Source: Hexactinellida sp. DTS-2022
Taxonomy: Eukaryota > Porifera > Hexactinellida
DNA length: 64,000 bases
Assembly (NCBI GenBank): GCA_028753945.1
Contig: JAPNXP010000005.1
Coordinates: forward strand, 744,001 to 808,000
Reading direction: 5' to 3'
The notes under the pieces were generated by a model, which saw only the letters and a list, made by a program, of their open reading frames with translations, was not told the DNA's origin and did no database searches. Position numbers and translations under genes: made by a program. How positions within the stretch are numbered: the first letter of the stretch is position 1; every line of letters begins with the position of its first letter. Positions 1 to 64,000 of the stretch are shown here, in pieces.

Positions 1-706
1 CTAGATAACACAAACAATAAATTGATGGTTACTAAATGGTTGAAATGGAATTATTAGAACACTCTGTACCAGGTTATTCAGAAATTTTCCAATGGCAAAG
101 TTTAAAATCATATGTTGAGGGAATAATTAAAGTAAGTTTACAGATAGGAAGAATCAGTTAACCATATGGGAAAGAATATACTTACAATATATAATCTGCC
201 TTTATAAGTGAGAGCTTTTCAACTGATGTCTACAGAAAGGAAAATATATTAAAATATCATTAAAATAGCCAACAACGACAACAACAACAACAATAACAAC
301 TACAAAATAATATTAATAATAATTTAAAAAAGGTCCTACTTATATATCGGCCAACACCTTTTCAAAATAAAACCCAGGCTTGAATTTCTGAGGTTTTCTA
401 ACAAATCGTTTATTCTAACTAACTACATATAATAAATGTACAAGAAATTCCAATTTTGTTGTATTTTATAATAATAATTATTATTATTATAATTTGTGCA
501 AGTAAACAAGTACAATAACAGAAAGTACTGCCTGAGAAATAGAGTACAAATACGGTTTATTCTAATTATATGATTTTTCTTAATTTATTTCCATGCAAAG
601 AATTGTTTAAAAACGGTATCGAATGTTTATGTAATTCCATAAAATAATAAAATTCGTTAATTTGAGTATTAACATTAAACAAGCTAAATAAAATGTATAA
701 ACTCAC
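1..706. other. Intron of the afadin-like gene, no exon seen
   Basis: This stretch holds AT-rich sequence, a short CAA-rich microsatellite (about 268-302), a palindromic MITE fragment with the CGGCCAACACCTTTT motif (about 332-400) and a degraded element with the AACCGGTTTTTCTAAC-like motif (about 397-623). I found no acceptor followed by a convincing coding frame. Confidence 0.5.
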
Positions 707-1232
707 TTGTATAGCAGAGGCTAGAGAGGAGGAGGCTTGATTGTAGAAATTGAGAGCTAATAAATCCTCTTTTCTTTGGGAGTGTAGGAATCCCTGAGAA
801 AGCATACAGGCTGGGATTAATTTCCCTTTTTCAGCAGAAATATCGAAATTCTTTGTCACAGCATTGATGAGATTATCAAAGTTTGAGATATTAAATAAAA
901 TCGAGTTTTTCTCGCTCGGACTCAAAGTCCCTACTGAACAGAATCCGTCGTCCGAATAGAGAGAAGTAGAATGCATATTCTGAAAATCTGTTTCAGAAAC
1001 GGATTCAATTGTAAACTTTTCCACGGTACTCTCTCCCAAAATAGGTATCGGAGTGGAGTGTAGTTGTGTGACGTCACTTTGGGGCTGCGATTCGTTTAGC
1101 TGAGCTGTCCAGTTGAGGTTGTAGTCCGGGTGGTGAAATTCGAAAGTTGGGTTCCTGTACATGAATAGGAACTTGTCACCTAGCTGGATAAGGTCTCCTG
1201 GATTGACCTGTAAATGTAAATAGAATTGTCAT

Positions 1233-1278
<46 letters not shown>

Positions 1279-4273
1279 TTAATATAATAAACTTAAATTT
1301 TACTACCGTATTTAGTACGGTATTTACTAATAGAGTGATATACAGTAGAACCTCGTTAGTATGAACACCAGGGGACCGTCAAAATGTGTCACATCCGGAA
1401 TTCGATAAACCGGTGTCACTTGTATTAAAAATGCTTTGAAAAGGACTGAAATAGTGTCCGTATTAACAAGAATATGATATTAACTGTGGCATAATAACGA
1501 GGTTCTACTATAGTCATCTGTTTAACACGTGAGTATTTAAGCACTATTAGAGAGAAATTTCAAAATTAGGATTATTACGTGACTTTTATCGCGCTATCCC
1601 AAAAAAGTAGACATTTAGGCAAAAACCATTTAAATAACTTCCAAATGAAATTATCAGTTAATTGCGAATACTAGTGACTCAATATCGCAATGTAACAACT
1701 ATATGTAAGTATGCTAGATATTCTTAATAACATATATATTCATATAGTCCCATAAAATGACACTATTCTGATATTCTAGAATATTAAAAGTGACTACAAA
1801 TACATTGGTTATCTTATGCATATAAATAATATTAATAACTTGGTTAAGACACAAAGTTAAGTACAATCAGGTCTGCTTATTGTGAACAATATTTCTTCTG
1901 TTAAATATGAACATATTTTTTTATAATGAATCCCAATTTAGCAACTTACATAAGGTTTGTATGAAGTGGAGTTCGCTTATTATGAAGTCTCTCTATTATG
2001 AACCCAATTATTGGTCCCTTTAATGTTCATGATAAAATAACCTGACTGTATCCATTTAAATCACCCATTTTATTATTGCATATAGAGCAAGGTGCAAAAA
2101 GTTATCATGGGACATAAATCAGTTGACAATAGATCATCTTTTTGGACAATTAAATTTTACATTAGAGCAATTTGAGGGAATTATTTAGATATCGGCCAAT
2201 AACATCTTTCCTAAATTTAATTTTCAGGCACTGGCAAGGTCAAAAATTCACCTTTGCGAAGCCGGGTTTTCTTATTAAAAGTGAGACCAATAGTACATAC
2301 AAAATCCCCAATTATATTTAAATACACCAGGTTACTTTGACCCGATTAAGCGGCAAAATCTATTAACCGAAAATATTTTTAGCCAAAATGTAATTCCGTC
2401 ATATAAATCATGTGAAATTTTGACCCGATTAAGCGGAAAAATCTATTAACCGAAAATATTTTTAGCCAAAATGTAATTCCGCCCTATAAATCCTGTGAAA
2501 CTTTGACCCGATTAAGCAGATAAATCTATTAACCGGTGGCTCTATTAAGCGGAGTCGACTGTACATATAACGACGTACCTTTGTAGAGAATATGACTTGT
2601 TTCCCGTTAACGAGCACTTTGGCATCTGCCACCGGTTCAATATGCATTGTCAGGTAGGGAGTGTCTGTTGTATTGGGGGAGAAGGATATTCTGCAGTGAG
2701 TATGCTTAATGTCCGTCCCTTGGATTGCTACGAAGGTACTGTTGTCTGTTAATCTGCCCTACAAACATAATTATGGTACAGTAAAACCTCCAAAAGTGAA
2801 CACCTCCAAGAAATGAACAAATCTAAAATATGAACACTTTTTCTCGGTCCCAAATTTTCCCCATTGCTTTAGACACACGTTATGATAAATCATGAAAAGT
2901 GAACACCTCTCAAAGTGAACATTTTGCTGGTCCCAGGGTGTTCACTTTCTATAGGTTTTACTGTATATACAATAATCCAAACCTCGTTAGTATGAACACG
3001 GTTAATACGAACACTATTTCAGTTCACTTCAATGCCTTTTCAATACAAATGATATTGGTTATTAAGAATTCTGGATAAGGCGAACATATTTTGACGGTCC
3101 CCTAGTGTTCGTACTAACGAGGTTCTATTGTAATAGCAAAAGCTTAATAGCTATTAGAGGAAAAATTAACAAGACATTTTTTTTCAAAAAGCTAAAGTTG
3201 TAGTTATTAGCAACAACATGTCCAATAAAATGATGAATCAAATCTATGATCAGTGGTGGGGTCATAAAGAGATAAATATCTAATTGCCAATAATTAAGTA
3301 AGTAAGTACATTCCATAGAAATAGGCGTGTTGCCAAGGTAACGCAATTGGGCTCAAACAATTTTAATACTGACATACGTAATTAAGATAGGATAGAAAGA
3401 GTCAGAAAACAACTTTACAATCACTCAATTTTAAGAAATATCCAAATAATGATTTTACTGAGTAAGTAATATTGGTAGATGAAAGGTTGTATGTAGCACA
3501 GTGATAATTATATTATAGAAATTAATATTGTGTTTCTCAATAATTTAATTAGCGTATTTAGAAAGTTGTTGAGAATTAGTCAAGTAAATACAAAAAATTA
3601 GTAATATTTAACTTTAATTAAATAATGAAACATTTGAATGTCTAACCAGTGGATCTCTAAAGTGTATAAAAATAGTTCGCTAATCGCTAAACCAAATTAA
3701 TTGATTTAAAACGGATAAAGTAGACTATCGTTAGTAGGAACACGGATAAGGCGAAATATCGGTTAAGGAGTACAAAGTTTAATTCCCCTAGCCTATACAA
3801 ATACATGCAAGTGACTCCGGTTAATACGAATTCAGGATAATACGAACAAATTTAGACGGTCCCCTGGTTTTCCTATTAACAAAATTTTGCTAAATCTTCG
3901 ATGTTAAGCTTACCTCTTTGTATTCACTGCCAATATACACAATATTGTCGTTGAGGTGTATGAGTAGAGAAGTTAGGATCGGATACGATCTCAGGGTTAG
4001 AAGAAATGGATATTCATTAGGGGTCTTGTGGAGATCCAAAAGATTGTTTATTTCCTCCTGTCTCGCTTCTCGATTGATAAGCGAAGATTCTCCTGTAAAC
4101 TCTAAATTATCCGGTTTTTCAATTTCAGTCGTAATCGCATTGCTAGTCGGTTCATTTGAGAATATTTGTGGTGGATCCAAAATGCATTCATTTTCAATTG
4201 AACCGTCATTTTCAAAATCAACATAAAAATCTTCACCAAAATTAACTGCTCGATATCTTTTGTTGAACGAAGT
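707..4273 (-). CDS. Afadin-like exons 5-7: FHA domain and start of DIL
   Basis: Exons 4273-3914 (120 codons), 2758-2579 (60) and 1207-707 (167) are all in phase 0. The FHA domain spans all three: PFLLTLRSYPILTSLLI and DNIVYIGSE in the first, IQGTDIKHTHCRI and VLVNGKQVIF in the second, GDLIQLGDKFLFMYRNP in the third. The rest of exon 7 is a disordered linker, then helices (NISNFDNLINAVTKNF, KLIPACMLSQGF). The donor at the left is CAA|gtgagt. No further exon could be seen between 1 and 706, so the next one is probably outside the window. Confidence 0.75.
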
Positions 4274-7200
4274 CTAAAATAAAAATAAAAATTAGCTTAC
4301 GAGTGTAAACTTTGTGGCTAATTACAAACATAATTAATCCACAATGCAACCAAATTGTTTACAAACAAGTTTACAATAAACTGTAAAAACAATCACTGGT
4401 AATATACAGTAATTGCTTACCACAAAAATTGTAAACTTAAAAGAATGTAATTTGAGGCTATTATTGTAGGAAAGAACACTCCAAAAATACAATTAAGAAT
4501 TCAGATTAACATTGAGCATCATAGCTTTAATTAAGATATTAAAGCATTGAGATAATTATGAATTTTGGGCAATATAATATCGAATTACCTTTTCACTGAA
4601 ACTTTCAGACATTTTTTTTCAGAAATCCTAGCGAATTAATGTTTTTATATTGAATGATGCTGGTCGATTTATAAGTAAGCCCTATGAAAATTTATTCGAA
4701 TATACCTATAGTAAACTCCCGTTATAACCAAGTCGGATATAACGAAATACCCGCTTATAACGAAATAGAGATTTTCTCCCAGAGCACTAAATGCAATTAT
4801 TATTATCCGCTTATAACGAATATCCGGATATAACGAAGGAATTTACAGGTCCCAAGCACTTCGTTATAACGAGAGTTCATTGCACTTAATTTAGGTTAAC
4901 TTGTACAAACATTATACTATACTATACTTACCGTTTCACTAGAAGAAACAGTTACACTCGAATGTTTCTTTAACTCAAATCTCCGCTCAATATCCGGACT
5001 AGCTTTACTCAAAGCATAAAGCGCGATTAATCTTTCCGCGCCGTCCAACCGTTTATCTTCCTCATGTACCCAAGCGAGAGATTTCGATCTTGGAATAGAA
5101 CTGTCTAATTTAGCAGTAGGGACTTCGTATAATCCGTATAACTCGTGTGACTCTTTCGCTAATCCCTCTAATTCCAATAACTTGCAAAGCGCTTGGTCTA
5201 CTGTAAGGTCATGGGTCAATAGCAGATTGCGACTAGTGCTATACTCATTACTGCCTGTGCTTATACAGAGGTGGATGGGAATAAATAAGTTGGGATGTTC
5301 GTATTCGTCAATGGTGGCACCAGGAGGCATTGTTGAGAACTTCCTAATCGGAGCGGGGATCTCGAAATCGTCAAATTCTTTCTTTTTACCTTTCCAACGC
5401 ATAATAGCACCAAAGCTAATATTCTTACGTAATTGGGTTCCTTTCGATTTAGAATAACTTTTGTTTCTACCTAAGGTACTTGCTCTTTCTTCTAATTGTG
5501 AACCCAGACTACTCTTACGAATTGTAACCGGTGTTAGAAATGGTTTCGCTGCATTTAACATTGGCGTGGATCCTCCTGTATTATTCGTGCTACTGGAGTC
5601 AGAACTCATTGTAGAAACCAGACTGTAGTTAGATGAAGAGTTTGGGTTAGATTTATAATCACTCGAGAAAAAACTATAAGAACTTATATTATAAATAATG
5701 TTGTTTAAGTGAACAGATAAGCTTGTACTATATATACAAGTGGTGTTCGCATAATAGCAAGTCGCATTTTGCACGAAATTTGCTTGTTAATAGGCGAACT
5801 TGCTATCATAGCACAAAATTAACAATAAATGCTCGCTTGGGGACTGAAAATAACTTGTTAATAGAGCAATATTGCTATTAGGCGAACACCACTGTATATA
5901 AGGTCATCAGTAATAAATGTGACTATATTTACAAATTATTATTATCATAAATTTTGCAGCAATTCTCAAATATGTAGCTTTTAATACCAAATTCAATTGG
6001 CATTTGTGTAAATGCAACTTGCTATTAGCCAAACTGTACTGTAATATTGTATACTAAACAACAAAATACAGTCAGGTTCTTTTATTATGAACATTCAAGG
6101 GACCAAAAATTGTGTTCATAATAGAGAGACTTCAAATAAGCGAACTCAACTTAATACAAACCCTATGTAAGTTGTTAAATAGGGACCATAGGGCTTGTTC
6201 AAAACGATAATATGTTTTATATAAAGTAGACGTAAAATTGTCACAAAAAACAGGCCTAATTGTTTTATACAAAACTGTAGAAAAGTACGTATTTAAATTT
6301 AATTAAATAAACTGCAACTATCCATACGTATTAATATGAATAGTAAAACAGTTCATTTTACACGTACTTTGTATAGAATAACGTGAAAATGTGTTACTCA
6401 ATGACTCATTACCGTTATGCTATTATAAACAGGAATTTCCTTATATAAATACATATCAATAACAGTGGGTTTCTCATATCACCTAACTTGATTCAAACAA
6501 TTAATCCAATTATAGCAATCAACAGACTATTTTCTACTAACTCAAATATTATGAAGAAGTAATTACAGTGTCTATAGTAGCCTATACCTTTACACTTTAC
6601 AGTATTTAACAAATGATTCATTAAGGGAATTAAATAATCAATTTACGTAGAAATTAAATTCTACAAAAGATGTGAAAAACAATAAGAAAACTACCTGGTG
6701 AGTTTAAGCATTGAATTTGGCGTTGAAGGGTTTGATTTCTGTTCAAATTTTCTATTATCTTTCAAGAGAAAATTCAAAATTTTCGAATTATTTGGAATAG
6801 ATATCGGTTGGTCTTCTGATGATAGAATAGTTTCACCTGAACAGAAATAGGTAAACAACAACAACAACGACAATAACAACAACAAACACAGGATCAAATC
6901 TCAGTACAAAAATTGTTCAAGCAAACTACCTTTTTTGAATAATAACAAATAATTGTAAGAAGTTTAATTCACAATCGTTTATTTAGTTATTGTATTAAAT
7001 TTCTTAGTGTAAGCTTATTATATAGATTCCTAAATGCTCACTACAGCATATTACAATTCAATGAATCTAATTGCGAGCAAATAGCACAAAATGTTTTGAG
7101 TCAGTCTATTCGAATGCTTTATATAACTAAGGATATGTAAACGTTGTATTAAATTAATATGCAAAATTGGCGATTGATAAATACACAGTGAACTCTCGTT

Positions 7201-10200
7201 ATAACGAAGTGCTTGGGAACTGTAAATTCCTTAATTATATCCGGATATTCGTTCTAAGCGGATTATAATTAACGCATTTAGTGCTCTGAGAAAATCTCCA
7301 TTTCGTTATATCAGACTTGGTTAAAACGGGAGTTCACTGTAAATAGTAATTATGGTGTTTTGGTATGGAATTAACCCCATTTGAACTGTTTTATTTAAGG
7401 TTTGATGTTTCTATTTTAAGCGTAGGAAATAAATGAGGGAAGTTCTATGTTAAAGTACAAACATAGGTTGGTGTTAAGTACTCAGGGTAATAAATATAAT
7501 TCACCCCTGCCTCCTTCAATTAGAATGTTTAACATTTTAAAACCCCAACCTAGCTACTAAGAAGAATACTACAGTAAACCCTCGTTAGTACGAACACCAG
7601 GGGACCGTCAAAATGTGTTCGCTTTATCCGGAATTAGTATTAACCAATACCATTTGTATTAAAATGCTTTGAAGGGGACTGAAATAGTGTTCGTATTACC
7701 CGTAATTTTCTATTAACCGTGTTCGTACTAACGAGAGTCTACTGTAGTATTTGGATGCTGATAATTTATAGACAATAAAATTATGAAAATGCATCGTTCA
7801 TAATAAATTGATTACCTTTAAAACCCTCAGAAAGAACAAAGGGTTAACCTAACATTTATATAATAACCTACAGTCTGTTTTAAAACATCAATCAGTAGTA
7901 CAAAAGATTATGAAATAAAATGAAGTTCAAAAGTGTATTGTACAGGTAGATTATTAGCAGTTGTGTAGGCGAAACATATGAATTATGTAAAATGGAACTT
8001 TTTGTGTATTGCACAAAAATAAGCTTTTTTAATCAACAATTTGCTCAAACGAATTTAATTCAATTGTTGGCTATATAGCACCTGGGTGTTAATATAAATA
8101 AATATTGGATATTTCTTCTCTTTATGAAAATTCAAATATATAATTAGAATTCACTCATTAAACTATGAACTTATATAATTATCACTTACTGATATTTGGA
8201 ACAGACAAATTACAAATACAAAGTGGTTGTAAATTGCGAAGTAAAGGGACCCTTAGTTTACTTCGTTATAAGCGGAATAAATCAACTTCTTTATTCGTCT
8301 GGGGTATATATACATTTATATGTACAGTAGAACCTCGTTAGTACGAACACCAGGGGACCGTCAAAATGTGTTCGCCTTATCCGGATTTCGTATTAACCAA
8401 TAACATTGGTATTGAAAAAGCTTTGAAGGGACTGAAATAGACTTCGTATAAACCGTGTTCATACTAACGAGGTTCTACTGTAATTTCGTTATTAGCAGGT
8501 ATTCGTTAAATCTGAATTCGATATAACGGGAGTTTATTTTATATAAATTGTAGCTTGTGAATTATTATAAAAATTGCTTGTTTCCATTAACTACTAACTT
8601 TATAAAATTTCGTGTATTAACTAATTTAAATAATCTCAAAAGTAGATCAAAACAATAAGGTTTGTCAGAAATATTGATCTGCTCAAACAAATAACAGCAC
8701 GATAAAATTACTGTGTTTAGAAAGCTATTTCTTGTTGGAAAGTACACGTACAATACTATGCAGAAAATACTATTGATTAATGAGCACAATTCCATCCTGT
8801 TCGATCGACATTTACATAAATAATTAAATCTAAATTTAACGGCAATACTTAAATTAACCTAACTTTCAAACCTATTGAATTAGTTAACTTAACAAATGAT
8901 TTGTTAATGCTAGTAGAAAAATTGATTTTCTCAGATCAAATAAACCAATAATCAAATGTATTCAGAAGGTGTGGTCGTTATTTTAATACAAGAAAGAAAA
9001 ACACTTTGATAAACCTAACATGTTTGATGTAAAGTTAACCATCTGTATACAGTGACAAGCTAGCTGTACTTATTTAATCAATTATTCCATGTACGCGCCC
9101 CGAGGTATATGTTTAGAGGTTTTCAACAGACAGTATACGTACGTAAGTTAATCATAATTATGTTTCTGAGAATGAACAAGTACAAGTAGCTTTCATTCAG
9201 ATAAAATTTCTGCGGGCCTAGATTAATTTGAGGTCGCTCACCACAGTGGCACGAAATGGTCAAATCCTGGAAGTAGCTATTTAGTTGTAAGGTAGCGCAT
9301 TAAACTATATTATTTACCTATGGGAAATCGCATTATTGGTAAAATACTTAATTTGTATTACGTCTATGGGAGCATCCTGAATTTAAGATTTCCGTTAAAA
9401 TTACGCGCCTGGATGAATGTATTTCAGGCGAATTGCGAGTTATTATAAGTTTTAGTGAAATAAGTATTGTGATTAGAATAAATAATTGGGTTATAAATTA
9501 AGAAAACACTTATTTATTCGCAGTTTAATTTTGTGTGTAATTTAAAACTTTCAACTATTATTTGGTAATTTAACAAGCATAATTACAAATACAGAGTTTA
9601 GTAAGTATCGATTGCAAATATTTTGGAATAAAAGCGATAGCACACAAATAGATCAGCAATTGGAAAGCTATTATAAACAATTAGAACCAAATTCTAACAA
9701 ATCTAAAACAGTACACCCTCGCTAATCCGAATGGGAGACTCAAAATATATTTCTAATAAAAGTGGGAATTAAAAAAAATACAGTATAGCTATATTACTAT
9801 GGAAGTATAACTAACAAGTTTCAGAAAAGTAGTATTAAAGTAGTAAACTATATGTTTTGTTCGGGATATAAAGGCATGGTTAACTTTGGTTCGGATTATT
9901 GAGGTTCTCATTATATAGATGGCATGGCTATAGAAATGTATTACTTTACTAATCCGAACGAATTTTAAATCAGAACACCACTGTTCGGATTAGCGAGGGT
10001 CTACTGTACTTGTAATTGTACAAATATTAAATTAATATTTTCGAGAACAAACACCATCAAAATTTTAAGACGAAATAATTATGAAGAGTAACGAAAATGC
10101 CATTGATAAATTGTTAAACCGTTATCAGACATTTATAAGATTGAATTATTACAAAACAATTCATGTTGCACTGTAAATCCCAGCTGATAAAATATACCAA

Positions 10201-13200
10201 CAAATCAAAGGAATTATAACTAATTACATTTTATTGGTAATTAAATGTAGTTATAAGTTGTTAATAAACTAAGAGGTAGTGGTTAAATATGTTTAATCGA
10301 GTTGTTTGTTAGTTTGTTGAATCATTTGTTAATTTGTTTGTATATTCATTTGTTAGTTAGTATGTTTGTTTGTTTGTGTATTTGTTTGTACGTCGTTTGT
10401 TTATCTGCTTGTATATTTGTTTGTTTAATTGTTTATTTGGATTTGGAATGAATATGGCAGTAATAATTTGAAATAAGTGGTTTAAACCTTGTTTAGGCAC
10501 AGCTGTAAAACGGGTTACGTTTTGAAGTGAATAGAAATACTAAAGTGTGTATGTAGACATGGTAAATCGTATGGTAATACAAGAAATAAAATGGGATAAG
10601 ATGAAAGAGCTTGTTATTACCGCTGGTTGATACGAAAAGATCTGAAAAGTTAGCAAAATGTATAATGTCTACATCATAAGAATAAGAGTGTATACAGCTG
10701 TGAATAATTAACAATCTGCGAATAATTATAATTATGTATATAATTGCAGACAATTTATTCATATTTGAGGTGGATAAGGTAAGGATCCCGGAAAAAAACG
10801 ATATTTTTCAAACAAATTAGATTTTTAGAATTTGAAATTAGGCGAAATCTATTTCAGACATAGTAATTCAACATAATATTACAAAGTATATTTACTTCTC
10901 AAATAACAATTGAATAGCTTTTATCAAATTTGAGTTATGTTAATTCAATTCAATGAATTATTATTCCCGAAATAATCAAATAAATCATTAATTTTGCCAA
11001 AAGGTCAGACATCATAGAGATTGTCTATTGAGTAGAACTCTGTTATAAGTTATAAGTACCTGTGTTAGTACGTACTAATTTGTTGTAACAAAGTTTGTAA
11101 AGCAGTATGTATTTATGTAGCGTAAACTCGGATAATACTTATTTTATAATCCCTCTTATATAATTGAATTTGTAAACGCACACGTATTTTAATTCAATTA
11201 ATAAATTCATTAAACCCCTATTCATTAATGAATGCGAAATTGACTTTCTGAATCCCAAATTGAGAGATTAAGCAGCCATATAATTAGCCAGTATTGCATT
11301 GACAGTTGAGTTACAAACAAAGACATCTGGGCATTCTATGTTAAACTTGAAATAACAGAAGTGAGCATTTAATCAGTTAATGGATAATTTGTATAATTCA
11401 TAATAACTGGGATAATCCAACCCTATTCATTGAATAATAATACAGTGAACTCCCGTTATAACGAAATGGATATTTCCCCAAAGCACTAAATGCATTAATT
11501 ATTATCCGCTTATAACGAATATCCGGATATAACGAAGGAATTTACAGATCCCAAGCACTTCGCTATAACTTGACTGCATAGTATACTAACAAATGCCAAT
11601 TTAACATAATATCCAACTTGTTTGAAACCGAATTACAAGATCATTTGGATACAATTATCTAAAGAATGCAAGAAAAGTAGATAATTCACGAATTTAGTCT
11701 ATAATTACCGTTCAAAACAAGCAAACTAGTTTGTGGATGAAATGTCCATACAAGTACATATTAGATGAAATAAATTTTATAAGCTTTCAATAGTTATAAT
11801 AAATTGGTATTGTGTAATTTCTTCTTTTGTATAACAACATGCCGGTTAAATGGAATTCCATTTGAAATTGATTGCTTGATTAATTGATGCAAAATACAAT
11901 AATATAATCTCGGTTTAAGGATATTAAAAATTTATCTAGATGACTTGTGAATATAGTATAAATTATTACATAATGAGACATAGCGTAAGACCATTGGTTT
12001 TAACACAATGGTATTAGATAATTAGATTTTGAATAATTTGAATAAATGAATCATTCAAATGAGAGACATAAGTTTAAGAGCATTTTGAATGATTAATTCA
12101 ATTAGATTTGTAAGATTTCGAATTAAAATAGAAGGAATTGGTTATACATTAGATCCTCGTTAGTACGAACACTGTTAATACGAACACTATTTCAGTCCCC
12201 TTCAAAGCCTTTTCAATACAAATGATACTGGTTAATACGAATTCCGGATAAGGCGAACGCATTTTGACGGTCCCCTGGTGTTCGTACTAACGAGGTTCTA
12301 CTATATATCAGCAACATATTTTTCCAATGTAATTTTAGCTTTAGGCACTGGCAAAGTCATAATTTTAACATCAACAATTCGTATTTAACAGGTGTAAGCG
12401 GATATATAAGCAAGCTCATATAATACAGTTCATGTAATAGCAAGCGCATTATGCACAAAATTTGCTTGCTAATAGTCAAATTTCTATTAGAGGAACACAA
12501 TTAACATTAAATGCTCGCTTGGGGACTGAAATAACTTGTTAACAGACAAATATTGTTATTAAGCAATTAGGCAACACTACTGTAGTTCAGAGGGAGTGTG
12601 AGATCAAATGTTAGTGGGTTTTAAAAGTAACCAATATACTCCATTAACTGGGATATTGCATTACTGTATAGTAGAGCAGATAAAATGGGATTAGGGTAGC
12701 TAATGATTTCACAGTTTAATCTATCTGGGAGGTGATTGGTTGAATTACAACCCAAATACTGAGAATAATTGTACACGGGTTGATTAATTTCTATTTTTAT
12801 AAGAATATTATTATCACAAAGGGAACATCAATAGTGAATATTGTTTGTAGTGGCATACTTATATATTGGCCGATACCTTTTTACATTTCAATATAAAAAA
12901 TGTATTTTTGATGTTAAAAATGACTTTGCCAGTGCCTAGAAAAGTTGTTGGCCGGTATACAGTAGAATCTCCTTAGAACGAACATCAAGGGACCGTCAAA
13001 ATGGTTTCGCCTTGTCCATAATTCATATTAATCATTATCATTTGTATTGAAAAGGCTTTGAAGGGGACTGAAATAGTGTCGTATTAACCCTTTTCGTACC
13101 AACGAAGTTCTACTCTACTGCATATATAAGTATTTCATTAGTTAATTATGTGTAAATACTTCCAGAACATTAATGGATTCATAATTTTGAACTGTACTAA

Positions 13201-16157
13201 TGAAGTATAAATGAAACTTTATAAATAGACACATGTTGTTTATATTAAAAAGAATGCTCATAATTAGTACAGATTAAGAGCGACCTTTAAACATCGAATT
13301 AAACACAAAACAAAGTGCATAAGTATATTCTGACGAAAGGTTGCGTACAAGTGTCATCTGTCGCCTATTGAATAACGAGTTATCTAAAATAAGATAGCAG
13401 TTAATTCTGAGAAGGTATCTTGATTAAGGTTCATTAACATTGTAACGAGTAATCGCTATGAAATCGCACAATTAGACCGTTAAAATTATAGGATTATGAA
13501 ATCCAGTGATTATGGTGGTACAACGAAATGTCAGTTATGTGATATGAAAAAGTTATACCACGAAATTCAACACGCCCATTATGAACTAGGGTCGTCAATT
13601 TACCAATTATTGGGGATGTACGTATATGGGCTTACTTTAGGTTAAAACGGACGGGAAAATTTTGTCTGGGGAAGTTGCGAAACTGAAATTCTTGACCCCC
13701 AATTACGATATTTGAAGGGCAAAATCATATTTCTTATATGAATATGTATTTAAGTTCTGTGGTTCTTTGGTTGGATCGATGCTTATTATAAACTTTCGGA
13801 AACCAATTGTCTCGATGAGAAAGAAATTCTTAATACAGTACAGTAGATGTCGGATATAAGCACACCAGTTATAAGAACATATCGGATATAAGCACACCGG
13901 TTATAAGAACATATCGGATATAAGAACACTATGTTGAAAAACGGTTGCCATATGGCATATACCCTATATAATTTATGCCGGTTATAAGCACATTAAGTGC
14001 AGTTCCCGACGATGTGCTTATAACCAGCATCCTCTGTATAACCCAGTGTATTATACAGCAATTTGTAAATACGCTCCTAATCCTGGTCTGATCCAATTTC
14101 CATATGCCTAAATCACAAATTAATGTTACGGTATAGGAGAGGATTCCAAATTTTCGCTTCTAACTTCAAATTTTCCAAAAATCATGCTCCAAAAGGATCG
14201 TCTCGCGCTCCTGGATATTTCCTTGCTATAACCTCGTTAGTACGAACGCCAGGGCACCGCGAAATTGTGTTCGCCTTATCCCGAATTCGTATTTCAACCG
14301 CTGTAATTTGTATTGAAAAGGCTTTGATAATGTACGTACTTTTAACCGGAGATTTGTACTAACATGTTAGTGTACATATATTATGGGAATCGAGACTGTA
14401 AGCAATATGTGTGTTAGACGCTAAAATATTAAACTATAGTTAAGTACTATTCTAAGAATAAAATGTTTATTAATTAATTTAATCAGCTGTACAACAGTAT
14501 TATAATTGCAATTGGAATTAGCGTAATTTCGCGGTTACAAATTACATAGTGGAACCATGCTACAAGTTAGATCCAATAAATATTAATTAATCGCTCACTT
14601 ACCATTTAGTATTTCTAAATACTTTGTACTTTCTAAAGCATGAATATATTTAAAATAATAATCTTGAAAATTAGTTGACATTATAATGTCCCAACTTTGT
14701 TGTGAAGATATTTTAGTGTATTTATAGACGGATATTAATATTAACATAATAGAATCACAGCTGTTAATTCTGTGAAGTTATATAATATGCACAATAATAG
14801 GAAGTGAGGTTTGTTAATAGTATAATAATATAACACTGAACTTATTTAATTTCACAGAATCAGAACCATTTCGGATTATATGTATTAATTAGATAGAAAA
14901 CCATTAGTTAGATTATGTTTATAATATAAGGATTTTGATTATATCAAGAAGATATAAATAATATTTGGTCACCTATTGTAAACAAACAAATTGAATAATA
15001 GATTAACAGTCAACACCTTTTTAATATGAGCTTCCTTATATGTAGACGGTCTATAAAAGCCAAAAATAAGCTAACAATTTGTAGACCGTCTATAAATTTT
15101 GTAGACCAAAAGCCCCTGTTGTTTATGGGTAATAGGATTTAAGTCAAGAAAACCTATTAAAAATAGACGGGTCCACATATAAGTTTTCTTTTAATATAAA
15201 ACCCGGCTTCTAAAAGGTGAATTTTGATGATAAAAGTGACCTTGTAATTGGCCGAAAATTACACTAGAAAAAGTGTTGGCCTATATATAAGGAATTCCTA
15301 AATCCTAATACATATATGTATACTCTTGTTCATAGGCGTAAAGTTTTGGGGGTATTTTTACAAAGTGGGGGGGGCAATCTCTACCTCAAAAAACGTGCTA
15401 CCTTCTCCCACAAATTTATAACTTCAGTATTTCCAATGCAATACTAGATATATTTGATTTATTTCTCAACAATAGAATATTGGTCAATACGTACTACTAA
15501 ACCAACGGTACCCCTATATAATTTATGTTGGTTATAAGAACATGTCGGTTATAAGCACATTCAAAGCAGTTCCCGACGAGGTGCTTATATCCGACATCTA
15601 CTGTATTAACAATATTAGACTGTTTGAATCATTATTTCAAAAAACACTTCGGACTATATTTCCTAGCTTACTAAGTGGGGGGGGCGGCCCCCGGCCCCCC
15701 CCATCTTCAACTATTGGGGGGGGCCGGCCCCCCCCACATTGGCAAACTTTACGCCTATGCTCTTGTTAATAGGAACACCAGGGGATCGTCGAAATATGTT
15801 CGTATTATCCGGAATTCGTATTAACGAGTCACTTGCATGCATTTGTATAGATAGGCTAGGGGAATTGAACTTGTATTCCTTAACCGATATTTCGCCTTAT
15901 CCGTGTTCGTATTAGTGAGTCTAATGTAAGTAATAATGAAAATACAATACTACTGTAATTACCTTCGTGAGATAACTTAACAAGTTGGAAATCTGTAGCA
16001 GGACTATAATATGAGTTCAGGAGAGTAGAGTACTTTTCCAAAAGAAGAGAAATTAACTCGCCACAAGTCGGATTCCCTTCGATCTCCTCTGTCCTCATTA
16101 GCTCTCCTTCTGAGGTCTCAAGGAAAAACCGAACCTATAAACAACAATAATAATAAC

Positions 16158-16189
<32 letters not shown>

Positions 16190-16193
16190 TAAA

Positions 16194-16269
<76 letters not shown>

Positions 16270-16990
16270 TCTGTGCATATAATTGCCAATCCTATACGGC
16301 AATTATCCATTGGAAACAAGGATTTATCCACGAGCGCGAGACGCTCCTTTTGGAGTATGATTTTTGGAAAATTTTAATTAGGAGCGCGAAAATTTGGAAT
16401 CTTATCCTATACCGCAACATTAATTTGTGATTTAGGCGTATGTTAATTGTATCAGACCAGGATTAGGAGCGTATTTACAAATGGCTGTATTATCACTGTT
16501 TGGAAATTCATATTATAACGAGTTACGCGGTCTCAATGTAATCGTTAAAGTGGTATAATAGTTTAACTTACTTAACAACAACAACACACATTTAAATGAA
16601 TCTAGAGACTAGCTGTAAAAGGTACATTGATATGCTGATTTCAAATTTGGCATTTATAAAAATATTTAGAGAATAATATATACAGTAGACTCTCGTTTAT
16701 AGGAATACGGATAAGGCGAAATATCGGTTAATCAGTACAAGGTTTAATTCCCCTAGCCTATACAAATGCATGCAAGTGACTCCAGTTAATACGAACACAT
16801 GCTACGGTTCCTACTAACGAGAGTCTACAGTAGTTAGTATAATTACAGTTTTGCTCTCCCGCTCCACATCCCGGGCAATAGCAGACTCTACAAGAGAGGG
16901 GAATGTTCTAGAATGTTCTGAGAGGTCTAGCTGGGTCTCCTGGAGACTGTGCCGTCTCTCTATTGGTTCATTCTCAAAGCTCCACTCCAT
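707..16990 (-). CDS. Afadin/canoe-like Ras-associating, FHA and DIL domain protein (3' part outside window)
   Basis: Afadin-type scaffolds bind Rap/Ras-GTP through RA domains and link nectin-type adhesion to actin. I assembled seven coding exons: 16990-16847, 16134-15963, 6836-6695, 5622-4932, 4273-3914, 2758-2579 and 1207-707. All have GT-AG borders and matching phases (730 codons so far). Exons 2 and 3 together form a first RA fold (residues about 49-150: VRFFLE strand, TCGELISLLLEKY helix, ending in FLLKDNRKFEQ). Exon 4 holds a basic Ser-rich linker and a second RA domain (about 264-355, LFIPIHLCIS ... LYGLYEV). Exons 5-7 form an FHA domain with the signature GTDIKHTHCRI, VNGK and GDLIQLGDKFLF. 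Exon 7 ends in a helix-rich stretch (KLIPACMLSQGF) like the start of DIL. Two RA domains before FHA favour afadin over RADIL/RASIP1, which have one. The start ATG at 16990 has A at -3 and G at +4. The DIL and PDZ parts should lie left of the window. Family identity is from remembered architecture. Confidence 0.75.
1232..1277. repeat. CAA trinucleotide microsatellite near an acceptor
   Basis: About 15 units; on the coding strand it is (TTG)n, 24 bases upstream of the acceptor of afadin-like exon 7. Confidence 0.95.
1343..1511. mobile_element. A-family pogo-like MITE
   Basis: It runs from CAGTAGAACCTCGTTAG to ACGAGGTTCTACTATA and is flanked by TA. GGGGACCGTCAAAATGTG and GGACTGAAATAGTG are the family interior. 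Confidence 0.85.
1864..2050. mobile_element. D-family pogo-like MITE
   Basis: CAATCAGGTCTGCTTATTGTG to AATAACCTGACTGTA, with the TTATTATGAAGTCTCTCTATT interior. Confidence 0.8.
2325..2564. mobile_element. E-family pogo-like MITE with tandem internal units
   Basis: The unit TTTGACCCGATTAAGCGG ... AACCGAAAATATTTTTAGCC is present twice and partly a third time, ending GCGGAGTCGACTGTA. It touches the donor side of afadin-like exon 6. Confidence 0.75.
2779..2965. mobile_element. G-family pogo-like MITE
   Basis: CAGTAAAACCTCCAAAAGTG to AGGTTTTACTGTA. The box AAAGTGAACACC occurs in both orientations inside. Confidence 0.85.
2979..3132. mobile_element. A-family pogo-like MITE
   Basis: Reverse orientation; it carries CGGTTAATACGAACACTATTT and GACGGTCCCCTAGTGTTCG before ACGAGGTTCTATTGTA. 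Confidence 0.8.
3719..3890. mobile_element. H-family pogo-like MITE
   Basis: GTAGACTATCGTTAGTAGG to AACAAAATTTTGCTA, with the family interior CCCCTAGCCTATACAAAT. It abuts the donor side of afadin-like exon 5. Confidence 0.7.
4589..4612 (-). CDS. Possible alternative first exon of the afadin-like gene
   Basis: A 24-bp exon reads ATG TCT GAA AGT TTC AGT GAA AAG and ends at AAG|gtaatt. It is phase 0 and in frame with exon 5 (4273). The three codons before AAA AAA ATG include an in-frame TGA, so this exon cannot be an internal continuation. If used, it would start a shorter isoform with FHA and DIL but no RA domain. It could also be a chance match; there is no promoter evidence. Confidence 0.35.
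4707..4882. mobile_element. B-family pogo-like MITE
   Basis: TAGTAAACTCCCGTTATAAC to GTTATAACGAGAGTTCATTG. The box CGTTATAACGAA/CTTATAACGAA occurs at least five times inside. Confidence 0.8.
4932..5622 (-). CDS. Afadin-like exon 4: Ser-rich linker and RA domain 2
   Basis: This 691-bp exon carries a low-complexity Ser/Asn start (MSSDSSSTNN), a basic stretch (KGKKKEFDDFEI) and an RA-like domain with LFIPIHLCISTG, LTVDQALCKLLELEG and ELYGLYEVP. An acceptor TACAG at 5623 fits exon 3 in phase. The frame stays open upstream to 5774, but that extension is intronic and partly reads a MITE (5737-5896). The donor is ACG|gtaagt, phase 0. Confidence 0.72.
5737..5896. mobile_element. F-family pogo-like MITE
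   Basis: It runs from CAAGTGGTGTTCGC to GGCGAACACCACTGTA. Family boxes GCTAATAG/CTATTAG.GCGAAC recur inside in both orientations. It lies in the intron before afadin-like exon 4. Confidence 0.85.
6070..6225. mobile_element. D-family pogo-like MITE, one end decayed
   Basis: It starts CAGTCAGGTTCTTTTATT and contains CATTCAAGGGACCAAAAAT and ACTCAACTTAATACAAACCC. Confidence 0.75.
6695..6836 (-). CDS. Afadin-like exon 3: second half of RA domain 1
   Basis: A 142-bp exon encodes ETILSSEDQPISIPNNS through KSNPSTPNSMLKLT. An apparent leucine-rich leader upstream of it is only the translation of a CAA/CAN microsatellite in the intron. Its end (AG, phase 2) matches the T that opens exon 4 at 5622. 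The GETILSSED ... FLLKDNRKF pattern resembles the last strands of an RA domain. Confidence 0.62.
7186..7341. mobile_element. B-family pogo-like MITE
   Basis: It runs from CAGTGAACTCTCGTTATAAC to ACGGGAGTTCACTGTA. Confidence 0.85.
7572..7745. mobile_element. A-family pogo-like MITE
   Basis: It runs from CAGTAAACCCTCGTTAG to ACGAGAGTCTACTGTA, with full interior. Confidence 0.85.
8325..8482. mobile_element. A-family pogo-like MITE
   Basis: It runs from CAGTAGAACCTCGTTAG to ACGAGGTTCTACTGTA. B-family-like fragments (about 8213-8300 and 8485-8535) flank it, so it probably inserted into an older B-like element. Confidence 0.85.
9709..10008. mobile_element. I-family pogo-like MITE, 300 bp
   Basis: CAGTACACCCTCGCTAATCC to AGCGAGGGTCTACTGTA. 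TAATCCGAA boxes recur inside in both orientations. Confidence 0.85.
11443..11570. mobile_element. B-family pogo-like MITE, right end truncated
   Basis: It starts CAGTGAACTCCCGTTATAAC and contains TTATCCGCTTATAACGAAT and CCCAAGCACTTCG. Confidence 0.75.
12148..12304. mobile_element. A-family pogo-like MITE
   Basis: It runs from CATTAGATCCTCGTTAG to ACGAGGTTCTACTATA. Confidence 0.8.
12426..12584. mobile_element. F-family pogo-like MITE
   Basis: It starts CAGTTCATGTAATAGCAAG and ends GGCAACACTACTGTA, with ATGCTCGCTTGGGGACTG inside. The ends are more diverged than in the 5737 copy. Confidence 0.75.
12960..13116. mobile_element. A-family pogo-like MITE
   Basis: It starts CAGTAGAATCTCCTTAG and ends ACGAAGTTCTACTCTA, with the ACCGTCAAAATGG interior. 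A J-family palindrome fragment lies directly to its left (about 12853-12959). Confidence 0.8.
13841..14038. mobile_element. C-family pogo-like MITE with internal duplication
   Basis: It starts CAGTAGATGTCGGATATAAG. The segment CACACCGGTTATAAGAACAT is present twice, then the usual interior to CCAGCATCCTCTGTA. Confidence 0.8.
14044..14225. mobile_element. L-family hAT-like MITE
   Basis: It runs from CAGTGTATTATACAG to CTGGATATTTCCTTG, the two ends being imperfect inverted repeats, with a near-perfect duplication (G/C)TATAACC on both sides. GAGCG/CGCTC-rich subterminal palindromes are typical of this family. It sits at the junction of a C-family and an A-family MITE. Confidence 0.75.
15331..15759. 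mobile_element. hAT-like composite MITE with G-rich palindrome and internal C-like segment
   Basis: Terminal inverted repeats CATAGGCGTAAAGTTT flank 429 bp, with an exact 8-bp duplication CTCTTGTT at 15323-15330 and 15760-15767. The target was an H-family MITE that resumes as AATAGGAACACCAGG. Inside are a C-family-like segment (about 15519-15602) and a long G/C palindrome (about 15675-15736). Confidence 0.85.
15963..16134 (-). CDS. Afadin-like exon 2: first half of RA domain 1
   Basis: This exon encodes 57 residues plus one base, beginning VRFFLETSEG and ending FQLVKLSHE. The acceptor at 16135-16136 follows directly on a (TTA)n tract and the donor is GAAG|gtaatt. Phase 1 at its end joins only with exon 3 at 6836, where the codon GGT (Gly) is rebuilt across a 9.1 kb intron. 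The combined reading continues as an RA-like fold. The link is by phase and domain logic, not by transcript. Confidence 0.65.
16140..16268. repeat. AAT trinucleotide microsatellite at an acceptor
   Basis: More than 35 AAT units. On the coding strand (TTA)n leads into TTGTTTATAG, the acceptor of afadin-like exon 2. Confidence 0.95.
16318..16498. mobile_element. L-family hAT-like MITE
   Basis: It runs from CAAGGATTTATCC to CTGTATTATCACTG and is flanked by (A/T)TTGGAAA on both sides (7 of 8 bases). It lies in the first intron of the afadin-like gene. Confidence 0.75.
16682..16833. mobile_element. H-family pogo-like MITE
   Basis: It runs from CAGTAGACTCTCGTTTAT to ACGAGAGTCTACAGTA. It lies 14 bases downstream of the first afadin-like exon's last base. 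Confidence 0.85.
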
Positions 16991-17039
16991 AGTGATCCGG
17001 TTGCTACTGAAGTAACATATACAGGAAGTTTTAAAGATT

Positions 17040-17165
17040 ACAAAGCAACAAAAGGTTTGGTAAGAATGTCCAGGAGCGCGATGATTTATGGTAAATATTA
17101 ATCAGGAGCGAGAAAATTTGGAAACTTCTCTTATACCGAAAAAACATTAATTTGTGCTTTATACC
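17040..17165. mobile_element. Degraded L-family element
   Basis: It retains GTCCAGGAGCGCGATG, AGCGAGAAAATTTGGAAAC and ATACCG...ACATTAATTTGTG, all L-family internal motifs. The ends are lost. It lies just upstream of the first afadin-like coding exon. Confidence 0.5.
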
Positions 17166-17173
17166 ATGAATAG

Positions 17174-17314
17174 GAGTACAGGATAAAAGAACACCGGTTA
17201 TAAGTCTACTTGAAATAGGTTGGCATATACTCTTATTACTCTATAAATTTATGCCGGTTATAAGAACATTATATGTAGTTTCCGACGATGTTGTTATAAC
17301 CAGCATCCACTGTA
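17174..17314. mobile_element. C-family pogo-like MITE, left end decayed
   Basis: It contains ACACCGGTTATAAG, TTATGCCGGTTATAAG and the end ACCAGCATCCACTGTA. Confidence 0.7.
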
Positions 17315-17404
17315 TCTACAAATGTTTGTATACTGAAGAATGTGCAATACAATAATAATAGAATTATAACATATTCCTGGTGCTAGAAGGGTGGAATTTA
17401 TCAC

Positions 17405-17545
17405 ACAAATTTAGTGGAATTACTTATATTTCGGCCAACACCTTTTCTAAAAAAATTCGGGCACAGGTAAGGTAATTTTTAAATATAAAAAATCACGTTG
17501 CGAAGCCGGGTTTTATATTAAAAAGGTGTTGACCAAATATAACGC
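17405..17545. mobile_element. J-family palindromic MITE
   Basis: ATTACTTATATTTCGGCCAAC to GGTGTTGACCAAATAT, with the interior GGCACAGGTAAGGT and GCGAAGCCGGGTTTTAT. Other copies or fragments: about 2190-2275, 12853-12959, 15173-15300, 24698-24821, 26090-26203, 30694-30837, 37385-37521, 49192-49330. Confidence 0.75.
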
Positions 17546-17678
17546 CAATTTAGTGACCTTACAACATAGAGTAAATATGGACATTAATTTAGATGGACAG
17601 TGGATAATCATTTGAAAATAGTTGTCAGTGAAAATAATACAAAATAACCATGGATGTCTATTGTAAAACAACACAAAT

Positions 17679-19079
17679 TCAATTTTCGTTCCATTGAATC
17701 GTTTTGGAGCCTAATTTATCACCGATTTGTTTCCTGTATTTTGAGAAAGGAGGAACTTTATTTATATAATCTTCTAACCGTTTTTTGGACTTCAATTTAA
17801 CGAGAGTTTCAATAACTATAGGATGACAAAGAAAGTTAAAACTCCATAAATATCTATCTTCCAAGTTATCGACTTGGTTGAGGAGATTAATAAGCAAATT
17901 ATCCCTTAATTCTCGCCCAGCTTCGTTCCAAGGAGCGGGATCTTTTTGATAGAAAATCTCAACTATTTCTTGAGGAGAAATTATAAAAGTATTCGCTTTA
18001 CCAATTCCAAACCGACTTTTCGTTTGATATTTTTTGATAATCCCTTCAACACAAGGCCAGTCTTTTAACTGAGATCTGGCGCTTAAAGCGATCCATAGAA
18101 AATGTGCGTTCGAAATATTAAATCGAGATTGGAAGCTAGTTGGCGAAGCAAATTGGTGAGGAGAGTTAAAATGTTGCAAACATAGATAGTATAAAGTTGT
18201 ATAATTCGGTGTTTTCAAAACAGGGCTGTAAATTTCAATTCCACAGATCCCATCTTGGCTAAGTTTATTTGACTTCTCAAATTCGTGAATTGAAAGTTGA
18301 GAATCCAAAAGTTCGTTCTCGTCAGCTACAAAATCTGCTAGCCTCGTTAAACCGAACTTTTTGAAATAAATTTCTGTTTCTTTCATCATCAAAAGTTGCT
18401 TATAAGGGTCAGGCGATCTTCTGGCTTGTTTCAATTTTAACAAACCACACTTTTCATAATCTCCACAAGCGTGCGTTGCTGAAATTAATTCTATTTCCAA
18501 ACCCTTCTTTTGAAGGAGAGTATAATAATGTATTTTTGAGTCAGGAATATCATTCAGAGTTTCAGTCAACACCTCATTTGTTAGAGTTTGTTTAAGAAAC
18601 CAAAGAATTGAAAATATTGTATTCTGGTCATAAGTTTGTAAGGATAACTTAAGTAACTCTCGTTTTTTTGATAATTCCCTAAACCTACCAATCCATGTGT
18701 GTTTGCCTAGAAAAATATCTCTAATAATATCGGCTGGATTTACAATACAATCTATATTTTCTTGAACAGAATTTGTTGTATTTTCCTCCTCAATTATTGC
18801 AGTGTATTTAACTGAAATACTAGCAGGATTAGATTCATTTATTTCTACACTTTGCTTATCAACGGATTGGTACAATGGAACGCCTATTTTAACAGAAGAA
18901 TCGTCTTCTTGAACCGCGAACATATCTTTTCGCATTTCCTGAGCAACGTAGGAATTTCGGAATTCTTTAGCGGAAATATCTTGCAATTCATCTTCCACAA
19001 TTTGAGATTTAAATTTATCGCCGTAATCATCGAAAAAGTTGGGTTTTAACATTGGCTTTTTAGGAGAGAGAGAATCCAT
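17679..19079 (-). CDS. VIPAS39: VPS33B-interacting protein, VIPAS39/SPE-39 family
   Basis: VIPAS39 (SPE-39, VIPAR) pairs with VPS33B in a CHEVI-type tether that acts in endosome/lysosome maturation and Rab11-linked sorting. The single exon gives 466 aa from the ATG at 19079 (human about 493 aa). Recognisable parts are the conserved entry to the Vps16 C-terminal-like helical region (ADIIRDIFLGKHTWIGRFR, KKRELLKLSL, TIFSILWFLKQTL), YTTLYYLCLQHF, and a C-terminal end in KTIQW like the family's IRWKN end. The N-terminus (PMLKPNFFDDYGDKF) is acidic and disordered as in the family. An in-frame ATG at 19151 would add 24 residues, but these are translated from a MITE, so I take 19079. It lies 0.7 kb upstream of the afadin-like gene on the same strand. 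No introns. Confidence 0.87.
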   Translation of the reverse strand: MDSLSPKKPMLKPNFFDDYGDKFKSQIVEDELQDISAKEFRNSYVAQEMRKDMFAVQEDDSSVKIGVPLYQSVDKQSVEINESNPASISVKYTAIIEEENTTNSVQENIDCIVNPADIIRDIFLGKHTWIGRFRELSKKRELLKLSLQTYDQNTIFSILWFLKQTLTNEVLTETLNDIPDSKIHYYTLLQKKGLEIELISATHACGDYEKCGLLKLKQARRSPDPYKQLLMMKETEIYFKKFGLTRLADFVADENELLDSQLSIHEFEKSNKLSQDGICGIEIYSPVLKTPNYTTLYYLCLQHFNSPHQFASPTSFQSRFNISNAHFLWIALSARSQLKDWPCVEGIIKKYQTKSRFGIGKANTFIISPQEIVEIFYQKDPAPWNEAGRELRDNLLINLLNQVDNLEDRYLWSFNFLCHPIVIETLVKLKSKKRLEDYINKVPPFSKYRKQIGDKLGSKTIQWNEN

Positions 19080-19100
19080 CGAAATAGAAACTATAAATAA

Positions 19101-19456
19101 AGTGGAGTTGCTTGTTAACAAGTTGCATTTTGCATATAATTTGCTTGTCAAAATGCGAATTACTATTAGATAACATAATTAACATTGAATGCTCGCAAGG
19201 GGACTGAAAGGAACTTAGTTAAAACTTGTTAATATTATAAATTAAGAAAGAAATTACTTATATAGAGCTGAGCTTTGTAGAGTTCAGTTTTTCACTATGT
19301 GTATCCATGCACTGAGAAAGGTCAGTTTTTTTCCAGAGTTTGAAATTGACCTTTAGAAAGTAAGCCTGGGCTTTTAGTATGGGAAAAAATCTGAACTCTA
19401 CAAAGCTCAGCTCTATATAAGGATTCCCATTAAGAAATTAGGCAAACACTACTGTA
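19101..19456. mobile_element. F-family pogo-like MITE, interrupted
   Basis: It starts AGTGGAGTTGCTTG and ends GGCAAACACTACTGTA. Internal F motifs (CATTTTGCA, ATGCTCGCAAGGGGACTGAAA) are present. It carries the 179-bp insertion. Its left part supplies an in-frame upstream ATG for VIPAS39. Confidence 0.75.
19250..19428. mobile_element. 179-bp MITE with perfect 31-bp inverted repeats and 9-bp target duplication
   Basis: The arms 19257-19287 and 19391-19421 are perfect inverted repeats (GAGCTGAGCTTTGTAGAG core). The duplication ATTAAGAAA lies at 19241-19249 and 19429-19437. A 9-bp duplication suits Mutator-like or Merlin elements. It is inserted in an F-family MITE. Confidence 0.85.
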
Positions 19457-20101
19457 AACCTAACAAAATGCATTAGAACTTCGTTAGCACGAACACTAGG
19501 GGATCGTCAAAATGCGTTCGCATTAACGGGAAATCGTATTAACCGATATGATTTGTATTAAAAAGGCTTTGAAGGGACTGAAATAGTGTTCATATGAACC
19601 TTGTTCGTACTATAAATTTGATGAATTTTGATTTTTGAACCATGGATATGAAGAACAGTAACAGATAAAGACTAACGACTTAAGTACGTATAGCTTTAAA
19701 ACTGTATAGCTTTAACTGTTTAACTAATAAGTATTAAAACTAATACTAAGAATAAATACAGTCAATTGCCGTTAATGGACAACTGCAAAATGAGACAAAC
19801 TCTATAGAACAAATGTGTCTCAATTAATGTAAAACCCAAATATATATTTAAGAAATACACAATTCAATCACTTTGCAAATAATTAAAGCTAGGATAAACG
19901 TATCAATATCAACTTATATTATACAAGCAAACAATTAATAACAATAACAACAACAACAACAGTTAATGTACGATTTAAAATGTGCACAGCAAATATAATT
20001 AAATTTGTACAACAAAGTGGTTGAATAATAATAATAGAAATATTCTCGGGGAACTGAATATTATTCCATCCATTGTATAAAAGAGAAAAGTTGTAAATTT
20101 T

Positions 20102-21284
20102 CTAAAGAACACGGAGAGGACCAAATATCTTTCTGCAATGAATACTTATGTCAGAAGGAATGTAATCGTAGGGAGTTAGCATTTGAGAATATTCTTTTGG
20201 AAGTAAACTCATCATTTGTTTGTAGTGACGGTCATATCTCTGTAGTTTTTCTATTGAATTGTAAGTAAATAAAATAGGCAATTAATTTAGAATAAGCTAT
20301 AAGTTCAGAAAAAGTTTTTAAAGATAAAAGAAAAATCCGGGCAATTTGTTTGAAAAATAAAATACGGAAAATTTAGAAACAGTCTTGAAATATACCTGTA
20401 AATCCAGGCAATTTGTATGAAAAATAAAATACGGAAAAATTTAGAAAAAGTTTTGAAATATACCTGTAAATCCAGGCAATTTGTATGAAAAATAAAATAC
20501 GGAAAAATTTAGAAAAAGTTTTGAAATATACCTGTAAATCCAGGCAATTTGTATGAAAAATAAAATACGGAAAAATTTAGAAAAAGTTTTGAAATATACC
20601 TGTGAAATCGGGGCAATTTGGTTCATCCTTTGTAATCACAATGAACAGGAATAGCATTTCCCTGTACAGGCTAGGACTCGGTATTTCCGGTAAGTCCAGC
20701 TTTCTGCTGTTGAGAATGTGTCTAGCGGCTTTAACCAACTCCAGACATTCTACATTGGCGGATATTGCCTGCAGAATGTGCTCAACTTGCTGTATCCTCC
20801 TGTGAGACGAAGCGGGAGATATGGAATCTAGAAAATATTGGTGTAAGTTATAAGAACATTGTATTATACAGCCATTTGTAAATACGCTCCTAATCCTGAT
20901 CTGATCCAATTTTAATACGCCTAAATCACAAATACAGTCAGGTTTCCTTATTATGAACAAGATTTCGTCTGCTTAATATGAAGATTTTTTATTATGAACA
21001 AACCCTACGGTCCCAATTTAACAACTTACATAGGGTTTGTATTAAGTTGAGTTCACTTATTATGAAGTCTCTCTATTATGAACACAATTTTTGGTCCCTT
21101 GAATGTTCATAATAAAAGAACCTGACTGTATATGTTACGTTATAGGAGATGAAATTCAAATTTTCCAAAAATTAGACTCCAAAATGAGCGTCTCGGGCCC
21201 CTGGATAATTCCTTGAACAAGAATGAATGTTAGTTGACTAATTCATTGAATTATATAAATCTATATTATTAAATCTCGATTGTT

Positions 21285-21333
<49 letters not shown>

Positions 21334-22682
21334 TTTGTTTGTTTGTTTGTCCGGATTGTATTAAAGTGATGGGGGAATAGAAACCGCATTTATATATGAG
21401 ATATAAACTAACTTTCAAATGTTATAATTGGTAAACAAAAGTTATAAGGGGTAAACAAGTATGCTGAACACGAATTTCGCGTTTATAAATTTCTCATATT
21501 AATATTTGTTGTTGTTGTTTACACAAATAAGTAACAAATTAATCAAAATTCAAAATCAACCTAGAAGTTAGCTTTCAACTGGTATTATAGGTAAACAATT
21601 ATGCTGAACACGAATTTCGCATTTATAAATTTATAATATGAATATTTGTTGTTGTTGACACAAATAAGTAAACAAATTAGTGAAAATTCAAAATTAACCT
21701 AGAAGTTTGCTCTCAACGGGTATTATAGGTAAACAATATGCTGAACACGAATTTCGCATTTATAATTTATAATATGAATATTTGTTGTTGTTGTTTACAC
21801 AAAATAGGTAAACAAATTAATGAAAATTCAAAATCAACCTAGAAGTTAGCTTTCAACGGGTATTATAGGTAAACAAGTATGCTGAACACGATTTTCGCGG
21901 TTAAAAATTTATAATATGAATATTTGTTGTTGTTGTTTACACAAAATAGGTAAACAAATTAATGAAAATTCAGAATCAACCTAGAAGTTAGCTTTCAACG
22001 AGTATTATAGGTAAACAAGTATGCTGAACACGATTTTCGCGTTTATAAATTTATAATATGAATATTTGTTGTTGTTGTTTACACAAAATAGCTAAACAAA
22101 TTAATGAAAATTCAAAATCAACCTAGAAGTTAGCTTTCAATGGGTATTATAAGTAAACAAGTGTGCTGAACACGAATTTCGCATTTATAAAATTATAATA
22201 TGAGTATTTGTTGTTGTTGTTGTTTACACAAATAGGTAAACAAATTTATGAAAATTCTAAATCATAACGTCCCTTTCTACCATTTCTATGGTAGAAAATG
22301 TGAGGAGTAAGGCCGCACAGCGGCCGTTAACTTGAGGTGCGTAGCACCGATCTGTCGCAAAGCGACCGAGACCGAAGGGCTCGTTATTGATAAATATGTA
22401 TCGCTATAATTAGTTTTTTCCAATAGTAATTTTTGATGGATAATGGCAGATATATATTTATAAAACAGAATTTTGAATATAAGTTTATATTCCCCTATTA
22501 CACTATATAAACAAACAAACAAATAAACAAACATACTAAACAATCGAATTCAAATAAATGGGTTTATAATCCTTACGGTTGAGGTGTCTTATTTTCCAGA
22601 ATGAATGCAAGTACGGAACAGCCACTTCCGGCCCAATAGGTTCCCACAGAGTCTCTATGTAGCACCTCTTGTAGTGGACGCA
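20102..22682 (-). CDS. DENND4: DENND4 exons 31-33: conserved C-terminus
   Basis: Exon 31 (22682-22577) encodes CVHYKRCYIETLWEP through SFWKIRHLN. Exon 32 (20827-20600) encodes SLYREMLFLFIVITKDEP. Exon 33 (20250-20102) encodes KLQRYDRHYKQMMSLLPKEY and the end CRKIFGPLRVL followed by TAG, matching the family's closing CRKxFG. Codons split at the junctions rebuild His and Glu. The intron between exons 31 and 32 contains the Helentron-like element, and the intron after exon 32 contains four tandem copies of a donor-like repeat. Confidence 0.88.
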
Positions 22683-25600
22683 CTGTAGAGTCAAATTGTA
22701 AATAGTATAAATATTATAAAGATTGTAAAGAGCTTCCTATTTATAGGACTAAGCAAAAAATTGTTGTTATTATTATTTTAATACAATAATGAAAAGATTC
22801 CTTATAGTAATATGTAGACCGTCTATTTATAGATGGTCTATAAAAGCACATACTAACTAAGCTAAAAATTTGTAGACCAAAAGCCCCAGCCGTCTATGGG
22901 TAATACTAATTTATATGTAAGAAAACCTGGTCTAGAAATAGACGGTCTACATATAAGTTGTTTCTATTATAAACACAAGTATAGTTGTGTTCGCGGTATA
23001 GCAAGTCGCATTTTGCACGATATTTGCTTGCTATTAGAGGAACAGAATTAACATTAAATGCTCGCTTGGGGAATGAAAATAACTTGCCTTGAGGATAATA
23101 TCTTGGAGATGACTCCGTAGACCCAATCGTTGAAAGTACCAAACCTAAAAATATATCTTAAAAAACTAAAAACTCGGCATAATTACTCGTTAGTACGAAT
23201 ATCAGGGGACCGTCAAAATGCGTTCGCCTTATCCGGAATTAGTAATAACCAATATCATTTGTATTTGGGAGGGAAGATGTTAATATTCCCAATCACCCAA
23301 AACAAATTTAAGTCTGTAGCTCTTAGCCTCTTACCATTTCCTCGATCAATCCTGTATAAACAAAATACAAACAAACATACAACTTACCAGATTCCAATAT
23401 ATAAACGGAGCTCTCTTTACAAACGCAATAGAATTCAAGAACGAATATCCCTCTTTGTTAACCAGATTTTCCAAAGATTTCCTCAGCACAAGCGGACTCA
23501 GATAAGGAATAGAAATATAATCCTCGAATTTCCCACTGCGCATATCCGGTGACCCCCTCCCATTAGGCGTAGAGGAACCTGAATGGGACGGACCAGTTCG
23601 TAACGGCATCGTTTCTAACTTGGAAGCTAATTCCTGTTTTATCTTTAGATACGGGTCTGAGGTATTATCGTCCGGAAAGAAAGTTGTGCTTAGTCGCCGG
23701 TCGCTCTTAAGATTCCCGATCGGAGAAATAAATGGGATATTACTCTCGTCTGGGAGACAATTATCTTTCGCATCTTTGTTAAACAGAATATGGTTTGTCC
23801 CTTCTAGGTTATCGCGAATAAACTGCGAAACCGATTGATTGTCTTCATCTAAATAGCAATCGTAGTAGACAGGAGATTCTAACATTTCAGAAAAGTTATC
23901 AATCGACACCACGGATGACCCAGTCGACAGCCGCGTGCGACTCCCGTAAGCAGAGTCAGGGAAATGTTCGAAATACACACTTTGTACCCGAGAACGGACA
24001 TCGGAGGTAGAATCGAAATACGGAAAATTGGGATTACAAGTGCTACGTGTTTGGTGTCGCTTCCCGCGCTTCGGTTGCACGCGTTTTGGTAGCGTTTTGA
24101 CTCCCGAGGTGTAAGAACGGTAGTACTGGAATGTATCATCCGGATTATAAGAGCTAGATTCTACTCGCAATATCCGTGAATCGTCATACGAAGCCTGTAA
24201 TTCTGTTACGTCATCATCTAAGTCAGTGGCTAGCTGGTTAATCGGGAGTTCGGAATCCTCGAGAATTGCGTTTGGGAGTCTCTCAGGGACTTCTCCAAAG
24301 GTGTAAGCTGTCGGTATAATAGTGGCATCAACGTGGTTGTGTTGTAGAGTGATTGACGACTTTCTTATTACAGATGGGTGTTCTGATGCAGTTGTATTTA
24401 TAGATTTCTTGAAGAGTGTTTTGAATGTTTTTGTGGATTGAACTTGAGAAGATTTCTTCTTTTGCACAGTTTCCTTAACGATAGCCTGTAAGTAGTAAAC
24501 TTGTAATAACACAGTTATTAAGGGAGTACAGTAGATGTCGGATATAAGCACACCGGTTATAAGAACATATCAGATATAAGAACACTATGTTGGAAACGGT
24601 TGCCATATATCCTATATAATTTATGTCGGTTATAATATGCAGTTCCCGACGATGTGCTTATAACCGGCATCCACTGTACTTATAAATACGCATATATGAT
24701 TACTTATATACCGGTTAACACCTATTAATATAAAAACCAGGTTTCACATTGTTGTTAAATTGATCTTGTTAATGCCTAAAAATTACATTAGAAAGGTGTT
24801 GGCCGATATATAAGTAATTCCTGTATTTTACAGTATAAATTAATCAGAAATGAGAATGGTTACCTCTTGGATTAGTATTGTGAGTTTAGGAATCAGTTCT
24901 TTCTTGCAGTAATCACACCTAAATGAAACATAAAAATTAAGTAGTGTGCGTAATAATCATTTGTAAAAATATATAATCGACTACCCAATAACATTAATTG
25001 GGGGGAAAATATATTATCTTTATGTTAATACGTATTTAATATAATTCTGAACTCAGTAGACTCTTGTTAATAGGAACACCAGGGGACAGTTGATACATTT
25101 GTATAGGCTAGGGAATTAAACCTTGTACTCCTTAACCCAGTGGTTCTCAACCTGGGGTCCGCGACCCAAAAGGGGTCCGCGGACATCTTGGGGTTTATAT
25201 TACGGTTAATGGCAGGGGGTCCGCGATCTCCTTAAATTGGACATAGGGGGTCCGCGGGTGAAAAAAGGTTGAGAACCACTGCCTTAACCGATATTTCGCT
25301 TCATTAGTGTTCGTATTAACGACAGTCTACTTAACTTAATAGTATCACTTAATACTAACATAATAATTCGTGAGTTACTCATACTATTTCCCCTATTCAC
25401 AGAACACAGACTATACCTTATCTGGAAGTCCTTGTCCTCTGCCCCCCACATGCTGACGATCTCCTCGTCGTATATCTGCCTACTGCAGTGCGGACAGCTG
25501 GTACAGCTGGACATGAATATGATCAGAGAGGAGAGCGGGTGGTTAGGCGTAATGCCGCTGCTGCTGTCAGTACGGAGACTGTCCAGGGAGTCCGGACTGG

Positions 25601-28600
25601 AGGGGGGAGGGACAGCCCGCTTGGGACTGGAGCTAGACTTCTTGAGGGGTAAGGGGGAGGGTGTTGTGACGTCAGAGGGGAGAGGATCCTCTGTAGGGGT
25701 ATGCTTGGGATAGGGAGCAGTTGTGGAGCGGTGGAGAGATAAACGGTCGGATGGAATGTTGGTGTGAGAGCGCGCGTCTGTGAGGTTATCAGCTGAGGAG
25801 AACTCCTTTCTGTCGACATCGATAGCGCCTAATAGGTAGGGAGTGGGTTAAGTAAGAAATTACAGGTAAACCTCCCAAAGCGGCACCCATCGGGAGAATG
25901 ATTTTGTGCCGCTTCTCGGAGGTTGCCGCTACTCGGAGGTGCCGCTTTGGGAGGTTTACCTGTACTAGTACAGGGTTTTTTAAGGTTGAGACCTTGGTGT
26001 GACTCAACACTGCAGCGGCCGCGGCTCATCCGAATCGTGGTGTAACTCCAAAAAATATTGGTGCAAAATTTACACTAAGATCGGCCATAAAAAAACCTGT
26101 GCTAGCATTTAGTTAAAAGGTGTATATATATCGGCACAATTTATCTAATGTAATTTCAGGCACTGGCAAAGTAACTTTTTTATATTAAAAGGTGTTAGCC
26201 ATATACAGTAGAACCTCGTTAGTAGGAACACCAGGGGCCCGTCAAAATACGTTCGCCTTATCCGGAATTCGTATTAACCAATATCATTTGTATTGAAAAG
26301 GCTTTGAAGGGGACTGAAATAGTGTCCGTATTAACCGTGTCCGCACTAACAATTTCTACTGTATAAATAATCCTTCAACTAATTAGTGTTATATAAAAAC
26401 AGAATAACACACACCTTTAGAACCTGAGAATTCTGTGAACCCCGAATCCTTGCTCGTCAGAATCTGAGAATTACTGAGCCTATTAGACATTCCATCGCGT
26501 AGCACGGCAACCGTCTTAAGCACCATAGAACTCTCCAGCTCATTCTCAATTGAATTTCGCCTGCGATCACAAACTTTCGGCGCCATTGCCTTATCAATAA
26601 ACGCCGCATCAGAATCCTCAACCCTTATAATAGGATCTGTAACAGTATCCTGGTTGGCTACTCTATCAACCGTGGGTTTAATAATAGAATGTTTGAAGTA
26701 CATTTTCGCTTCTCTTAGCATTTGTACCGGAGGCAAAGCTAGGATGGAAATGGGACTGGGGGTCTGTCGACTGGTGTCAGGGGGCGGGGGGGAGGGAGAC
26801 AGCGAAGGCGGGTTAAACAGGGAATCCTCGCTATCCGAGTCAAGCATAGAATTACACGTCGGGTCAATCACAACTTGCTTTAAGACCTCAACTGTTAAAT
26901 CACTCATCGACTCTTCGTCCTCAACCATTACGTCATTTCCTTCCTTACTCATTGCACCGAGTCTTATTTTCTCAGGATAGAAGGACCCGATTGTAATCTT
27001 CTTTTTAACTCTGAGCACTCGTCTCCGCATGTCCCCTCTTGGGGCCAGGGATTTGCTAAAGGGGGACCCACCTGTGAATGTGACTATGTTGTAGACCCTT
27101 ACGCAGAACAGAATAGCCAGGATGCTCTTCTTCCATCTCACCTGGGCGCGCCGCGTGTAGCAGTTCTCCAGAGCCTATAAATAGATGTTATAGTATGTTA
27201 TGTTGTATGTAGTAGATGTTATAAGTTATAACTATGTTGTATATGTTATAAGTTATAACTATGTTGTATATGTTATAGTATGTTGTATGTAGTAGATGTT
27301 ATAAGTCATAACTATGTTGTATGTAGATGATAATCGGTTGATATTCGTATTGTGAGTTATATTAGATATAAATGTTTACTCCGGGTATCAGTAATAAAAT
27401 TTTCTTTGCTACTTTATGGGGGCGATTATTGGAGGTAGGCGATTATTCGAATAGAGGCTACTATTCGAATAAATACGGTACTATAACATAAATAAATTGT
27501 AATAAAATGTGATATTCTAGAAAATTGCTCAAAATTATTGGTCCAAAAATGGAGTAAAAAACAATAATCGCCTAGGCTACTTACTATTCGAGTAAATACG
27601 GTATGTTGTATGTAATAGCTAATAGATGTTATGTTATCTCTAGAACACAGTCAAGCATGTAGTTAGGTTCTGTTATAATGGACATACAAGGGATCAAATG
27701 TTTTGTATTTAAACAGTCCCCTTCAAAGTCATTCAATACAAATGAAATTGGTTAATACCATAGCATTTTATACGTTAAATTTAGAGGGGTATTGGGACTT
27801 GGAATTTTGGATCGAAAAGTAAGTACAGTAAAACCTCTAGAAAGTGAACACCCTGGGGACCAGTTAAAATGTTCACTTTTGAGAGGTGTTCACTTTTAAT
27901 GATTTATCATAATGTGTGTCTTAAGCAATGGGAAAATTTGGGACCGAGAAAAAGTGTTAATATTTTGGAGTTGTCCATTTATTGGAGGTGTTCACTTTCA
28001 ATAACCACTATGGTATTGTAATTGGAACAAATTTAGATTTGAGAGTCGACCCATGGGACACGTTAGTACCGGTTACATTGTCCCATAGCGGCCAACTGAT
28101 ATCATGTAAATACAAACAATGCCAGGCTAATAGGAACTATAATAGGAACCAATACGTAACTACTCAATTAACTCGAAGTCCAATCATTTTTCAAAATATG
28201 AAATATGATACCAAAAGTTCTAAAATGAAAGTATTTCCTTTCACTACATTCCTGACTGGATGGAGTCACCATGTGCATCAGAAGAGGCGGCACACAAACA
28301 GATGCCACATTCCACTCAGTTCCACCACCTAGCTCTGCTATAAAATACGAGACACATTCTCTATAGCATTCTACTAACAAACTACTTTCCTTTCAATAGC
28401 ACAAACTAGCTAACTAGCAAATAATAACAAAATGGCAGTTCGATTCCCTGACCCGATACACCCCGTAGACCCTGTCGAGTTGGAAATACACCAACTGTTC
28501 GACCGCATAATTATGTGTGTCCAGCAGCGACGAGTGGCACTCCTAACCACATACCGCGACACACGCGACCAAATAGCCGCTAGGCCCATAGAGCGCGCGA

Positions 28601-31199
28601 GAAAAGAAGAAGAACTAATCGCACTGAAAACCGAAACCGAGCGTCTCCTCCAAATGAACCAACTAAGAGAGTTACAAGAGCGAATCCTAGCGGAACTAGA
28701 ACAAGCGCTAGCAGAGGTGAGGGTACCCCAGCCCGAGACACGCGTGGTGTTCCGAGGTACCTGTGGACACCTGGAGCAGGTGATCGCAGGTGTGGGAGAG
28801 GTAGTCGAGGAGGAGGTGCCCGTTGTACCCCGATATGAAGAAATGAGACCGATTATATCTGTCGGGAAGAGAGGACAAGCTCCTGGAGAGCTCTTCCATC
28901 CTCATGGTGTCGCTATCGATGGGAACACAAATCTGGTTTATGTCACAGAAGTAGGTTCCTGTAGAGTCTCAATCTTCTCGGAGACCGGCGAATTCCTAAA
29001 TACTTTCACAAACCAAGACATGAGAGAGCCATGCGGTATAGCGATCCATCGAGACAACCTGTACGTGACGGACACACGAGTACACGCTGTGTTCCAATTC
29101 AAAATAGAGGCTGACATGCGTCTCGTCGCTAGCCTAGGGAGTAAGGGATCTGGTGAGGGACAGTTCGATAGCCCTAACGGACTCACCGTCTCTACCAACG
29201 GAAATGTGTTCGTAGCGGATTGGAACAACCACAGAATCCAAGTCCTAGATGACTCCCTACACTTCCAAAGATTCATAACGCTTCAAGAAATGCAATACCC
29301 GCGTGACGTTAAACTGACACCAGATGAGGAGTACGTGCTAACTGGTAGTCACATACACGTGTTAACCTACACAGGGGATAGGATACGCTATTTCAATACA
29401 CAACTTGGGCATACGGAATTAGTCCTTCCTGACTTCTTCTGTTTGGACGCACATCACAACATAATACACGGAGACTGGGATACTGGTAATATCAAAATAC
29501 TAACCAAAGAGGGCACACTCCTACACACCATACAGAGACCAGGGGACATAGTATTCTTGTATGGAATAGCTCTAACTAATAATCTAAATATAGTAACTGT
29601 GTATAGTCGTGCAGTTAACCAGCTAGTTATATTCTCTAGTTAATGTGTGATATTGTTATTATTATTAAAATTTAATAGTATTATGACACTATTCGTAGTA
29701 AACTTGTTTCAACTCTACTAACCGCATTATATTTCCTACCGTACAGTATTTGACACTTTATTACAGTGGATGCCGATTATAAGAACATCGTCGGGAACTG
29801 CATATAATGTTCTTATAATCGGCATAAATTATATAGGAAACTATGGCAACCGTTTTTCAACATAGTGTTCTTATATCCGATATGTTCTTATAACCGGTGT
29901 GCTTATAACCGACATCTATTGTATCACCTTTGGGGACATTAATACGAATTCCGGAAAACGCATTTTGACGGTCCCCTGGTGTTCGTACTAACGAGGTTCT
30001 AATGTATAGGGTGCCCTATCTATTTATATGAGAAATTCCCTCTTATTTCCAGAGGGTTGTTATTTAATGAATTCATACCAAGCTACTACAATTGAATTAG
30101 TAGCAAATATAATTAATTATTCTATTTATAAGTACAATACATAGTTAACATAGTAATTATCAAATAGAATCTCCTATAAACGGGATAAACAACTTAGTAT
30201 TTTTTAATTAAAGCATAGCAAGGATTTCAGAATAATATATTCAGGTATTCTTATCTCTGAAATAAGTGAATAATACACTCTCAACTGTCTACAGTAATCC
30301 TATGAACTTAATAGCATATAGCATCTCAATAGACTCGACTTAAATAGTAATTACCCATAGACGGCAGGGGATTTTAGTCTACTGATTTTTAGCTTAGTTT
30401 GTATGGGCTTTTATAGACCGTCAAGATATAAGCAAGCTTTATCTATACAGTACAACCTCGTTAGTACGAACACGGTTAATACGAACACTAAATAGAAACT
30501 TCAAAATATGTGAACTTAATACAACCCTATGTAAGTTGTTAAATTGGGACCATAGGCTTGTTAATACGCAATACAAAAATTTCGTATTAAGCAGACGAAA
30601 AATTGTTCACAATAAGCAGACCTGACTGTATTAGAATTGTGTAAATTTGGCCTCAAAATCAGCCACTATTCAACCATTTTACAACAGGACAACAGGGCTC
30701 ACTTATATATATTGGTTAACACCTTTCTAAAATAAAATCCTGCTTCGCAAAGTAGAATTTTGCTGCAAAAAATGACACTTCAAGTGCCTGAAAATTACAT
30801 TAGAAAAGGTGTTGGCCGATATACGTACAAGTAATTCCTACAAATAATATATATTTCAGAAAATAATATTACTAAATCTACCTTTGAATATAGAGTAAAT
30901 AGATTGGTGGAAGATTCCGTGTTTCCTCTCTCTAATTCTTTCCAAATCTAATCAGATTAAAGTATAAATATAACTCAGTTAATATTGAATCTAAAGATTC
31001 TTACATTCTGTACAAGCTGGAGATCTCTCTGTTCTGATCCTAATTCCATCAGCTTCAAGTAGGCAACCTAAATAATCGTAATGTAATTACAATTATTTAG
31101 TTTGTAAATTACAGTAAATATCCGCTAATTCGAACATTCGCTAATTCGACCAAATATATTTTTCCTTTGAGAGTTCGAATTAACGGATGTTGATTGTAT

Positions 31200-31240
<41 letters not shown>

Positions 31241-34200
31241 ATTGTTGTTGTTGTTTCAATTCAATCAAGTTTGCAAGATTACAAGTAATATCAAAAAGTG
31301 ACAAAATATATATTCAATTTACCTCATCTGTCACAAGTACATCTTTACTACGAATTGCTTCCAAAAGCTATAAAAATAATTCAATAATTTGTACAGTAAA
31401 TCTAATAATAATCATTATTTACACTTGACTTACCAGCAAACATTCATTTCCGATATTTATTTGTTCATTATGGGATTTGTTTTGTATGAAAGTTGGCAGA
31501 TATAGGAACCATAAAGAGTAACACTGTCCCAGCAAAAATCTAAATAACAGCAATTATCCCTAGTTACTCCATTACACAATAGGAATGGTAATGATATACA
31601 GTATATACGTACCTAGGCCATTTATAAGGATCTTGTTTGTATTTGACTGCATCCTAATAAAAGCAATTACATAAATATATGAATTTGTTTAATGTTTGTA
31701 AATGTAGATTTATTCTTACCTTGAGAACTCGCGTTGCATCTAATTGCTGAGAAAAGTTGGTAGGAACAATGTCTTTCTGCTTCTTAACTTCCTCAGGGAA
31801 ATAATCCATATTCAAAATCGGGAATGTATTATAGCTGTAGAAGGAAATATTATATAATACAGTAGACTCGATTAATAGAGCAACCGGTTAATCGGGTCAA
31901 GGTTTACTGTATTTGAATTACAGTTTGGCTTAACAATATTATTAGTTAAACAATATTTGTAGATTAAATTAATCGTTACTGTAAATCTTCACTTGTCGCG
32001 TAATTTTTTTCTTTCTTTCCTGTAACTGTAAGTGTATATATTCTTTTCACTTATTAAACTTCATCGATTGATTACAGTTTGGCTTACAAATTCGATTAAT
32101 TGGTTCTCTGCTTAAATGGGACAAAACACACACTCGATCCAAAGTGACTCAATTAAGCAGAGTATATAATATACGAGTTAATACAAACACGGTTAATACG
32201 AATTCTGTTTAATACGAACACTATTTCAGTCCCCTTCAAAGCTTTCCAATACAAATGATATTGGTTAATACGAATTCCGGATAAGGCGAACGCATTTTGA
32301 CGGTCCCCTGGTGTTCCTACTATTAGGTTCTACTATAATTAATAGGAATATACGTATATAGTGTGTATTATTGTGTATAACCTGTATGTGACATCTGGAG
32401 GCAGACCCTCACTGCTCACTGGCTCTGAACGTACAATAGCATCAGCACTGTAAACAAATAAGTAAACAAATAAGTAAACAAATAAATAAACAAATAAATA
32501 AATTGTTTCATTGCAATTAACAATTAAGTAACTCCATTTAGAGAGTAAAAGTTCAAACATATACACTATACACAGTGGATATAAGTTATAAGAACCTGGT
32601 TTGGAGTATAGAAAATTAGAAATACGTATGTTCTTCTTATAAACAGATAATTTTCAATACAAATAAATAGAACAATTTTCCAAAATATAGTTACCATATT
32701 ATAACCGGTATCCACTGTATTACAAATAATTGTAAAGTATTAACTCACTGAATATGGGAATATTCTATGAGAGACTCTTTCCCTTCCCCGCTATTTATCT
32801 GATTGAGAGATTCAAATAAAATACAAATATTATTTATTTAGTTATAATTAAGCTATCTACCTTCTTGATACAGACATCAAAGAAATTCAATTTATTTTCA
32901 ACATCAGTGAAACAATCTTGTATGAACTTCTGAAACATCTAAAATAATAATAGTTGACAAAATTATTATAATTCCAACAAACTTTATAATAATTTGTCAA
33001 ATACAGTAGAATCTCATTAATAGGAACACGGATAAAGCGAAATATCAGTTAATGAGTAGAAAGTTTAATTCCCCTAGCCTATACAAATGCATACAAGTGA
33101 CTCCGGTTAATACGAATTTCCGGATAATACGAACAAATTCAACGGTCCCCTAGTGTTCCTATTAACGAGAGTCTACTGTGTAAACAAATATTCTGTTAAT
33201 TGAATAATAATTGGTTAGATACTTAGTTGGGAATAAAAAAATAAAAAACCATAAATAATATCTAACCTGTGTATCGAAGAATTCTGTATAAAAACTTCTT
33301 TCGCTTTTAACCATTGTACGGAGAAACTCTGCACAAAATAATACAATAAAATATTCCACCATCAAAAAATAGATTAAATTTTCAATTGTTATGTTTAATA
33401 CATACAGTGGTGTTTTCCTAATAGAAATTGCTCTATTAGCAAGTTATTTTCAGTCCCCAAGCAAGCATTTAATGTTAATTCTGTTCCTCTAATAGCAAGT
33501 TCAAAATTAGAAAGCAAATTTCGTGTAAAATGCAACTTGCAATTACAAGAACACCACTGTATAATACATAATAGGTGAGAGTAGATTTCATGTATTATAC
33601 AACCTTGCAATTAATAATCATATAATTTCTATGAACAGATATAATCACGATTATAAATTCTAGTGATTTTAACAGATCATACCTTTCCTGTTGAAACACT
33701 CATTATGATCAATAGTGACTGACGTGGGCTGAATTAAACACATTCTGTATTGATTGAACAGTTGTATCATAAACCTCAACATTGCATCCTGAATTAGCAA
33801 GTCTATACGAGCCTGTAGATACAAAAACAGCTGATATTAAATATAAGATATAGCAGAAATAAAGTCATATTAAAATACCACATCAAGGTAATAAACATAA
33901 TAAAACAAACTGTGGAATTTTATAGCGAATCGCTAAGTAATACATTTCCTTATTTAATCCGATATAATCAATAAATTAATTAATTAAAGTAGTCTGAGAT
34001 TTGTTGAATAAAATGCCAACTCATCTAAAATAACATATTACACAGAACTGTGAATTAAATTTATCCTAATAAGTTTGTATAAATTTAGATTAAGTTTGTA
34101 TAAATTTAGATTAAGTTTGTATAAATTTAAAATAAGTTTGTATAAATTAATAATAAATTAATAAAATGACAACACATATATTCCTACCAGCTGGTCTTCA

Positions 34201-36738
34201 ACTCGAGAAGTTATATTTATCGGAGCTAAGTCCACAGCTAAGTCATCAGCTGATAATCCCATTCCTATCGAGAGAGATTCGTATAAATGTTATAGATAAA
34301 GAATTACAGCATTTTCGTTACTCTTCATAATTAATTCGTCTTAAAATTTAGATGGCTTTTGTTCGCGAATAGATTAATTTCAATATTTGTGCATTTACAA
34401 GTACAGTAGACCCTAGTTAATCCGAACAGTGGTGTTCTGATTCAAAATTTTCTTTTCGGATTAGTGAAGTAATACATTTTCTATGGACATCCCTTTATAA
34501 TTATTCTAAAATAAACTTATCCAAACCTTTTTAATCCGAACAAAACATATAGTGACTACTTAAAATAGTTGTCTGAGACTTATTAGTTATAATTCCATAG
34601 TAAAAATATACTTATAGTTAAGATTTTCCCATGTTTATTAAAAGTTATATTTTAGGATCTCTCGTTTGGATTATCGAGGGTGTACTGTATTTCTATAAAT
34701 AGAACTTGCCAATAATAGCCTGTCTGATCTCTGTAAACCGTCTGCGTAGTAATTTACAAGGTCCCTAGGTATGTAAAGTATGTGGTAATCTCACAACAGT
34801 TAAAACACCAAAGCAAACCGATTAAATAATCTGCTAAACTAAATATATTACGTTTTAAAAATTTGAATAAATCATTACCTTTGGCAGAGCTAATCTGATC
34901 AACTCTTTTGTAGAAATTCCTCTATAATTAAATATGATGTTATTATATAATATCCCAACAATATTAATCAGTAATTACTCATAACTTACTCATAAATGAA
35001 ATCTGAATCCAAATCGACAAAACTAACTTCGCTAGTTGGATTATTCAGATAAGGTTCGACGTCAAAATCAAGTGAGTGGATTCCTATTAGAAATAAATTC
35101 GTTTGATATATGAATACGGTTAACTCCGCTTAATCGTGTCACTTTGGTAAAGGATACGTTGACCAGATTAACCAATTCACCGAAATTATACAATTTAGAG
35201 GTATAACTATTTATCAATTGAAAGACTTTACACACATAATTTGACACAATTAATTTATATTTTTAATTTTTTTTAAAGCGAATATTATTAGTCAATGAAC
35301 CAAAATTTTGCCCAGAATATCCAAATTTGGACTAAATGTTTATTTTTTTGACCCAATTAACCGAAAATATTTTGGATTAACTTCTTTGGCATGATTCCGT
35401 TCCTGGAAAATTACCCAATTAATCAACGACCACAATTAAGCGAAGTCAACTGTATTTCAATGGTTTGCTGACACCCAAACATAATTCAAACCCTACACTA
35501 TGTAACATAGATAATAAGTTAATAACACAAGTATATTGTGTAAGAATTCCATTTGTTGCTTATCTAACTAAGGTGGTCGAAAGCAAATTAATCCATTATC
35601 TTACATGAACCATCTGTGTTTAAAACAAACCAAATTAAATCGGTTAACAATAATTAACAAACAAATGAGTATCTAATTCTAATCTTACAATTAATAGCAA
35701 ACAATATACTAATTGGGATAATAAATAGAAATATACCGAATATAAATGGTACAGGCGCATCTAGCATATCAGTCATTGTATCCAGAATATAAGGGATGTA
35801 CGGAGTCTGCCATTGGAATGGGTACAGTAGCTGTAGAGAAGAAATGAAATATATTACGGGTTTAAACTTATCAATTTTAATTTAATTGCAATGGTATATA
35901 CAGTAGACTCTCGTTATTACGTACACGAGTAAAGCGAAATATCAGTTAATTAAGGAGTACAAGGTTTAATTCCATTAGTCTATACAAATGCATGCAATTA
36001 ACTCCGGTTAATATGAATTTCCTGATAATATAAACAAATTTTGACGGTCTCCTGGTGTTCTTATTTCGTATTAATGAGAATCTATTGTACTTATAACAAT
36101 TCTAATAGCAACTGACAAATTAACTACTACTAATTCACCATAAATGATATTTTAGTAGCGTATATCAAGTTTTAATAAGAGTACACACTGTTATAAACTC
36201 ATAGAGATCTTCTTATTTAGCACAGCCCTAATAACCGAATAATGCTGATGGTTTAACTGTAAGAAATATAAGCATACAGTTTAGTTATTACAGTGAATTC
36301 TCGTTATAACGAATGCTTGAGACCTGTAATTCCTTCGTTATATCGGATATTCGTTATAAGCGATAATAATTAATGCATTTAGTGCTCTGGGGGGAAATCT
36401 CCATTTGGTTAGAAGCGGTTATTTCGTTATATCCGACTTGAGTATAACGGGAGTTCACTGTAGTTAAGTTCTGTTATTATGAACAATCAAGTGACTAAAA
36501 TTGTGTTCATAATAGAGATGTTCATAATGTTCATAAGCTAGCTAGCTGTACTTATACACGTATACCAATTAATATAAACTAACACACTGTATTGACTCGG
36601 CAACCGATATGAGAGTTGACTGTACGGAAGATAGGAACACGATTCGATTCTCCAACATAACCAGATGTAGGAGCGTTATTATGTTCTTTGGGTTCAGGCA
36701 CTGGAGCAGTGTGTGAAAGGGAGCTGTACTAATAGTGC

Positions 36739-36769
<31 letters not shown>

Positions 36770-39700
36770 TATAAGAAATAATTTATATGTAGACCGTCTA
36801 TTTCTAGACCAGGTTTTCTTACACATATAAATTAGTCTACAAAATTGTAAAAAATTTATAGACGGTCTACAAATTTTTAGCTTAGTTTGTATGGGCTTTT
36901 ACAGACCGTCTAGAAATAAACGGTCTATATATAAGGAGCTCATAATCTAAATAGTTTGTAGTTATTGTACAAGATAAGTACTCACTTCAAAGGGATTAGT
37001 GTGTTAACTGGAGGAGAGAAGAATATACTCTCAGGCCCTATCTATAGTAAATATAATTAATCTGAATTTACATTCTATAGTGAATATAATTATTCTGAGC
37101 TTATTTTCTATAATAAATATAAGTAATTAATCTGAATTTACTTTCAATAATAAATTCAAAGAAATACATATAAGTACGTTCAAACGTTACGTAACGTTTC
37201 CAAGGGGGAGGGGGTTAACCGATGTGAGACAGATTGTGTATTACAAACAGATAAAGAGCGTGAGATATATAGGGAGGGGTGTCTAATTTTTCTCGAATTT
37301 TGCGTTACGTAACGTTTGAACGGCCTCTATATTGGCCAACACCTAAAATTAATAAAATGATAAAACAGTCATGGATTTTTGAGTTGAATTACTTATATTT
37401 CGGCTAACACCTTTCAATATAAAACCCGCATTCGCTAAAGATAATTTTGTTTTTAAAAAATGATCTTACCAGTGCCTGAAAATTAAAATAGAAAGGTGTT
37501 GTCCAATATTAAAGTAATTCCTTTTAACATTTCCCACATAATTCCACTAAAACTATTCTTCCACACAATAGTTTACATAATACAAATTCTGGAATTTCCA
37601 TATTTCTAAAGGAATACTTACTTGCATCATAACTTTTGATCCATCAGGCTTCGGAAATGGAACTCCACGCATAAAGTTATAAATATATCTACAAAACAAC
37701 AACAACAACAATAATAATAACACATGTCACATACACAAGTTTATGCCATATTACCTCTCAAGAGGGAGGATTGATTTGGAAATAGATATTCTATAAAGAG
37801 TAGTTAGGAAAGTTCTGAAAGCCGAGAAGAAAGGCCATTTTGATGTTATCACCACTGCTTTGCTCATAAACAAATTGGGCTATAGACAAACAATATAATT
37901 AATGTTTAACAAACAATATAATTAATGTTTAGCAAACAATATAATTAATGTTAAGATACAGTAGACTCTGTTAATAGGAACACCAGGGGACCGTCGTAAT
38001 TTGTCGAAATTTTGAAATTTGGATTATCAAGAAATTCGTATTAACTGGAGTCACTTGTATTAATTTGTATAGGCTAGGGGAATTAAACTTTGTAGTCCTT
38101 AACTGATATTTCGCCTTATCCGTGTTCCTATTAAGTTTTAACGAGAGTCTATTGTGTATTGTCTTATATCAATCTAGTTTAGACATTGTTTAATACATTT
38201 ATTTTGCTTACCTTTTTGCTGGCATCCACATTAAGGGATTTGAACATGTCAGATTTCCTCAGTTCATCTGGCACAGGTTCATACAGTGTAACCGCTACGC
38301 CATAGCTCTATAGAAACAGTATTAAGCAGGGTAGGGTATACGTAATGAGATATGTGTTAATAGGAGATTGGTATTCATTTAATTCTAGCTTGATCAAACG
38401 AAATGTGTACAAATACAGTCAAGTTAGATTATCCGAACTACAGTATTTCCCCGAATAAGCGCTGGGTCAATAAAAATGACATTGGTATGATCAAACTTAA
38501 ATACATTAGTTGATCACTGGAGTGTAATTCCATTGATTTGGTAACTTCGGTATTTATACTGTCGGTGAGAACCATTAGAACCGACCTAAATAATATTTTA
38601 TGGATTTTTCCAAAAAAAATCAGGATAAATTTGTTCCACGAAAACAATAAGCGTAGGGGCCCTTATCAAACACTCAAACACGTTCGTATAATTTCAGGCT
38701 AAACTAACTATGTAATAACATTGGGACCATCCTGGGATAGCAAGTCGCATTTTGCTTGCTAATAGGCGAACTTGCTATTAGGGAACAGAATTAACATAAA
38801 ATGCTCGCTTGGGGACTAAAAATAAATTGTAAATATAGAAATAATATTGATATTAAAACAAATGCTATTAGAAGAACATAATTAACAATAATGCTCGCTT
38901 GGGGACTTAAAATAACGTTATAATATATATAGTAATATTATTGTTATAAGAGTAATATTCTATTATTCTATTACAGCAATTGCTATTAGAGGAACAGAAA
39001 TTCAGAATTAACAATAAATGCTCGCTTGGGACTAAAATAACTTGTTACTATAGAAATATTATGCTATTAGAGCAATTTTTTTAGAAGAAGAGAATTAACA
39101 TCAAATGTCAGCTTGGGGACTTAAAATAACTTCCTAATCTAGTAATATTATTGTTATTAGAGCAATTGCTATTAGAGGAACAGAAATTACATAATTAACA
39201 TTAAATGCTCGCTATAATATTACTATAGCAAAGATCTCACCTTAATCCCGTCTTCTCGCGTGAATACGAAGTTGGCAGAAGTGGGCAGCGGACACAGCGT
39301 TTCCTCGTCATACACCTCTATGCTGACTCCCGCGGGCATACAGAAACTGAGGATGTTCCTGTCGAGCGGGTCTTTGGGGTACTCTTTGGTCGGGTAATAA
39401 CTCAATATTTCTATAGGAAGATTCATGTTATATACACTGGATGTATAGTATAACCTCGTTAGTACGAACACCAGGGGACCGTCAATATATGTTCGCCTTA
39501 TCCGGAATTTTATTAGCCAATATCAATTGTATTTAAAAGGCTTTGAAGGGGACTAAAATAGTGTTCGTATTAACCGTGTTCGACTAACGAGGTTCTAATG
39601 TACAAAAATAATTATACGTAAAACATGGAATTACTTTCAGCGGTAAAATTACAATCAAGAATTCGTTGTAATTTACACGTGTTCAAATTTCAAATATTTG

Positions 39701-42700
39701 GACACATAATTACGAATATATACACAGTTAATTGCATAATAATTTACAGTAAAGTAAGTACATATGTAGTCAGTTAAATGCAAACCGTGTTTATGTGGGC
39801 CAGATTGATAAAACAGAACAATAATTAACTACGAAATTCATTCCTATAAATTTGTATACAGTATACTCTCGTTTATACGAACACCATGAGACCGTCGAAT
39901 TATGTTTGTATTAACCGGAGTCACTAGTCTAGGGATTAAACCTTTTACTCCTTAACCGATATTTCGCCTTATCCGTGTTCCTATTAACGAGAATCTACTG
40001 TATATTAATATGATACCTCCATTTATTACGTATATTAATTAAGTAAAGTAAATTGAATAATTCGAGCTAATCAAACACGAGTATTCATAAGGGATCTTGT
40101 TGTTTGGAATCTGTTTGTACCCCAGGACCAAATAGCCCTTGCTTTCGCTGCTCATTCATCATATCTTCAAAAGCCAATCTTTGCTGTACAACTACCAAGG
40201 GTAGTATACCGATTGCTAAACTTGTACTCAAAACCCAAAGGGACTTACGAGTGAAATTCCAAGACCATTTAACCCCATCTATGGTGTAGGTTGATATTGC
40301 ATTGGTTGCGCGTTGCACCGAGTCAGGAAACATTTCGGTTAGTCCCCAAATCCGCTCCGCAATTGTTTCTCTCAACAACTCGTCGGGCACTTCTCTATTG
40401 TCCTCTATTTCCGACATTCCAAATGAATTAACCGTCGCTAGCGCAGAATCAATGGCAACCAATTAAGTTAATTCTTGATAATAAATAGAGTTTAATATCG
40501 TAGTAAAAACATTAATAATATGTTATTTAAAGTATTTTAATACTTAGTGACACCTGTTAATAAGGATTTCGGATAAGCCGAACAAATTTAAATGATTCCC
40601 TTGTGTAACGAGAATCTACTGTACAGTAAAACCTCCAAAAGTGAACACCTTTAAGAAATGAACAACTCCAAAATATGAACACTATTCTCGGTCCCAAAAT
40701 TTTTGTGATGAATCATGAAAGTGAACCAATCTCAAATGTGAACATTTTGGCTGGTCCCCAGGGTATTTACTTCTGAAGGTTTTACTGTACTATATTACAA
40801 GTATAGAATTATAAAGGATATGCTAAAATATAAATACAGTAGAACCTTGTTAGTACGAACAACAGGGGATCGTCAAAATGTGTTCGCCTTATCCGAAATT
40901 CGTATTAACATATTAACTGGTGTCACTTGTATTGAAAAGGCTTTGAAAGGGACTGAAATAGTGTTTGTATTAACCGAAATCTCCTATTAATCGTGTTCGT
41001 ACTAACGAGGTTCTAAATTATTTGGAATCAGGTTCTAATAGAGCTTATTCAGTATACTATTAACTAATGACGTAAGTTTACAATTGAGCATATTTTAATC
41101 TAGTATTAATAATAAGATATGCTAGCAAAATAAATACTGAAATAGAACGTACAAGTCAGTTGTTAAAATAAAATATACTGATACGAATTAACGTAATTAG
41201 CACACACTTAATAAATGTGATAAGTAATATAGAATTAATAGTTTTGGCTTACAGCCAATGAACTAATAATAGAGATTAAAATATTCTGAAATTTTACCAT
41301 TAATCGTAAATAGTTTAGGTTTCATAATTAGAATATTATTCGCTGAGCAATAAATTAAATAATTTTCTATAGAAAATAGGAATTATGTTTTTGATAGAAT
41401 AAGTCAAGAAAACGCTAATTGAATAAATGTTCGATCATTTGTGGAATAAACAGAAGTCAGTTCTGAATAATTAATACAAATTAATCGAATAAATCAACCG
41501 TTTTGGTTGATAAGAATTTACCCAACATAGAATTGAGCTTTTACAAATAAGTAAAAACTCCCAAAAATATTATGAAACCTAATTAATTTCTCAATTGTTA
41601 TCAAAACATAATTTATGCAATAAGTTAACCAACCTGGAGTATAGTATACTGCTTTTGGCTTAGGCATTGCTAACTTGTAACATAAATGTGTTTTGGACTT
41701 TCCCTAGTAAACAACAATGTAAACACAACAATATATGTTAATAACAATCTAGAGTAGACCACTTACTTGTAATCTCAAATGATTATCCAAATTCTTTTTT
41801 AATCTCTTGAAACCAGGAGGAGGAAGCTCTCCCTAATTAACAATAATTCGTATAATAACTTTGTTCATAACTATAGTACACTATCGTAACTAGGCAGTAT
41901 AACTTAGTTATGATTAGATTGTTTAAATTTGGCTATAAAGTCCCTGAAAACGAATAATAATTTACGTCAATTAAACAGAATCATTGTCCTAACGTTTTAA
42001 TAACAAAGTACATGTAATTACTTAAATATCAATAATTTCCTTTACGAAGTCCGGATTTATTGAAAGGTGTTGGCCGATATATAATGGACTTTGATATAAA
42101 CATATTATTGAACTAATTTGTGAATTCAATTAAAGCTTTATGATCGTTAAATGAAGTAATGGAATATAACAGTGAGCAATAAAAGTGAGTGGAAATCGAG
42201 TTCTGTCATACAAATTCCAATCGATTAGTCACTAATTGGAATTGAATAAGAATATTATCAATAGTAATTGTATTAATCCCAGGGAAAAGTACGTACAGTG
42301 AACTCTCGTTATAACGAAGTGCTTGGGACCTGTAAATCCCTTCGTTATATCTGGATATTCGTTATAAGCGGATAATAATCAATGCATTTAGTGCTCTGGG
42401 TGAAAATATCCATTTCGTTATAAGCGGTTATTTCGTTATATCCAACTTGGTTATAACGGGAGTTCACTGTACAGTAGATGTCGGATATAAGCACACTATG
42501 TTGGAAAACGGTTGCCATCTACCCTATATAATTTATGCCGGTTATAAACATATCAAGTGCAGTTCCCGACGATGTTCTTATAACCGGCATCCACTGTATC
42601 TACAATATGGGGTTAAACGGGACGTTTTAAAGTGCCGGAATATCGGTCAGTCTGTTCTCTCTAATAGTCCACTTATTTACTTGTCCAAATCAACTATTTA

Positions 42701-43720
42701 TATATCTGTAATAGTCCATATTCTCTAATAGTCCACTTTGGCCCAATTGCCCACTGGTGGACTAATAGAGAGAACAGTGTGTATTACTAACTTTGTCTAC
42801 ACTGATGAGAGCCAGATCTGTGATAGCCACGGTGTGTGCGTGCAGAATCGTGGTTCTGTAGCCGAGATACACCTCTCTGCCTAACGAGCCGAAGTCAACG
42901 GCCTTCCTAAGGTAGTGCCACTCCACCAAACGGAAATCTCGAGGCAACGAATTCTCTGATAAAAATACTCTAAAAGTAATACAGTAAAGTTAGATAAAGT
43001 AAGTACAGTATAACTTCGTTAGTAGGAACACGGTTAGTACGAAATTCTGGTTAATAAGAACACTATTTCAGTCTCCTTCACAAATGATATTGGTTAACAA
43101 GAGTTCCGGATAAGGCGAACACATTTTTACGGTCCCCTGGTGTTCATACTAACGAGGTTCTACTGTATAATCTAGGAAATGAATTCAGTCAACTCCGCTT
43201 AATAGAGCCACCGGTTAATCGGTTTCTCCGCTTAATCGGGTCAAAATTTCACAGGATTTATAGGACAGAATTACAGTTTGGCTTAAAATATTTTCGGTTA
43301 ATAGGTTTCTTCGCTTAATCGGGTCAAAACAACCTGGTCCCGAGGTGACTCTATTAAGCGGAGTCGACTGTATATAGCAACCTGATTGTTACTTAGGAAT
43401 GTTTGTACTCACCTGATCTCTGCGATTGGACTGACAGGGCCGTCTAAATCTCTGCTTTTCTTATAACAAAGATAGAAATAATTCGATGTAAATTCTGATA
43501 TTTTGAAATCTGCCCTATGACCCACTACAGTTTGTTTCCGCACAATATAATCCGCTGGGATTTTCTCATCGAATCTTATCGCGGTTATATCGGTCACATA
43601 TTCCAGAGAAGAAACAGAAAGTATTTCTTGTGTGTCGTTAATATTATTGACCGGTCGACTCTCTTCATTCAAACCGCAAATAACAAAATAGTCAGCAACC
43701 CGAGCAGTATCAACTTCCAT
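20102..43720 (-). CDS. DENND4: DENN domain-containing protein 4 (Crag/DENND4), Rab10 guanine nucleotide exchange factor
   Basis: DENND4/Crag activates Rab10 (and Rab11 in flies) in polarised secretion. I assembled 33 coding exons: 43720-43413, 42969-42792, 41832-41767, 41703-41634, 39410-39241, 38307-38212, 37879-37755, 37688-37622, 37041-36986, 36728-36584, 35830-35737, 35083-34990, 34921-34879, 34764-34710, 34264-34188, 33812-33683, 33328-33267, 32938-32861, 32798-32749, 32447-32382, 31834-31720, 31653-31613, 31539-31434, 31367-31323, 31067-31005, 30947-30882, 27174-26415, 25828-25417, 24918-24864, 24485-23388, 22682-22577, 20827-20600 and 20250-20102. The sum is 5274 bp, 1757 aa plus TAG (human DENND4A about 1860). 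Order: MABP (1-207), tripartite DENN (about 225-650), PPR-like helices (about 700-860), disordered linkers, a zinc-binding CxxC pair and a conserved C-terminus ending CRKIFGPLRVL. Introns hold NHL and TOMM22 genes. Intron 14 is GC-AG; the rest GT-AG. Confidence 0.9.
20330..20600. repeat. Four tandem 68-69 bp repeats ending at a DENND4 splice donor
   Basis: The motif GAAATATACCTGTAAATCC (reverse complement of a donor context) recurs at about 20392, 20461, 20529 and 20598. Only the last copy, with CTGTGAAATCGG, is the true donor of exon 32. The copies also share TATGAAAAATAAAATACGG. Confidence 0.85.
20857..21215. mobile_element. L-family hAT-like MITE interrupted by a D-family MITE
   Basis: The left part (CATTGTATTATACAGCC) and the right part (ATGTTACGTTATAGG ... 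GGATAATTCCTTG) are collinear with L-family consensus. The break at 20935-21130 is exactly a D-family element bordered by TA. Confidence 0.7.
20935..21130. mobile_element. D-family pogo-like MITE nested in an L-family element
   Basis: CAGTCAGGTTTCCTTATTATG to AAAGAACCTGACTGTA, with TA on each side. Confidence 0.85.
21260..22384. mobile_element. Helentron/HINE-like non-autonomous element with internal 140-bp tandem repeats
   Basis: The left end reads TCTATATTATTAAATCTCG, which I recall as a typical Helentron-type terminus. It is followed by a GT/GTTT microsatellite (21292-21350), then five imperfect copies of a unit of about 139-142 bp (anchors CTAGAAGTT at 21561, 21700, 21839, 21981 and 22123). 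The right end packs four or five short hairpins: TCTACCA/TGGTAGA, GGCCGC-ACA-GCGGCC (22311), GGTGC-GTA-GCACC (22336-22348), GTCGC-AAA-GCGAC (22354-22366) and CGAG/CTCG (22367-22383). This layout matches DINE-1/pearl elements. Ends are approximate. It lies in DENND4 intron 31. Confidence 0.65.
22981..23083. mobile_element. Partial F-family MITE
   Basis: GTGTTCGCGGTATAGCAAG, CGCATTTTGCACGATATT and ATGCTCGCTTGGGGA are present; the right end is missing. Confidence 0.6.
23388..24485 (-). CDS. DENND4: DENND4 exon 30: long disordered linker and conserved C-terminal entry
   Basis: A 366-codon exon. Most of it is a Ser/Asp-rich disordered region with basic patches (TLPKRVQPKRGKRHQTRS). Its end carries the conserved SIPYLSPLVLRKSLENLVN and APFIYWNL, the block that opens the C-terminal helical domain in this family. 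The donor is CTG|gtaagt in phase 0 and continues with CVHYKRCYIETLWEP in exon 31. Confidence 0.92.
24529..24678. mobile_element. C-family pogo-like MITE in DENND4 intron 29
   Basis: It runs from CAGTAGATGTCGGATATAAG to ACCGGCATCCACTGTA. A J-family palindrome (24698-24821) follows. Confidence 0.85.
24864..25828 (-). CDS. DENND4: DENND4 exons 28-29: Pro/Ser linker and CxxC...CxxC zinc motif
   Basis: Exon 28 (25828-25417) is GC-rich and encodes a Ser/Pro linker followed by SCTSCPHCSRQIYDEEIV and MWGAEDKDFQIR. Exon 29 (24918-24864) adds CDYCKKELIPKL. Together they form the paired-cysteine motif around IYDEEI that marks DENND4 proteins. Two other frames are also open through this GC-rich exon, but only this one meets the phases of both neighbours. 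Confidence 0.9.
25055..25332. mobile_element. H-family pogo-like MITE, split by a hAT MITE
   Basis: It begins CAGTAGACTCTTGTTAATAGG and ends ACGACAGTCTACT. The internal segment around GGCTAGGGAATTAAACC is shared with the other H copies. It is interrupted at 25138-25281. Confidence 0.8.
25138..25281. mobile_element. hAT-type MITE inserted in an H-family MITE
   Basis: Termini CAGTGGTTCTCAACC and its reverse complement flank 144 bp. An exact 8-bp target duplication CCTTAACC lies at 25130-25137 and 25282-25289. Removing it restores the H-family consensus around CTCCTTAACCGATATTTCGC. The terminus is the widespread hAT-Charlie type. Confidence 0.9.
25862..25964. mobile_element. P-family MITE of 103 bp
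   Basis: ACAGGTAAACCTCCCAAAGC and its exact inverted copy GCTTTGGGAGGTTTACCTGT bound the element; CGGCACC/GGTGCCG boxes lie inside. It lies 34 bases upstream of DENND4 exon 28. Confidence 0.8.
26206..26363. mobile_element. A-family pogo-like MITE in DENND4 intron 27
   Basis: It runs from CAGTAGAACCTCGTTAG to AACAATTTCTACTGTA and is bordered on the left by a J-family fragment (about 26090-26203). Confidence 0.85.
26415..27174 (-). CDS. DENND4: DENND4 exon 27: end of helical region and acidic linker
   Basis: The exon starts ALENCYTRRAQVRWKK, the counterpart of the family's tryptophan-containing helix after the PPR repeats, then runs into basic and Ser/Pro/acidic low-complexity sequence (SPSPPPPDTSRQTPS, DSDSEDSLF). 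A CAG|gtgaga inside it looks like a donor, but using it with the next AG breaks the frame. I keep the region as one exon of 760 bp, ending phase 1 at AAAG|gtgtgt. Confidence 0.85.
27184..27330. repeat. Short tandem repeats next to DENND4 exon 27
   Basis: TATGTTGTATGTAGTAGATG and GTTATAAGTTATAACTATG alternate two to three times each, starting nine bases upstream of the exon 27 acceptor. Confidence 0.8.
27420..27604. mobile_element. MITE with TACCGTATTTACTCGAATA-type end
   Basis: GGCGATTATTGGAGGTAGGCG on the left and CTATTCGAGTAAATACGGTA on the right, with GGCGATTATTCGAATAG boxes inverted inside. A related fragment is at 58687-58730. Confidence 0.6.
27826..27998. mobile_element. G-family pogo-like MITE upstream of the NHL gene
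   Basis: CAGTAAAACCTCTAGAAAGTG; the right end is decayed (GGTGTTCACTTTCAATAACC). It ends about 430 bases before the NHL start codon. Confidence 0.8.
28432..29643 (+). CDS. NHL-repeat beta-propeller protein with N-terminal coiled coil (TRIM/NHL-like, no RING or B-box)
   Basis: A 403-aa intronless gene nested in DENND4 intron 26 on the opposite strand. Residues about 50-95 form a charged coiled coil (ARKEEELIALKTETERLL, LRELQERILAELEQAL). Residues about 141-402 are NHL repeats of a six-bladed propeller, clearest as GEGQFDSPNGLTVSTNGNVF followed by VADWNNHRIQVLD, and DNLYVTDTRVHAVFQF. Such propellers in TRIM2/3 and Brat bind RNA or protein, but without a RING no ubiquitin ligase activity can be claimed. 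The start has AAAATGG context. Codon use is richer in G and C than in VIPAS39 or the FANCF-like gene. Similar single-exon NHL genes are, as I recall, numerous in glass sponges. Confidence 0.85.
   Translation: MAVRFPDPIHPVDPVELEIHQLFDRIIMCVQQRRVALLTTYRDTRDQIAARPIERARKEEELIALKTETERLLQMNQLRELQERILAELEQALAEVRVPQPETRVVFRGTCGHLEQVIAGVGEVVEEEVPVVPRYEEMRPIISVGKRGQAPGELFHPHGVAIDGNTNLVYVTEVGSCRVSIFSETGEFLNTFTNQDMREPCGIAIHRDNLYVTDTRVHAVFQFKIEADMRLVASLGSKGSGEGQFDSPNGLTVSTNGNVFVADWNNHRIQVLDDSLHFQRFITLQEMQYPRDVKLTPDEEYVLTGSHIHVLTYTGDRIRYFNTQLGHTELVLPDFFCLDAHHNIIHGDWDTGNIKILTKEGTLLHTIQRPGDIVFLYGIALTNNLNIVTVYSRAVNQLVIFSS
29644..30881. other. DENND4 intron 26, segment between the NHL gene and exon 26
   Basis: No exon is seen. 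It contains a C-family MITE (29765-29924), the right end of an A-family MITE (about 29940-30005), a K-family fragment (about 30340-30430), an A/D chimeric fragment (30448-30631) and a J-family palindromic element (about 30694-30837). Confidence 0.6.
29765..29924. mobile_element. C-family pogo-like MITE
   Basis: Reverse orientation: CAGTGGATGCCGATTATAAG to ACCGACATCTATTGTA, 120 bases downstream of the NHL gene. Confidence 0.85.
30882..32447 (-). CDS. DENND4: DENND4 exons 20-26: post-DENN segment and PPR-like helices
   Basis: Seven short exons (41-115 bp) encode VSSEGLPPDVTYSYNTFP, YFPEEVKKQKDIVP, then a helical repeat block: FLLGQCYSLWFLYLPTFIQN, LLEAIRSKDVLVTDEVAYLK and LMELGSEQRDLQLVQN, then IWKELERGNTESSTNLFTLY. 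This matches the PPR-like stretch of the family, in which DEVCYRVLM and TYGYYNKA occupy the same places. Introns here are 82 to 547 bp, far shorter than elsewhere in the gene. Confidence 0.88.
31198..31255. repeat. TTG trinucleotide microsatellite
   Basis: About 18 units in DENND4 intron 24, with one ATT interruption. Just left of it is a short MITE with CTAATTCGAAC boxes (31114-31197). Confidence 0.95.
32171..32336. mobile_element. A-family pogo-like MITE
   Basis: It retains ACGGTTAATACGAATTC, GACGGTCCCCTGGTGTTCC and the end TAGGTTCTACTA. It is next to an E-family fragment. Confidence 0.7.
32749..39410 (-). CDS. DENND4: DENND4 exons 5-19: tripartite DENN module
   Basis: Fifteen exons encode u-, core- and dDENN, the Rab exchange module. 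Landmarks are PLDRNILSFCMPAGVSIEV and PLPTSANFVFTREDG (uDENN), SKAVVITSKWPFFSAFRTFL and YNFMRGVPFPKPDG, IITLLHLVMLENRIVFLSS, LLYPFQWQTPYIPYI, DAPVPFIFGIHSLDFD and VSFVDLDSDFIYE (core), then the helical dDENN (DLLIQDAMLRFMIQLFNQYR, FLRTMVKSERSFYTEFFDTQ, MFQKFIQDCF). All phases match. Exon 14 (34764-34710) is the least obvious; it reads GPCKLLRRRFTEIRQAII and leaves through a GC donor. Confidence 0.88.
33004..33180. mobile_element. H-family pogo-like MITE in DENND4 intron 17
   Basis: It runs from CAGTAGAATCTCATTAATAG to ACGAGAGTCTACTGTG. Confidence 0.85.
33405..33562. mobile_element. F-family pogo-like MITE
   Basis: It runs from CAGTGGTGTTTTCC to ACACCACTGTA, with the conserved CAAGCAAGCATTTAATG interior. 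It lies in DENND4 intron 16. Confidence 0.85.
34071..34148. repeat. 22-bp tandem repeat in DENND4 intron 15
   Basis: Four copies of AAGTTTGTATAAATTTAGATT-like units. Confidence 0.85.
34404..34689. mobile_element. I-family pogo-like MITE in DENND4 intron 14
   Basis: CAGTAGACCCTAGTTAATCC to ATCGAGGGTGTACTGTA. Its right end lies 15 bases from the GC donor of exon 14. Confidence 0.85.
34704..34710 (-). promoter_or_regulatory. GC-AG splice donor of DENND4 intron 14
   Basis: The exon reads ATT ATT G and is followed by gcaagt, the classic strong context of GC donors. The alternative GT five bases downstream gives phase 2 and runs into a stop in the next exon. Only the GC donor rebuilds Gly and continues as MGLSADDLAVDLAP. 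Confidence 0.7.
35115..35454. mobile_element. E-family-like pogo MITE, long variant
   Basis: GTTAACTCCGCTTAATCG to AAGCGAAGTCAACTGTA, about 340 bp in DENND4 intron 11; the interior is more diverged than in other copies. Confidence 0.7.
35901..36089. mobile_element. H-family pogo-like MITE in DENND4 intron 10
   Basis: It runs from CAGTAGACTCTCGTTATTAC to ATGAGAATCTATTGTA. Confidence 0.85.
36291..36462. mobile_element. B-family pogo-like MITE followed by a D-family fragment
   Basis: It runs from CAGTGAATTCTCGTTATAAC to ACGGGAGTTCACTGTA. A D-family fragment starts immediately after it (36463 on), the same pair as at 50954-51260. Confidence 0.85.
36740..36769. repeat. AAT microsatellite at the DENND4 exon 10 acceptor
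   Basis: Ten AAT units; on the coding strand they lie 10 bases upstream of the acceptor TATTAG. Confidence 0.9.
36786..36935. mobile_element. K-family palindromic MITE
   Basis: TTATATGTAGACCGTCTATT to ACGGTCTATATATAAGG, with AGACCAGGTTTTCTTAC and TAGCTTAGTTTGTATGGG inside. Other copies: about 15039-15180, 22812-22961, 30340-30430. Confidence 0.75.
37959..38156. mobile_element. H-family pogo-like MITE in DENND4 intron 6
   Basis: CAGTAGACTCTGTTAATAGG to ACGAGAGTCTATTGTG. A 24-bp repeat (AACAATATAATTAATGTT core, three copies, about 37890-37953) lies directly to its left. Confidence 0.8.
38733..39225. repeat. Tandem array derived from the interior of an F-family MITE
   Basis: About five imperfect copies of a unit of roughly 100 bp contain GCTATTAGAGGAACAG, AATTAACATTAAATGCTCGC and TTGGGGACTTAAAATAAC. 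The array ends 14 bases from the splice donor of DENND4 exon 5 (39239-39240). Confidence 0.7.
39448..39603. mobile_element. A-family pogo-like MITE
   Basis: TAGTATAACCTCGTTAGTAC to ACGAGGTTCTAATGTA. It lies just upstream of DENND4 exon 5 in intron 4. Confidence 0.8.
39859..40003. mobile_element. H-family pogo-like MITE near the TOMM22 3' end
   Basis: It runs from CAGTATACTCTCGTTTATAC to ACGAGAATCTACTGTA. Confidence 0.8.
40085..40417 (-). CDS. TOMM22: Mitochondrial import receptor subunit TOM22
   Basis: TOM22 is the central tail-anchored receptor of the outer-membrane translocase and joins TOM20 to the TOM40 pore. The 110-aa intronless frame starts at the first true ATG (40417); the frame upstream has no ATG before a stop. 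It shows the family hallmark ETIAERIWGLTEMFPDSVQ, an acidic cytosolic N-terminus (MSEIEDNREVPDELL), and one membrane segment, about SLWVLSTSLAIGILPLVVV. The short tail faces the intermembrane space and ends KQGLFGPGVQ and beyond; LxGP is typical. Human TOM22 is 142 aa, so the acidic N-terminus is shorter. It lies inside DENND4 intron 4 on the same strand, which requires its own promoter. Confidence 0.92.
   Translation of the reverse strand: MSEIEDNREVPDELLRETIAERIWGLTEMFPDSVQRATNAISTYTIDGVKWSWNFTRKSLWVLSTSLAIGILPLVVVQQRLAFEDMMNEQRKQGLFGPGVQTDSKQQDPL
40624..40789. mobile_element. G-family pogo-like MITE upstream of TOMM22
   Basis: CAGTAAAACCTCCAAAAGTG to GAAGGTTTTACTGTA, about 200 bases upstream of the TOMM22 start. 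Confidence 0.85.
40837..41017. mobile_element. A-family pogo-like MITE
   Basis: It starts CAGTAGAACCTTGTTAG and ends ACGAGGTTCTAAAT. It lies upstream of TOMM22 inside DENND4 intron 4. Confidence 0.8.
41634..43720 (-). CDS. DENND4: DENND4 exons 1-4: MABP domain
   Basis: The N-terminus reads MEVDTARVADYFVICGL, the typical DENND4 opening (RVADYFV..GL). Repeats of the MABP beta-prism follow: YIVRKQTVVGHRADFK ... YFYLCYKKSRDLDG, then LPRDFRLVEWHYL ... VYLGYRTT and VAITDLALI, then GELPPPGFKRLKKNLD ... THLCYKLAMPKPK. MABP domains bind membranes. The acceptor of exon 2 (42970) lies 15 bases upstream of a nearer AG; only the farther one keeps phase and adds VFLSENS. The start ATG has A at -3 and G at +4. 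Confidence 0.9.
42296..42472. mobile_element. B-family pogo-like MITE abutting a C-family MITE
   Basis: CAGTGAACTCTCGTTATAAC to ACGGGAGTTCACTGTA; the next CAGT begins at once, so the two elements share one TA. Confidence 0.85.
42473..42598. mobile_element. C-family pogo-like MITE
   Basis: CAGTAGATGTCGGATATAAG to ACCGGCATCCACTGTA. Confidence 0.85.
42652..42776. mobile_element. Q-family MITE
   Basis: CTGTTCTCTCTAATAGTCCAC and the inverse GTGGACTAATAGAGAGAACAG bound about 125 bp; the copy at 53388-53514 is nearly identical. Confidence 0.8.
43006..43167. mobile_element. A-family pogo-like MITE in DENND4 intron 1
   Basis: It runs from CAGTATAACTTCGTTAG to ACGAGGTTCTACTGTA. Confidence 0.85.
43186..43372. 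mobile_element. E-family pogo-like MITE in DENND4 intron 1
   Basis: CAGTCAACTCCGCTTAATAG to AAGCGGAGTCGACTGTA. The box CGCTTAATCGGGTCAAA recurs in it. Confidence 0.85.
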
Positions 43721-44331
43721 TTTTAAAAAACTCCTAAATTTTTCTTCAACAAAGCATGAAATATTCGACTGTATTCGCTAATTTTATTATTTATATAAAC
43801 TCAGATTGAAGATACCTACTAACTAGAACTAGGAATAATATTATAATTATAGTAGATCGAATATAATGTAATTAGCGATAAGTTGAAAGACAGTTTATAT
43901 AACAAGTTAGTGATCAAAATGTGTAGAAACCAATGTATTAGAGGGTACGTTTATTCTGTACTAATTAATTAGTATTGAGAAAGTCTATGTACCTAATTAA
44001 CCTGAAATCGCTTATTACTTTAAAAAGAATAAAACGTAAATCCATAACCCAAGATTGGGGTTGAATAAATTATAAAATAATTTTGAATAAAAACATTTGT
44101 AAAGTATTTTATCAATCCATATCTAATATAATATAGTTGGATACTTGTAAGCATTATTCTCGTTAATAGGAACACAGATAAATATCGGTTAATTAAGGAG
44201 TACAAGGTTTAATTACCCTAGCCTATACAAATGCATGAAAGTGACTCCGGTTAATACGAATACCAAGAAATACGAACAAATTTATACGGTCCCCTGGTGT
44301 TCCTATTAACAAGAGTCTTAGACAGTAGATA

Positions 44332-44503
44332 AAATAGTTGTAACCGGTTTTTCTAACTAATCGTTTTTTTCTGAAATAACTATTAATTATAAATGTGAAA
44401 GAAATTCCAATTTTGTTTTATTTTCAAACGGTTTATTCTTTCGTGTTTTCTTACTTTATTTCAATGCAAAGAATTGGTTAGAAAAACCGGTTTCGACTGT
44501 ATC
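44332..44503. mobile_element. M-family pogo-like MITE
   Basis: It starts CAGTAGATAAAATAGTTG then AACCGGTTTTTCTAAC, and ends AAAACCGGTTTCGACTGTA. It shares GGAATTTC/GAAATTCC interior motifs with the 55740 copy. Confidence 0.7.
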
Positions 44504-44926
44504 TCATATATTATACAAAAGCTGCTCAGCCGAATTATACATATCATTGAAATAAATATATTTCTGATAAGTATACTGCCAGCCCTAGACTGTTGTTTAC
44601 TAAAAATATTATAAGATTATATTTCAAAGATTCAGTATAACCCAGTTTAAAGAGACATTAATTAATTAATAGAAGTATGCACATAGATAAGATTTCTATG
44701 TGGGAATCCGTTTACAACTTTATTTGCTCAATTGGGAATTCATTGAGAAGCTAGGTATATAGTTAGATCACATTGGAAATGGGATGATGTATTGGCAACT
44801 TTATAGATTTCTTAAATTAACTAAAAAGTGTCTATTGTGGTTCAATACAGAAGCAAGGCTTTATATAAAAGGGTACTTAAGCCATACCTGATACCAAAGT
44901 CATACCTTATTTGTTTATACTGTATA

Positions 44927-45096
44927 CAGTAGAGCCTCTGAACAACGGACACCTTGGGACCGGAACCATTGTCCGTTATTTAGAGGTTGCTTTTCTATTA
45001 GACATATGCTAAATAAATAAATCCGTGCCACGAGGGTTGTCCGTTATTTAGAGGTTGTCCGCTATTTGGAGTGTCCGTTATAGGAGGCTCCACTGT
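44927..45096. mobile_element. N-family Tigger-like MITE
   Basis: CAGTAGAGCCTCTGAACAAC to GGAGGCTCCACTGTA. GTCCGTTATTTAGAGGTTG is repeated inside. The GAACAACGG terminus is close to known Tigger ends. Confidence 0.8.
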
Positions 45097-45149
45097 ATAT
45101 TAATATATACAAGACTCTCGTTAATAGGAACACGGATAAAGCGAAATTA

Positions 45150-45308
45150 TAGTGTATTATACAGCCATTTGGAATGATCCAATTTACATACGCCTAAATC
45201 ACAAATTAATGTTGCGGTATAGTAAAAGATTCCAATTTTCGCGCTCTTAATTAAAATTTTTCCAAAAATCATACTCCAAAAGCTCTCTTGCTCCTGGATA
45301 AATTCTTG
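45150..45308. mobile_element. L-family hAT-like MITE inserted in an H-family MITE
   Basis: It starts near TAGTGTATTATACAGCC and ends GGATAAATTCTTG. AGCGAAAT occurs on both sides, and the flanks join into H-family sequence (GGATAAAGCGAAAT then ATTGGTTAAGGAG). Confidence 0.7.
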
Positions 45309-45568
45309 AGCGAAATATTGGTTAAGGAGTACAAGGTTTATTCCCCTAGTCTATACAAATGCATGCAAGTGACTCCGGTTAATACAAACATATTTCGACA
45401 GTCCCCTGGTGTCGTATTAATGAGTGTATTAATATTGGCTCTCTTTATTAAATTTCTCAAACATATCCATGGTTAGATTTTGTATAAATAAAGCATAATC
45501 AACTGTGTTCAGTAAAATCACAAAAAAATCTCACAATAAATAATAAAATCAAATAATATAGATATGTA

Positions 45569-46039
45569 TTACTGGGATTTTAATTTGGTATCAAACGGCT
45601 CTTTAACAGAAATGAATCTTAGCACCATCAAACTGGGGATAACAACAAAAGGAACAGAACCGTAGATTAGTGTCATTTTGATCGGAGAAGAGTCATTATA
45701 GAAAGTCTCTACAATATACACGGTTGTTGTTGTTAGCAAATAAAATCCCAACATCATCATTGGATCCCTTACCCAATTTTTTCGGAATATCATTCCATAG
45801 ATCCCAATTAGGTACATAGGAAACGTGAATACGAGTTCTATGTATAGCAAAGTGTAATACCATACTGGAGTTTCGTAACATAGAATTGTGCTCTTGGTAT
45901 AACTACAAAATGCATTGTCTACCAGTTTTAGTAAAGGAATATATTTTGGATAAATAGGCTGGAAATCGAGTAAAATTGCAAACAAAGTTGAGGTAATTAA
46001 ATACAGAATAAAGAGCTTATCAAGAAGACGGATTAACAT
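45569..46039 (-). CDS. TMEM97: Sigma-2 receptor / TMEM97 family, EXPERA-domain four-helix membrane protein
   Basis: TMEM97 (sigma-2 receptor) is an endoplasmic-reticulum EXPERA protein related to the EBP sterol isomerase and involved in cholesterol handling. The 156-aa intronless frame has four hydrophobic helices, about residues 8-25, 60-85, 95-112 and 125-145. The strongest family match is ETPVWYYTLLYIELVFTFP, corresponding to PPAWFKSFLFCELVFQLPF in human TMEM97, followed by IYGMIF, WVRDPMMMLGFYLLTTT and VPFVVIPSLMVLRF. The acidic residue in the first helix (LLDFQP) and the Glu of IELVF sit where ligand-contacting acids lie in the family. Human length is 176 aa. The tail (FDTKLKSQ) has no clear dilysine signal. 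Confidence 0.85.
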   Translation of the reverse strand: MLIRLLDKLFILYLITSTLFAILLDFQPIYPKYIPLLKLVDNAFCSYTKSTILCYETPVWYYTLLYIELVFTFPMYLIGIYGMIFRKNWVRDPMMMLGFYLLTTTTVYIVETFYNDSSPIKMTLIYGSVPFVVIPSLMVLRFISVKEPFDTKLKSQ

Positions 46040-46258
46040 TCTCTGTATTTAATAATTATTGCTAGGGTTATAGTAAATTATAACAAATAATATCCTGGTA
46101 AAATTGAAAAATAATGGAATTCTGTACAATTAATAGAGATATGTTTTAGGCATTACTTACTTAATACAGACCATAGTGTAATTGATAAACTTTTAAGAAA
46201 TAATAATCTAAAATATAAGTATCCGTTGTTCAATAATACACTGAATTCTAGCAAACTA

Positions 46259-46400
46259 AGGTAGAACCTCGTTAGTACGAACACCAAGGGACCGTCAAAA
46301 TGCGTTCGCCTTATCCTGAATTCGTGTTAACCAATATCATTTGATTGAAGACTTTGAATGTGACTGAAATAGTGTTCGTACTAACGAGGTTCTACTGTAT
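46259..46400. mobile_element. A-family pogo-like MITE
   Basis: AAGGTAGAACCTCGTTAG to ACGAGGTTCTACTGTA. It occupies most of the gap between TMEM97 and the FANCF-like gene. Confidence 0.85.
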
Positions 46401-46595
46401 AGAGTTTTGTGGGCATAATTATGGTTAGAAATATACGAACTTATTTTGAGAACTTAATTTTATTGCTATTGGCAACAACCAATTTCTGAACAGAATGAGA
46501 TTCAGAAGAATAAATAGGTATCAAAGTGAAATGGAATTAAACTGAATTGCAGAACACGTAATTAAGTAAATATAAAATTTGATAAGAGCTGCAAT

Positions 46596-47741
46596 CTAAT
46601 TCGGAAACTGAGAGAAATCAATCGATGGGTACGATTTAGAACAAATTAATTTTAAGAAACAAATGACTTCATCAGGTTCACTAGTTAACTGCAAAATAAA
46701 GTCTATTAAACCGTCAAACGAAGTCCCCTGATCCACTTCTGGAGAAAATGATTCATTTAGCGTTTCAGTTTTCGCATATTTTGAGATAACTTTATTAGCT
46801 TCGTCGATGGAAATATTAAAAGTTAGTGTCTTTGAGAACAGAAAATTATCGATTAAATGTTTTCTGTCCTCTTGTCTTGGGTTTAGCACTTCTAAAACTG
46901 AGTTTAGTTTGTCTATAACTGAATTGGGGTGGGTTGAAATATCGACGAAGGATAAAGGATCGATTGCTGCATTCAAACACATGGAATATAATATTTCTGG
47001 AATAACAAATTGTTGTATTTCTGTTAGACTATAATAACTAATTATAGCTTGTAATAGCTTATGATTATTTGTATGTAGAAAGTCGTTAATTAAACGCGTT
47101 GTTAATATCTGTCTTGAATTCTGTAAGTGTAAAAGCATTTTTCTTAAAGGAGATTGTGTTGTTAAAGTGTACCAATCTTTCTGATGGAATTCAGTTAGAA
47201 TTTGTAAGATTTGGGATTGGAATATTTGGTCATGAGGAGTACAATTTTCCTTTGTATAACTCGTAAATGAGAATTGAATTGATCCAGAGTGTTTTAATAA
47301 AAACGCTACTAAAAATCGTTCAAATTTTAATTGCGAAATTAGTATATTTACATAATCTAAGTTCCCAATTGATGCATTGAGTTTTGCCAAATGATATTTT
47401 GTAGTGGTTAATAACGATATTTCTGGGGGTGTCATTTCGAAACTGTTCGCTCGCGTTGTCTCATTAGTGTACGAATAAGTTATATGATTAGACTGATGTA
47501 GAATAATGCCAAGGCGTAAGAAATCACGAAGAACCGAGAACTGTTCAATGTTAATATTTTCGTTTTGTTTCAACACAGATTCTGGAATTAAATTGTCTTC
47601 TTCTAAGATTGTTTCCGCGGCTTTGTAAATGTCTAACAAATTTTCGTCAGATTTCCATTCCCAATTAGCAGAACTGTTGTATATGTTCTGTAGAGTTAAA
47701 CTTATAACCTTGTTTATAACAGAGCAATCCGTTTCAGCCAT
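46596..47741 (-). CDS. Intronless helical protein, candidate FANCF homologue
   Basis: FANCF is an adaptor of the Fanconi anaemia core complex. This 381-aa single-exon frame is all-helical and has no signal or membrane segment. I compared it with FANCF (374 aa, also a single-exon gene) from memory. Shared pattern: an N-terminal WxxxxLxxxYKAAETI-like helix, SVLRDFLRLGIILHQ followed by TTTKYHLAKLNA at the place of the FANCF LLSLRLLxN...ARYHLV block, a second block with QILQILTEFHQK, and a C-terminal helical repeat (LINDFLHTNNHKLLQAIISY, VIPEILYSMCLNAAI). The similarity is weak and no residue is diagnostic, so the name stays open. The ATG at 47741 is the first in frame. It sits between TMEM97 and integrin alpha, all on one strand. 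Confidence 0.45.
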   Translation of the reverse strand: MAETDCSVINKVISLTLQNIYNSSANWEWKSDENLLDIYKAAETILEEDNLIPESVLKQNENINIEQFSVLRDFLRLGIILHQSNHITYSYTNETTRANSFEMTPPEISLLTTTKYHLAKLNASIGNLDYVNILISQLKFERFLVAFLLKHSGSIQFSFTSYTKENCTPHDQIFQSQILQILTEFHQKDWYTLTTQSPLRKMLLHLQNSRQILTTRLINDFLHTNNHKLLQAIISYYSLTEIQQFVIPEILYSMCLNAAIDPLSFVDISTHPNSVIDKLNSVLEVLNPRQEDRKHLIDNFLFSKTLTFNISIDEANKVISKYAKTETLNESFSPEVDQGTSFDGLIDFILQLTSEPDEVICFLKLICSKSYPSIDFSQFPN

Positions 47742-47831
47742 TTCAACAGTAAAACGTTCGATTTTTCAAATTATTTTCTTTATTAATAATCTCTGCTGAA
47801 AACTAAAACCTTACAATAATAAAAATAAATA

Positions 47832-47935
47832 CAGTAGACTCCGCTTAATAGAATACCGGTTAATCGGGTCAACTTTTCACAAGATTTACGGAATGGAATT
47901 ACAGTTAAGGTTTGCAATTATCGGAATCGACTGTA
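47832..47935. mobile_element. E-family pogo-like MITE, short
   Basis: CAGTAGACTCCGCTTAATAG to TATCGGAATCGACTGTA, between the FANCF-like and integrin genes. Confidence 0.75.
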
Positions 47936-48116
47936 TTTCCAGATTTTTAAGACAAAATAGATAAATCAATAAAACTACCACGAAATTAACAAATACACAA
48001 CTAATATATGAATTATAAACAGCCAAGTTAAATGTTGATAAAAATAAACACACCAGTCAATATATACAGGTAAACAAAGCAAGCAAATTTCAAATCACAA
48101 ATGGAGACTTAATTAT

Positions 48117-51100
48117 TCAGAAATCAGGTTTGGCATTTCCCTTTTCGTTCCAATCTTTCAATTTCTTCTCCATGTCTTCACGAGCTTTCTTAGTCTTAGA
48201 TTTCTTGAAAAAACCAGCGAAATAAAGAATTAAAAAAAGTGGAATTAAAAGCGCAATAAAAACACCTACACAGGCGATAATAACCCACCACAAAGTAAAC
48301 GGTTCTGCGATTCCGAATATCTGACTCGGCACAACCGTAACCACAACAGATGCAGAGTCCGGCAAATGGTTTTCCATTTGTCTCGCATGCGTATCAATAA
48401 TCAAACCAGTCGCATTAACAGTGAAACGCCAGGTATTATCCGGAGAGTTAATGACTAGAGTAGGTTCGAATACTCTTGTTTGTATTTGCAATTCGTATTC
48501 AGTATCTCCTGCTAGTCGACCGATCGCACACACAATATTAACATAGGCTTTTTCTAGCGTGTCAAGAGTTACATTAGTGGGAACAACAAATTCAGTTGTA
48601 CCTGTTTGACGTACATTCCTATGCAACGCTACCGTATCCAGGTTTCTCCTCCTCCTGCCTTGAGTAACTACATTGCCGCTTTCGTCTATAATAACGGTAT
48701 CAGTTTGTATGTTCCTAATGTTAATAAAGGTTTGGTCGCACAGTATATTAGCAGAGTCTACTGTTGTTATGTACAGGAAAAAGTCTCTAATAGATAGGTC
48801 ACTTAAATCATCCGGGTTTCTAATTCCCAACGGCCAATTTATAATTAACTGAGAGTTTAATATAGGGCTGGGTCCTTTATTGCGAACTACGAATGTGTAA
48901 ACTATTTCTGGTCCCAGATTTGAGTGTGTGTAGAAAGTTCCGTTCGTATCATCGATTAGATTCTGAATACGGACTGTGGTAGTTTCATTGAAAGCGAGCT
49001 AAATAATAGAGGTTATACAGTGGTGTTAGCCTAATAGCAAGTTATTTTCAGTCTCCAAGCGAGCATTTAATGTTAATTATGTTCCTCTAATAGCAAGTTC
49101 GCCAATTAGCGAGCAAATTTCGTGCAAAATGCGACTTGCTATTACGGGAACACCACTTAATTATAAATTCTAAACACGTTATATATAAGAAACATGGCTT
49201 ACTTATTTATATACAGTAAGCATCTTTCCAATATATAAACCTGGCATCGAAAAGGTGTAACTTTAATGTTAAAATAATGACTTTGTCAGTGTCTAAAATT
49301 ACATTAGAAAGGAGTCGACAAAAGGATAAGTACAGTAACTCTTTAAAAACAAGCAATATCGATATTAAATTAATCCCATTAGCTTATAAATAACACAATA
49401 CTGTACCCATCAATGGGCGTTCAATCGTTATGTGATGCAAAACTCATTCAATTTGACAGCACACCCTCCTTATGTAACGCTTTTTGGACATTTTGAATAC
49501 AAAAAATGGTCTGTCACATATTGATTAACCCCTTATTGGAAGCGTTACGTAACGATTGGCGTTAATTTGTATCACATCAAAACCATTTTAGAATGATACT
49601 ACAGTAGAACCTCGTTAATAACTTAGTACGAACACGGATAATACGAACATTATTTCAATCCCCTTCAAAGCCTTTTCAATACAAATTATATTGGCTAATA
49701 CGAATTCCTAATAAGGCGAACACATATTGACGGTCCCCTGGTGTCCTTACTAACGAGGTTCTACTGTACATCAGCCAACACCTTAGCTATAAATACAACT
49801 AACCCTGTCAGGCCTAACTTCTACATCTACGTTAATATCAACCACAGCCGTTATGTTAACAGTAACATTAACAGAGTTATCTGATAGAGTAGTATTAGCA
49901 TCAGGATTGTTGTTAACCAGGGCCATGCGTACTTGCAGACTTCCCTCATTCCCATTCAGAGTTTCTGTGGCCAGAACGACAGAGAAATCTATCTGCTGAT
50001 CCCTAAGGGGACGGCCAAGGGGCGAGCAGGTGAGAGTAGTGACCATGTTAACTGTCTGAGGAGAGAGGATAAATACAGGCCTTCTCTGGGTGCGTGATTT
50101 TATGGAAAATGATGGAAGGGTGCGTGAAATTGGAATTAGTGCGCACCCAGAGTATTTTTAATACTAATTTTGGTATTTTTGTGGTAAATAGACTATTTTT
50201 GGTAAATTTGGGTGCGCGATTGTAAAGTCAACATCACCTAGGGTGCGCGGATCTCTTAGGGCCAGATAAAGGTTGGCTGTGTGGGATATACTATATATGT
50301 ATATCATATATATAGATATATACTGAGGTAAGGGATAAATAGGTATTTGAAAGTTTTAATAGTTTATTAAGTTTGTTGGAAAAGCAAGACAAATAAATTC
50401 ATGAAAAATCATGAAAATTCCCGAAAAATCATGAAAAAATTCAGCAGAAAAATCATGAAAATTCATGAAAAATCAATAAAATTCAGGACAATTTATGAAA
50501 AATCATGAAAAATTTGTGTTTTTCATAAAATTTCTTAAAAATAATGAAAATTTAGAAAAATTCATGAAAACATCGTGAAAAATCATGGAAAGGTCTGATT
50601 TACCGTTACAAAATTAGTTATTTATTAGCTATTTACTAACCTGTGGATTCTGGCAAGCGATGACCAAATCCACTGAGTCAATAACCGCGAGACGGAACGA
50701 AATCCCGGGCGGGAGAGACAGAATCATTTGGGTTCCAAACGAATCCTCTCCTCTGTTACCAACGGAAATATCAATACTGAACTCCGTAACTTCTCCAGCT
50801 ATTATTTCTGTGTATCTCTCATTAGTGTTTGCATCCTTTATCGGAAACCTTACGCTAGCAGAAATGAATATATCCGGAGTGCATATTCTGTCGTCACCAC
50901 ACATTAGGTCGGGTTCTACCTACAAATAGTATAATAGTAAACTAATCTCAATACAGTAAACTCTCGTTATAGCAAAGTGCTTGGGACCTGTATATTCCTT
51001 AGTTATATCCGGATATTCGTTATAAGCAGATAATAACTAATGCATTTAGTGCTCTTGGGGAAAATTCCTTCGTAATACGCGGATATTTCGTTATATCAGA

Positions 51101-54100
51101 CTTGAGTATAACGGGAGTTCACTGTAGTTAGGTTCTGTTATTATGAACAATCAAGTGACTGAAATAGTGTTGATAATAGAGATACTTTATAATAAGCGAA
51201 CTCAACTTAATACAAACCCTATGTAGGTTGGTAAATTGGGACCATAGGGCTTGTTAGGGCCTGTAAGTACAGTAGATACCGGTTATAAGAACATGGTTGG
51301 GAGTAAATAAATATGTTCTTATAAGTTATAACAGTTACATTTTCAATGCTAATAAAGGACCGTTTCACATAATAATATTCGTATAACCAGTATTTACTGA
51401 TTCTCAATCAAAGTACTTACTGTATTTCCATCAATTAATACGTACCTGTGCAAGCAGGGTTTCATCAATGCGCGGAAATTTGAATTACTAGGCGCGCGAA
51501 ATTCGAGAGAGCTCCCATAGACGTACAGTGGAACCCCGGAAAACGGTCAGCCTCGGGACGATGAAAAATGGCCGTAATTATGAAATAAATTATTGTTAAT
51601 ATCTACTATACTATACGTATGAAGTCAAACGGGATCTTAAAAAGTGTCGGAATATCGGAGTGGCCAAATTTTCAGGATGACCATTAAGCGGGTTCCACAG
51701 TAATACAAAGAGCGCCGCCTAAAGGAGCGTAATTTGGCAGGATTTTATCTAGGCGTGCAAAAATCGATTCTAGGCCTACAATATCGAGAGTTGCTCCCAT
51801 AGACTAAATACAAGATGACTAATCTAGCGTACAAAATGAAAACTGAACGAGCTCTAACAAAATCTAGGAGCGTGGTAATTTTTTCCTGGATGAAAGCCTG
51901 ATCTACATATAGGTTATTTGAAGTTATTTCTAATACAAATTGAATCATTTAGGCACGTGTGAGCGAGGTCAAACTAAATTTTGGCGCACAGAAATTTAGC
52001 TTGTTATTACTTGAAAGTCTGCTTATAGTTAAACATACCGAGAATATAGGAACAGCTCTTGGGTTGGAAATAAAGACGGAAGTATTGAAGTTGATTGGAG
52101 TCGGATTAATCACAGAATAGGTGAAGTTAAATGTGAACGCTTGACTCCCCAAATCGCGAATAAACACTTCAGCTGTTTGCATAGACACAGTGTCTCGAGT
52201 GAGAACTATTTCAGTCTGGAAATTCCGAAAAGTAGTACAAACTGTACAGTTATTTATAAAGAAAACTCGTGAACTTTGTCTTTCTGGGTCAGAATCTATA
52301 GTTAGGTTCAGAGTAATGGTAGGGGGGCTCTCTCCTGGTGAGGAATAGCTGACGGGAAAGTTGAGTCTAAAGAAGGCATATTCCATTTCATCTGTTTGTC
52401 CGTCAATAGTCAGGTTTCTGCTGAACCCAGTCTCTCTAGCGATTATTGGGTCTATGGAGGCGAATGTGGGATCGCTTGTGGGAGTTATGCTGATGGATAC
52501 CACAGGCAGAGTTCTATAGGAGTACAAGGTTAATACCCTAGCACCTAGCCATTAAATGGGCAAGTCATATTATTAACGATTAATATTAACGAGAGTTTAC
52601 TCTACTGTGTAGAATAGCTGTTTCAAATATCCTTATCATATTAATACAATAATATTCAAATGAAAAGAAAAGCAATCAAAAGTGTACTCGATCCAGCCAA
52701 ACTATTTGAATAATCGGAAATCTCATGACTTCAAATATATCGCCATAGCAATAAGATTACCTGTAAACACTAGGTTTTCAAGTTTATAACGATAGTACGA
52801 TATTTTAGTCATTTCAAATTATAACAATGTACGGTCTGTTCCAGGGTTGTAAATAAATCATTTTTTTTTTCTCAAATCAAATCAAATCAAATCATTTTAG
52901 ATTTAAAATTATTTCAAATCAAATCATTTCAAATTATTTGAGATTTCAAATAATTTCAAATCAAATCAAATCAAATATTTGAAATATTTGAAACTTTCAA
53001 ATCATTTCTGAATCACTGTCAAAACGTATAGAAATTTTGAAAATGATCTTATATATTTGAAATTGAATTGAAAATGACGTGAAATTATACTAAAGCGATT
53101 TGGAAACGATTTGAAAATGATTTACCGAATATTATTTGAAAATGATCTGAAAATGATTTGAAAAATGATTCGAAAATGATTTGAAAATGATTTGAAATAA
53201 TTTCAAATCAAATCAAATCAAATCATTTGAGAATTCAAATATTTTCAAATCAAATCAAATCAAATCATTTGAGGATTCAAATAATTTCTAATCAAATCAA
53301 ATCAAATCATTTGAGAATTCAAATTCTCTTAAATCAAATCAAATTAAATCAAATATTTGAAATATTTGATTTGATTTACAACACTGGTCTGTTCTCTCTA
53401 ATAGTCCACTTATTTACTTGTCCAAATCAACTATTTATATATCTGTAATAGTCCATATTCACTAATAGTCCACTTTGGGCCAATTGCCCACTGGTGGACT
53501 ATTAGAGAGAACAGTGTGTAGTTATAATTTGTGTCCTTGTCATGTGCCACTTGTGGCACAAGTGGTACAAAATCCCGTTTCTTCAAATCCTTTTGGCAGA
53601 GTATATAATTAGCTGTCTGAGGTACCTGAACAGGAAGGCGGAGCTGTTAACATAGGCCCCCACGAGGATGTCGTTGTACCCGTTGTTGTCCACGTCCTGC
53701 TTCCCGGAGAGGGAGGCCCCGAAGGCGGCGCCCCTCCCCAGCCCCACCTCCTCCCCGCGGAGGGTCTGCGTGGGGAGCGCGCTCAGCAGCCCCTGGGAGG
53801 TCCCCGAGTAGATGTACACGGCGCCCGCCCCCGGCCCGTACGGGGCGGAGATGGCCACCTCCGGATACCCGTCCTTGTCCAGGTCTCCCAGGTCCGCCAT
53901 GGCTGTCCCGAAGCGCGCGTAGGGAACTTGTTGGATGATAGTGGTAGCTGTGCCCAGCCCAGACTAAACAGGGAATTCATTTGTCAAGAACAAGAATATA
54001 TACAGATGACTCCGCTTAATAGAGTCACCTCGGTACCAGGTTACTTTGACCCGATTAAGCGGAGAAATCTAATAACTGAAAATATTTTAAGCCAAACTGT

Positions 54101-57100
54101 CATTCCGCCCTATAAATCCTGTGAAGTTTTGACCCCATTAAGCGGAGAAATCAATTTAGATTTTTGTTAATTTATGGGTTTCCTTGGATTTCCAATAAAG
54201 ATATACTACGTACTACAGTTTATAATACACTTCGAGTTATTTTCTTGAAGAGTAACATTATTTTTGTATGTACTAGGTATGCTATTGCATATTTAATCAA
54301 GAATAACTTTGATCCAAGATAAATGCTACAAATCTCAGGAAACTAAATAGAAATTATGTTCCAAACAACCCATTCAGTTATTATAAAGTCTCTCTATTAA
54401 ACAATTTTTGGTCCTTGAATGTTCATAATAAATAACCTGACTGTATAGCAAGGAATTATCCAGGAGCGCAAGACGCTCCTTTTGGAGTATGATTTTTGAA
54501 AAATAATATTTAGGAGCGCGAAAATTTGAAATCCTCTCCTATACCGTAACATTAAATTGTGAATTAGGCGAATTAAAATTGAACCAGACCAATATTAGGA
54601 GCGTATTTACAAATGGCTGTATAATACACTGCTGTATAGTATAAATAACTAACCCCGTCATTGGTAAACACATGGACCTGTCCTATCTCGGTTTGTCCCG
54701 GGAGAGAATAAATAGGCGCTGACACCAACAACTCGTCGAGTCCGTCCCCATTCAGGTCCACTGCTAGGAGAGAGAATCCGAAGTATGCCTCCTGAGAAGT
54801 GCCGTGTACCGAGAGGACGGAGTTAAGACTCGTGGCAGTGTTGTTGCTGATCAGGAATATATTGCCAAGATGGCCGTTCTGTCTGGAAAGTGGAAACAAC
54901 ATGGAATACATAATCCAATTAAAGTATTAAAGTTATAAATAGACAAACAAATTAGTACGTATATAATACAGTAAACTCCGGGTATAACTAAGGTCAGTTC
55001 ATTAGAAATGTTAACCAAGTTCTTTGCATAAAAATCATAAAAATTAATGAATTTTACTGATTTTCCAAGATTTTTATTTATTTTAGGAATTTCATGATTC
55101 CCATGTATTTTCATGAATTTTAATTAATTTCTATGATTTCACTGTATAGGCTATATAGCTTCCTAAATATACATTTAGCACAATATTGTGTTATCTTAAG
55201 TTCTTAACTATTAATTTCCCATAGATGTACATATAATAAGTGTACCTATAACCCCGCACCTAAGCACACCTATATAACTAACACATAGTACCACAGCTAC
55301 AACTAACCTGGGCCCCGAGGCCACTATGGTATCCTCATCCCTACTCAGCAGTCTCCCAGCCGTCAGCGCATAGCCCATATACCCAAAGAAGCTCACAGGC
55401 TCAGTGAACACTCCGCTCTGACAATTGGTACCCTCAGTCCCACGAAACAGGGTGCCTCTCCAGTAGTTATACCCAGGAGCGCCGACATACACCTGAGACC
55501 CGTCGCTTAGTATTAAGGTGGACATACCAGCCATGCATTGTCCGAAAGTGATCAGTCTCGCACTGCACCCGCTGCAAGGAACGTACTTAACGCCTGGACT
55601 CAAAGCGTCCGGGAGGATATATATCAGGCCAAGCGGATTGCGGGAGTTGGAACCTTGTGTGTTGAAATATCTGCAATGCAATAATAGTGTTAACTTAATT
55701 GGTAAGTACAGTAGAACCTCGTTAGTATGGATATGGTTTTACAGTTGAAACCGGTTTTTCTAACCAATTCTTTACATGGAAATAAAGTAAGGAAATCTGA
55801 TAGCTAGAATAAACCGATTGAAAATAAACAAAATTTGGAATTTCTTACAGTTAGAGAAAACCGGTTTCGACTGTACGAAATTCTGGTTAATACGAATACT
55901 ATTTCAGTACCCTTCAAAGCCTTTCAATACAAATGATATTGGTTAATACTAATTCCGGATAAGGCGAAATCATTTTGACGGTCCCCAGGTGTTCGTACTA
56001 ACGAGGTTCTACTGTAAATAATACAGTTAGGTTATTATAATTATTCAAAGGACCAGAAATTGTGTTCATAATAGAAAGAAGCCCTATGGTCCCAATTTAA
56101 CAACTACATAAGGTTTGTATTAAGTTGAGTTCGCTTATTATGAAGTCTCTCTATTATGAACACAATTGTTAGTCCCTTGATTGTTCCCAATAAGATAACA
56201 TAACTGTACGTATATGAAACGCTATACCTGTTAGATGCCCACCAGGGTATTATACAGGACTATAATTGAACACTCATAATTGTCCTAAAGTCACTAGAGT
56301 ATGAATTTTGTACGCCTAAAAGGTTAGTTTTGTATTACTCTATGGGGACTTTTGGCCGTTTTCGCGCTCCTAAACGCAAACATATCTCAATTTTTGGCCG
56401 TTTTATACGCCTCTAGGCGTATGGTCTCCCGAAAATTAGGCATACACTATATTATATGATAGTATAAAGAACACATTACATAATCCTAACTACTATACTG
56501 CTTGATAATTATGTTATTATAATTATGTTTTAGTTGTTTGTAAGTGAATATTTGTTTCATAAGAAACACTTTAAACAATTTACAGTGTTAATGCTCCTGG
56601 TTAACCCCTGATGCCTATACACATAACTAGGGTGACCAGAGGATCTTGGGGCCAAAACCTGGACATTTCTCAAAATTTCGACAAGAATCCTGGGCACAGG
56701 TTATAAAAAACTGGACATTGTATTAGTTTAATGTGAGCGAATCGGAGACAATTGGATGATAATACAAATAACTGCTAAAAAAACCTGGACAATTTAGAAA
56801 ATTCCTGGACATCGCACAATAATTGTAAAAAAACTGGACTGTCCAGGCTAAAAGTTGAACAATGGTCACCCTACACATATCTACACATAAACCCCTGATG
56901 CCTATACGTATCTCACCTGTGTATGGAACGCTATACCTGTTCAATGCCTACGTATCCTCACCTGTGTCCACTGGTGACCACAGTCCCTGTCTCGTAGGAG
57001 CTGGTTACGGTGCCCCCCATCCACATGGTGGACTTATCCTCTATTTCCCCGCTGGACTCTCCGAGGTCTTCCCTCGCGTTGGGGCCAGACAGGTCCGGGA

Positions 57101-57815
57101 GATCCAGCGGCGTGCAGCTGCTCGTGTTCAGGGCGTCGCATCTACGGTATAGTGTTATAAGCTGTAATATTACTACTATGTTATAAGCTGTTTGAGTGAG
57201 GAAGTCATACAAAGAAGTTGTAGAATTGTTATTGGTAGTTAAACGGTCATGGCTGGAATATCCATGGTTATAATAATACAAGGTAGTTAAACTGTCATGC
57301 AACAGGTCTAAATAGGAAACTGAGTAACGAGGTATACAAGGATTGACATCGATATATCGGTCTTGAAAAATATTGGAAATTCCCAACTTTTATCGGAAAT
57401 ATCAATATCGGAAATTCCCAAAAATATATCGCGATATTTTTTAAATATCGGATATTTTCACGATATTTCGATATTAATTAAAAAATATCACGATATTTAT
57501 CGATATCGAGGATTTTTCCCAGAATCGATATTTGTAAAACCTTGTCCTATACTAAACTCTATACAAAGCAAAGTCCCCTGACCTGAATGTGTTTCCGGTC
57601 TGGAAGAGGAGAGAGGAGGAGTTGGCCCTGGGAGCTCCTATCAGCACCAGGCGCATAGCAGGCTTGTTCCTGTTGCGATACAGATTAACTGAGTATCCGA
57701 AGTAGGAATTGGGATCAGCTGACCGGAACCAGAGGGCCTCCGAGGTGTCTACGTTAGAGCTCCGGACGAGAGTCAGACACACACACACCAGGAGGAGAGA
57801 GAGACACACCCACAT
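48117..57815 (-). CDS. Integrin alpha subunit without I-domain (complete, 9 exons)
   Basis: Integrin alpha chains pair with beta chains as surface matrix receptors. Exons: 57815-57583, 57141-56962, 55670-55308, 54882-54654, 53963-53626, 52513-52039, 50919-50641, 50055-49804 and 48998-48117. All phases match, giving 1076 aa. It opens with a signal peptide (MWVCLSLLLVCVCLTL). A seven-bladed FG-GAP propeller follows (SYFGYSVNLY, VYVGAPGYNYWRG) with three Ca2+ loops, DLNGDG, DLDKDG and DVDNNG, then thigh/calf beta domains with CGDDRICTPD. A furin-like RRRR lies near residue 899. One membrane helix (about 1019-1044) and the juxtamembrane GFFKK (canonical GFFKR) precede a 32-residue tail. There is no inserted I-domain between blades 2 and 3. 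It is one of a tandem pair with the gene at 59125. Confidence 0.93.
49018..49157. mobile_element. F-family pogo-like MITE
   Basis: It runs from CAGTGGTGTTAGCC to GGGAACACCACTT. It lies in integrin intron 8, a few bases downstream of the acceptor on the plus strand. Confidence 0.8.
49602..49768. mobile_element. A-family pogo-like MITE in integrin intron 8
   Basis: It runs from CAGTAGAACCTCGTTAA to ACGAGGTTCTACTGTA and ends 36 bases left of the exon 8 donor side. Confidence 0.85.
50954..51126. mobile_element. B-family pogo-like MITE with D-family fragment on its right
   Basis: It runs from CAGTAAACTCTCGTTATAGC to ACGGGAGTTCACTGTA. A D fragment (about 51127-51260) and a C-like element (51270-51400) follow in a row in integrin intron 6. 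Confidence 0.85.
51270..51400. mobile_element. C-like pogo MITE
   Basis: It starts CAGTAGATACCGGTTATAAG and ends ACCAGTATTTACTGA. Confidence 0.65.
51526..51702. mobile_element. O-family pogo-like MITE
   Basis: CAGTGGAACCCCGGAAAACGG to AAGCGGGTTCCACAGTA. Confidence 0.75.
52842..53386. mobile_element. 545-bp hAT-like element built of AAATC pentamer repeats
   Basis: Its ends CAGGGTTGTAAAT and ATTTACAACACTG are inverted repeats. The exact 8-bp duplication GTCTGTTC lies at 52834-52841 and 53387-53394. The interior is almost only AAATC/GATTT repeats in both orientations, so the whole element could fold back. The target was a Q-family MITE (53388-53514). Confidence 0.85.
53388..53514. mobile_element. 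Q-family MITE, target of the AAATC element
   Basis: Nearly identical to 42652-42776. Its left end carries the duplicated GTCTGTTC left by the hAT-like element 52842-53386. Confidence 0.8.
54003..54165. mobile_element. E-family pogo-like MITE, right end incomplete
   Basis: CAGATGACTCCGCTTAATAG, then two units of TTTGACCCGATTAAGCGGAG type. It lies in integrin intron 4, 40 bases from the exon 5 acceptor. Confidence 0.7.
54449..54631. mobile_element. L-family hAT-like MITE
   Basis: It runs from CAAGGAATTATCCAGG to CTGTATAATACACTG. The exact 8-bp duplication CTGTATAG (54441-54448 and 54632-54639) was taken from the end of a D-family MITE. It lies in integrin intron 4. Confidence 0.85.
55709..56016. 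mobile_element. A-family pogo-like MITE split by an M-family MITE
   Basis: CAGTAGAACCTCGTTAG is followed after about 30 bases by an inserted M element (55740-55877), then the rest of the A element to ACGAGGTTCTACTGTA. Confidence 0.8.
55740..55877. mobile_element. M-family pogo-like MITE nested in an A-family MITE
   Basis: Ends are ACAGTTGAAACCGGTTTTTC and GAAAACCGGTTTCGACTGTA, bordered by TA. Another copy is near 44332-44503. Confidence 0.8.
56024..56208. mobile_element. D-family pogo-like MITE in integrin intron 2
   Basis: CAGTTAGGTTATTATAATTA to ATAACATAACTGTA, 8 bases after an A-family element. Confidence 0.8.
56628..56873. mobile_element. MITE with TAGGGTGACCA termini
   Basis: The inverted ends are TAGGGTGACCA and TGGTCACCCTA. 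The flanks CACATAAC and CACATATC agree in 7 of 8 bases, so it is probably hAT-like. The interior repeats CCTGGACA-type motifs in both orientations. Confidence 0.75.
57340..57544. mobile_element. Possible hAT-like element of ATATCGAT repeats
   Basis: It starts CAAGGATTGACATCGATA and ends TATTTGTAAAACCTTG. The interior is made of ATATCG/CGATAT and GGAAATTCCC motifs that fold back. No convincing target duplication was seen. Confidence 0.45.
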
Positions 57816-57846
57816 TCAATTCTACCGTACAGTTAATACTATTATA

Positions 57847-58005
57847 CAGTAGATGTCGGATATAAGCAGACCAGTTATAAGAACATATCAGATATAAGAA
57901 CATTATGTTGGAAAACGGTTGCCATATACCCTATATAATTTAGGTCGGTTATAAGAACATTAAGTGCAGTTCCCGACGATGTGCATATAACCGGCATCCA
58001 CTGTA
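57847..58005. mobile_element. C-family pogo-like MITE upstream of integrin exon 1
   Basis: It runs from CAGTAGATGTCGGATATAAG to ACCGGCATCCACTGTA and starts only 31 bases upstream of the integrin start codon, so it may lie in the promoter or 5' leader. Confidence 0.85.
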
Positions 58006-58473
58006 TATTGTTAGTTATAAAGCCTAAATATTAGATGTAACTAAATACTAACGTTATTAACGTAATCAGGTAAAACTAATAATACAAGTACAGTGGAACT
58101 CGGTTAAGACGTACCAACCTGGGAAACGAACAAAAGAACGTACTAACGTATTATCCGTACCATAATCCACGAGTCGAAATACTGACTTGTTCAATGATAT
58201 GAAGACAATGTACAGTATAACCTCGTACACCAATGGACGGTATAATTTGTTCGCTTTATCCGGAGTTCGTATTAACCGGAGTAATACCCATTGTAGGGAC
58301 CTGATTTTGTGGAACTGTTTGTTCGTCTTATCCGGAAATTCGTATTAACCGTGTTCCTACCAACGAGAATCTACTGTATACAAGTCTCCAACATACTTAA
58401 CGATAAGATTAAAGTATTTGAAACACTCAGAACACAGAGTTCTGCTGATAGTCCTAGAGTAAGTATTAACCGA

Positions 58474-58538
58474 ATTATATATGCTACGGTAGATGTTGAC
58501 ACTTGGAACATGTTAACATCTACCGTAGCATATATAAT
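58474..58538. repeat. Perfect 24-bp hairpin with 17-nt loop
   Basis: The arms 58474-58497 (starting ATTATATATGCTACGG) and 58515-58538 pair at all 24 positions; the loop is GACACTTGGAACATGTT. It does not show the CAGT ends of the local MITEs. It may be a decayed palindromic element or a small-RNA precursor. Confidence 0.8.
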
Positions 58539-59124
58539 GGATTAATTAGGAGAGAAAAAATCGGCTATTAGAGAACAGTACGTATTATCCGAGAGTACGT
58601 GGTTCTATTAAGCGGATCGACTGTATTTTTGTTTCCATTTGTAAATGCGTGTTCATAGATTACTCGCAGGAAAATTTTGGGCTCCAACTAATGTATTTAC
58701 TCGAATAGTAGCCTAGGCGATTATTTGAGTTGAGCTACTATTTGCGATTTGAGGAAACACGTTATTAAAATACCATTAACCTGATAACCAACTCCCCTCA
58801 AATGCTTATGTGGTATTGTATGATAATTTATTCCTTGAATTTCCTTGTACGTACCTGCTTAGTTGGCCGACAAATAAAATTTCCTTTCCCCCTTTATAAA
58901 TTATGCAAATAAATAGAATAATAATAATAATATAACAAACATTATTCAATTATATAGAAAACTACAAATATAAATAACACAAAAAAGTATCACTAAAGTT
59001 AAAGTTATTAGTATACAAACATACAAATTCAAACAATTATATGAAGTGAGATTTTTCTAAGTAAGTGAGGAGGAAAACTCAATAAAAACAATATACATCT
59101 ATAAGAGAAAGGAGGGTTAAATAA

Positions 59125-62100
59125 TCAAGAGAAATTAGGTGTAGCTGCCGAAGTTAATTCTTCCATATTTTGGATTCTACTTTGTTCCAATTTAGCTTTG
59201 TGTGACCTATTTTTCTTGAAAAAACCGCAAAAATATAGTGCTACAACTGATGGTATCATTATTAGCAGAAATGCAATAATGGCTAATATTATTATCCACC
59301 ATTGAGTAAACCCTTCATTAACTGCAATCAAACTGAGTGGAATTAACTTCAGTGTAACTTGAGAATTGTCAGGTTCGTTATTATCCGGTTGGACCGAGTG
59401 TTTATCTTGTATAAACACCTCAGAAAACACAGTAAACTCCCAAATTGACGCGGGCGCATTCACAGCAAGCGTAGCTTCAAACACATTTGCAGTTATTCGC
59501 AATTCATAAGAATTTCCCTGCGGTATTTCACCCATTTTACACTTAATTGTAATACAATATTCGTGATAGTCAACACACGATATATCAGTGTCGAATACTA
59601 TCTTCTCACTGTTCCCAGTTGGCTTAACAACAGTCTCTCTTTTACTACGCTCCACAAACAACTCATTTTCTGTATATATAACAGAACCATCCGTTAATTC
59701 GACAGAACGTGTTTTCCTGCCCCCTGGAGTGGTTTCACCCTCGTCAATAATAATTTTACTTTCTCTTAATTCTGCTACGTTAAAGTATGTAGAATCGCAA
59801 CGTATTTCATCCGACTCGTATTTAGTCGGGTACAGAAAGAAATGTGTGGCAGCCCTATCATTAGGCCTATCCAGATTCTTTAAGCCGAACGGCCAATGAA
59901 TGTCGAGAGTTGTGTTCAATATAGGACTGGGACCGTTATTGTGCACAAGGAAAATATAAGTAACTTCCGGACCTAAGTCGCTATGGTAGATTTCTGTTTG
60001 GTTTTCGGTGTCAATGAGGTGGTTAATCCTTAGCTTAGTTGATTCATTGAATGCCAACTAAAAGAGCAAATGGAATGTGTAAGTAAACAGAAATTGAAAT
60101 ACAGTCAGGTCTGTTTATTGTGAACAATATTTCGTCTGCTTAATATGAAAATATGAAAATTTAGTAACTTACATATGGTTTGTATTAAGTTGAATTCGCT
60201 AATTAAAAAGTATCTCTATGACTATTAGATGAACACAATTATTGTCCCTTGAATGTTCATAATAACAGCACCTGACTAAATTTAAATTATTCTAGTATAC
60301 AATTTTTTCCCCCTTATAAATAACCTGACTGTGTTAATTAGCTGTATTATTAGCATTGATATAAATACTGTATTAATTACCTGTGTTAATTAGCTGTATA
60401 ATAGCATAGATATAAACAGGGTTCTCGCCAGGATTTTTCGTTGTAAGGGTACATGAGAGTGAGATATTTCTTAATGTCAGTGATTAATGAAACCTTCAAA
60501 TAACAATATTGACTCAAAGGGTACATGCCCACTTTCAACATGCGAATAAAGGGTACAATAGCTTTCAAGAAGGGCATGTACTTTTGACAGAGGCCTAGCG
60601 AGAACCCTGGATATAAATACTGTATTATTAGCTGTATAATAGCATAGATATGAATACTGTATTATTAGCTGTATAATAGCATAGATATGAATACTGTATT
60701 ATTAGCTGTATAATAGCATAGATATGAATACTGTATTATTAGCTGTATAATAGCATAGATATGAATACTGTATTATTAGCTGTATAATAGCATAGATATG
60801 AATACTGTATTATTAGCTGTATAATAGCATTGAAATAAATACTGTATTATTAGCTGTATAATAGCATAGATATGAATACTGTATTATTAGCTGTATAATA
60901 GCATAGATATGAATACTGTATTATTAGCTGTATAATAGCATAGATATGAATACTGTATTATTAGCTGTATAATAGCATAGATATGAATACTGTATTATTA
61001 GCTGTATAATAGCATAGATATGAATACTGTATTATTAGCTGTATAATAGCATAGATATGAATACTGTATTATTAGCTGTATAATAGCATAGCTATGAATA
61101 CTGTATTATTAGCTGTATAATAGCATAGATATGAATACTGTATTATTAGCTGTATAATAGCATAGATATGAATACTGTATTATTAGCTGTATAATAGCAT
61201 AGATATGAATACTGTATTATTAGCTGTATAATAGCATAGATATGAATACTGTATTATTAGCTGTATAATAGCATAGATATGAATACTGTATTATTAGCTG
61301 TATAATAGCATAGATATGAATACTGTATTATTAGCTGTATAATAGCATAGATATGAATACTGTATTATTAGCTGTATAATAGCATAGCTATGAATACCTG
61401 TGTCGGCAGAACTTGCAGAGTGGTAGCTATATCCGCTGAGGCTATAACTCTGATGCTAACCGTTCTCTTGTTGTCGGCACGCGTGTGGTTAGCCTCCGGA
61501 TTGCTGCTAAGAACTTCCAACTCTATTTCCAAACTCCCCTCGTCTCCCCTCAGCGCGTCGCTATTGAATACGACACTGAACCTAACTGTGGAGGCGTTGT
61601 AGCCCTTGAGGGGGTTCCCCAAAGGGAAGCAGGAGAGAGTTGTTAGCTTTGTGACTTCCTAAGATAGAATAGAGCGGGTGTAAGACTAACAAACAACAAA
61701 CAAACAAACAAACAAACAAACAAAACAACTAACTAACTAACTAACCAACTAACAAACAAACAAATTAACAAACTAACAAACAAATTAACAAACAAACTAA
61801 CTAACTAATAAACAAACAAATTAACTAACTAACTAACTAACAAATTAACAAACAAACTAACTAACTAATAAACAAACAAATTAACAAACTAACTAACTAA
61901 CAAATTAACAAACAAATTAACTAACTAACTAACTAATTAACTAACTAATAAACAAATAAACAAATTAACAAACTAACTAACTAACTAACTAACTAATAAA
62001 CAAACACCAAACAAATAAACTAACTAACTAACTAACAAACAAACAAATAAACAACAAACAAACAAACAAACAAACAAACAAACAAACAAACAACAACAAC

Positions 62101-63348
62101 AACAACAACAACAATTACAACATACCTTGGCTATCCTACAGCCTATAACCAGGTCTCTATCCAGTGCATACGTTATCCTATACGAGACGCCTGTAGGAAT
62201 GCTCATCTGCAGAGCAGTCCCGAATGAGTCCTCTCCCCCGTTGCTGACCTCTACGCTGACATAGAACTCCGTGACCTCTCCGGCTACAATGTGTGCGTAT
62301 CGTCTGCTGTCAGAGGGGAGAGTGGGGAGGACCGCGTGGGCAACCAAGCGCAGGTCAGGAATGCAGATACGGTCAGAGCCGCAGTTCAGGTTAGGCTGGA
62401 CCTGAAATGGAGTAAGAACTCGGATATAATGTACCTGGTTAGTACGTTATAATGTCAGGCCCGGACTTAAGGCAGGACAAACGGGGCATTTGAATGTATT
62501 ACTATTTGTATTACAGTATACACTCGGTTATAACGTACCTTAGTACGTTAGAATGTATTACTGTTTGTATTACAGTAGAACCTCGTTAGTAGGAACACCA
62601 AGGGACCGTCAAAATATGTTCGACTTATCCGGAATTTGTATTAACCTTATGAATTGTATTGAAAAGGCTTTGAAGGGGACTAAAATAGTGTTCGTAGTAC
62701 CATGATCATACTAAAGAGATTTTAATGTAATTTGGTTTGTTCCATACTAATTAACTAAGTGTATAAAGTAGTATTTCTATATATAGGATAAACTCGTATA
62801 ACACGCACTTATTTGGGATACGTTATAACGAGTTATACTATATAAGTAATATCTTTGGGCTAAATAGGGTACCAACCTCATAACGTGGAATTCCTTTGGG
62901 ATTATTGATCGCTAGGGAAGTATTGAAGTCTAGCTGACTCGGATTAACTGCTGTATACTCAAAATCGAAAGGAATCGGTCTCAGAAAATTCCTATTTTCC
63001 TTCAGAAAAACAGTTAATCGTAGCTCAGTAGGTTTCGACTGTGTGAGTGACAACTCTTTGGTATAAACAGCCGACATAACATTGTTCTGTATAAAGAAAA
63101 CGCGAGGATTCTTTGATGCCTCATTTGCATCCGCGGTAACTTTCAAAAGAAGATTCATAGAATCAGGTTTGTCATCAGGAGTTGTAAAGGAAACCGGTAT
63201 TATTAGAATAAAATAAATATACTCAGTTTCCTCAGAGTTGAAAGTTAGGTTTTGAGTTCGGCCGGCGGCCCTGGCTTCCGCTAATTCTATGATAGCAAAC
63301 TTGGGAGTGCTGCTGGGGGTTATTATTATCGTAGCAACAGGAAGGGTT
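59125..63348 (-). CDS. Second integrin alpha subunit, C-terminal half (5' part beyond window)
   Basis: Four exons are present: 63348-62877, 62401-62126, 61658-61398 and 60057-59125 (stop at 59125). They correspond one to one with exons 6-9 of the neighbouring integrin (472/276/261/933 bp against 475/279/252/882) with identical phases. They encode thigh/calf domains (NLNCGSDRICIPDLRL, VAGEVTEFYVSVEVSNGGED), furin-like sites GGRKTR and VERSKR, one membrane helix (WWIIILAIIAFLLIMIPSVV) and GFFKKNRSHK. The first exon seen starts mid-codon (an AG from the previous exon completes Arg), so the propeller exons must lie right of 63348; none is in the last 650 bases. Head-to-tail placement indicates tandem duplication. 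The partner beta chain is not in the window. Confidence 0.93.
60102..60278. mobile_element. D-family pogo-like MITE in an integrin intron
   Basis: CAGTCAGGTCTGTTTATTGTG to AACAGCACCTGACTAAA. Confidence 0.75.
60330..61397. repeat. 37-bp minisatellite ending at an integrin splice donor
   Basis: About 25 or more near-identical units with core ATAGATATGAATACTGTATT and TAGCTGTATAATAGC. The array is interrupted once by a hAT MITE (60417-60609). Its right end runs straight into the donor (TGAATACCTGTGTCGG), so the first unit contains the splice site. Confidence 0.92.
60417..60609. mobile_element. hAT-like MITE in the first units of the 37-bp minisatellite
   Basis: Termini are CAGGGTTCTCGCCAGG and CCTAGCGAGAACCCTG. 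The exact 8-bp duplication GATATAAA (60409-60416, 60610-60617) is itself minisatellite sequence. Confidence 0.85.
61690..62121. repeat. AAAC/AACT tetranucleotide and CAA array filling an integrin intron
   Basis: The intron 61659-62125 is almost entirely (AAAC)n, (TAAC)n and (CAA)n. On the coding strand it is (GTTT)n and (GTTA)n. It begins three bases after the donor at 62124-62125. Confidence 0.9.
62575..62729. mobile_element. A-family pogo-like MITE in an integrin intron
   Basis: It starts CAGTAGAACCTCGTTAGT; the right end (AAGAGATTTTAATGTA) is decayed. Confidence 0.8.
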
Positions 63349-64000
63349 CTATGGAATGTAGTTAAAAAGTAATATTCTAAATAATTAATTCAATACTTAC
63401 CAACCATCCAAGGATCCAGGATTTTCAGGGATTTACAACAATTATATTGGCTTAAAGATATTTCAATAAATATGCAATATGCCAATATGAGCACAAATAA
63501 TGTTATTCTTCAAGAAAAAAACATGTAACATAATTTACATTAACTCCAGGGAAAAGTAATAAATCCCAAATCAGGGAATTTAGCATTATATCCAGGCATA
63601 GGCGTAAAGTTTGCCAATGTGGGGGGGGTCGCCCCCCCCCAATAGTTGAAGATGGGGGGGGCCGCCCCCCCCACTTAGTAAACTAGGAAATATTGTCCGA
63701 AGTGTTTTTTGAAATAATGATTCAAACAGTCTTTTATTGTTAATACAGTAGATGTCGGATATAAGCACCTCGTCGGGAACTGCTTTGAATGTGCTTATAA
63801 CCGACATGTTCTTATAACCAACATAAATTATATAGGGGTACCGTTGGTTTAGTAGTACGTATTGACCAATATTCTATTGTTGAGAAATAAATCAAATATA
63901 TCTAGTATTGCATTGGAAATACTGAAGTTTTAAATTTGTGGGAGAAGGTAGCACGTTTTTTGAGGTGAGATTGCCCCCCCCCCACTTTGTAAAAATACCC
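63349..64000. other. Intron of the second integrin gene, occupied by a composite repeat
   Basis: No exon is seen. From about 63597 to the window end it is a reverse-oriented copy of the compound element at 15331-15759, with its G-rich palindrome and internal C-family-like segment. Confidence 0.7.
63597..64000. mobile_element. Second copy of the composite hAT-like MITE, inverted, cut by window end
   Basis: It reads as the reverse complement of 15331-15759 and includes the same internal C-like segment and palindrome in the same positions. The compound structure was therefore mobilised as a unit. The far end lies outside the window. Confidence 0.85.

Follow-up and report, generated by a model that had tools for sequence, protein, structure and literature searches.

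Introduction

The window, i.e. the whole analysed stretch of 64,000 nucleotides from a glass sponge (Hexactinellida sp. DTS-2022), contains many short elements (MITEs) that start with CAGT, end with ACTG and carry repeated boxes specific for each family. This raises the question why so many families share one plan and differ in its words, and which proteins read these words. The observation itself, made in an earlier note, is confirmed and holds in a stronger form than first claimed. The accompanying interpretation, that each family is matched to a pogo-like transposase or CENP-B-like protein of its own binding boxes all along the element, is partly supported.

Families, boxes and ends in the window

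With 18 end seeds taken from the window and TA not required, 38 short elements with both ends in the window were found (A 14, B 6, C 5, D 4, E 1, F 4, G 3, H 1; Table 1). Families I and K are extra to this count and bring the families in the window to ten. Each of the eight boxes named at the outset recurs in both orientations (exact copies: A 26, B 5, C 9, D 9, E 5, F 6, G 7, I 5). Counted with the outer 26 bp of each end excluded, internal own-family boxes matching at least 10 of 12 bases amount to 68 in the 38 elements. Dinucleotide-shuffled sequences give 1.02 and boxes of other families 2.62, so that the count lies far above what composition yields; at a threshold of 9 of 12 bases, the respective values are 92, 8.7 and 16.5. 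The boxes do follow a common theme, better described as a single aligned site at the terminus, beginning at position 14.

The terminal CAGT/ACTG is preserved at 51 of 76 ends, TA is present at 65 of 76 flanks, and all four features are perfect in 17 of the 38 elements; the rule of CAGT start, ACTG end and TA flanks is valid for the families, but not for every decayed copy. Genome-wide, patterns of 27-29 nt with up to 3 mismatches yielded 4887 ends for A, 3070 for B, 1100 for D, 2949 for E, 604 for F and 736 for I, and a gapped exact pattern yielded 754 for H (C and G were left out of the counting); the reversed-pattern controls were all 0.

Table 1. Elements in the window. Strand + denotes that T2, the end with direct sites, lies on the left.
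Element	Position	Strand	Basis
A MITE, 168 bp	1343..1510	-	A1 to A2 end pair, TA flanks, site scan
D MITE, 185 bp	1864..2048	+	end pair, site scan
G MITE, 185 bp, perfect ends and TA	2779..2963	+	end pair, site scan
A MITE, 157 bp, decayed ends	2974..3130	+	end pair, site scan
B MITE, 174 bp; sites 14, 44, 61 and 14, 29, 47 from the two ends	4709..4882	+	
F MITE, 157 bp	5738..5894	-	end pair, site scan
B MITE, 154 bp	7186..7339	-	end pair, site scan
A MITE, 173 bp, perfect ends and TA	7572..7744	-	end pair, site scan
A MITE, 156 bp, perfect ends and TA	8325..8480	-	end pair, site scan
I element, ~300 bp, outside 38-element count	9708..10006 (about)	+	
B MITE, 139 bp	11443..11581	+	end pair, site scan
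A MITE, 157 bp	12147..12303	+	end pair, site scan
F MITE, 155 bp, decayed	12421..12575	-	end pair, site scan
A MITE, 156 bp	12960..13115	-	end pair, site scan
C MITE, 164 bp as projected; real left end probably 13841	13873..14036	+	
D MITE, 194 bp, perfect ends and TA	20935..21128	+	end pair, site scan
C MITE, 148 bp, perfect ends and TA	24529..24676	+	end pair, site scan
A MITE, 156 bp, perfect ends and TA	26206..26361	-	end pair, site scan
G MITE, 187 bp	27826..28012	-	end pair, site scan
C MITE, 158 bp	29764..29921	-	end pair, site scan
F MITE, 155 bp, perfect ends and TA	33405..33559	+	end pair, site scan
I element, ~295 bp, outside 38-element count	34404..34698 (about)	-	
B MITE, 170 bp, perfect ends and TA	36291..36460	-	end pair, site scan
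A MITE, 155 bp	39446..39600	-	end pair, site scan
G MITE, 164 bp, perfect ends and TA	40624..40787	+	end pair, site scan
A MITE, 182 bp	40837..41018	-	end pair, site scan
B MITE, 174 bp, six sites complete, perfect ends and TA	42296..42469	-	
C MITE, 125 bp, next to B element 42296..42469, perfect ends and TA	42472..42596	+	
A MITE, 160 bp, perfect ends and TA	43006..43165	+	end pair, site scan
E MITE, 185 bp	43186..43370	+	end pair, site scan
H MITE, 169 bp; joins, at a site, the T1 and T2 ends of transposase element L048 (H, 2,989 bp)	44927..45095	-	
A MITE, 139 bp	46259..46397	-	end pair, site scan
F MITE, 141 bp	49018..49158	+	end pair, site scan
A MITE, 165 bp, perfect ends and TA	49602..49766	+	end pair, site scan
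B MITE, 171 bp, perfect ends and TA	50954..51124	-	end pair, site scan
K MITE, absent from the boxes of the earlier note; both ends match L017 transposase element; right end decayed	51526..51698	-	
A MITE, 158 bp	55857..56014	+	end pair, site scan
D element, two T1-type ends, sole exception among 38	56024..56206	.	
C MITE, 157 bp, perfect ends and TA	57847..58003	+	end pair, site scan
D MITE, 177 bp	60102..60278	+	end pair, site scan
A MITE, 155 bp	62573..62727	-	end pair, site scan

Two unlike ends

The two ends of an element, denoted T1 and T2, are not alike. T2 harbors direct sites near positions 14, 30 and 47, with a further one at about 110 in long elements. In T1, the site at 14 is direct and those near 45 and 61 are inverted, mostly with GGGA in between. 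In slots that were chosen after the data had been seen and later widened slightly, and across families that are non-independent trials because they are related, own-family sites occupy T1 -45 in 18 of 22 families (expected 0.33), T1 -61 in 18 of 22 (0.41), T2 +30 in 19 of 21 (0.47), T2 +47 in 15 of 21 (0.45) and the fourth T2 slot (+101..119) in 13 of 14 long elements (0.71). Sites of opposite orientation number 0, 0, 1, 0 and 0 in these five slots. With slightly narrower slots and the same-end box alone, the four inner slots are filled in 15, 15, 17 and 15 of 21 families (expected 0.17-0.27). The own box matches the slots at 9.0-10.4 of 12 bases, the boxes of other families at 5.9-6.5. Slots are empty at T1 -45 in P2, P8, A and F, at T1 -61 in P12, C, E and P5, at T2 +30 in D and E, at T2 +47 in P3, P4, P11, A, D and F, and at the fourth T2 position in H. 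The H MITE of the window was discarded as a case of the fourth T2 site, its site there belonging to the T1 end, and the long H element is a miss (9/12).

One T1 is paired with one T2 in 37 of the 38 window elements and in all 38 H pairs drawn from the first 100 of the 754 H places. GGGA occurs at T1 27-42 in 15 of 22 ends (expected 2.0) and is absent in the other 7; TCCC occurs at T2 41-85 in 11 of 22 ends (expected 4.2). A GGGACC-like motif common to both ends was considered and dropped, as the direct T1-to-T2 likeness of own pairs is not significant (p 0.10).

The boxes are not arrayed along the whole element, as had been proposed. In elements of 2-3 kb, the sites are confined to the outer 60-120 bp, with 0-7 matches in the middle; MITEs look filled with boxes because they are little more than two ends.

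Pogo-type transposases in the same genome

A CAGT start is typical of the pogo superfamily. Pogo-type transposases with such ends, which the earlier note had named as something to look for, are present in the same genome, with 114 matches to the DDE_1 profile (PF03184) at 92 loci and none in 14 control genomes. Eight of ten translated proteins scanned contain DDE_1, the other two being N-terminal pieces; HTH_Tnp_Tc5 was found in nine and CENP-B_N in three. The suspected CENP-B-like character also proved correct: the DNA-binding domain matches the CENP-B structure 1hlv in all four transposases tried (E 5.9e-14, 3.9e-9, 2.2e-8 and 0.0012), and a profile of this domain matches it at 8.4e-24, with homology over the full length. 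In P1, the family for which catalytic spacing was read, D279 and D309 are invariant with 29 residues between them. TA flanks all 16 long elements, which is no independent test because these were picked by searching TACAGT and ACTGTA. The P5 element starts with CAGG, not CAGT; a C-like end was rejected as its terminus, since P5 copies are alike beyond it and diverge only outside the further CAGG end, and the C-like unit is nested inside P5.

In the portions available of two descriptions, Tigger and pogoR elements show a TA target, a short TIR, a length of 1.2-5.2 kb and CENP-B_N plus HTH_Tnp_Tc5 together with a DDE domain, the catalytic spacing being DD29-36D in Tigger and DD29-59D/E in pogoR (PMC7386202, PMC9219625). 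As judged from their sequences, the sponge elements fit the pogo superfamily, with a DDE_1 domain, CENP-B_N/HTH_Tnp_Tc5, TA plus a short CAGT TIR and, in P1, a spacing within DD29-59D/E. Peptide patterns detected no encoded relatives in viral contigs or in the genome contig collection.

The ends have a largely constant polarity: 16 of 17 families place T2 5' or T1 3' of the transposase, and 11 do so of the 12 whose two ends were read. P14 (L047) is reversed, and two loci, L071 and L088, show T2-like tips on the 3' side that are assigned to no family.

Partners of the window families

The claim of one transposase per family stands for two of the ten window families. Both H ends are 92% identical to those of the 2,989-bp element L048, and the K ends are 75-85% identical to those of L017. 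For the other eight it is not supported: E and G have diverged relatives only (E: P17; G: P1 and P2), and for A, B, C, D, F and I no same-family end was recognised as a transposase element end at the 92 loci, a search that covered DDE_1-detectable loci, extended 701 bp on the 3' side in 52 of these and left 41 of the 92 with no recognised T1 end. A transposase of family I at L065 was rejected, the I end there being part of a full I MITE (~300 bp) beside a P15-type end.

The missing partners of these six families, together with the fact that A and B are the most numerous of the families counted, could indicate that a few active pogo transposases mobilise many families via the conserved CAGT end, with the family boxes carrying little weight. 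However, the inner sites stay matched within each family, old autonomous partners are commonly lost or decayed, and the partner search had the scope just given; this explanation is regarded as unlikely.

MITE sizes and end fusion

The 38 H MITEs fall mainly into few sizes, with 22 copies of 187 bp, 8 of 168-170 bp, 3 of 101 bp and 5 others. In many short copies of H, P11 and E, the two ends are fused, seemingly at a site common to both, and the H size classes of 101, 169 and 187 bp fit such a fusion. The junction overlap measures 19-36 nt in 8 of 11 H copies, 33-47 nt in 4 of 7 P11 copies and 30-34 nt in both E copies; an overlap of more than 4 nt is absent in all 3 P8 copies, the single K copy, 3 of 11 H copies and 3 of 7 P11 copies. 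The same pattern was sought in A, where comparison of 154 with 171 bp gave no overlap (-42), and B copies of 155 and 149 bp differ from 173 bp by small indels. L108 shows a tandem duplication involving sites.

Site words and binding domains

Across 14-15 families, site similarity correlates with the similarity of the DNA-binding domain (rank correlation 0.50-0.53, p 0.0003-0.0007) more closely than with that of the catalytic domain (0.34-0.40, p 0.003-0.016), and the partial correlation with the binding domain is 0.38-0.42. An earlier run with a misassigned P5 end gave 0.41 (p 0.0022) and a partial value of 0.29. The notion of diverging element-protein pairs is strengthened by this relation.

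The inner boxes might also be relics of duplication, in which the terminal repeat slipped inward without any binding role and the layout was passed on from one ancestor. The sites do stand in tandem at about 17 bp and recombine, as in the L108 duplication and in deletions at sites, and descent accounts for part of the common layout. Yet the slots persist although boxes of different families match at only about 6 of 12 bases and sites within an element at 9-10 of 12; without selection, inner sites would drift separately or vanish, and the closer tie to the DNA-binding than to the catalytic domain also argues against relics, which are considered quite unlikely.

The CENP-B box is 17 bp long, about the length of the sponge sites. 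A host CENP-B-like protein that binds the boxes in place of the transposases, with families competing for or escaping this one factor, would suit that length and the origin of CENP-B from a pogo-type element as given in the accessible part of PMC7325037, but it is highly improbable, since so many site words sit poorly with a single protein and the words correlate with each element's own domain.

Proposed mode of action

It is considered likely, with good confidence, that the elements are non-autonomous MITEs of the pogo superfamily which keep both ends of their parents, and that these ends are arrays of putative sites of about 17 bp read by a transposase. Each MITE would comprise little beyond the two cis-acting ends of a 2-3-kb parent, with T2 derived from the 5' and T1 from the 3' side of the transposase gene, and each end would be a small array of one site, most likely read by the CENP-B-type domain (two helix-turn-helix motifs) of its family's transposase. 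Unlike ends may allow one T1 to pair with one T2 in the synapse. All sites of an element would change in concert because one protein reads them all. Same-direction sites at both ends could serve as repeats for internal deletions that generate MITEs of set sizes. The wider proposition, that at least 14 pogo-type families with site words of their own share one asymmetric plan of about seven sites, that word and CENP-B-type domain have changed together and that the sites are recombination points setting MITE sizes, appears evenly balanced between true and false.

Comparison with known systems

Work by Wang, Hartswood and Finnegan from 1999 is said to have found that the helix-turn-helix domain of the Drosophila pogo transposase binds a 12-bp sequence in the terminal repeats, with two copies per end, of which the outer lies about 14 nt inside the tip. 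This outer place equals that of site 1 in the sponge elements, which differ in that one end has three sites and the other three or four, in fixed but dissimilar layouts that recur in many families with different words. The likeness to CENP-B comprises a DNA-binding domain homologous over its whole length (1hlv) and a site unit of about 17 bp; the difference is that the sponge sites vary by family. IR/DR elements of the Tc1 type, such as Sleeping Beauty, carry two sites per end in a like layout. The sponge elements resemble them in having more than one putative transposase site per end, but their ends are unlike and the inner T1 sites are inverted, whereas IR/DR denotes like ends with two direct sites each. 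Consensus ends of mammalian Tigger elements also have repeated boxes.

The available portions of the Tigger/pogoR descriptions give TIR length classes, without subterminal site arrays or unlike ends (PMC7386202, PMC9219625). For mariner MITEs, internal deletion between short direct repeats at microhomology is ascribed to abortive gap repair in the part of the source at hand (PMC5490172); in the sponge, by contrast, the deletion repeats would be the putative transposase sites, fitting recurrent size classes. No description of the asymmetric site plan was found in the literature searched, which included the accessible parts of PMC7325037, PMC5371812, PMC9976928, PMC9219625, PMC2170065, PMC2872659, PMC7386202 and PMC5490172.

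Significance

About 14 naturally diverged pairs with a constant layout would make it directly testable how a CENP-B-type domain selects its DNA, and by what route a transposase and the six or seven sites of an element can change while activity is kept. If the proposed reading is true, the families would be a natural set of separate protein-DNA pairs for decoding how a CENP-B-type domain reads its site, and they would provide a rule of pairing unlike ends for pogo synapsis; deletions from site to site would explain the few exact MITE sizes per family. Different docking words at constant places suggest that enzyme and words change together over time.

Element ends in the window and in the genome

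A search of the window with 18 end seeds recovered 38 short elements with both ends, whose tips read CAGT/ACTG at 51 of 76 ends and are flanked by TA at 65. At a match of 10 of 12 positions these elements hold 68 internal boxes, compared with 1.02 in shuffles and 2.62 for other families' boxes; at 9 of 12 the figures are 92, 8.7 and 16.5. The repeated family boxes described in the earlier note are confirmed as recurring within the window, and their arrangement is a real, strongly non-random feature. In the genome (112.4 Mb screened, 18 contigs), ends with at most 3 mismatches number 4887 for family A, 3070 for B, 1100 for D, 2949 for E, 604 for F and 736 for I, and a gapped exact pattern finds 754 for H; reversed-pattern controls gave 0, and families C and G were left out of these counts. 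Other features of the window are collected in the table; its integrin-alpha and NHL-repeat coding pieces make an animal origin of the genome probable.

Features of the window
Feature	Position	Remarks
A-type ends enclosing elements, or ends, of families D, E and G	1343-3132	suggests nested insertions
E element	2334-2535	2.4 copies of 83-bp unit
142-bp tandem array	21450-22264	5.8 copies, 92%
NHL-repeat protein	28414-29643	
Integrin-alpha type coding pieces	48117-63389	Integrin_A_Ig_3 twice, FG-GAP; perhaps two adjoining genes
D element	56024-56206	T1 at both ends
37-bp tandem array	60610-61397	21.3 copies, 98% matches; unit contains ACTGTA and so imitates element ends

Two unlike ends with fixed slots

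The grammar of repeated boxes proposed earlier is better described as a set of fixed slots at two unlike ends. One end (T1) carries a site 14 nt from the tip, usually GGGA at 27-42 (15 of 22 families, 2.0 expected), and then the inverted site at about 45 and 61; the other (T2) carries three direct copies at about 14, 30 and 47. The distinction was first made by eye and the seeds were labelled accordingly; on this basis 37 of the 38 window elements combine one T1 with one T2 end, a D element being the exception. In family H, where the two kinds of end are separable by tip length, all 38 close pairs do so (among the first 100 of the 754 H places, all on contig 1).

Slot occupancy was scored with one representative end per family, at 9 or more of 12 positions and with expectations from shuffles. 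P1-P17 denote families seen at transposase loci and grouped by end sequence (P3 is the added family K, P6 is H).

Own boxes in five slots (nt from tip, - for T1, + for T2), fixed after the site layouts of window and long elements were known; the counts are not independent trials, because families are related (P6-P10, P4-P13, P7-P12, P1-P2)
Slot	Own box	Expected	Missing in	Opposite orientation
-42..49	18/22 families	0.33	P2, P8, A, F	0
-58..67	18/22 families	0.41	P12, C, E, P5	0
+27..33	19/21 families	0.47	D, E	1
+44..50	15/21 families	0.45	P3, P4, P11, A, D, F	0
+101..119	13/14 long elements	0.71	H	0

In element coordinates all slot sites point the same way, save the outermost T1 site. The mean match inside the slots is 9.0-10.4 of 12 for the own box and 5.9-6.5 for other families' boxes; between families the word thus changes but its positions do not, and sites within one element bear much the same word. 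An array of boxes along the whole element, also proposed in the earlier note, is not borne out: the middles of 16 long elements hold 0-7 matches per 1.7-2.7 kb (a raw count without shuffle control), and the sites are a feature of the ends. How the sites and the synapsis work is inferred.

Transposases and their partners

PF03184 has 114 matches in the genome and 0 in 14 control genomes. Merging of neighbours leaves 92 loci, 40 of them read over 3.4-4.6 kb and 52 over 701 bp at the 3' side. A T1 end lies 3' of the transposase at 49 of the 92 loci, with two further weak cases (18 bits), and a T2 end at one (L047); no T1 end was recognised at 41 loci. Unassigned T2-like tips lie 3' of the transposase at L071 and L088, the one at L071 matching P5 MITEs. 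A T2 end is found 5' at 20 of the 40 loci having upstream sequence (counted manually). T2 at 5' together with T1 at 3' was read in P1, P2, P3, P4, P6, P7, P8, P10, P11, P12 and P13, and the single end read in each of P5, P9, P15, P16 and P17 agrees, so that this polarity holds in 16 of 17 families; only P14 (L047) is reversed, with the direct-site end 3' of the transposase. All 16 long elements having both ends are bordered by TA on both sides, which is no independent test, since they were selected via TACAGT and ACTGTA searches.

Stop-to-stop frames of 502-592 residues occur at at least seven loci (L009, L011, L021, L024, L026, L032, L035). Of 10 translated pieces searched with Pfam, 8 contain DDE_1 and 9 contain HTH_Tnp_Tc5, and four of four transposases matched the CENP-B-DNA structure 1hlv across both helix-turn-helix units (8.4e-24 for a profile of eight transposases). 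The last two catalytic aspartates of P1 are separated by 29 residues, within the range printed for both Tigger and pogoR in PMC7386202. The window families are best described as MITEs belonging to pogo-type elements whose transposases are of the CENP-B type.

The suggestion that each family is matched to its own transposase is borne out for H and K only. E and G have relatives only (P17, about 74%, and P1 and P2, 73-79%, respectively), and no same-family transposase for A, B, C, D, F or I was found among the ends recognised at the 92 loci. Their partners may be extinct, may be too decayed to detect or may sit at loci without a recognised end, or these MITEs may be moved by transposases of other families. 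P4 apparently made few or no MITEs, because 13 ends were found genome-wide (at most 3 mismatches) and 0 short pairs among them.

Site word and DNA-binding domain

Differences of the DNA-binding domain were compared with those of the 17-nt terminal site in the 15 families in which this domain is readable, leaving out P8 and P17. The two sets correlate by rank at 0.53 (Mantel p 0.0007); with one base of shift permitted and whichever end fits better taken, the value is 0.52 (p 0.0003). The catalytic domain gives 0.40 (p 0.0033) and 0.36 (p 0.0077), respectively, and the partial correlation for the binding domain is 0.41-0.42. Site word and putative reader domain thus appear to change together. 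A first run, with a C-like piece as the P5 end, had given 0.41 (p 0.0022), 0.32 for the catalytic domain and a partial value of 0.29, with P5 as an outlier. This end was rejected because divergence between copies sets in only outside it, at the true end; the correction is based on this boundary, to which the outlier status of P5 had drawn attention. With P5 removed (n=14), the correlation is 0.50-0.51 (p 0.0003) and the partial one 0.38-0.40. The C-like unit, about 125 bp long, is nested near the 3' end in the six P5 copies read (L022, L023, L024, L031, L038, L040) and seems to have multiplied together with P5.

Short forms resembling fused ends

Compared with the 2,989-bp H transposase element, the window's H MITE gives a 92% match to 63 bp of T1 and to about 122 bp of T2, and the two matches overlap by 19 nt, i.e. 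one site. Of 11 H copies (the window copy and ten picked by size), 8 show overlaps of 19-36 nt (one or two sites) and 3 are rearranged, one of these carrying a tandem duplication. H pairs (n=38) measure 187 bp (22), 168-170 bp (8), 101 bp (3) or other sizes (5), in steps consistent with site spacings: the inverted T1 sites, at 44 and 62, lie 18 bp apart, and 68 bp separate T2 site 3 from the shared site within the MITE (48 and 116), a distance of 65 bp in the long element, the MITEs holding three extra bases. End matches overlap by 33-47 nt in 4 of 7 P11 copies, the three others being dimer-like, and by 30-34 nt in both of the short E copies (101-102 bp) that were set against one of 186 bp. 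The values are 4, -18 and -20 nt in three P8 copies, -40 in one K copy and -42 in the A comparison; in two B comparisons the copies are set apart by small indels. The 174-bp P11 copies L111 and L115 consist of a 73-nt T2 piece and what looks like the 101-bp form.

Because of the overlaps and the H size steps, many short copies of H, P11 and E look as though they arose by deletion between sites of the same direction in the two ends. Mariner MITEs are known to arise at microhomology (PMC5490172); the present analysis adds that the repeats would be the putative transposase binding sites themselves. The H copy L108 (273 bp), built on a repeated unit of about 86 bp, looks like a site-to-site duplication, as does the E element with its 83-bp units.

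Reach of the plan

The consensus ends of mammalian Tigger elements bear repeated boxes as well, whose arrangement may be comparable. If it is, the plan would be general to these elements and undescribed in the literature searched; it would then be less new, with a wider reach.
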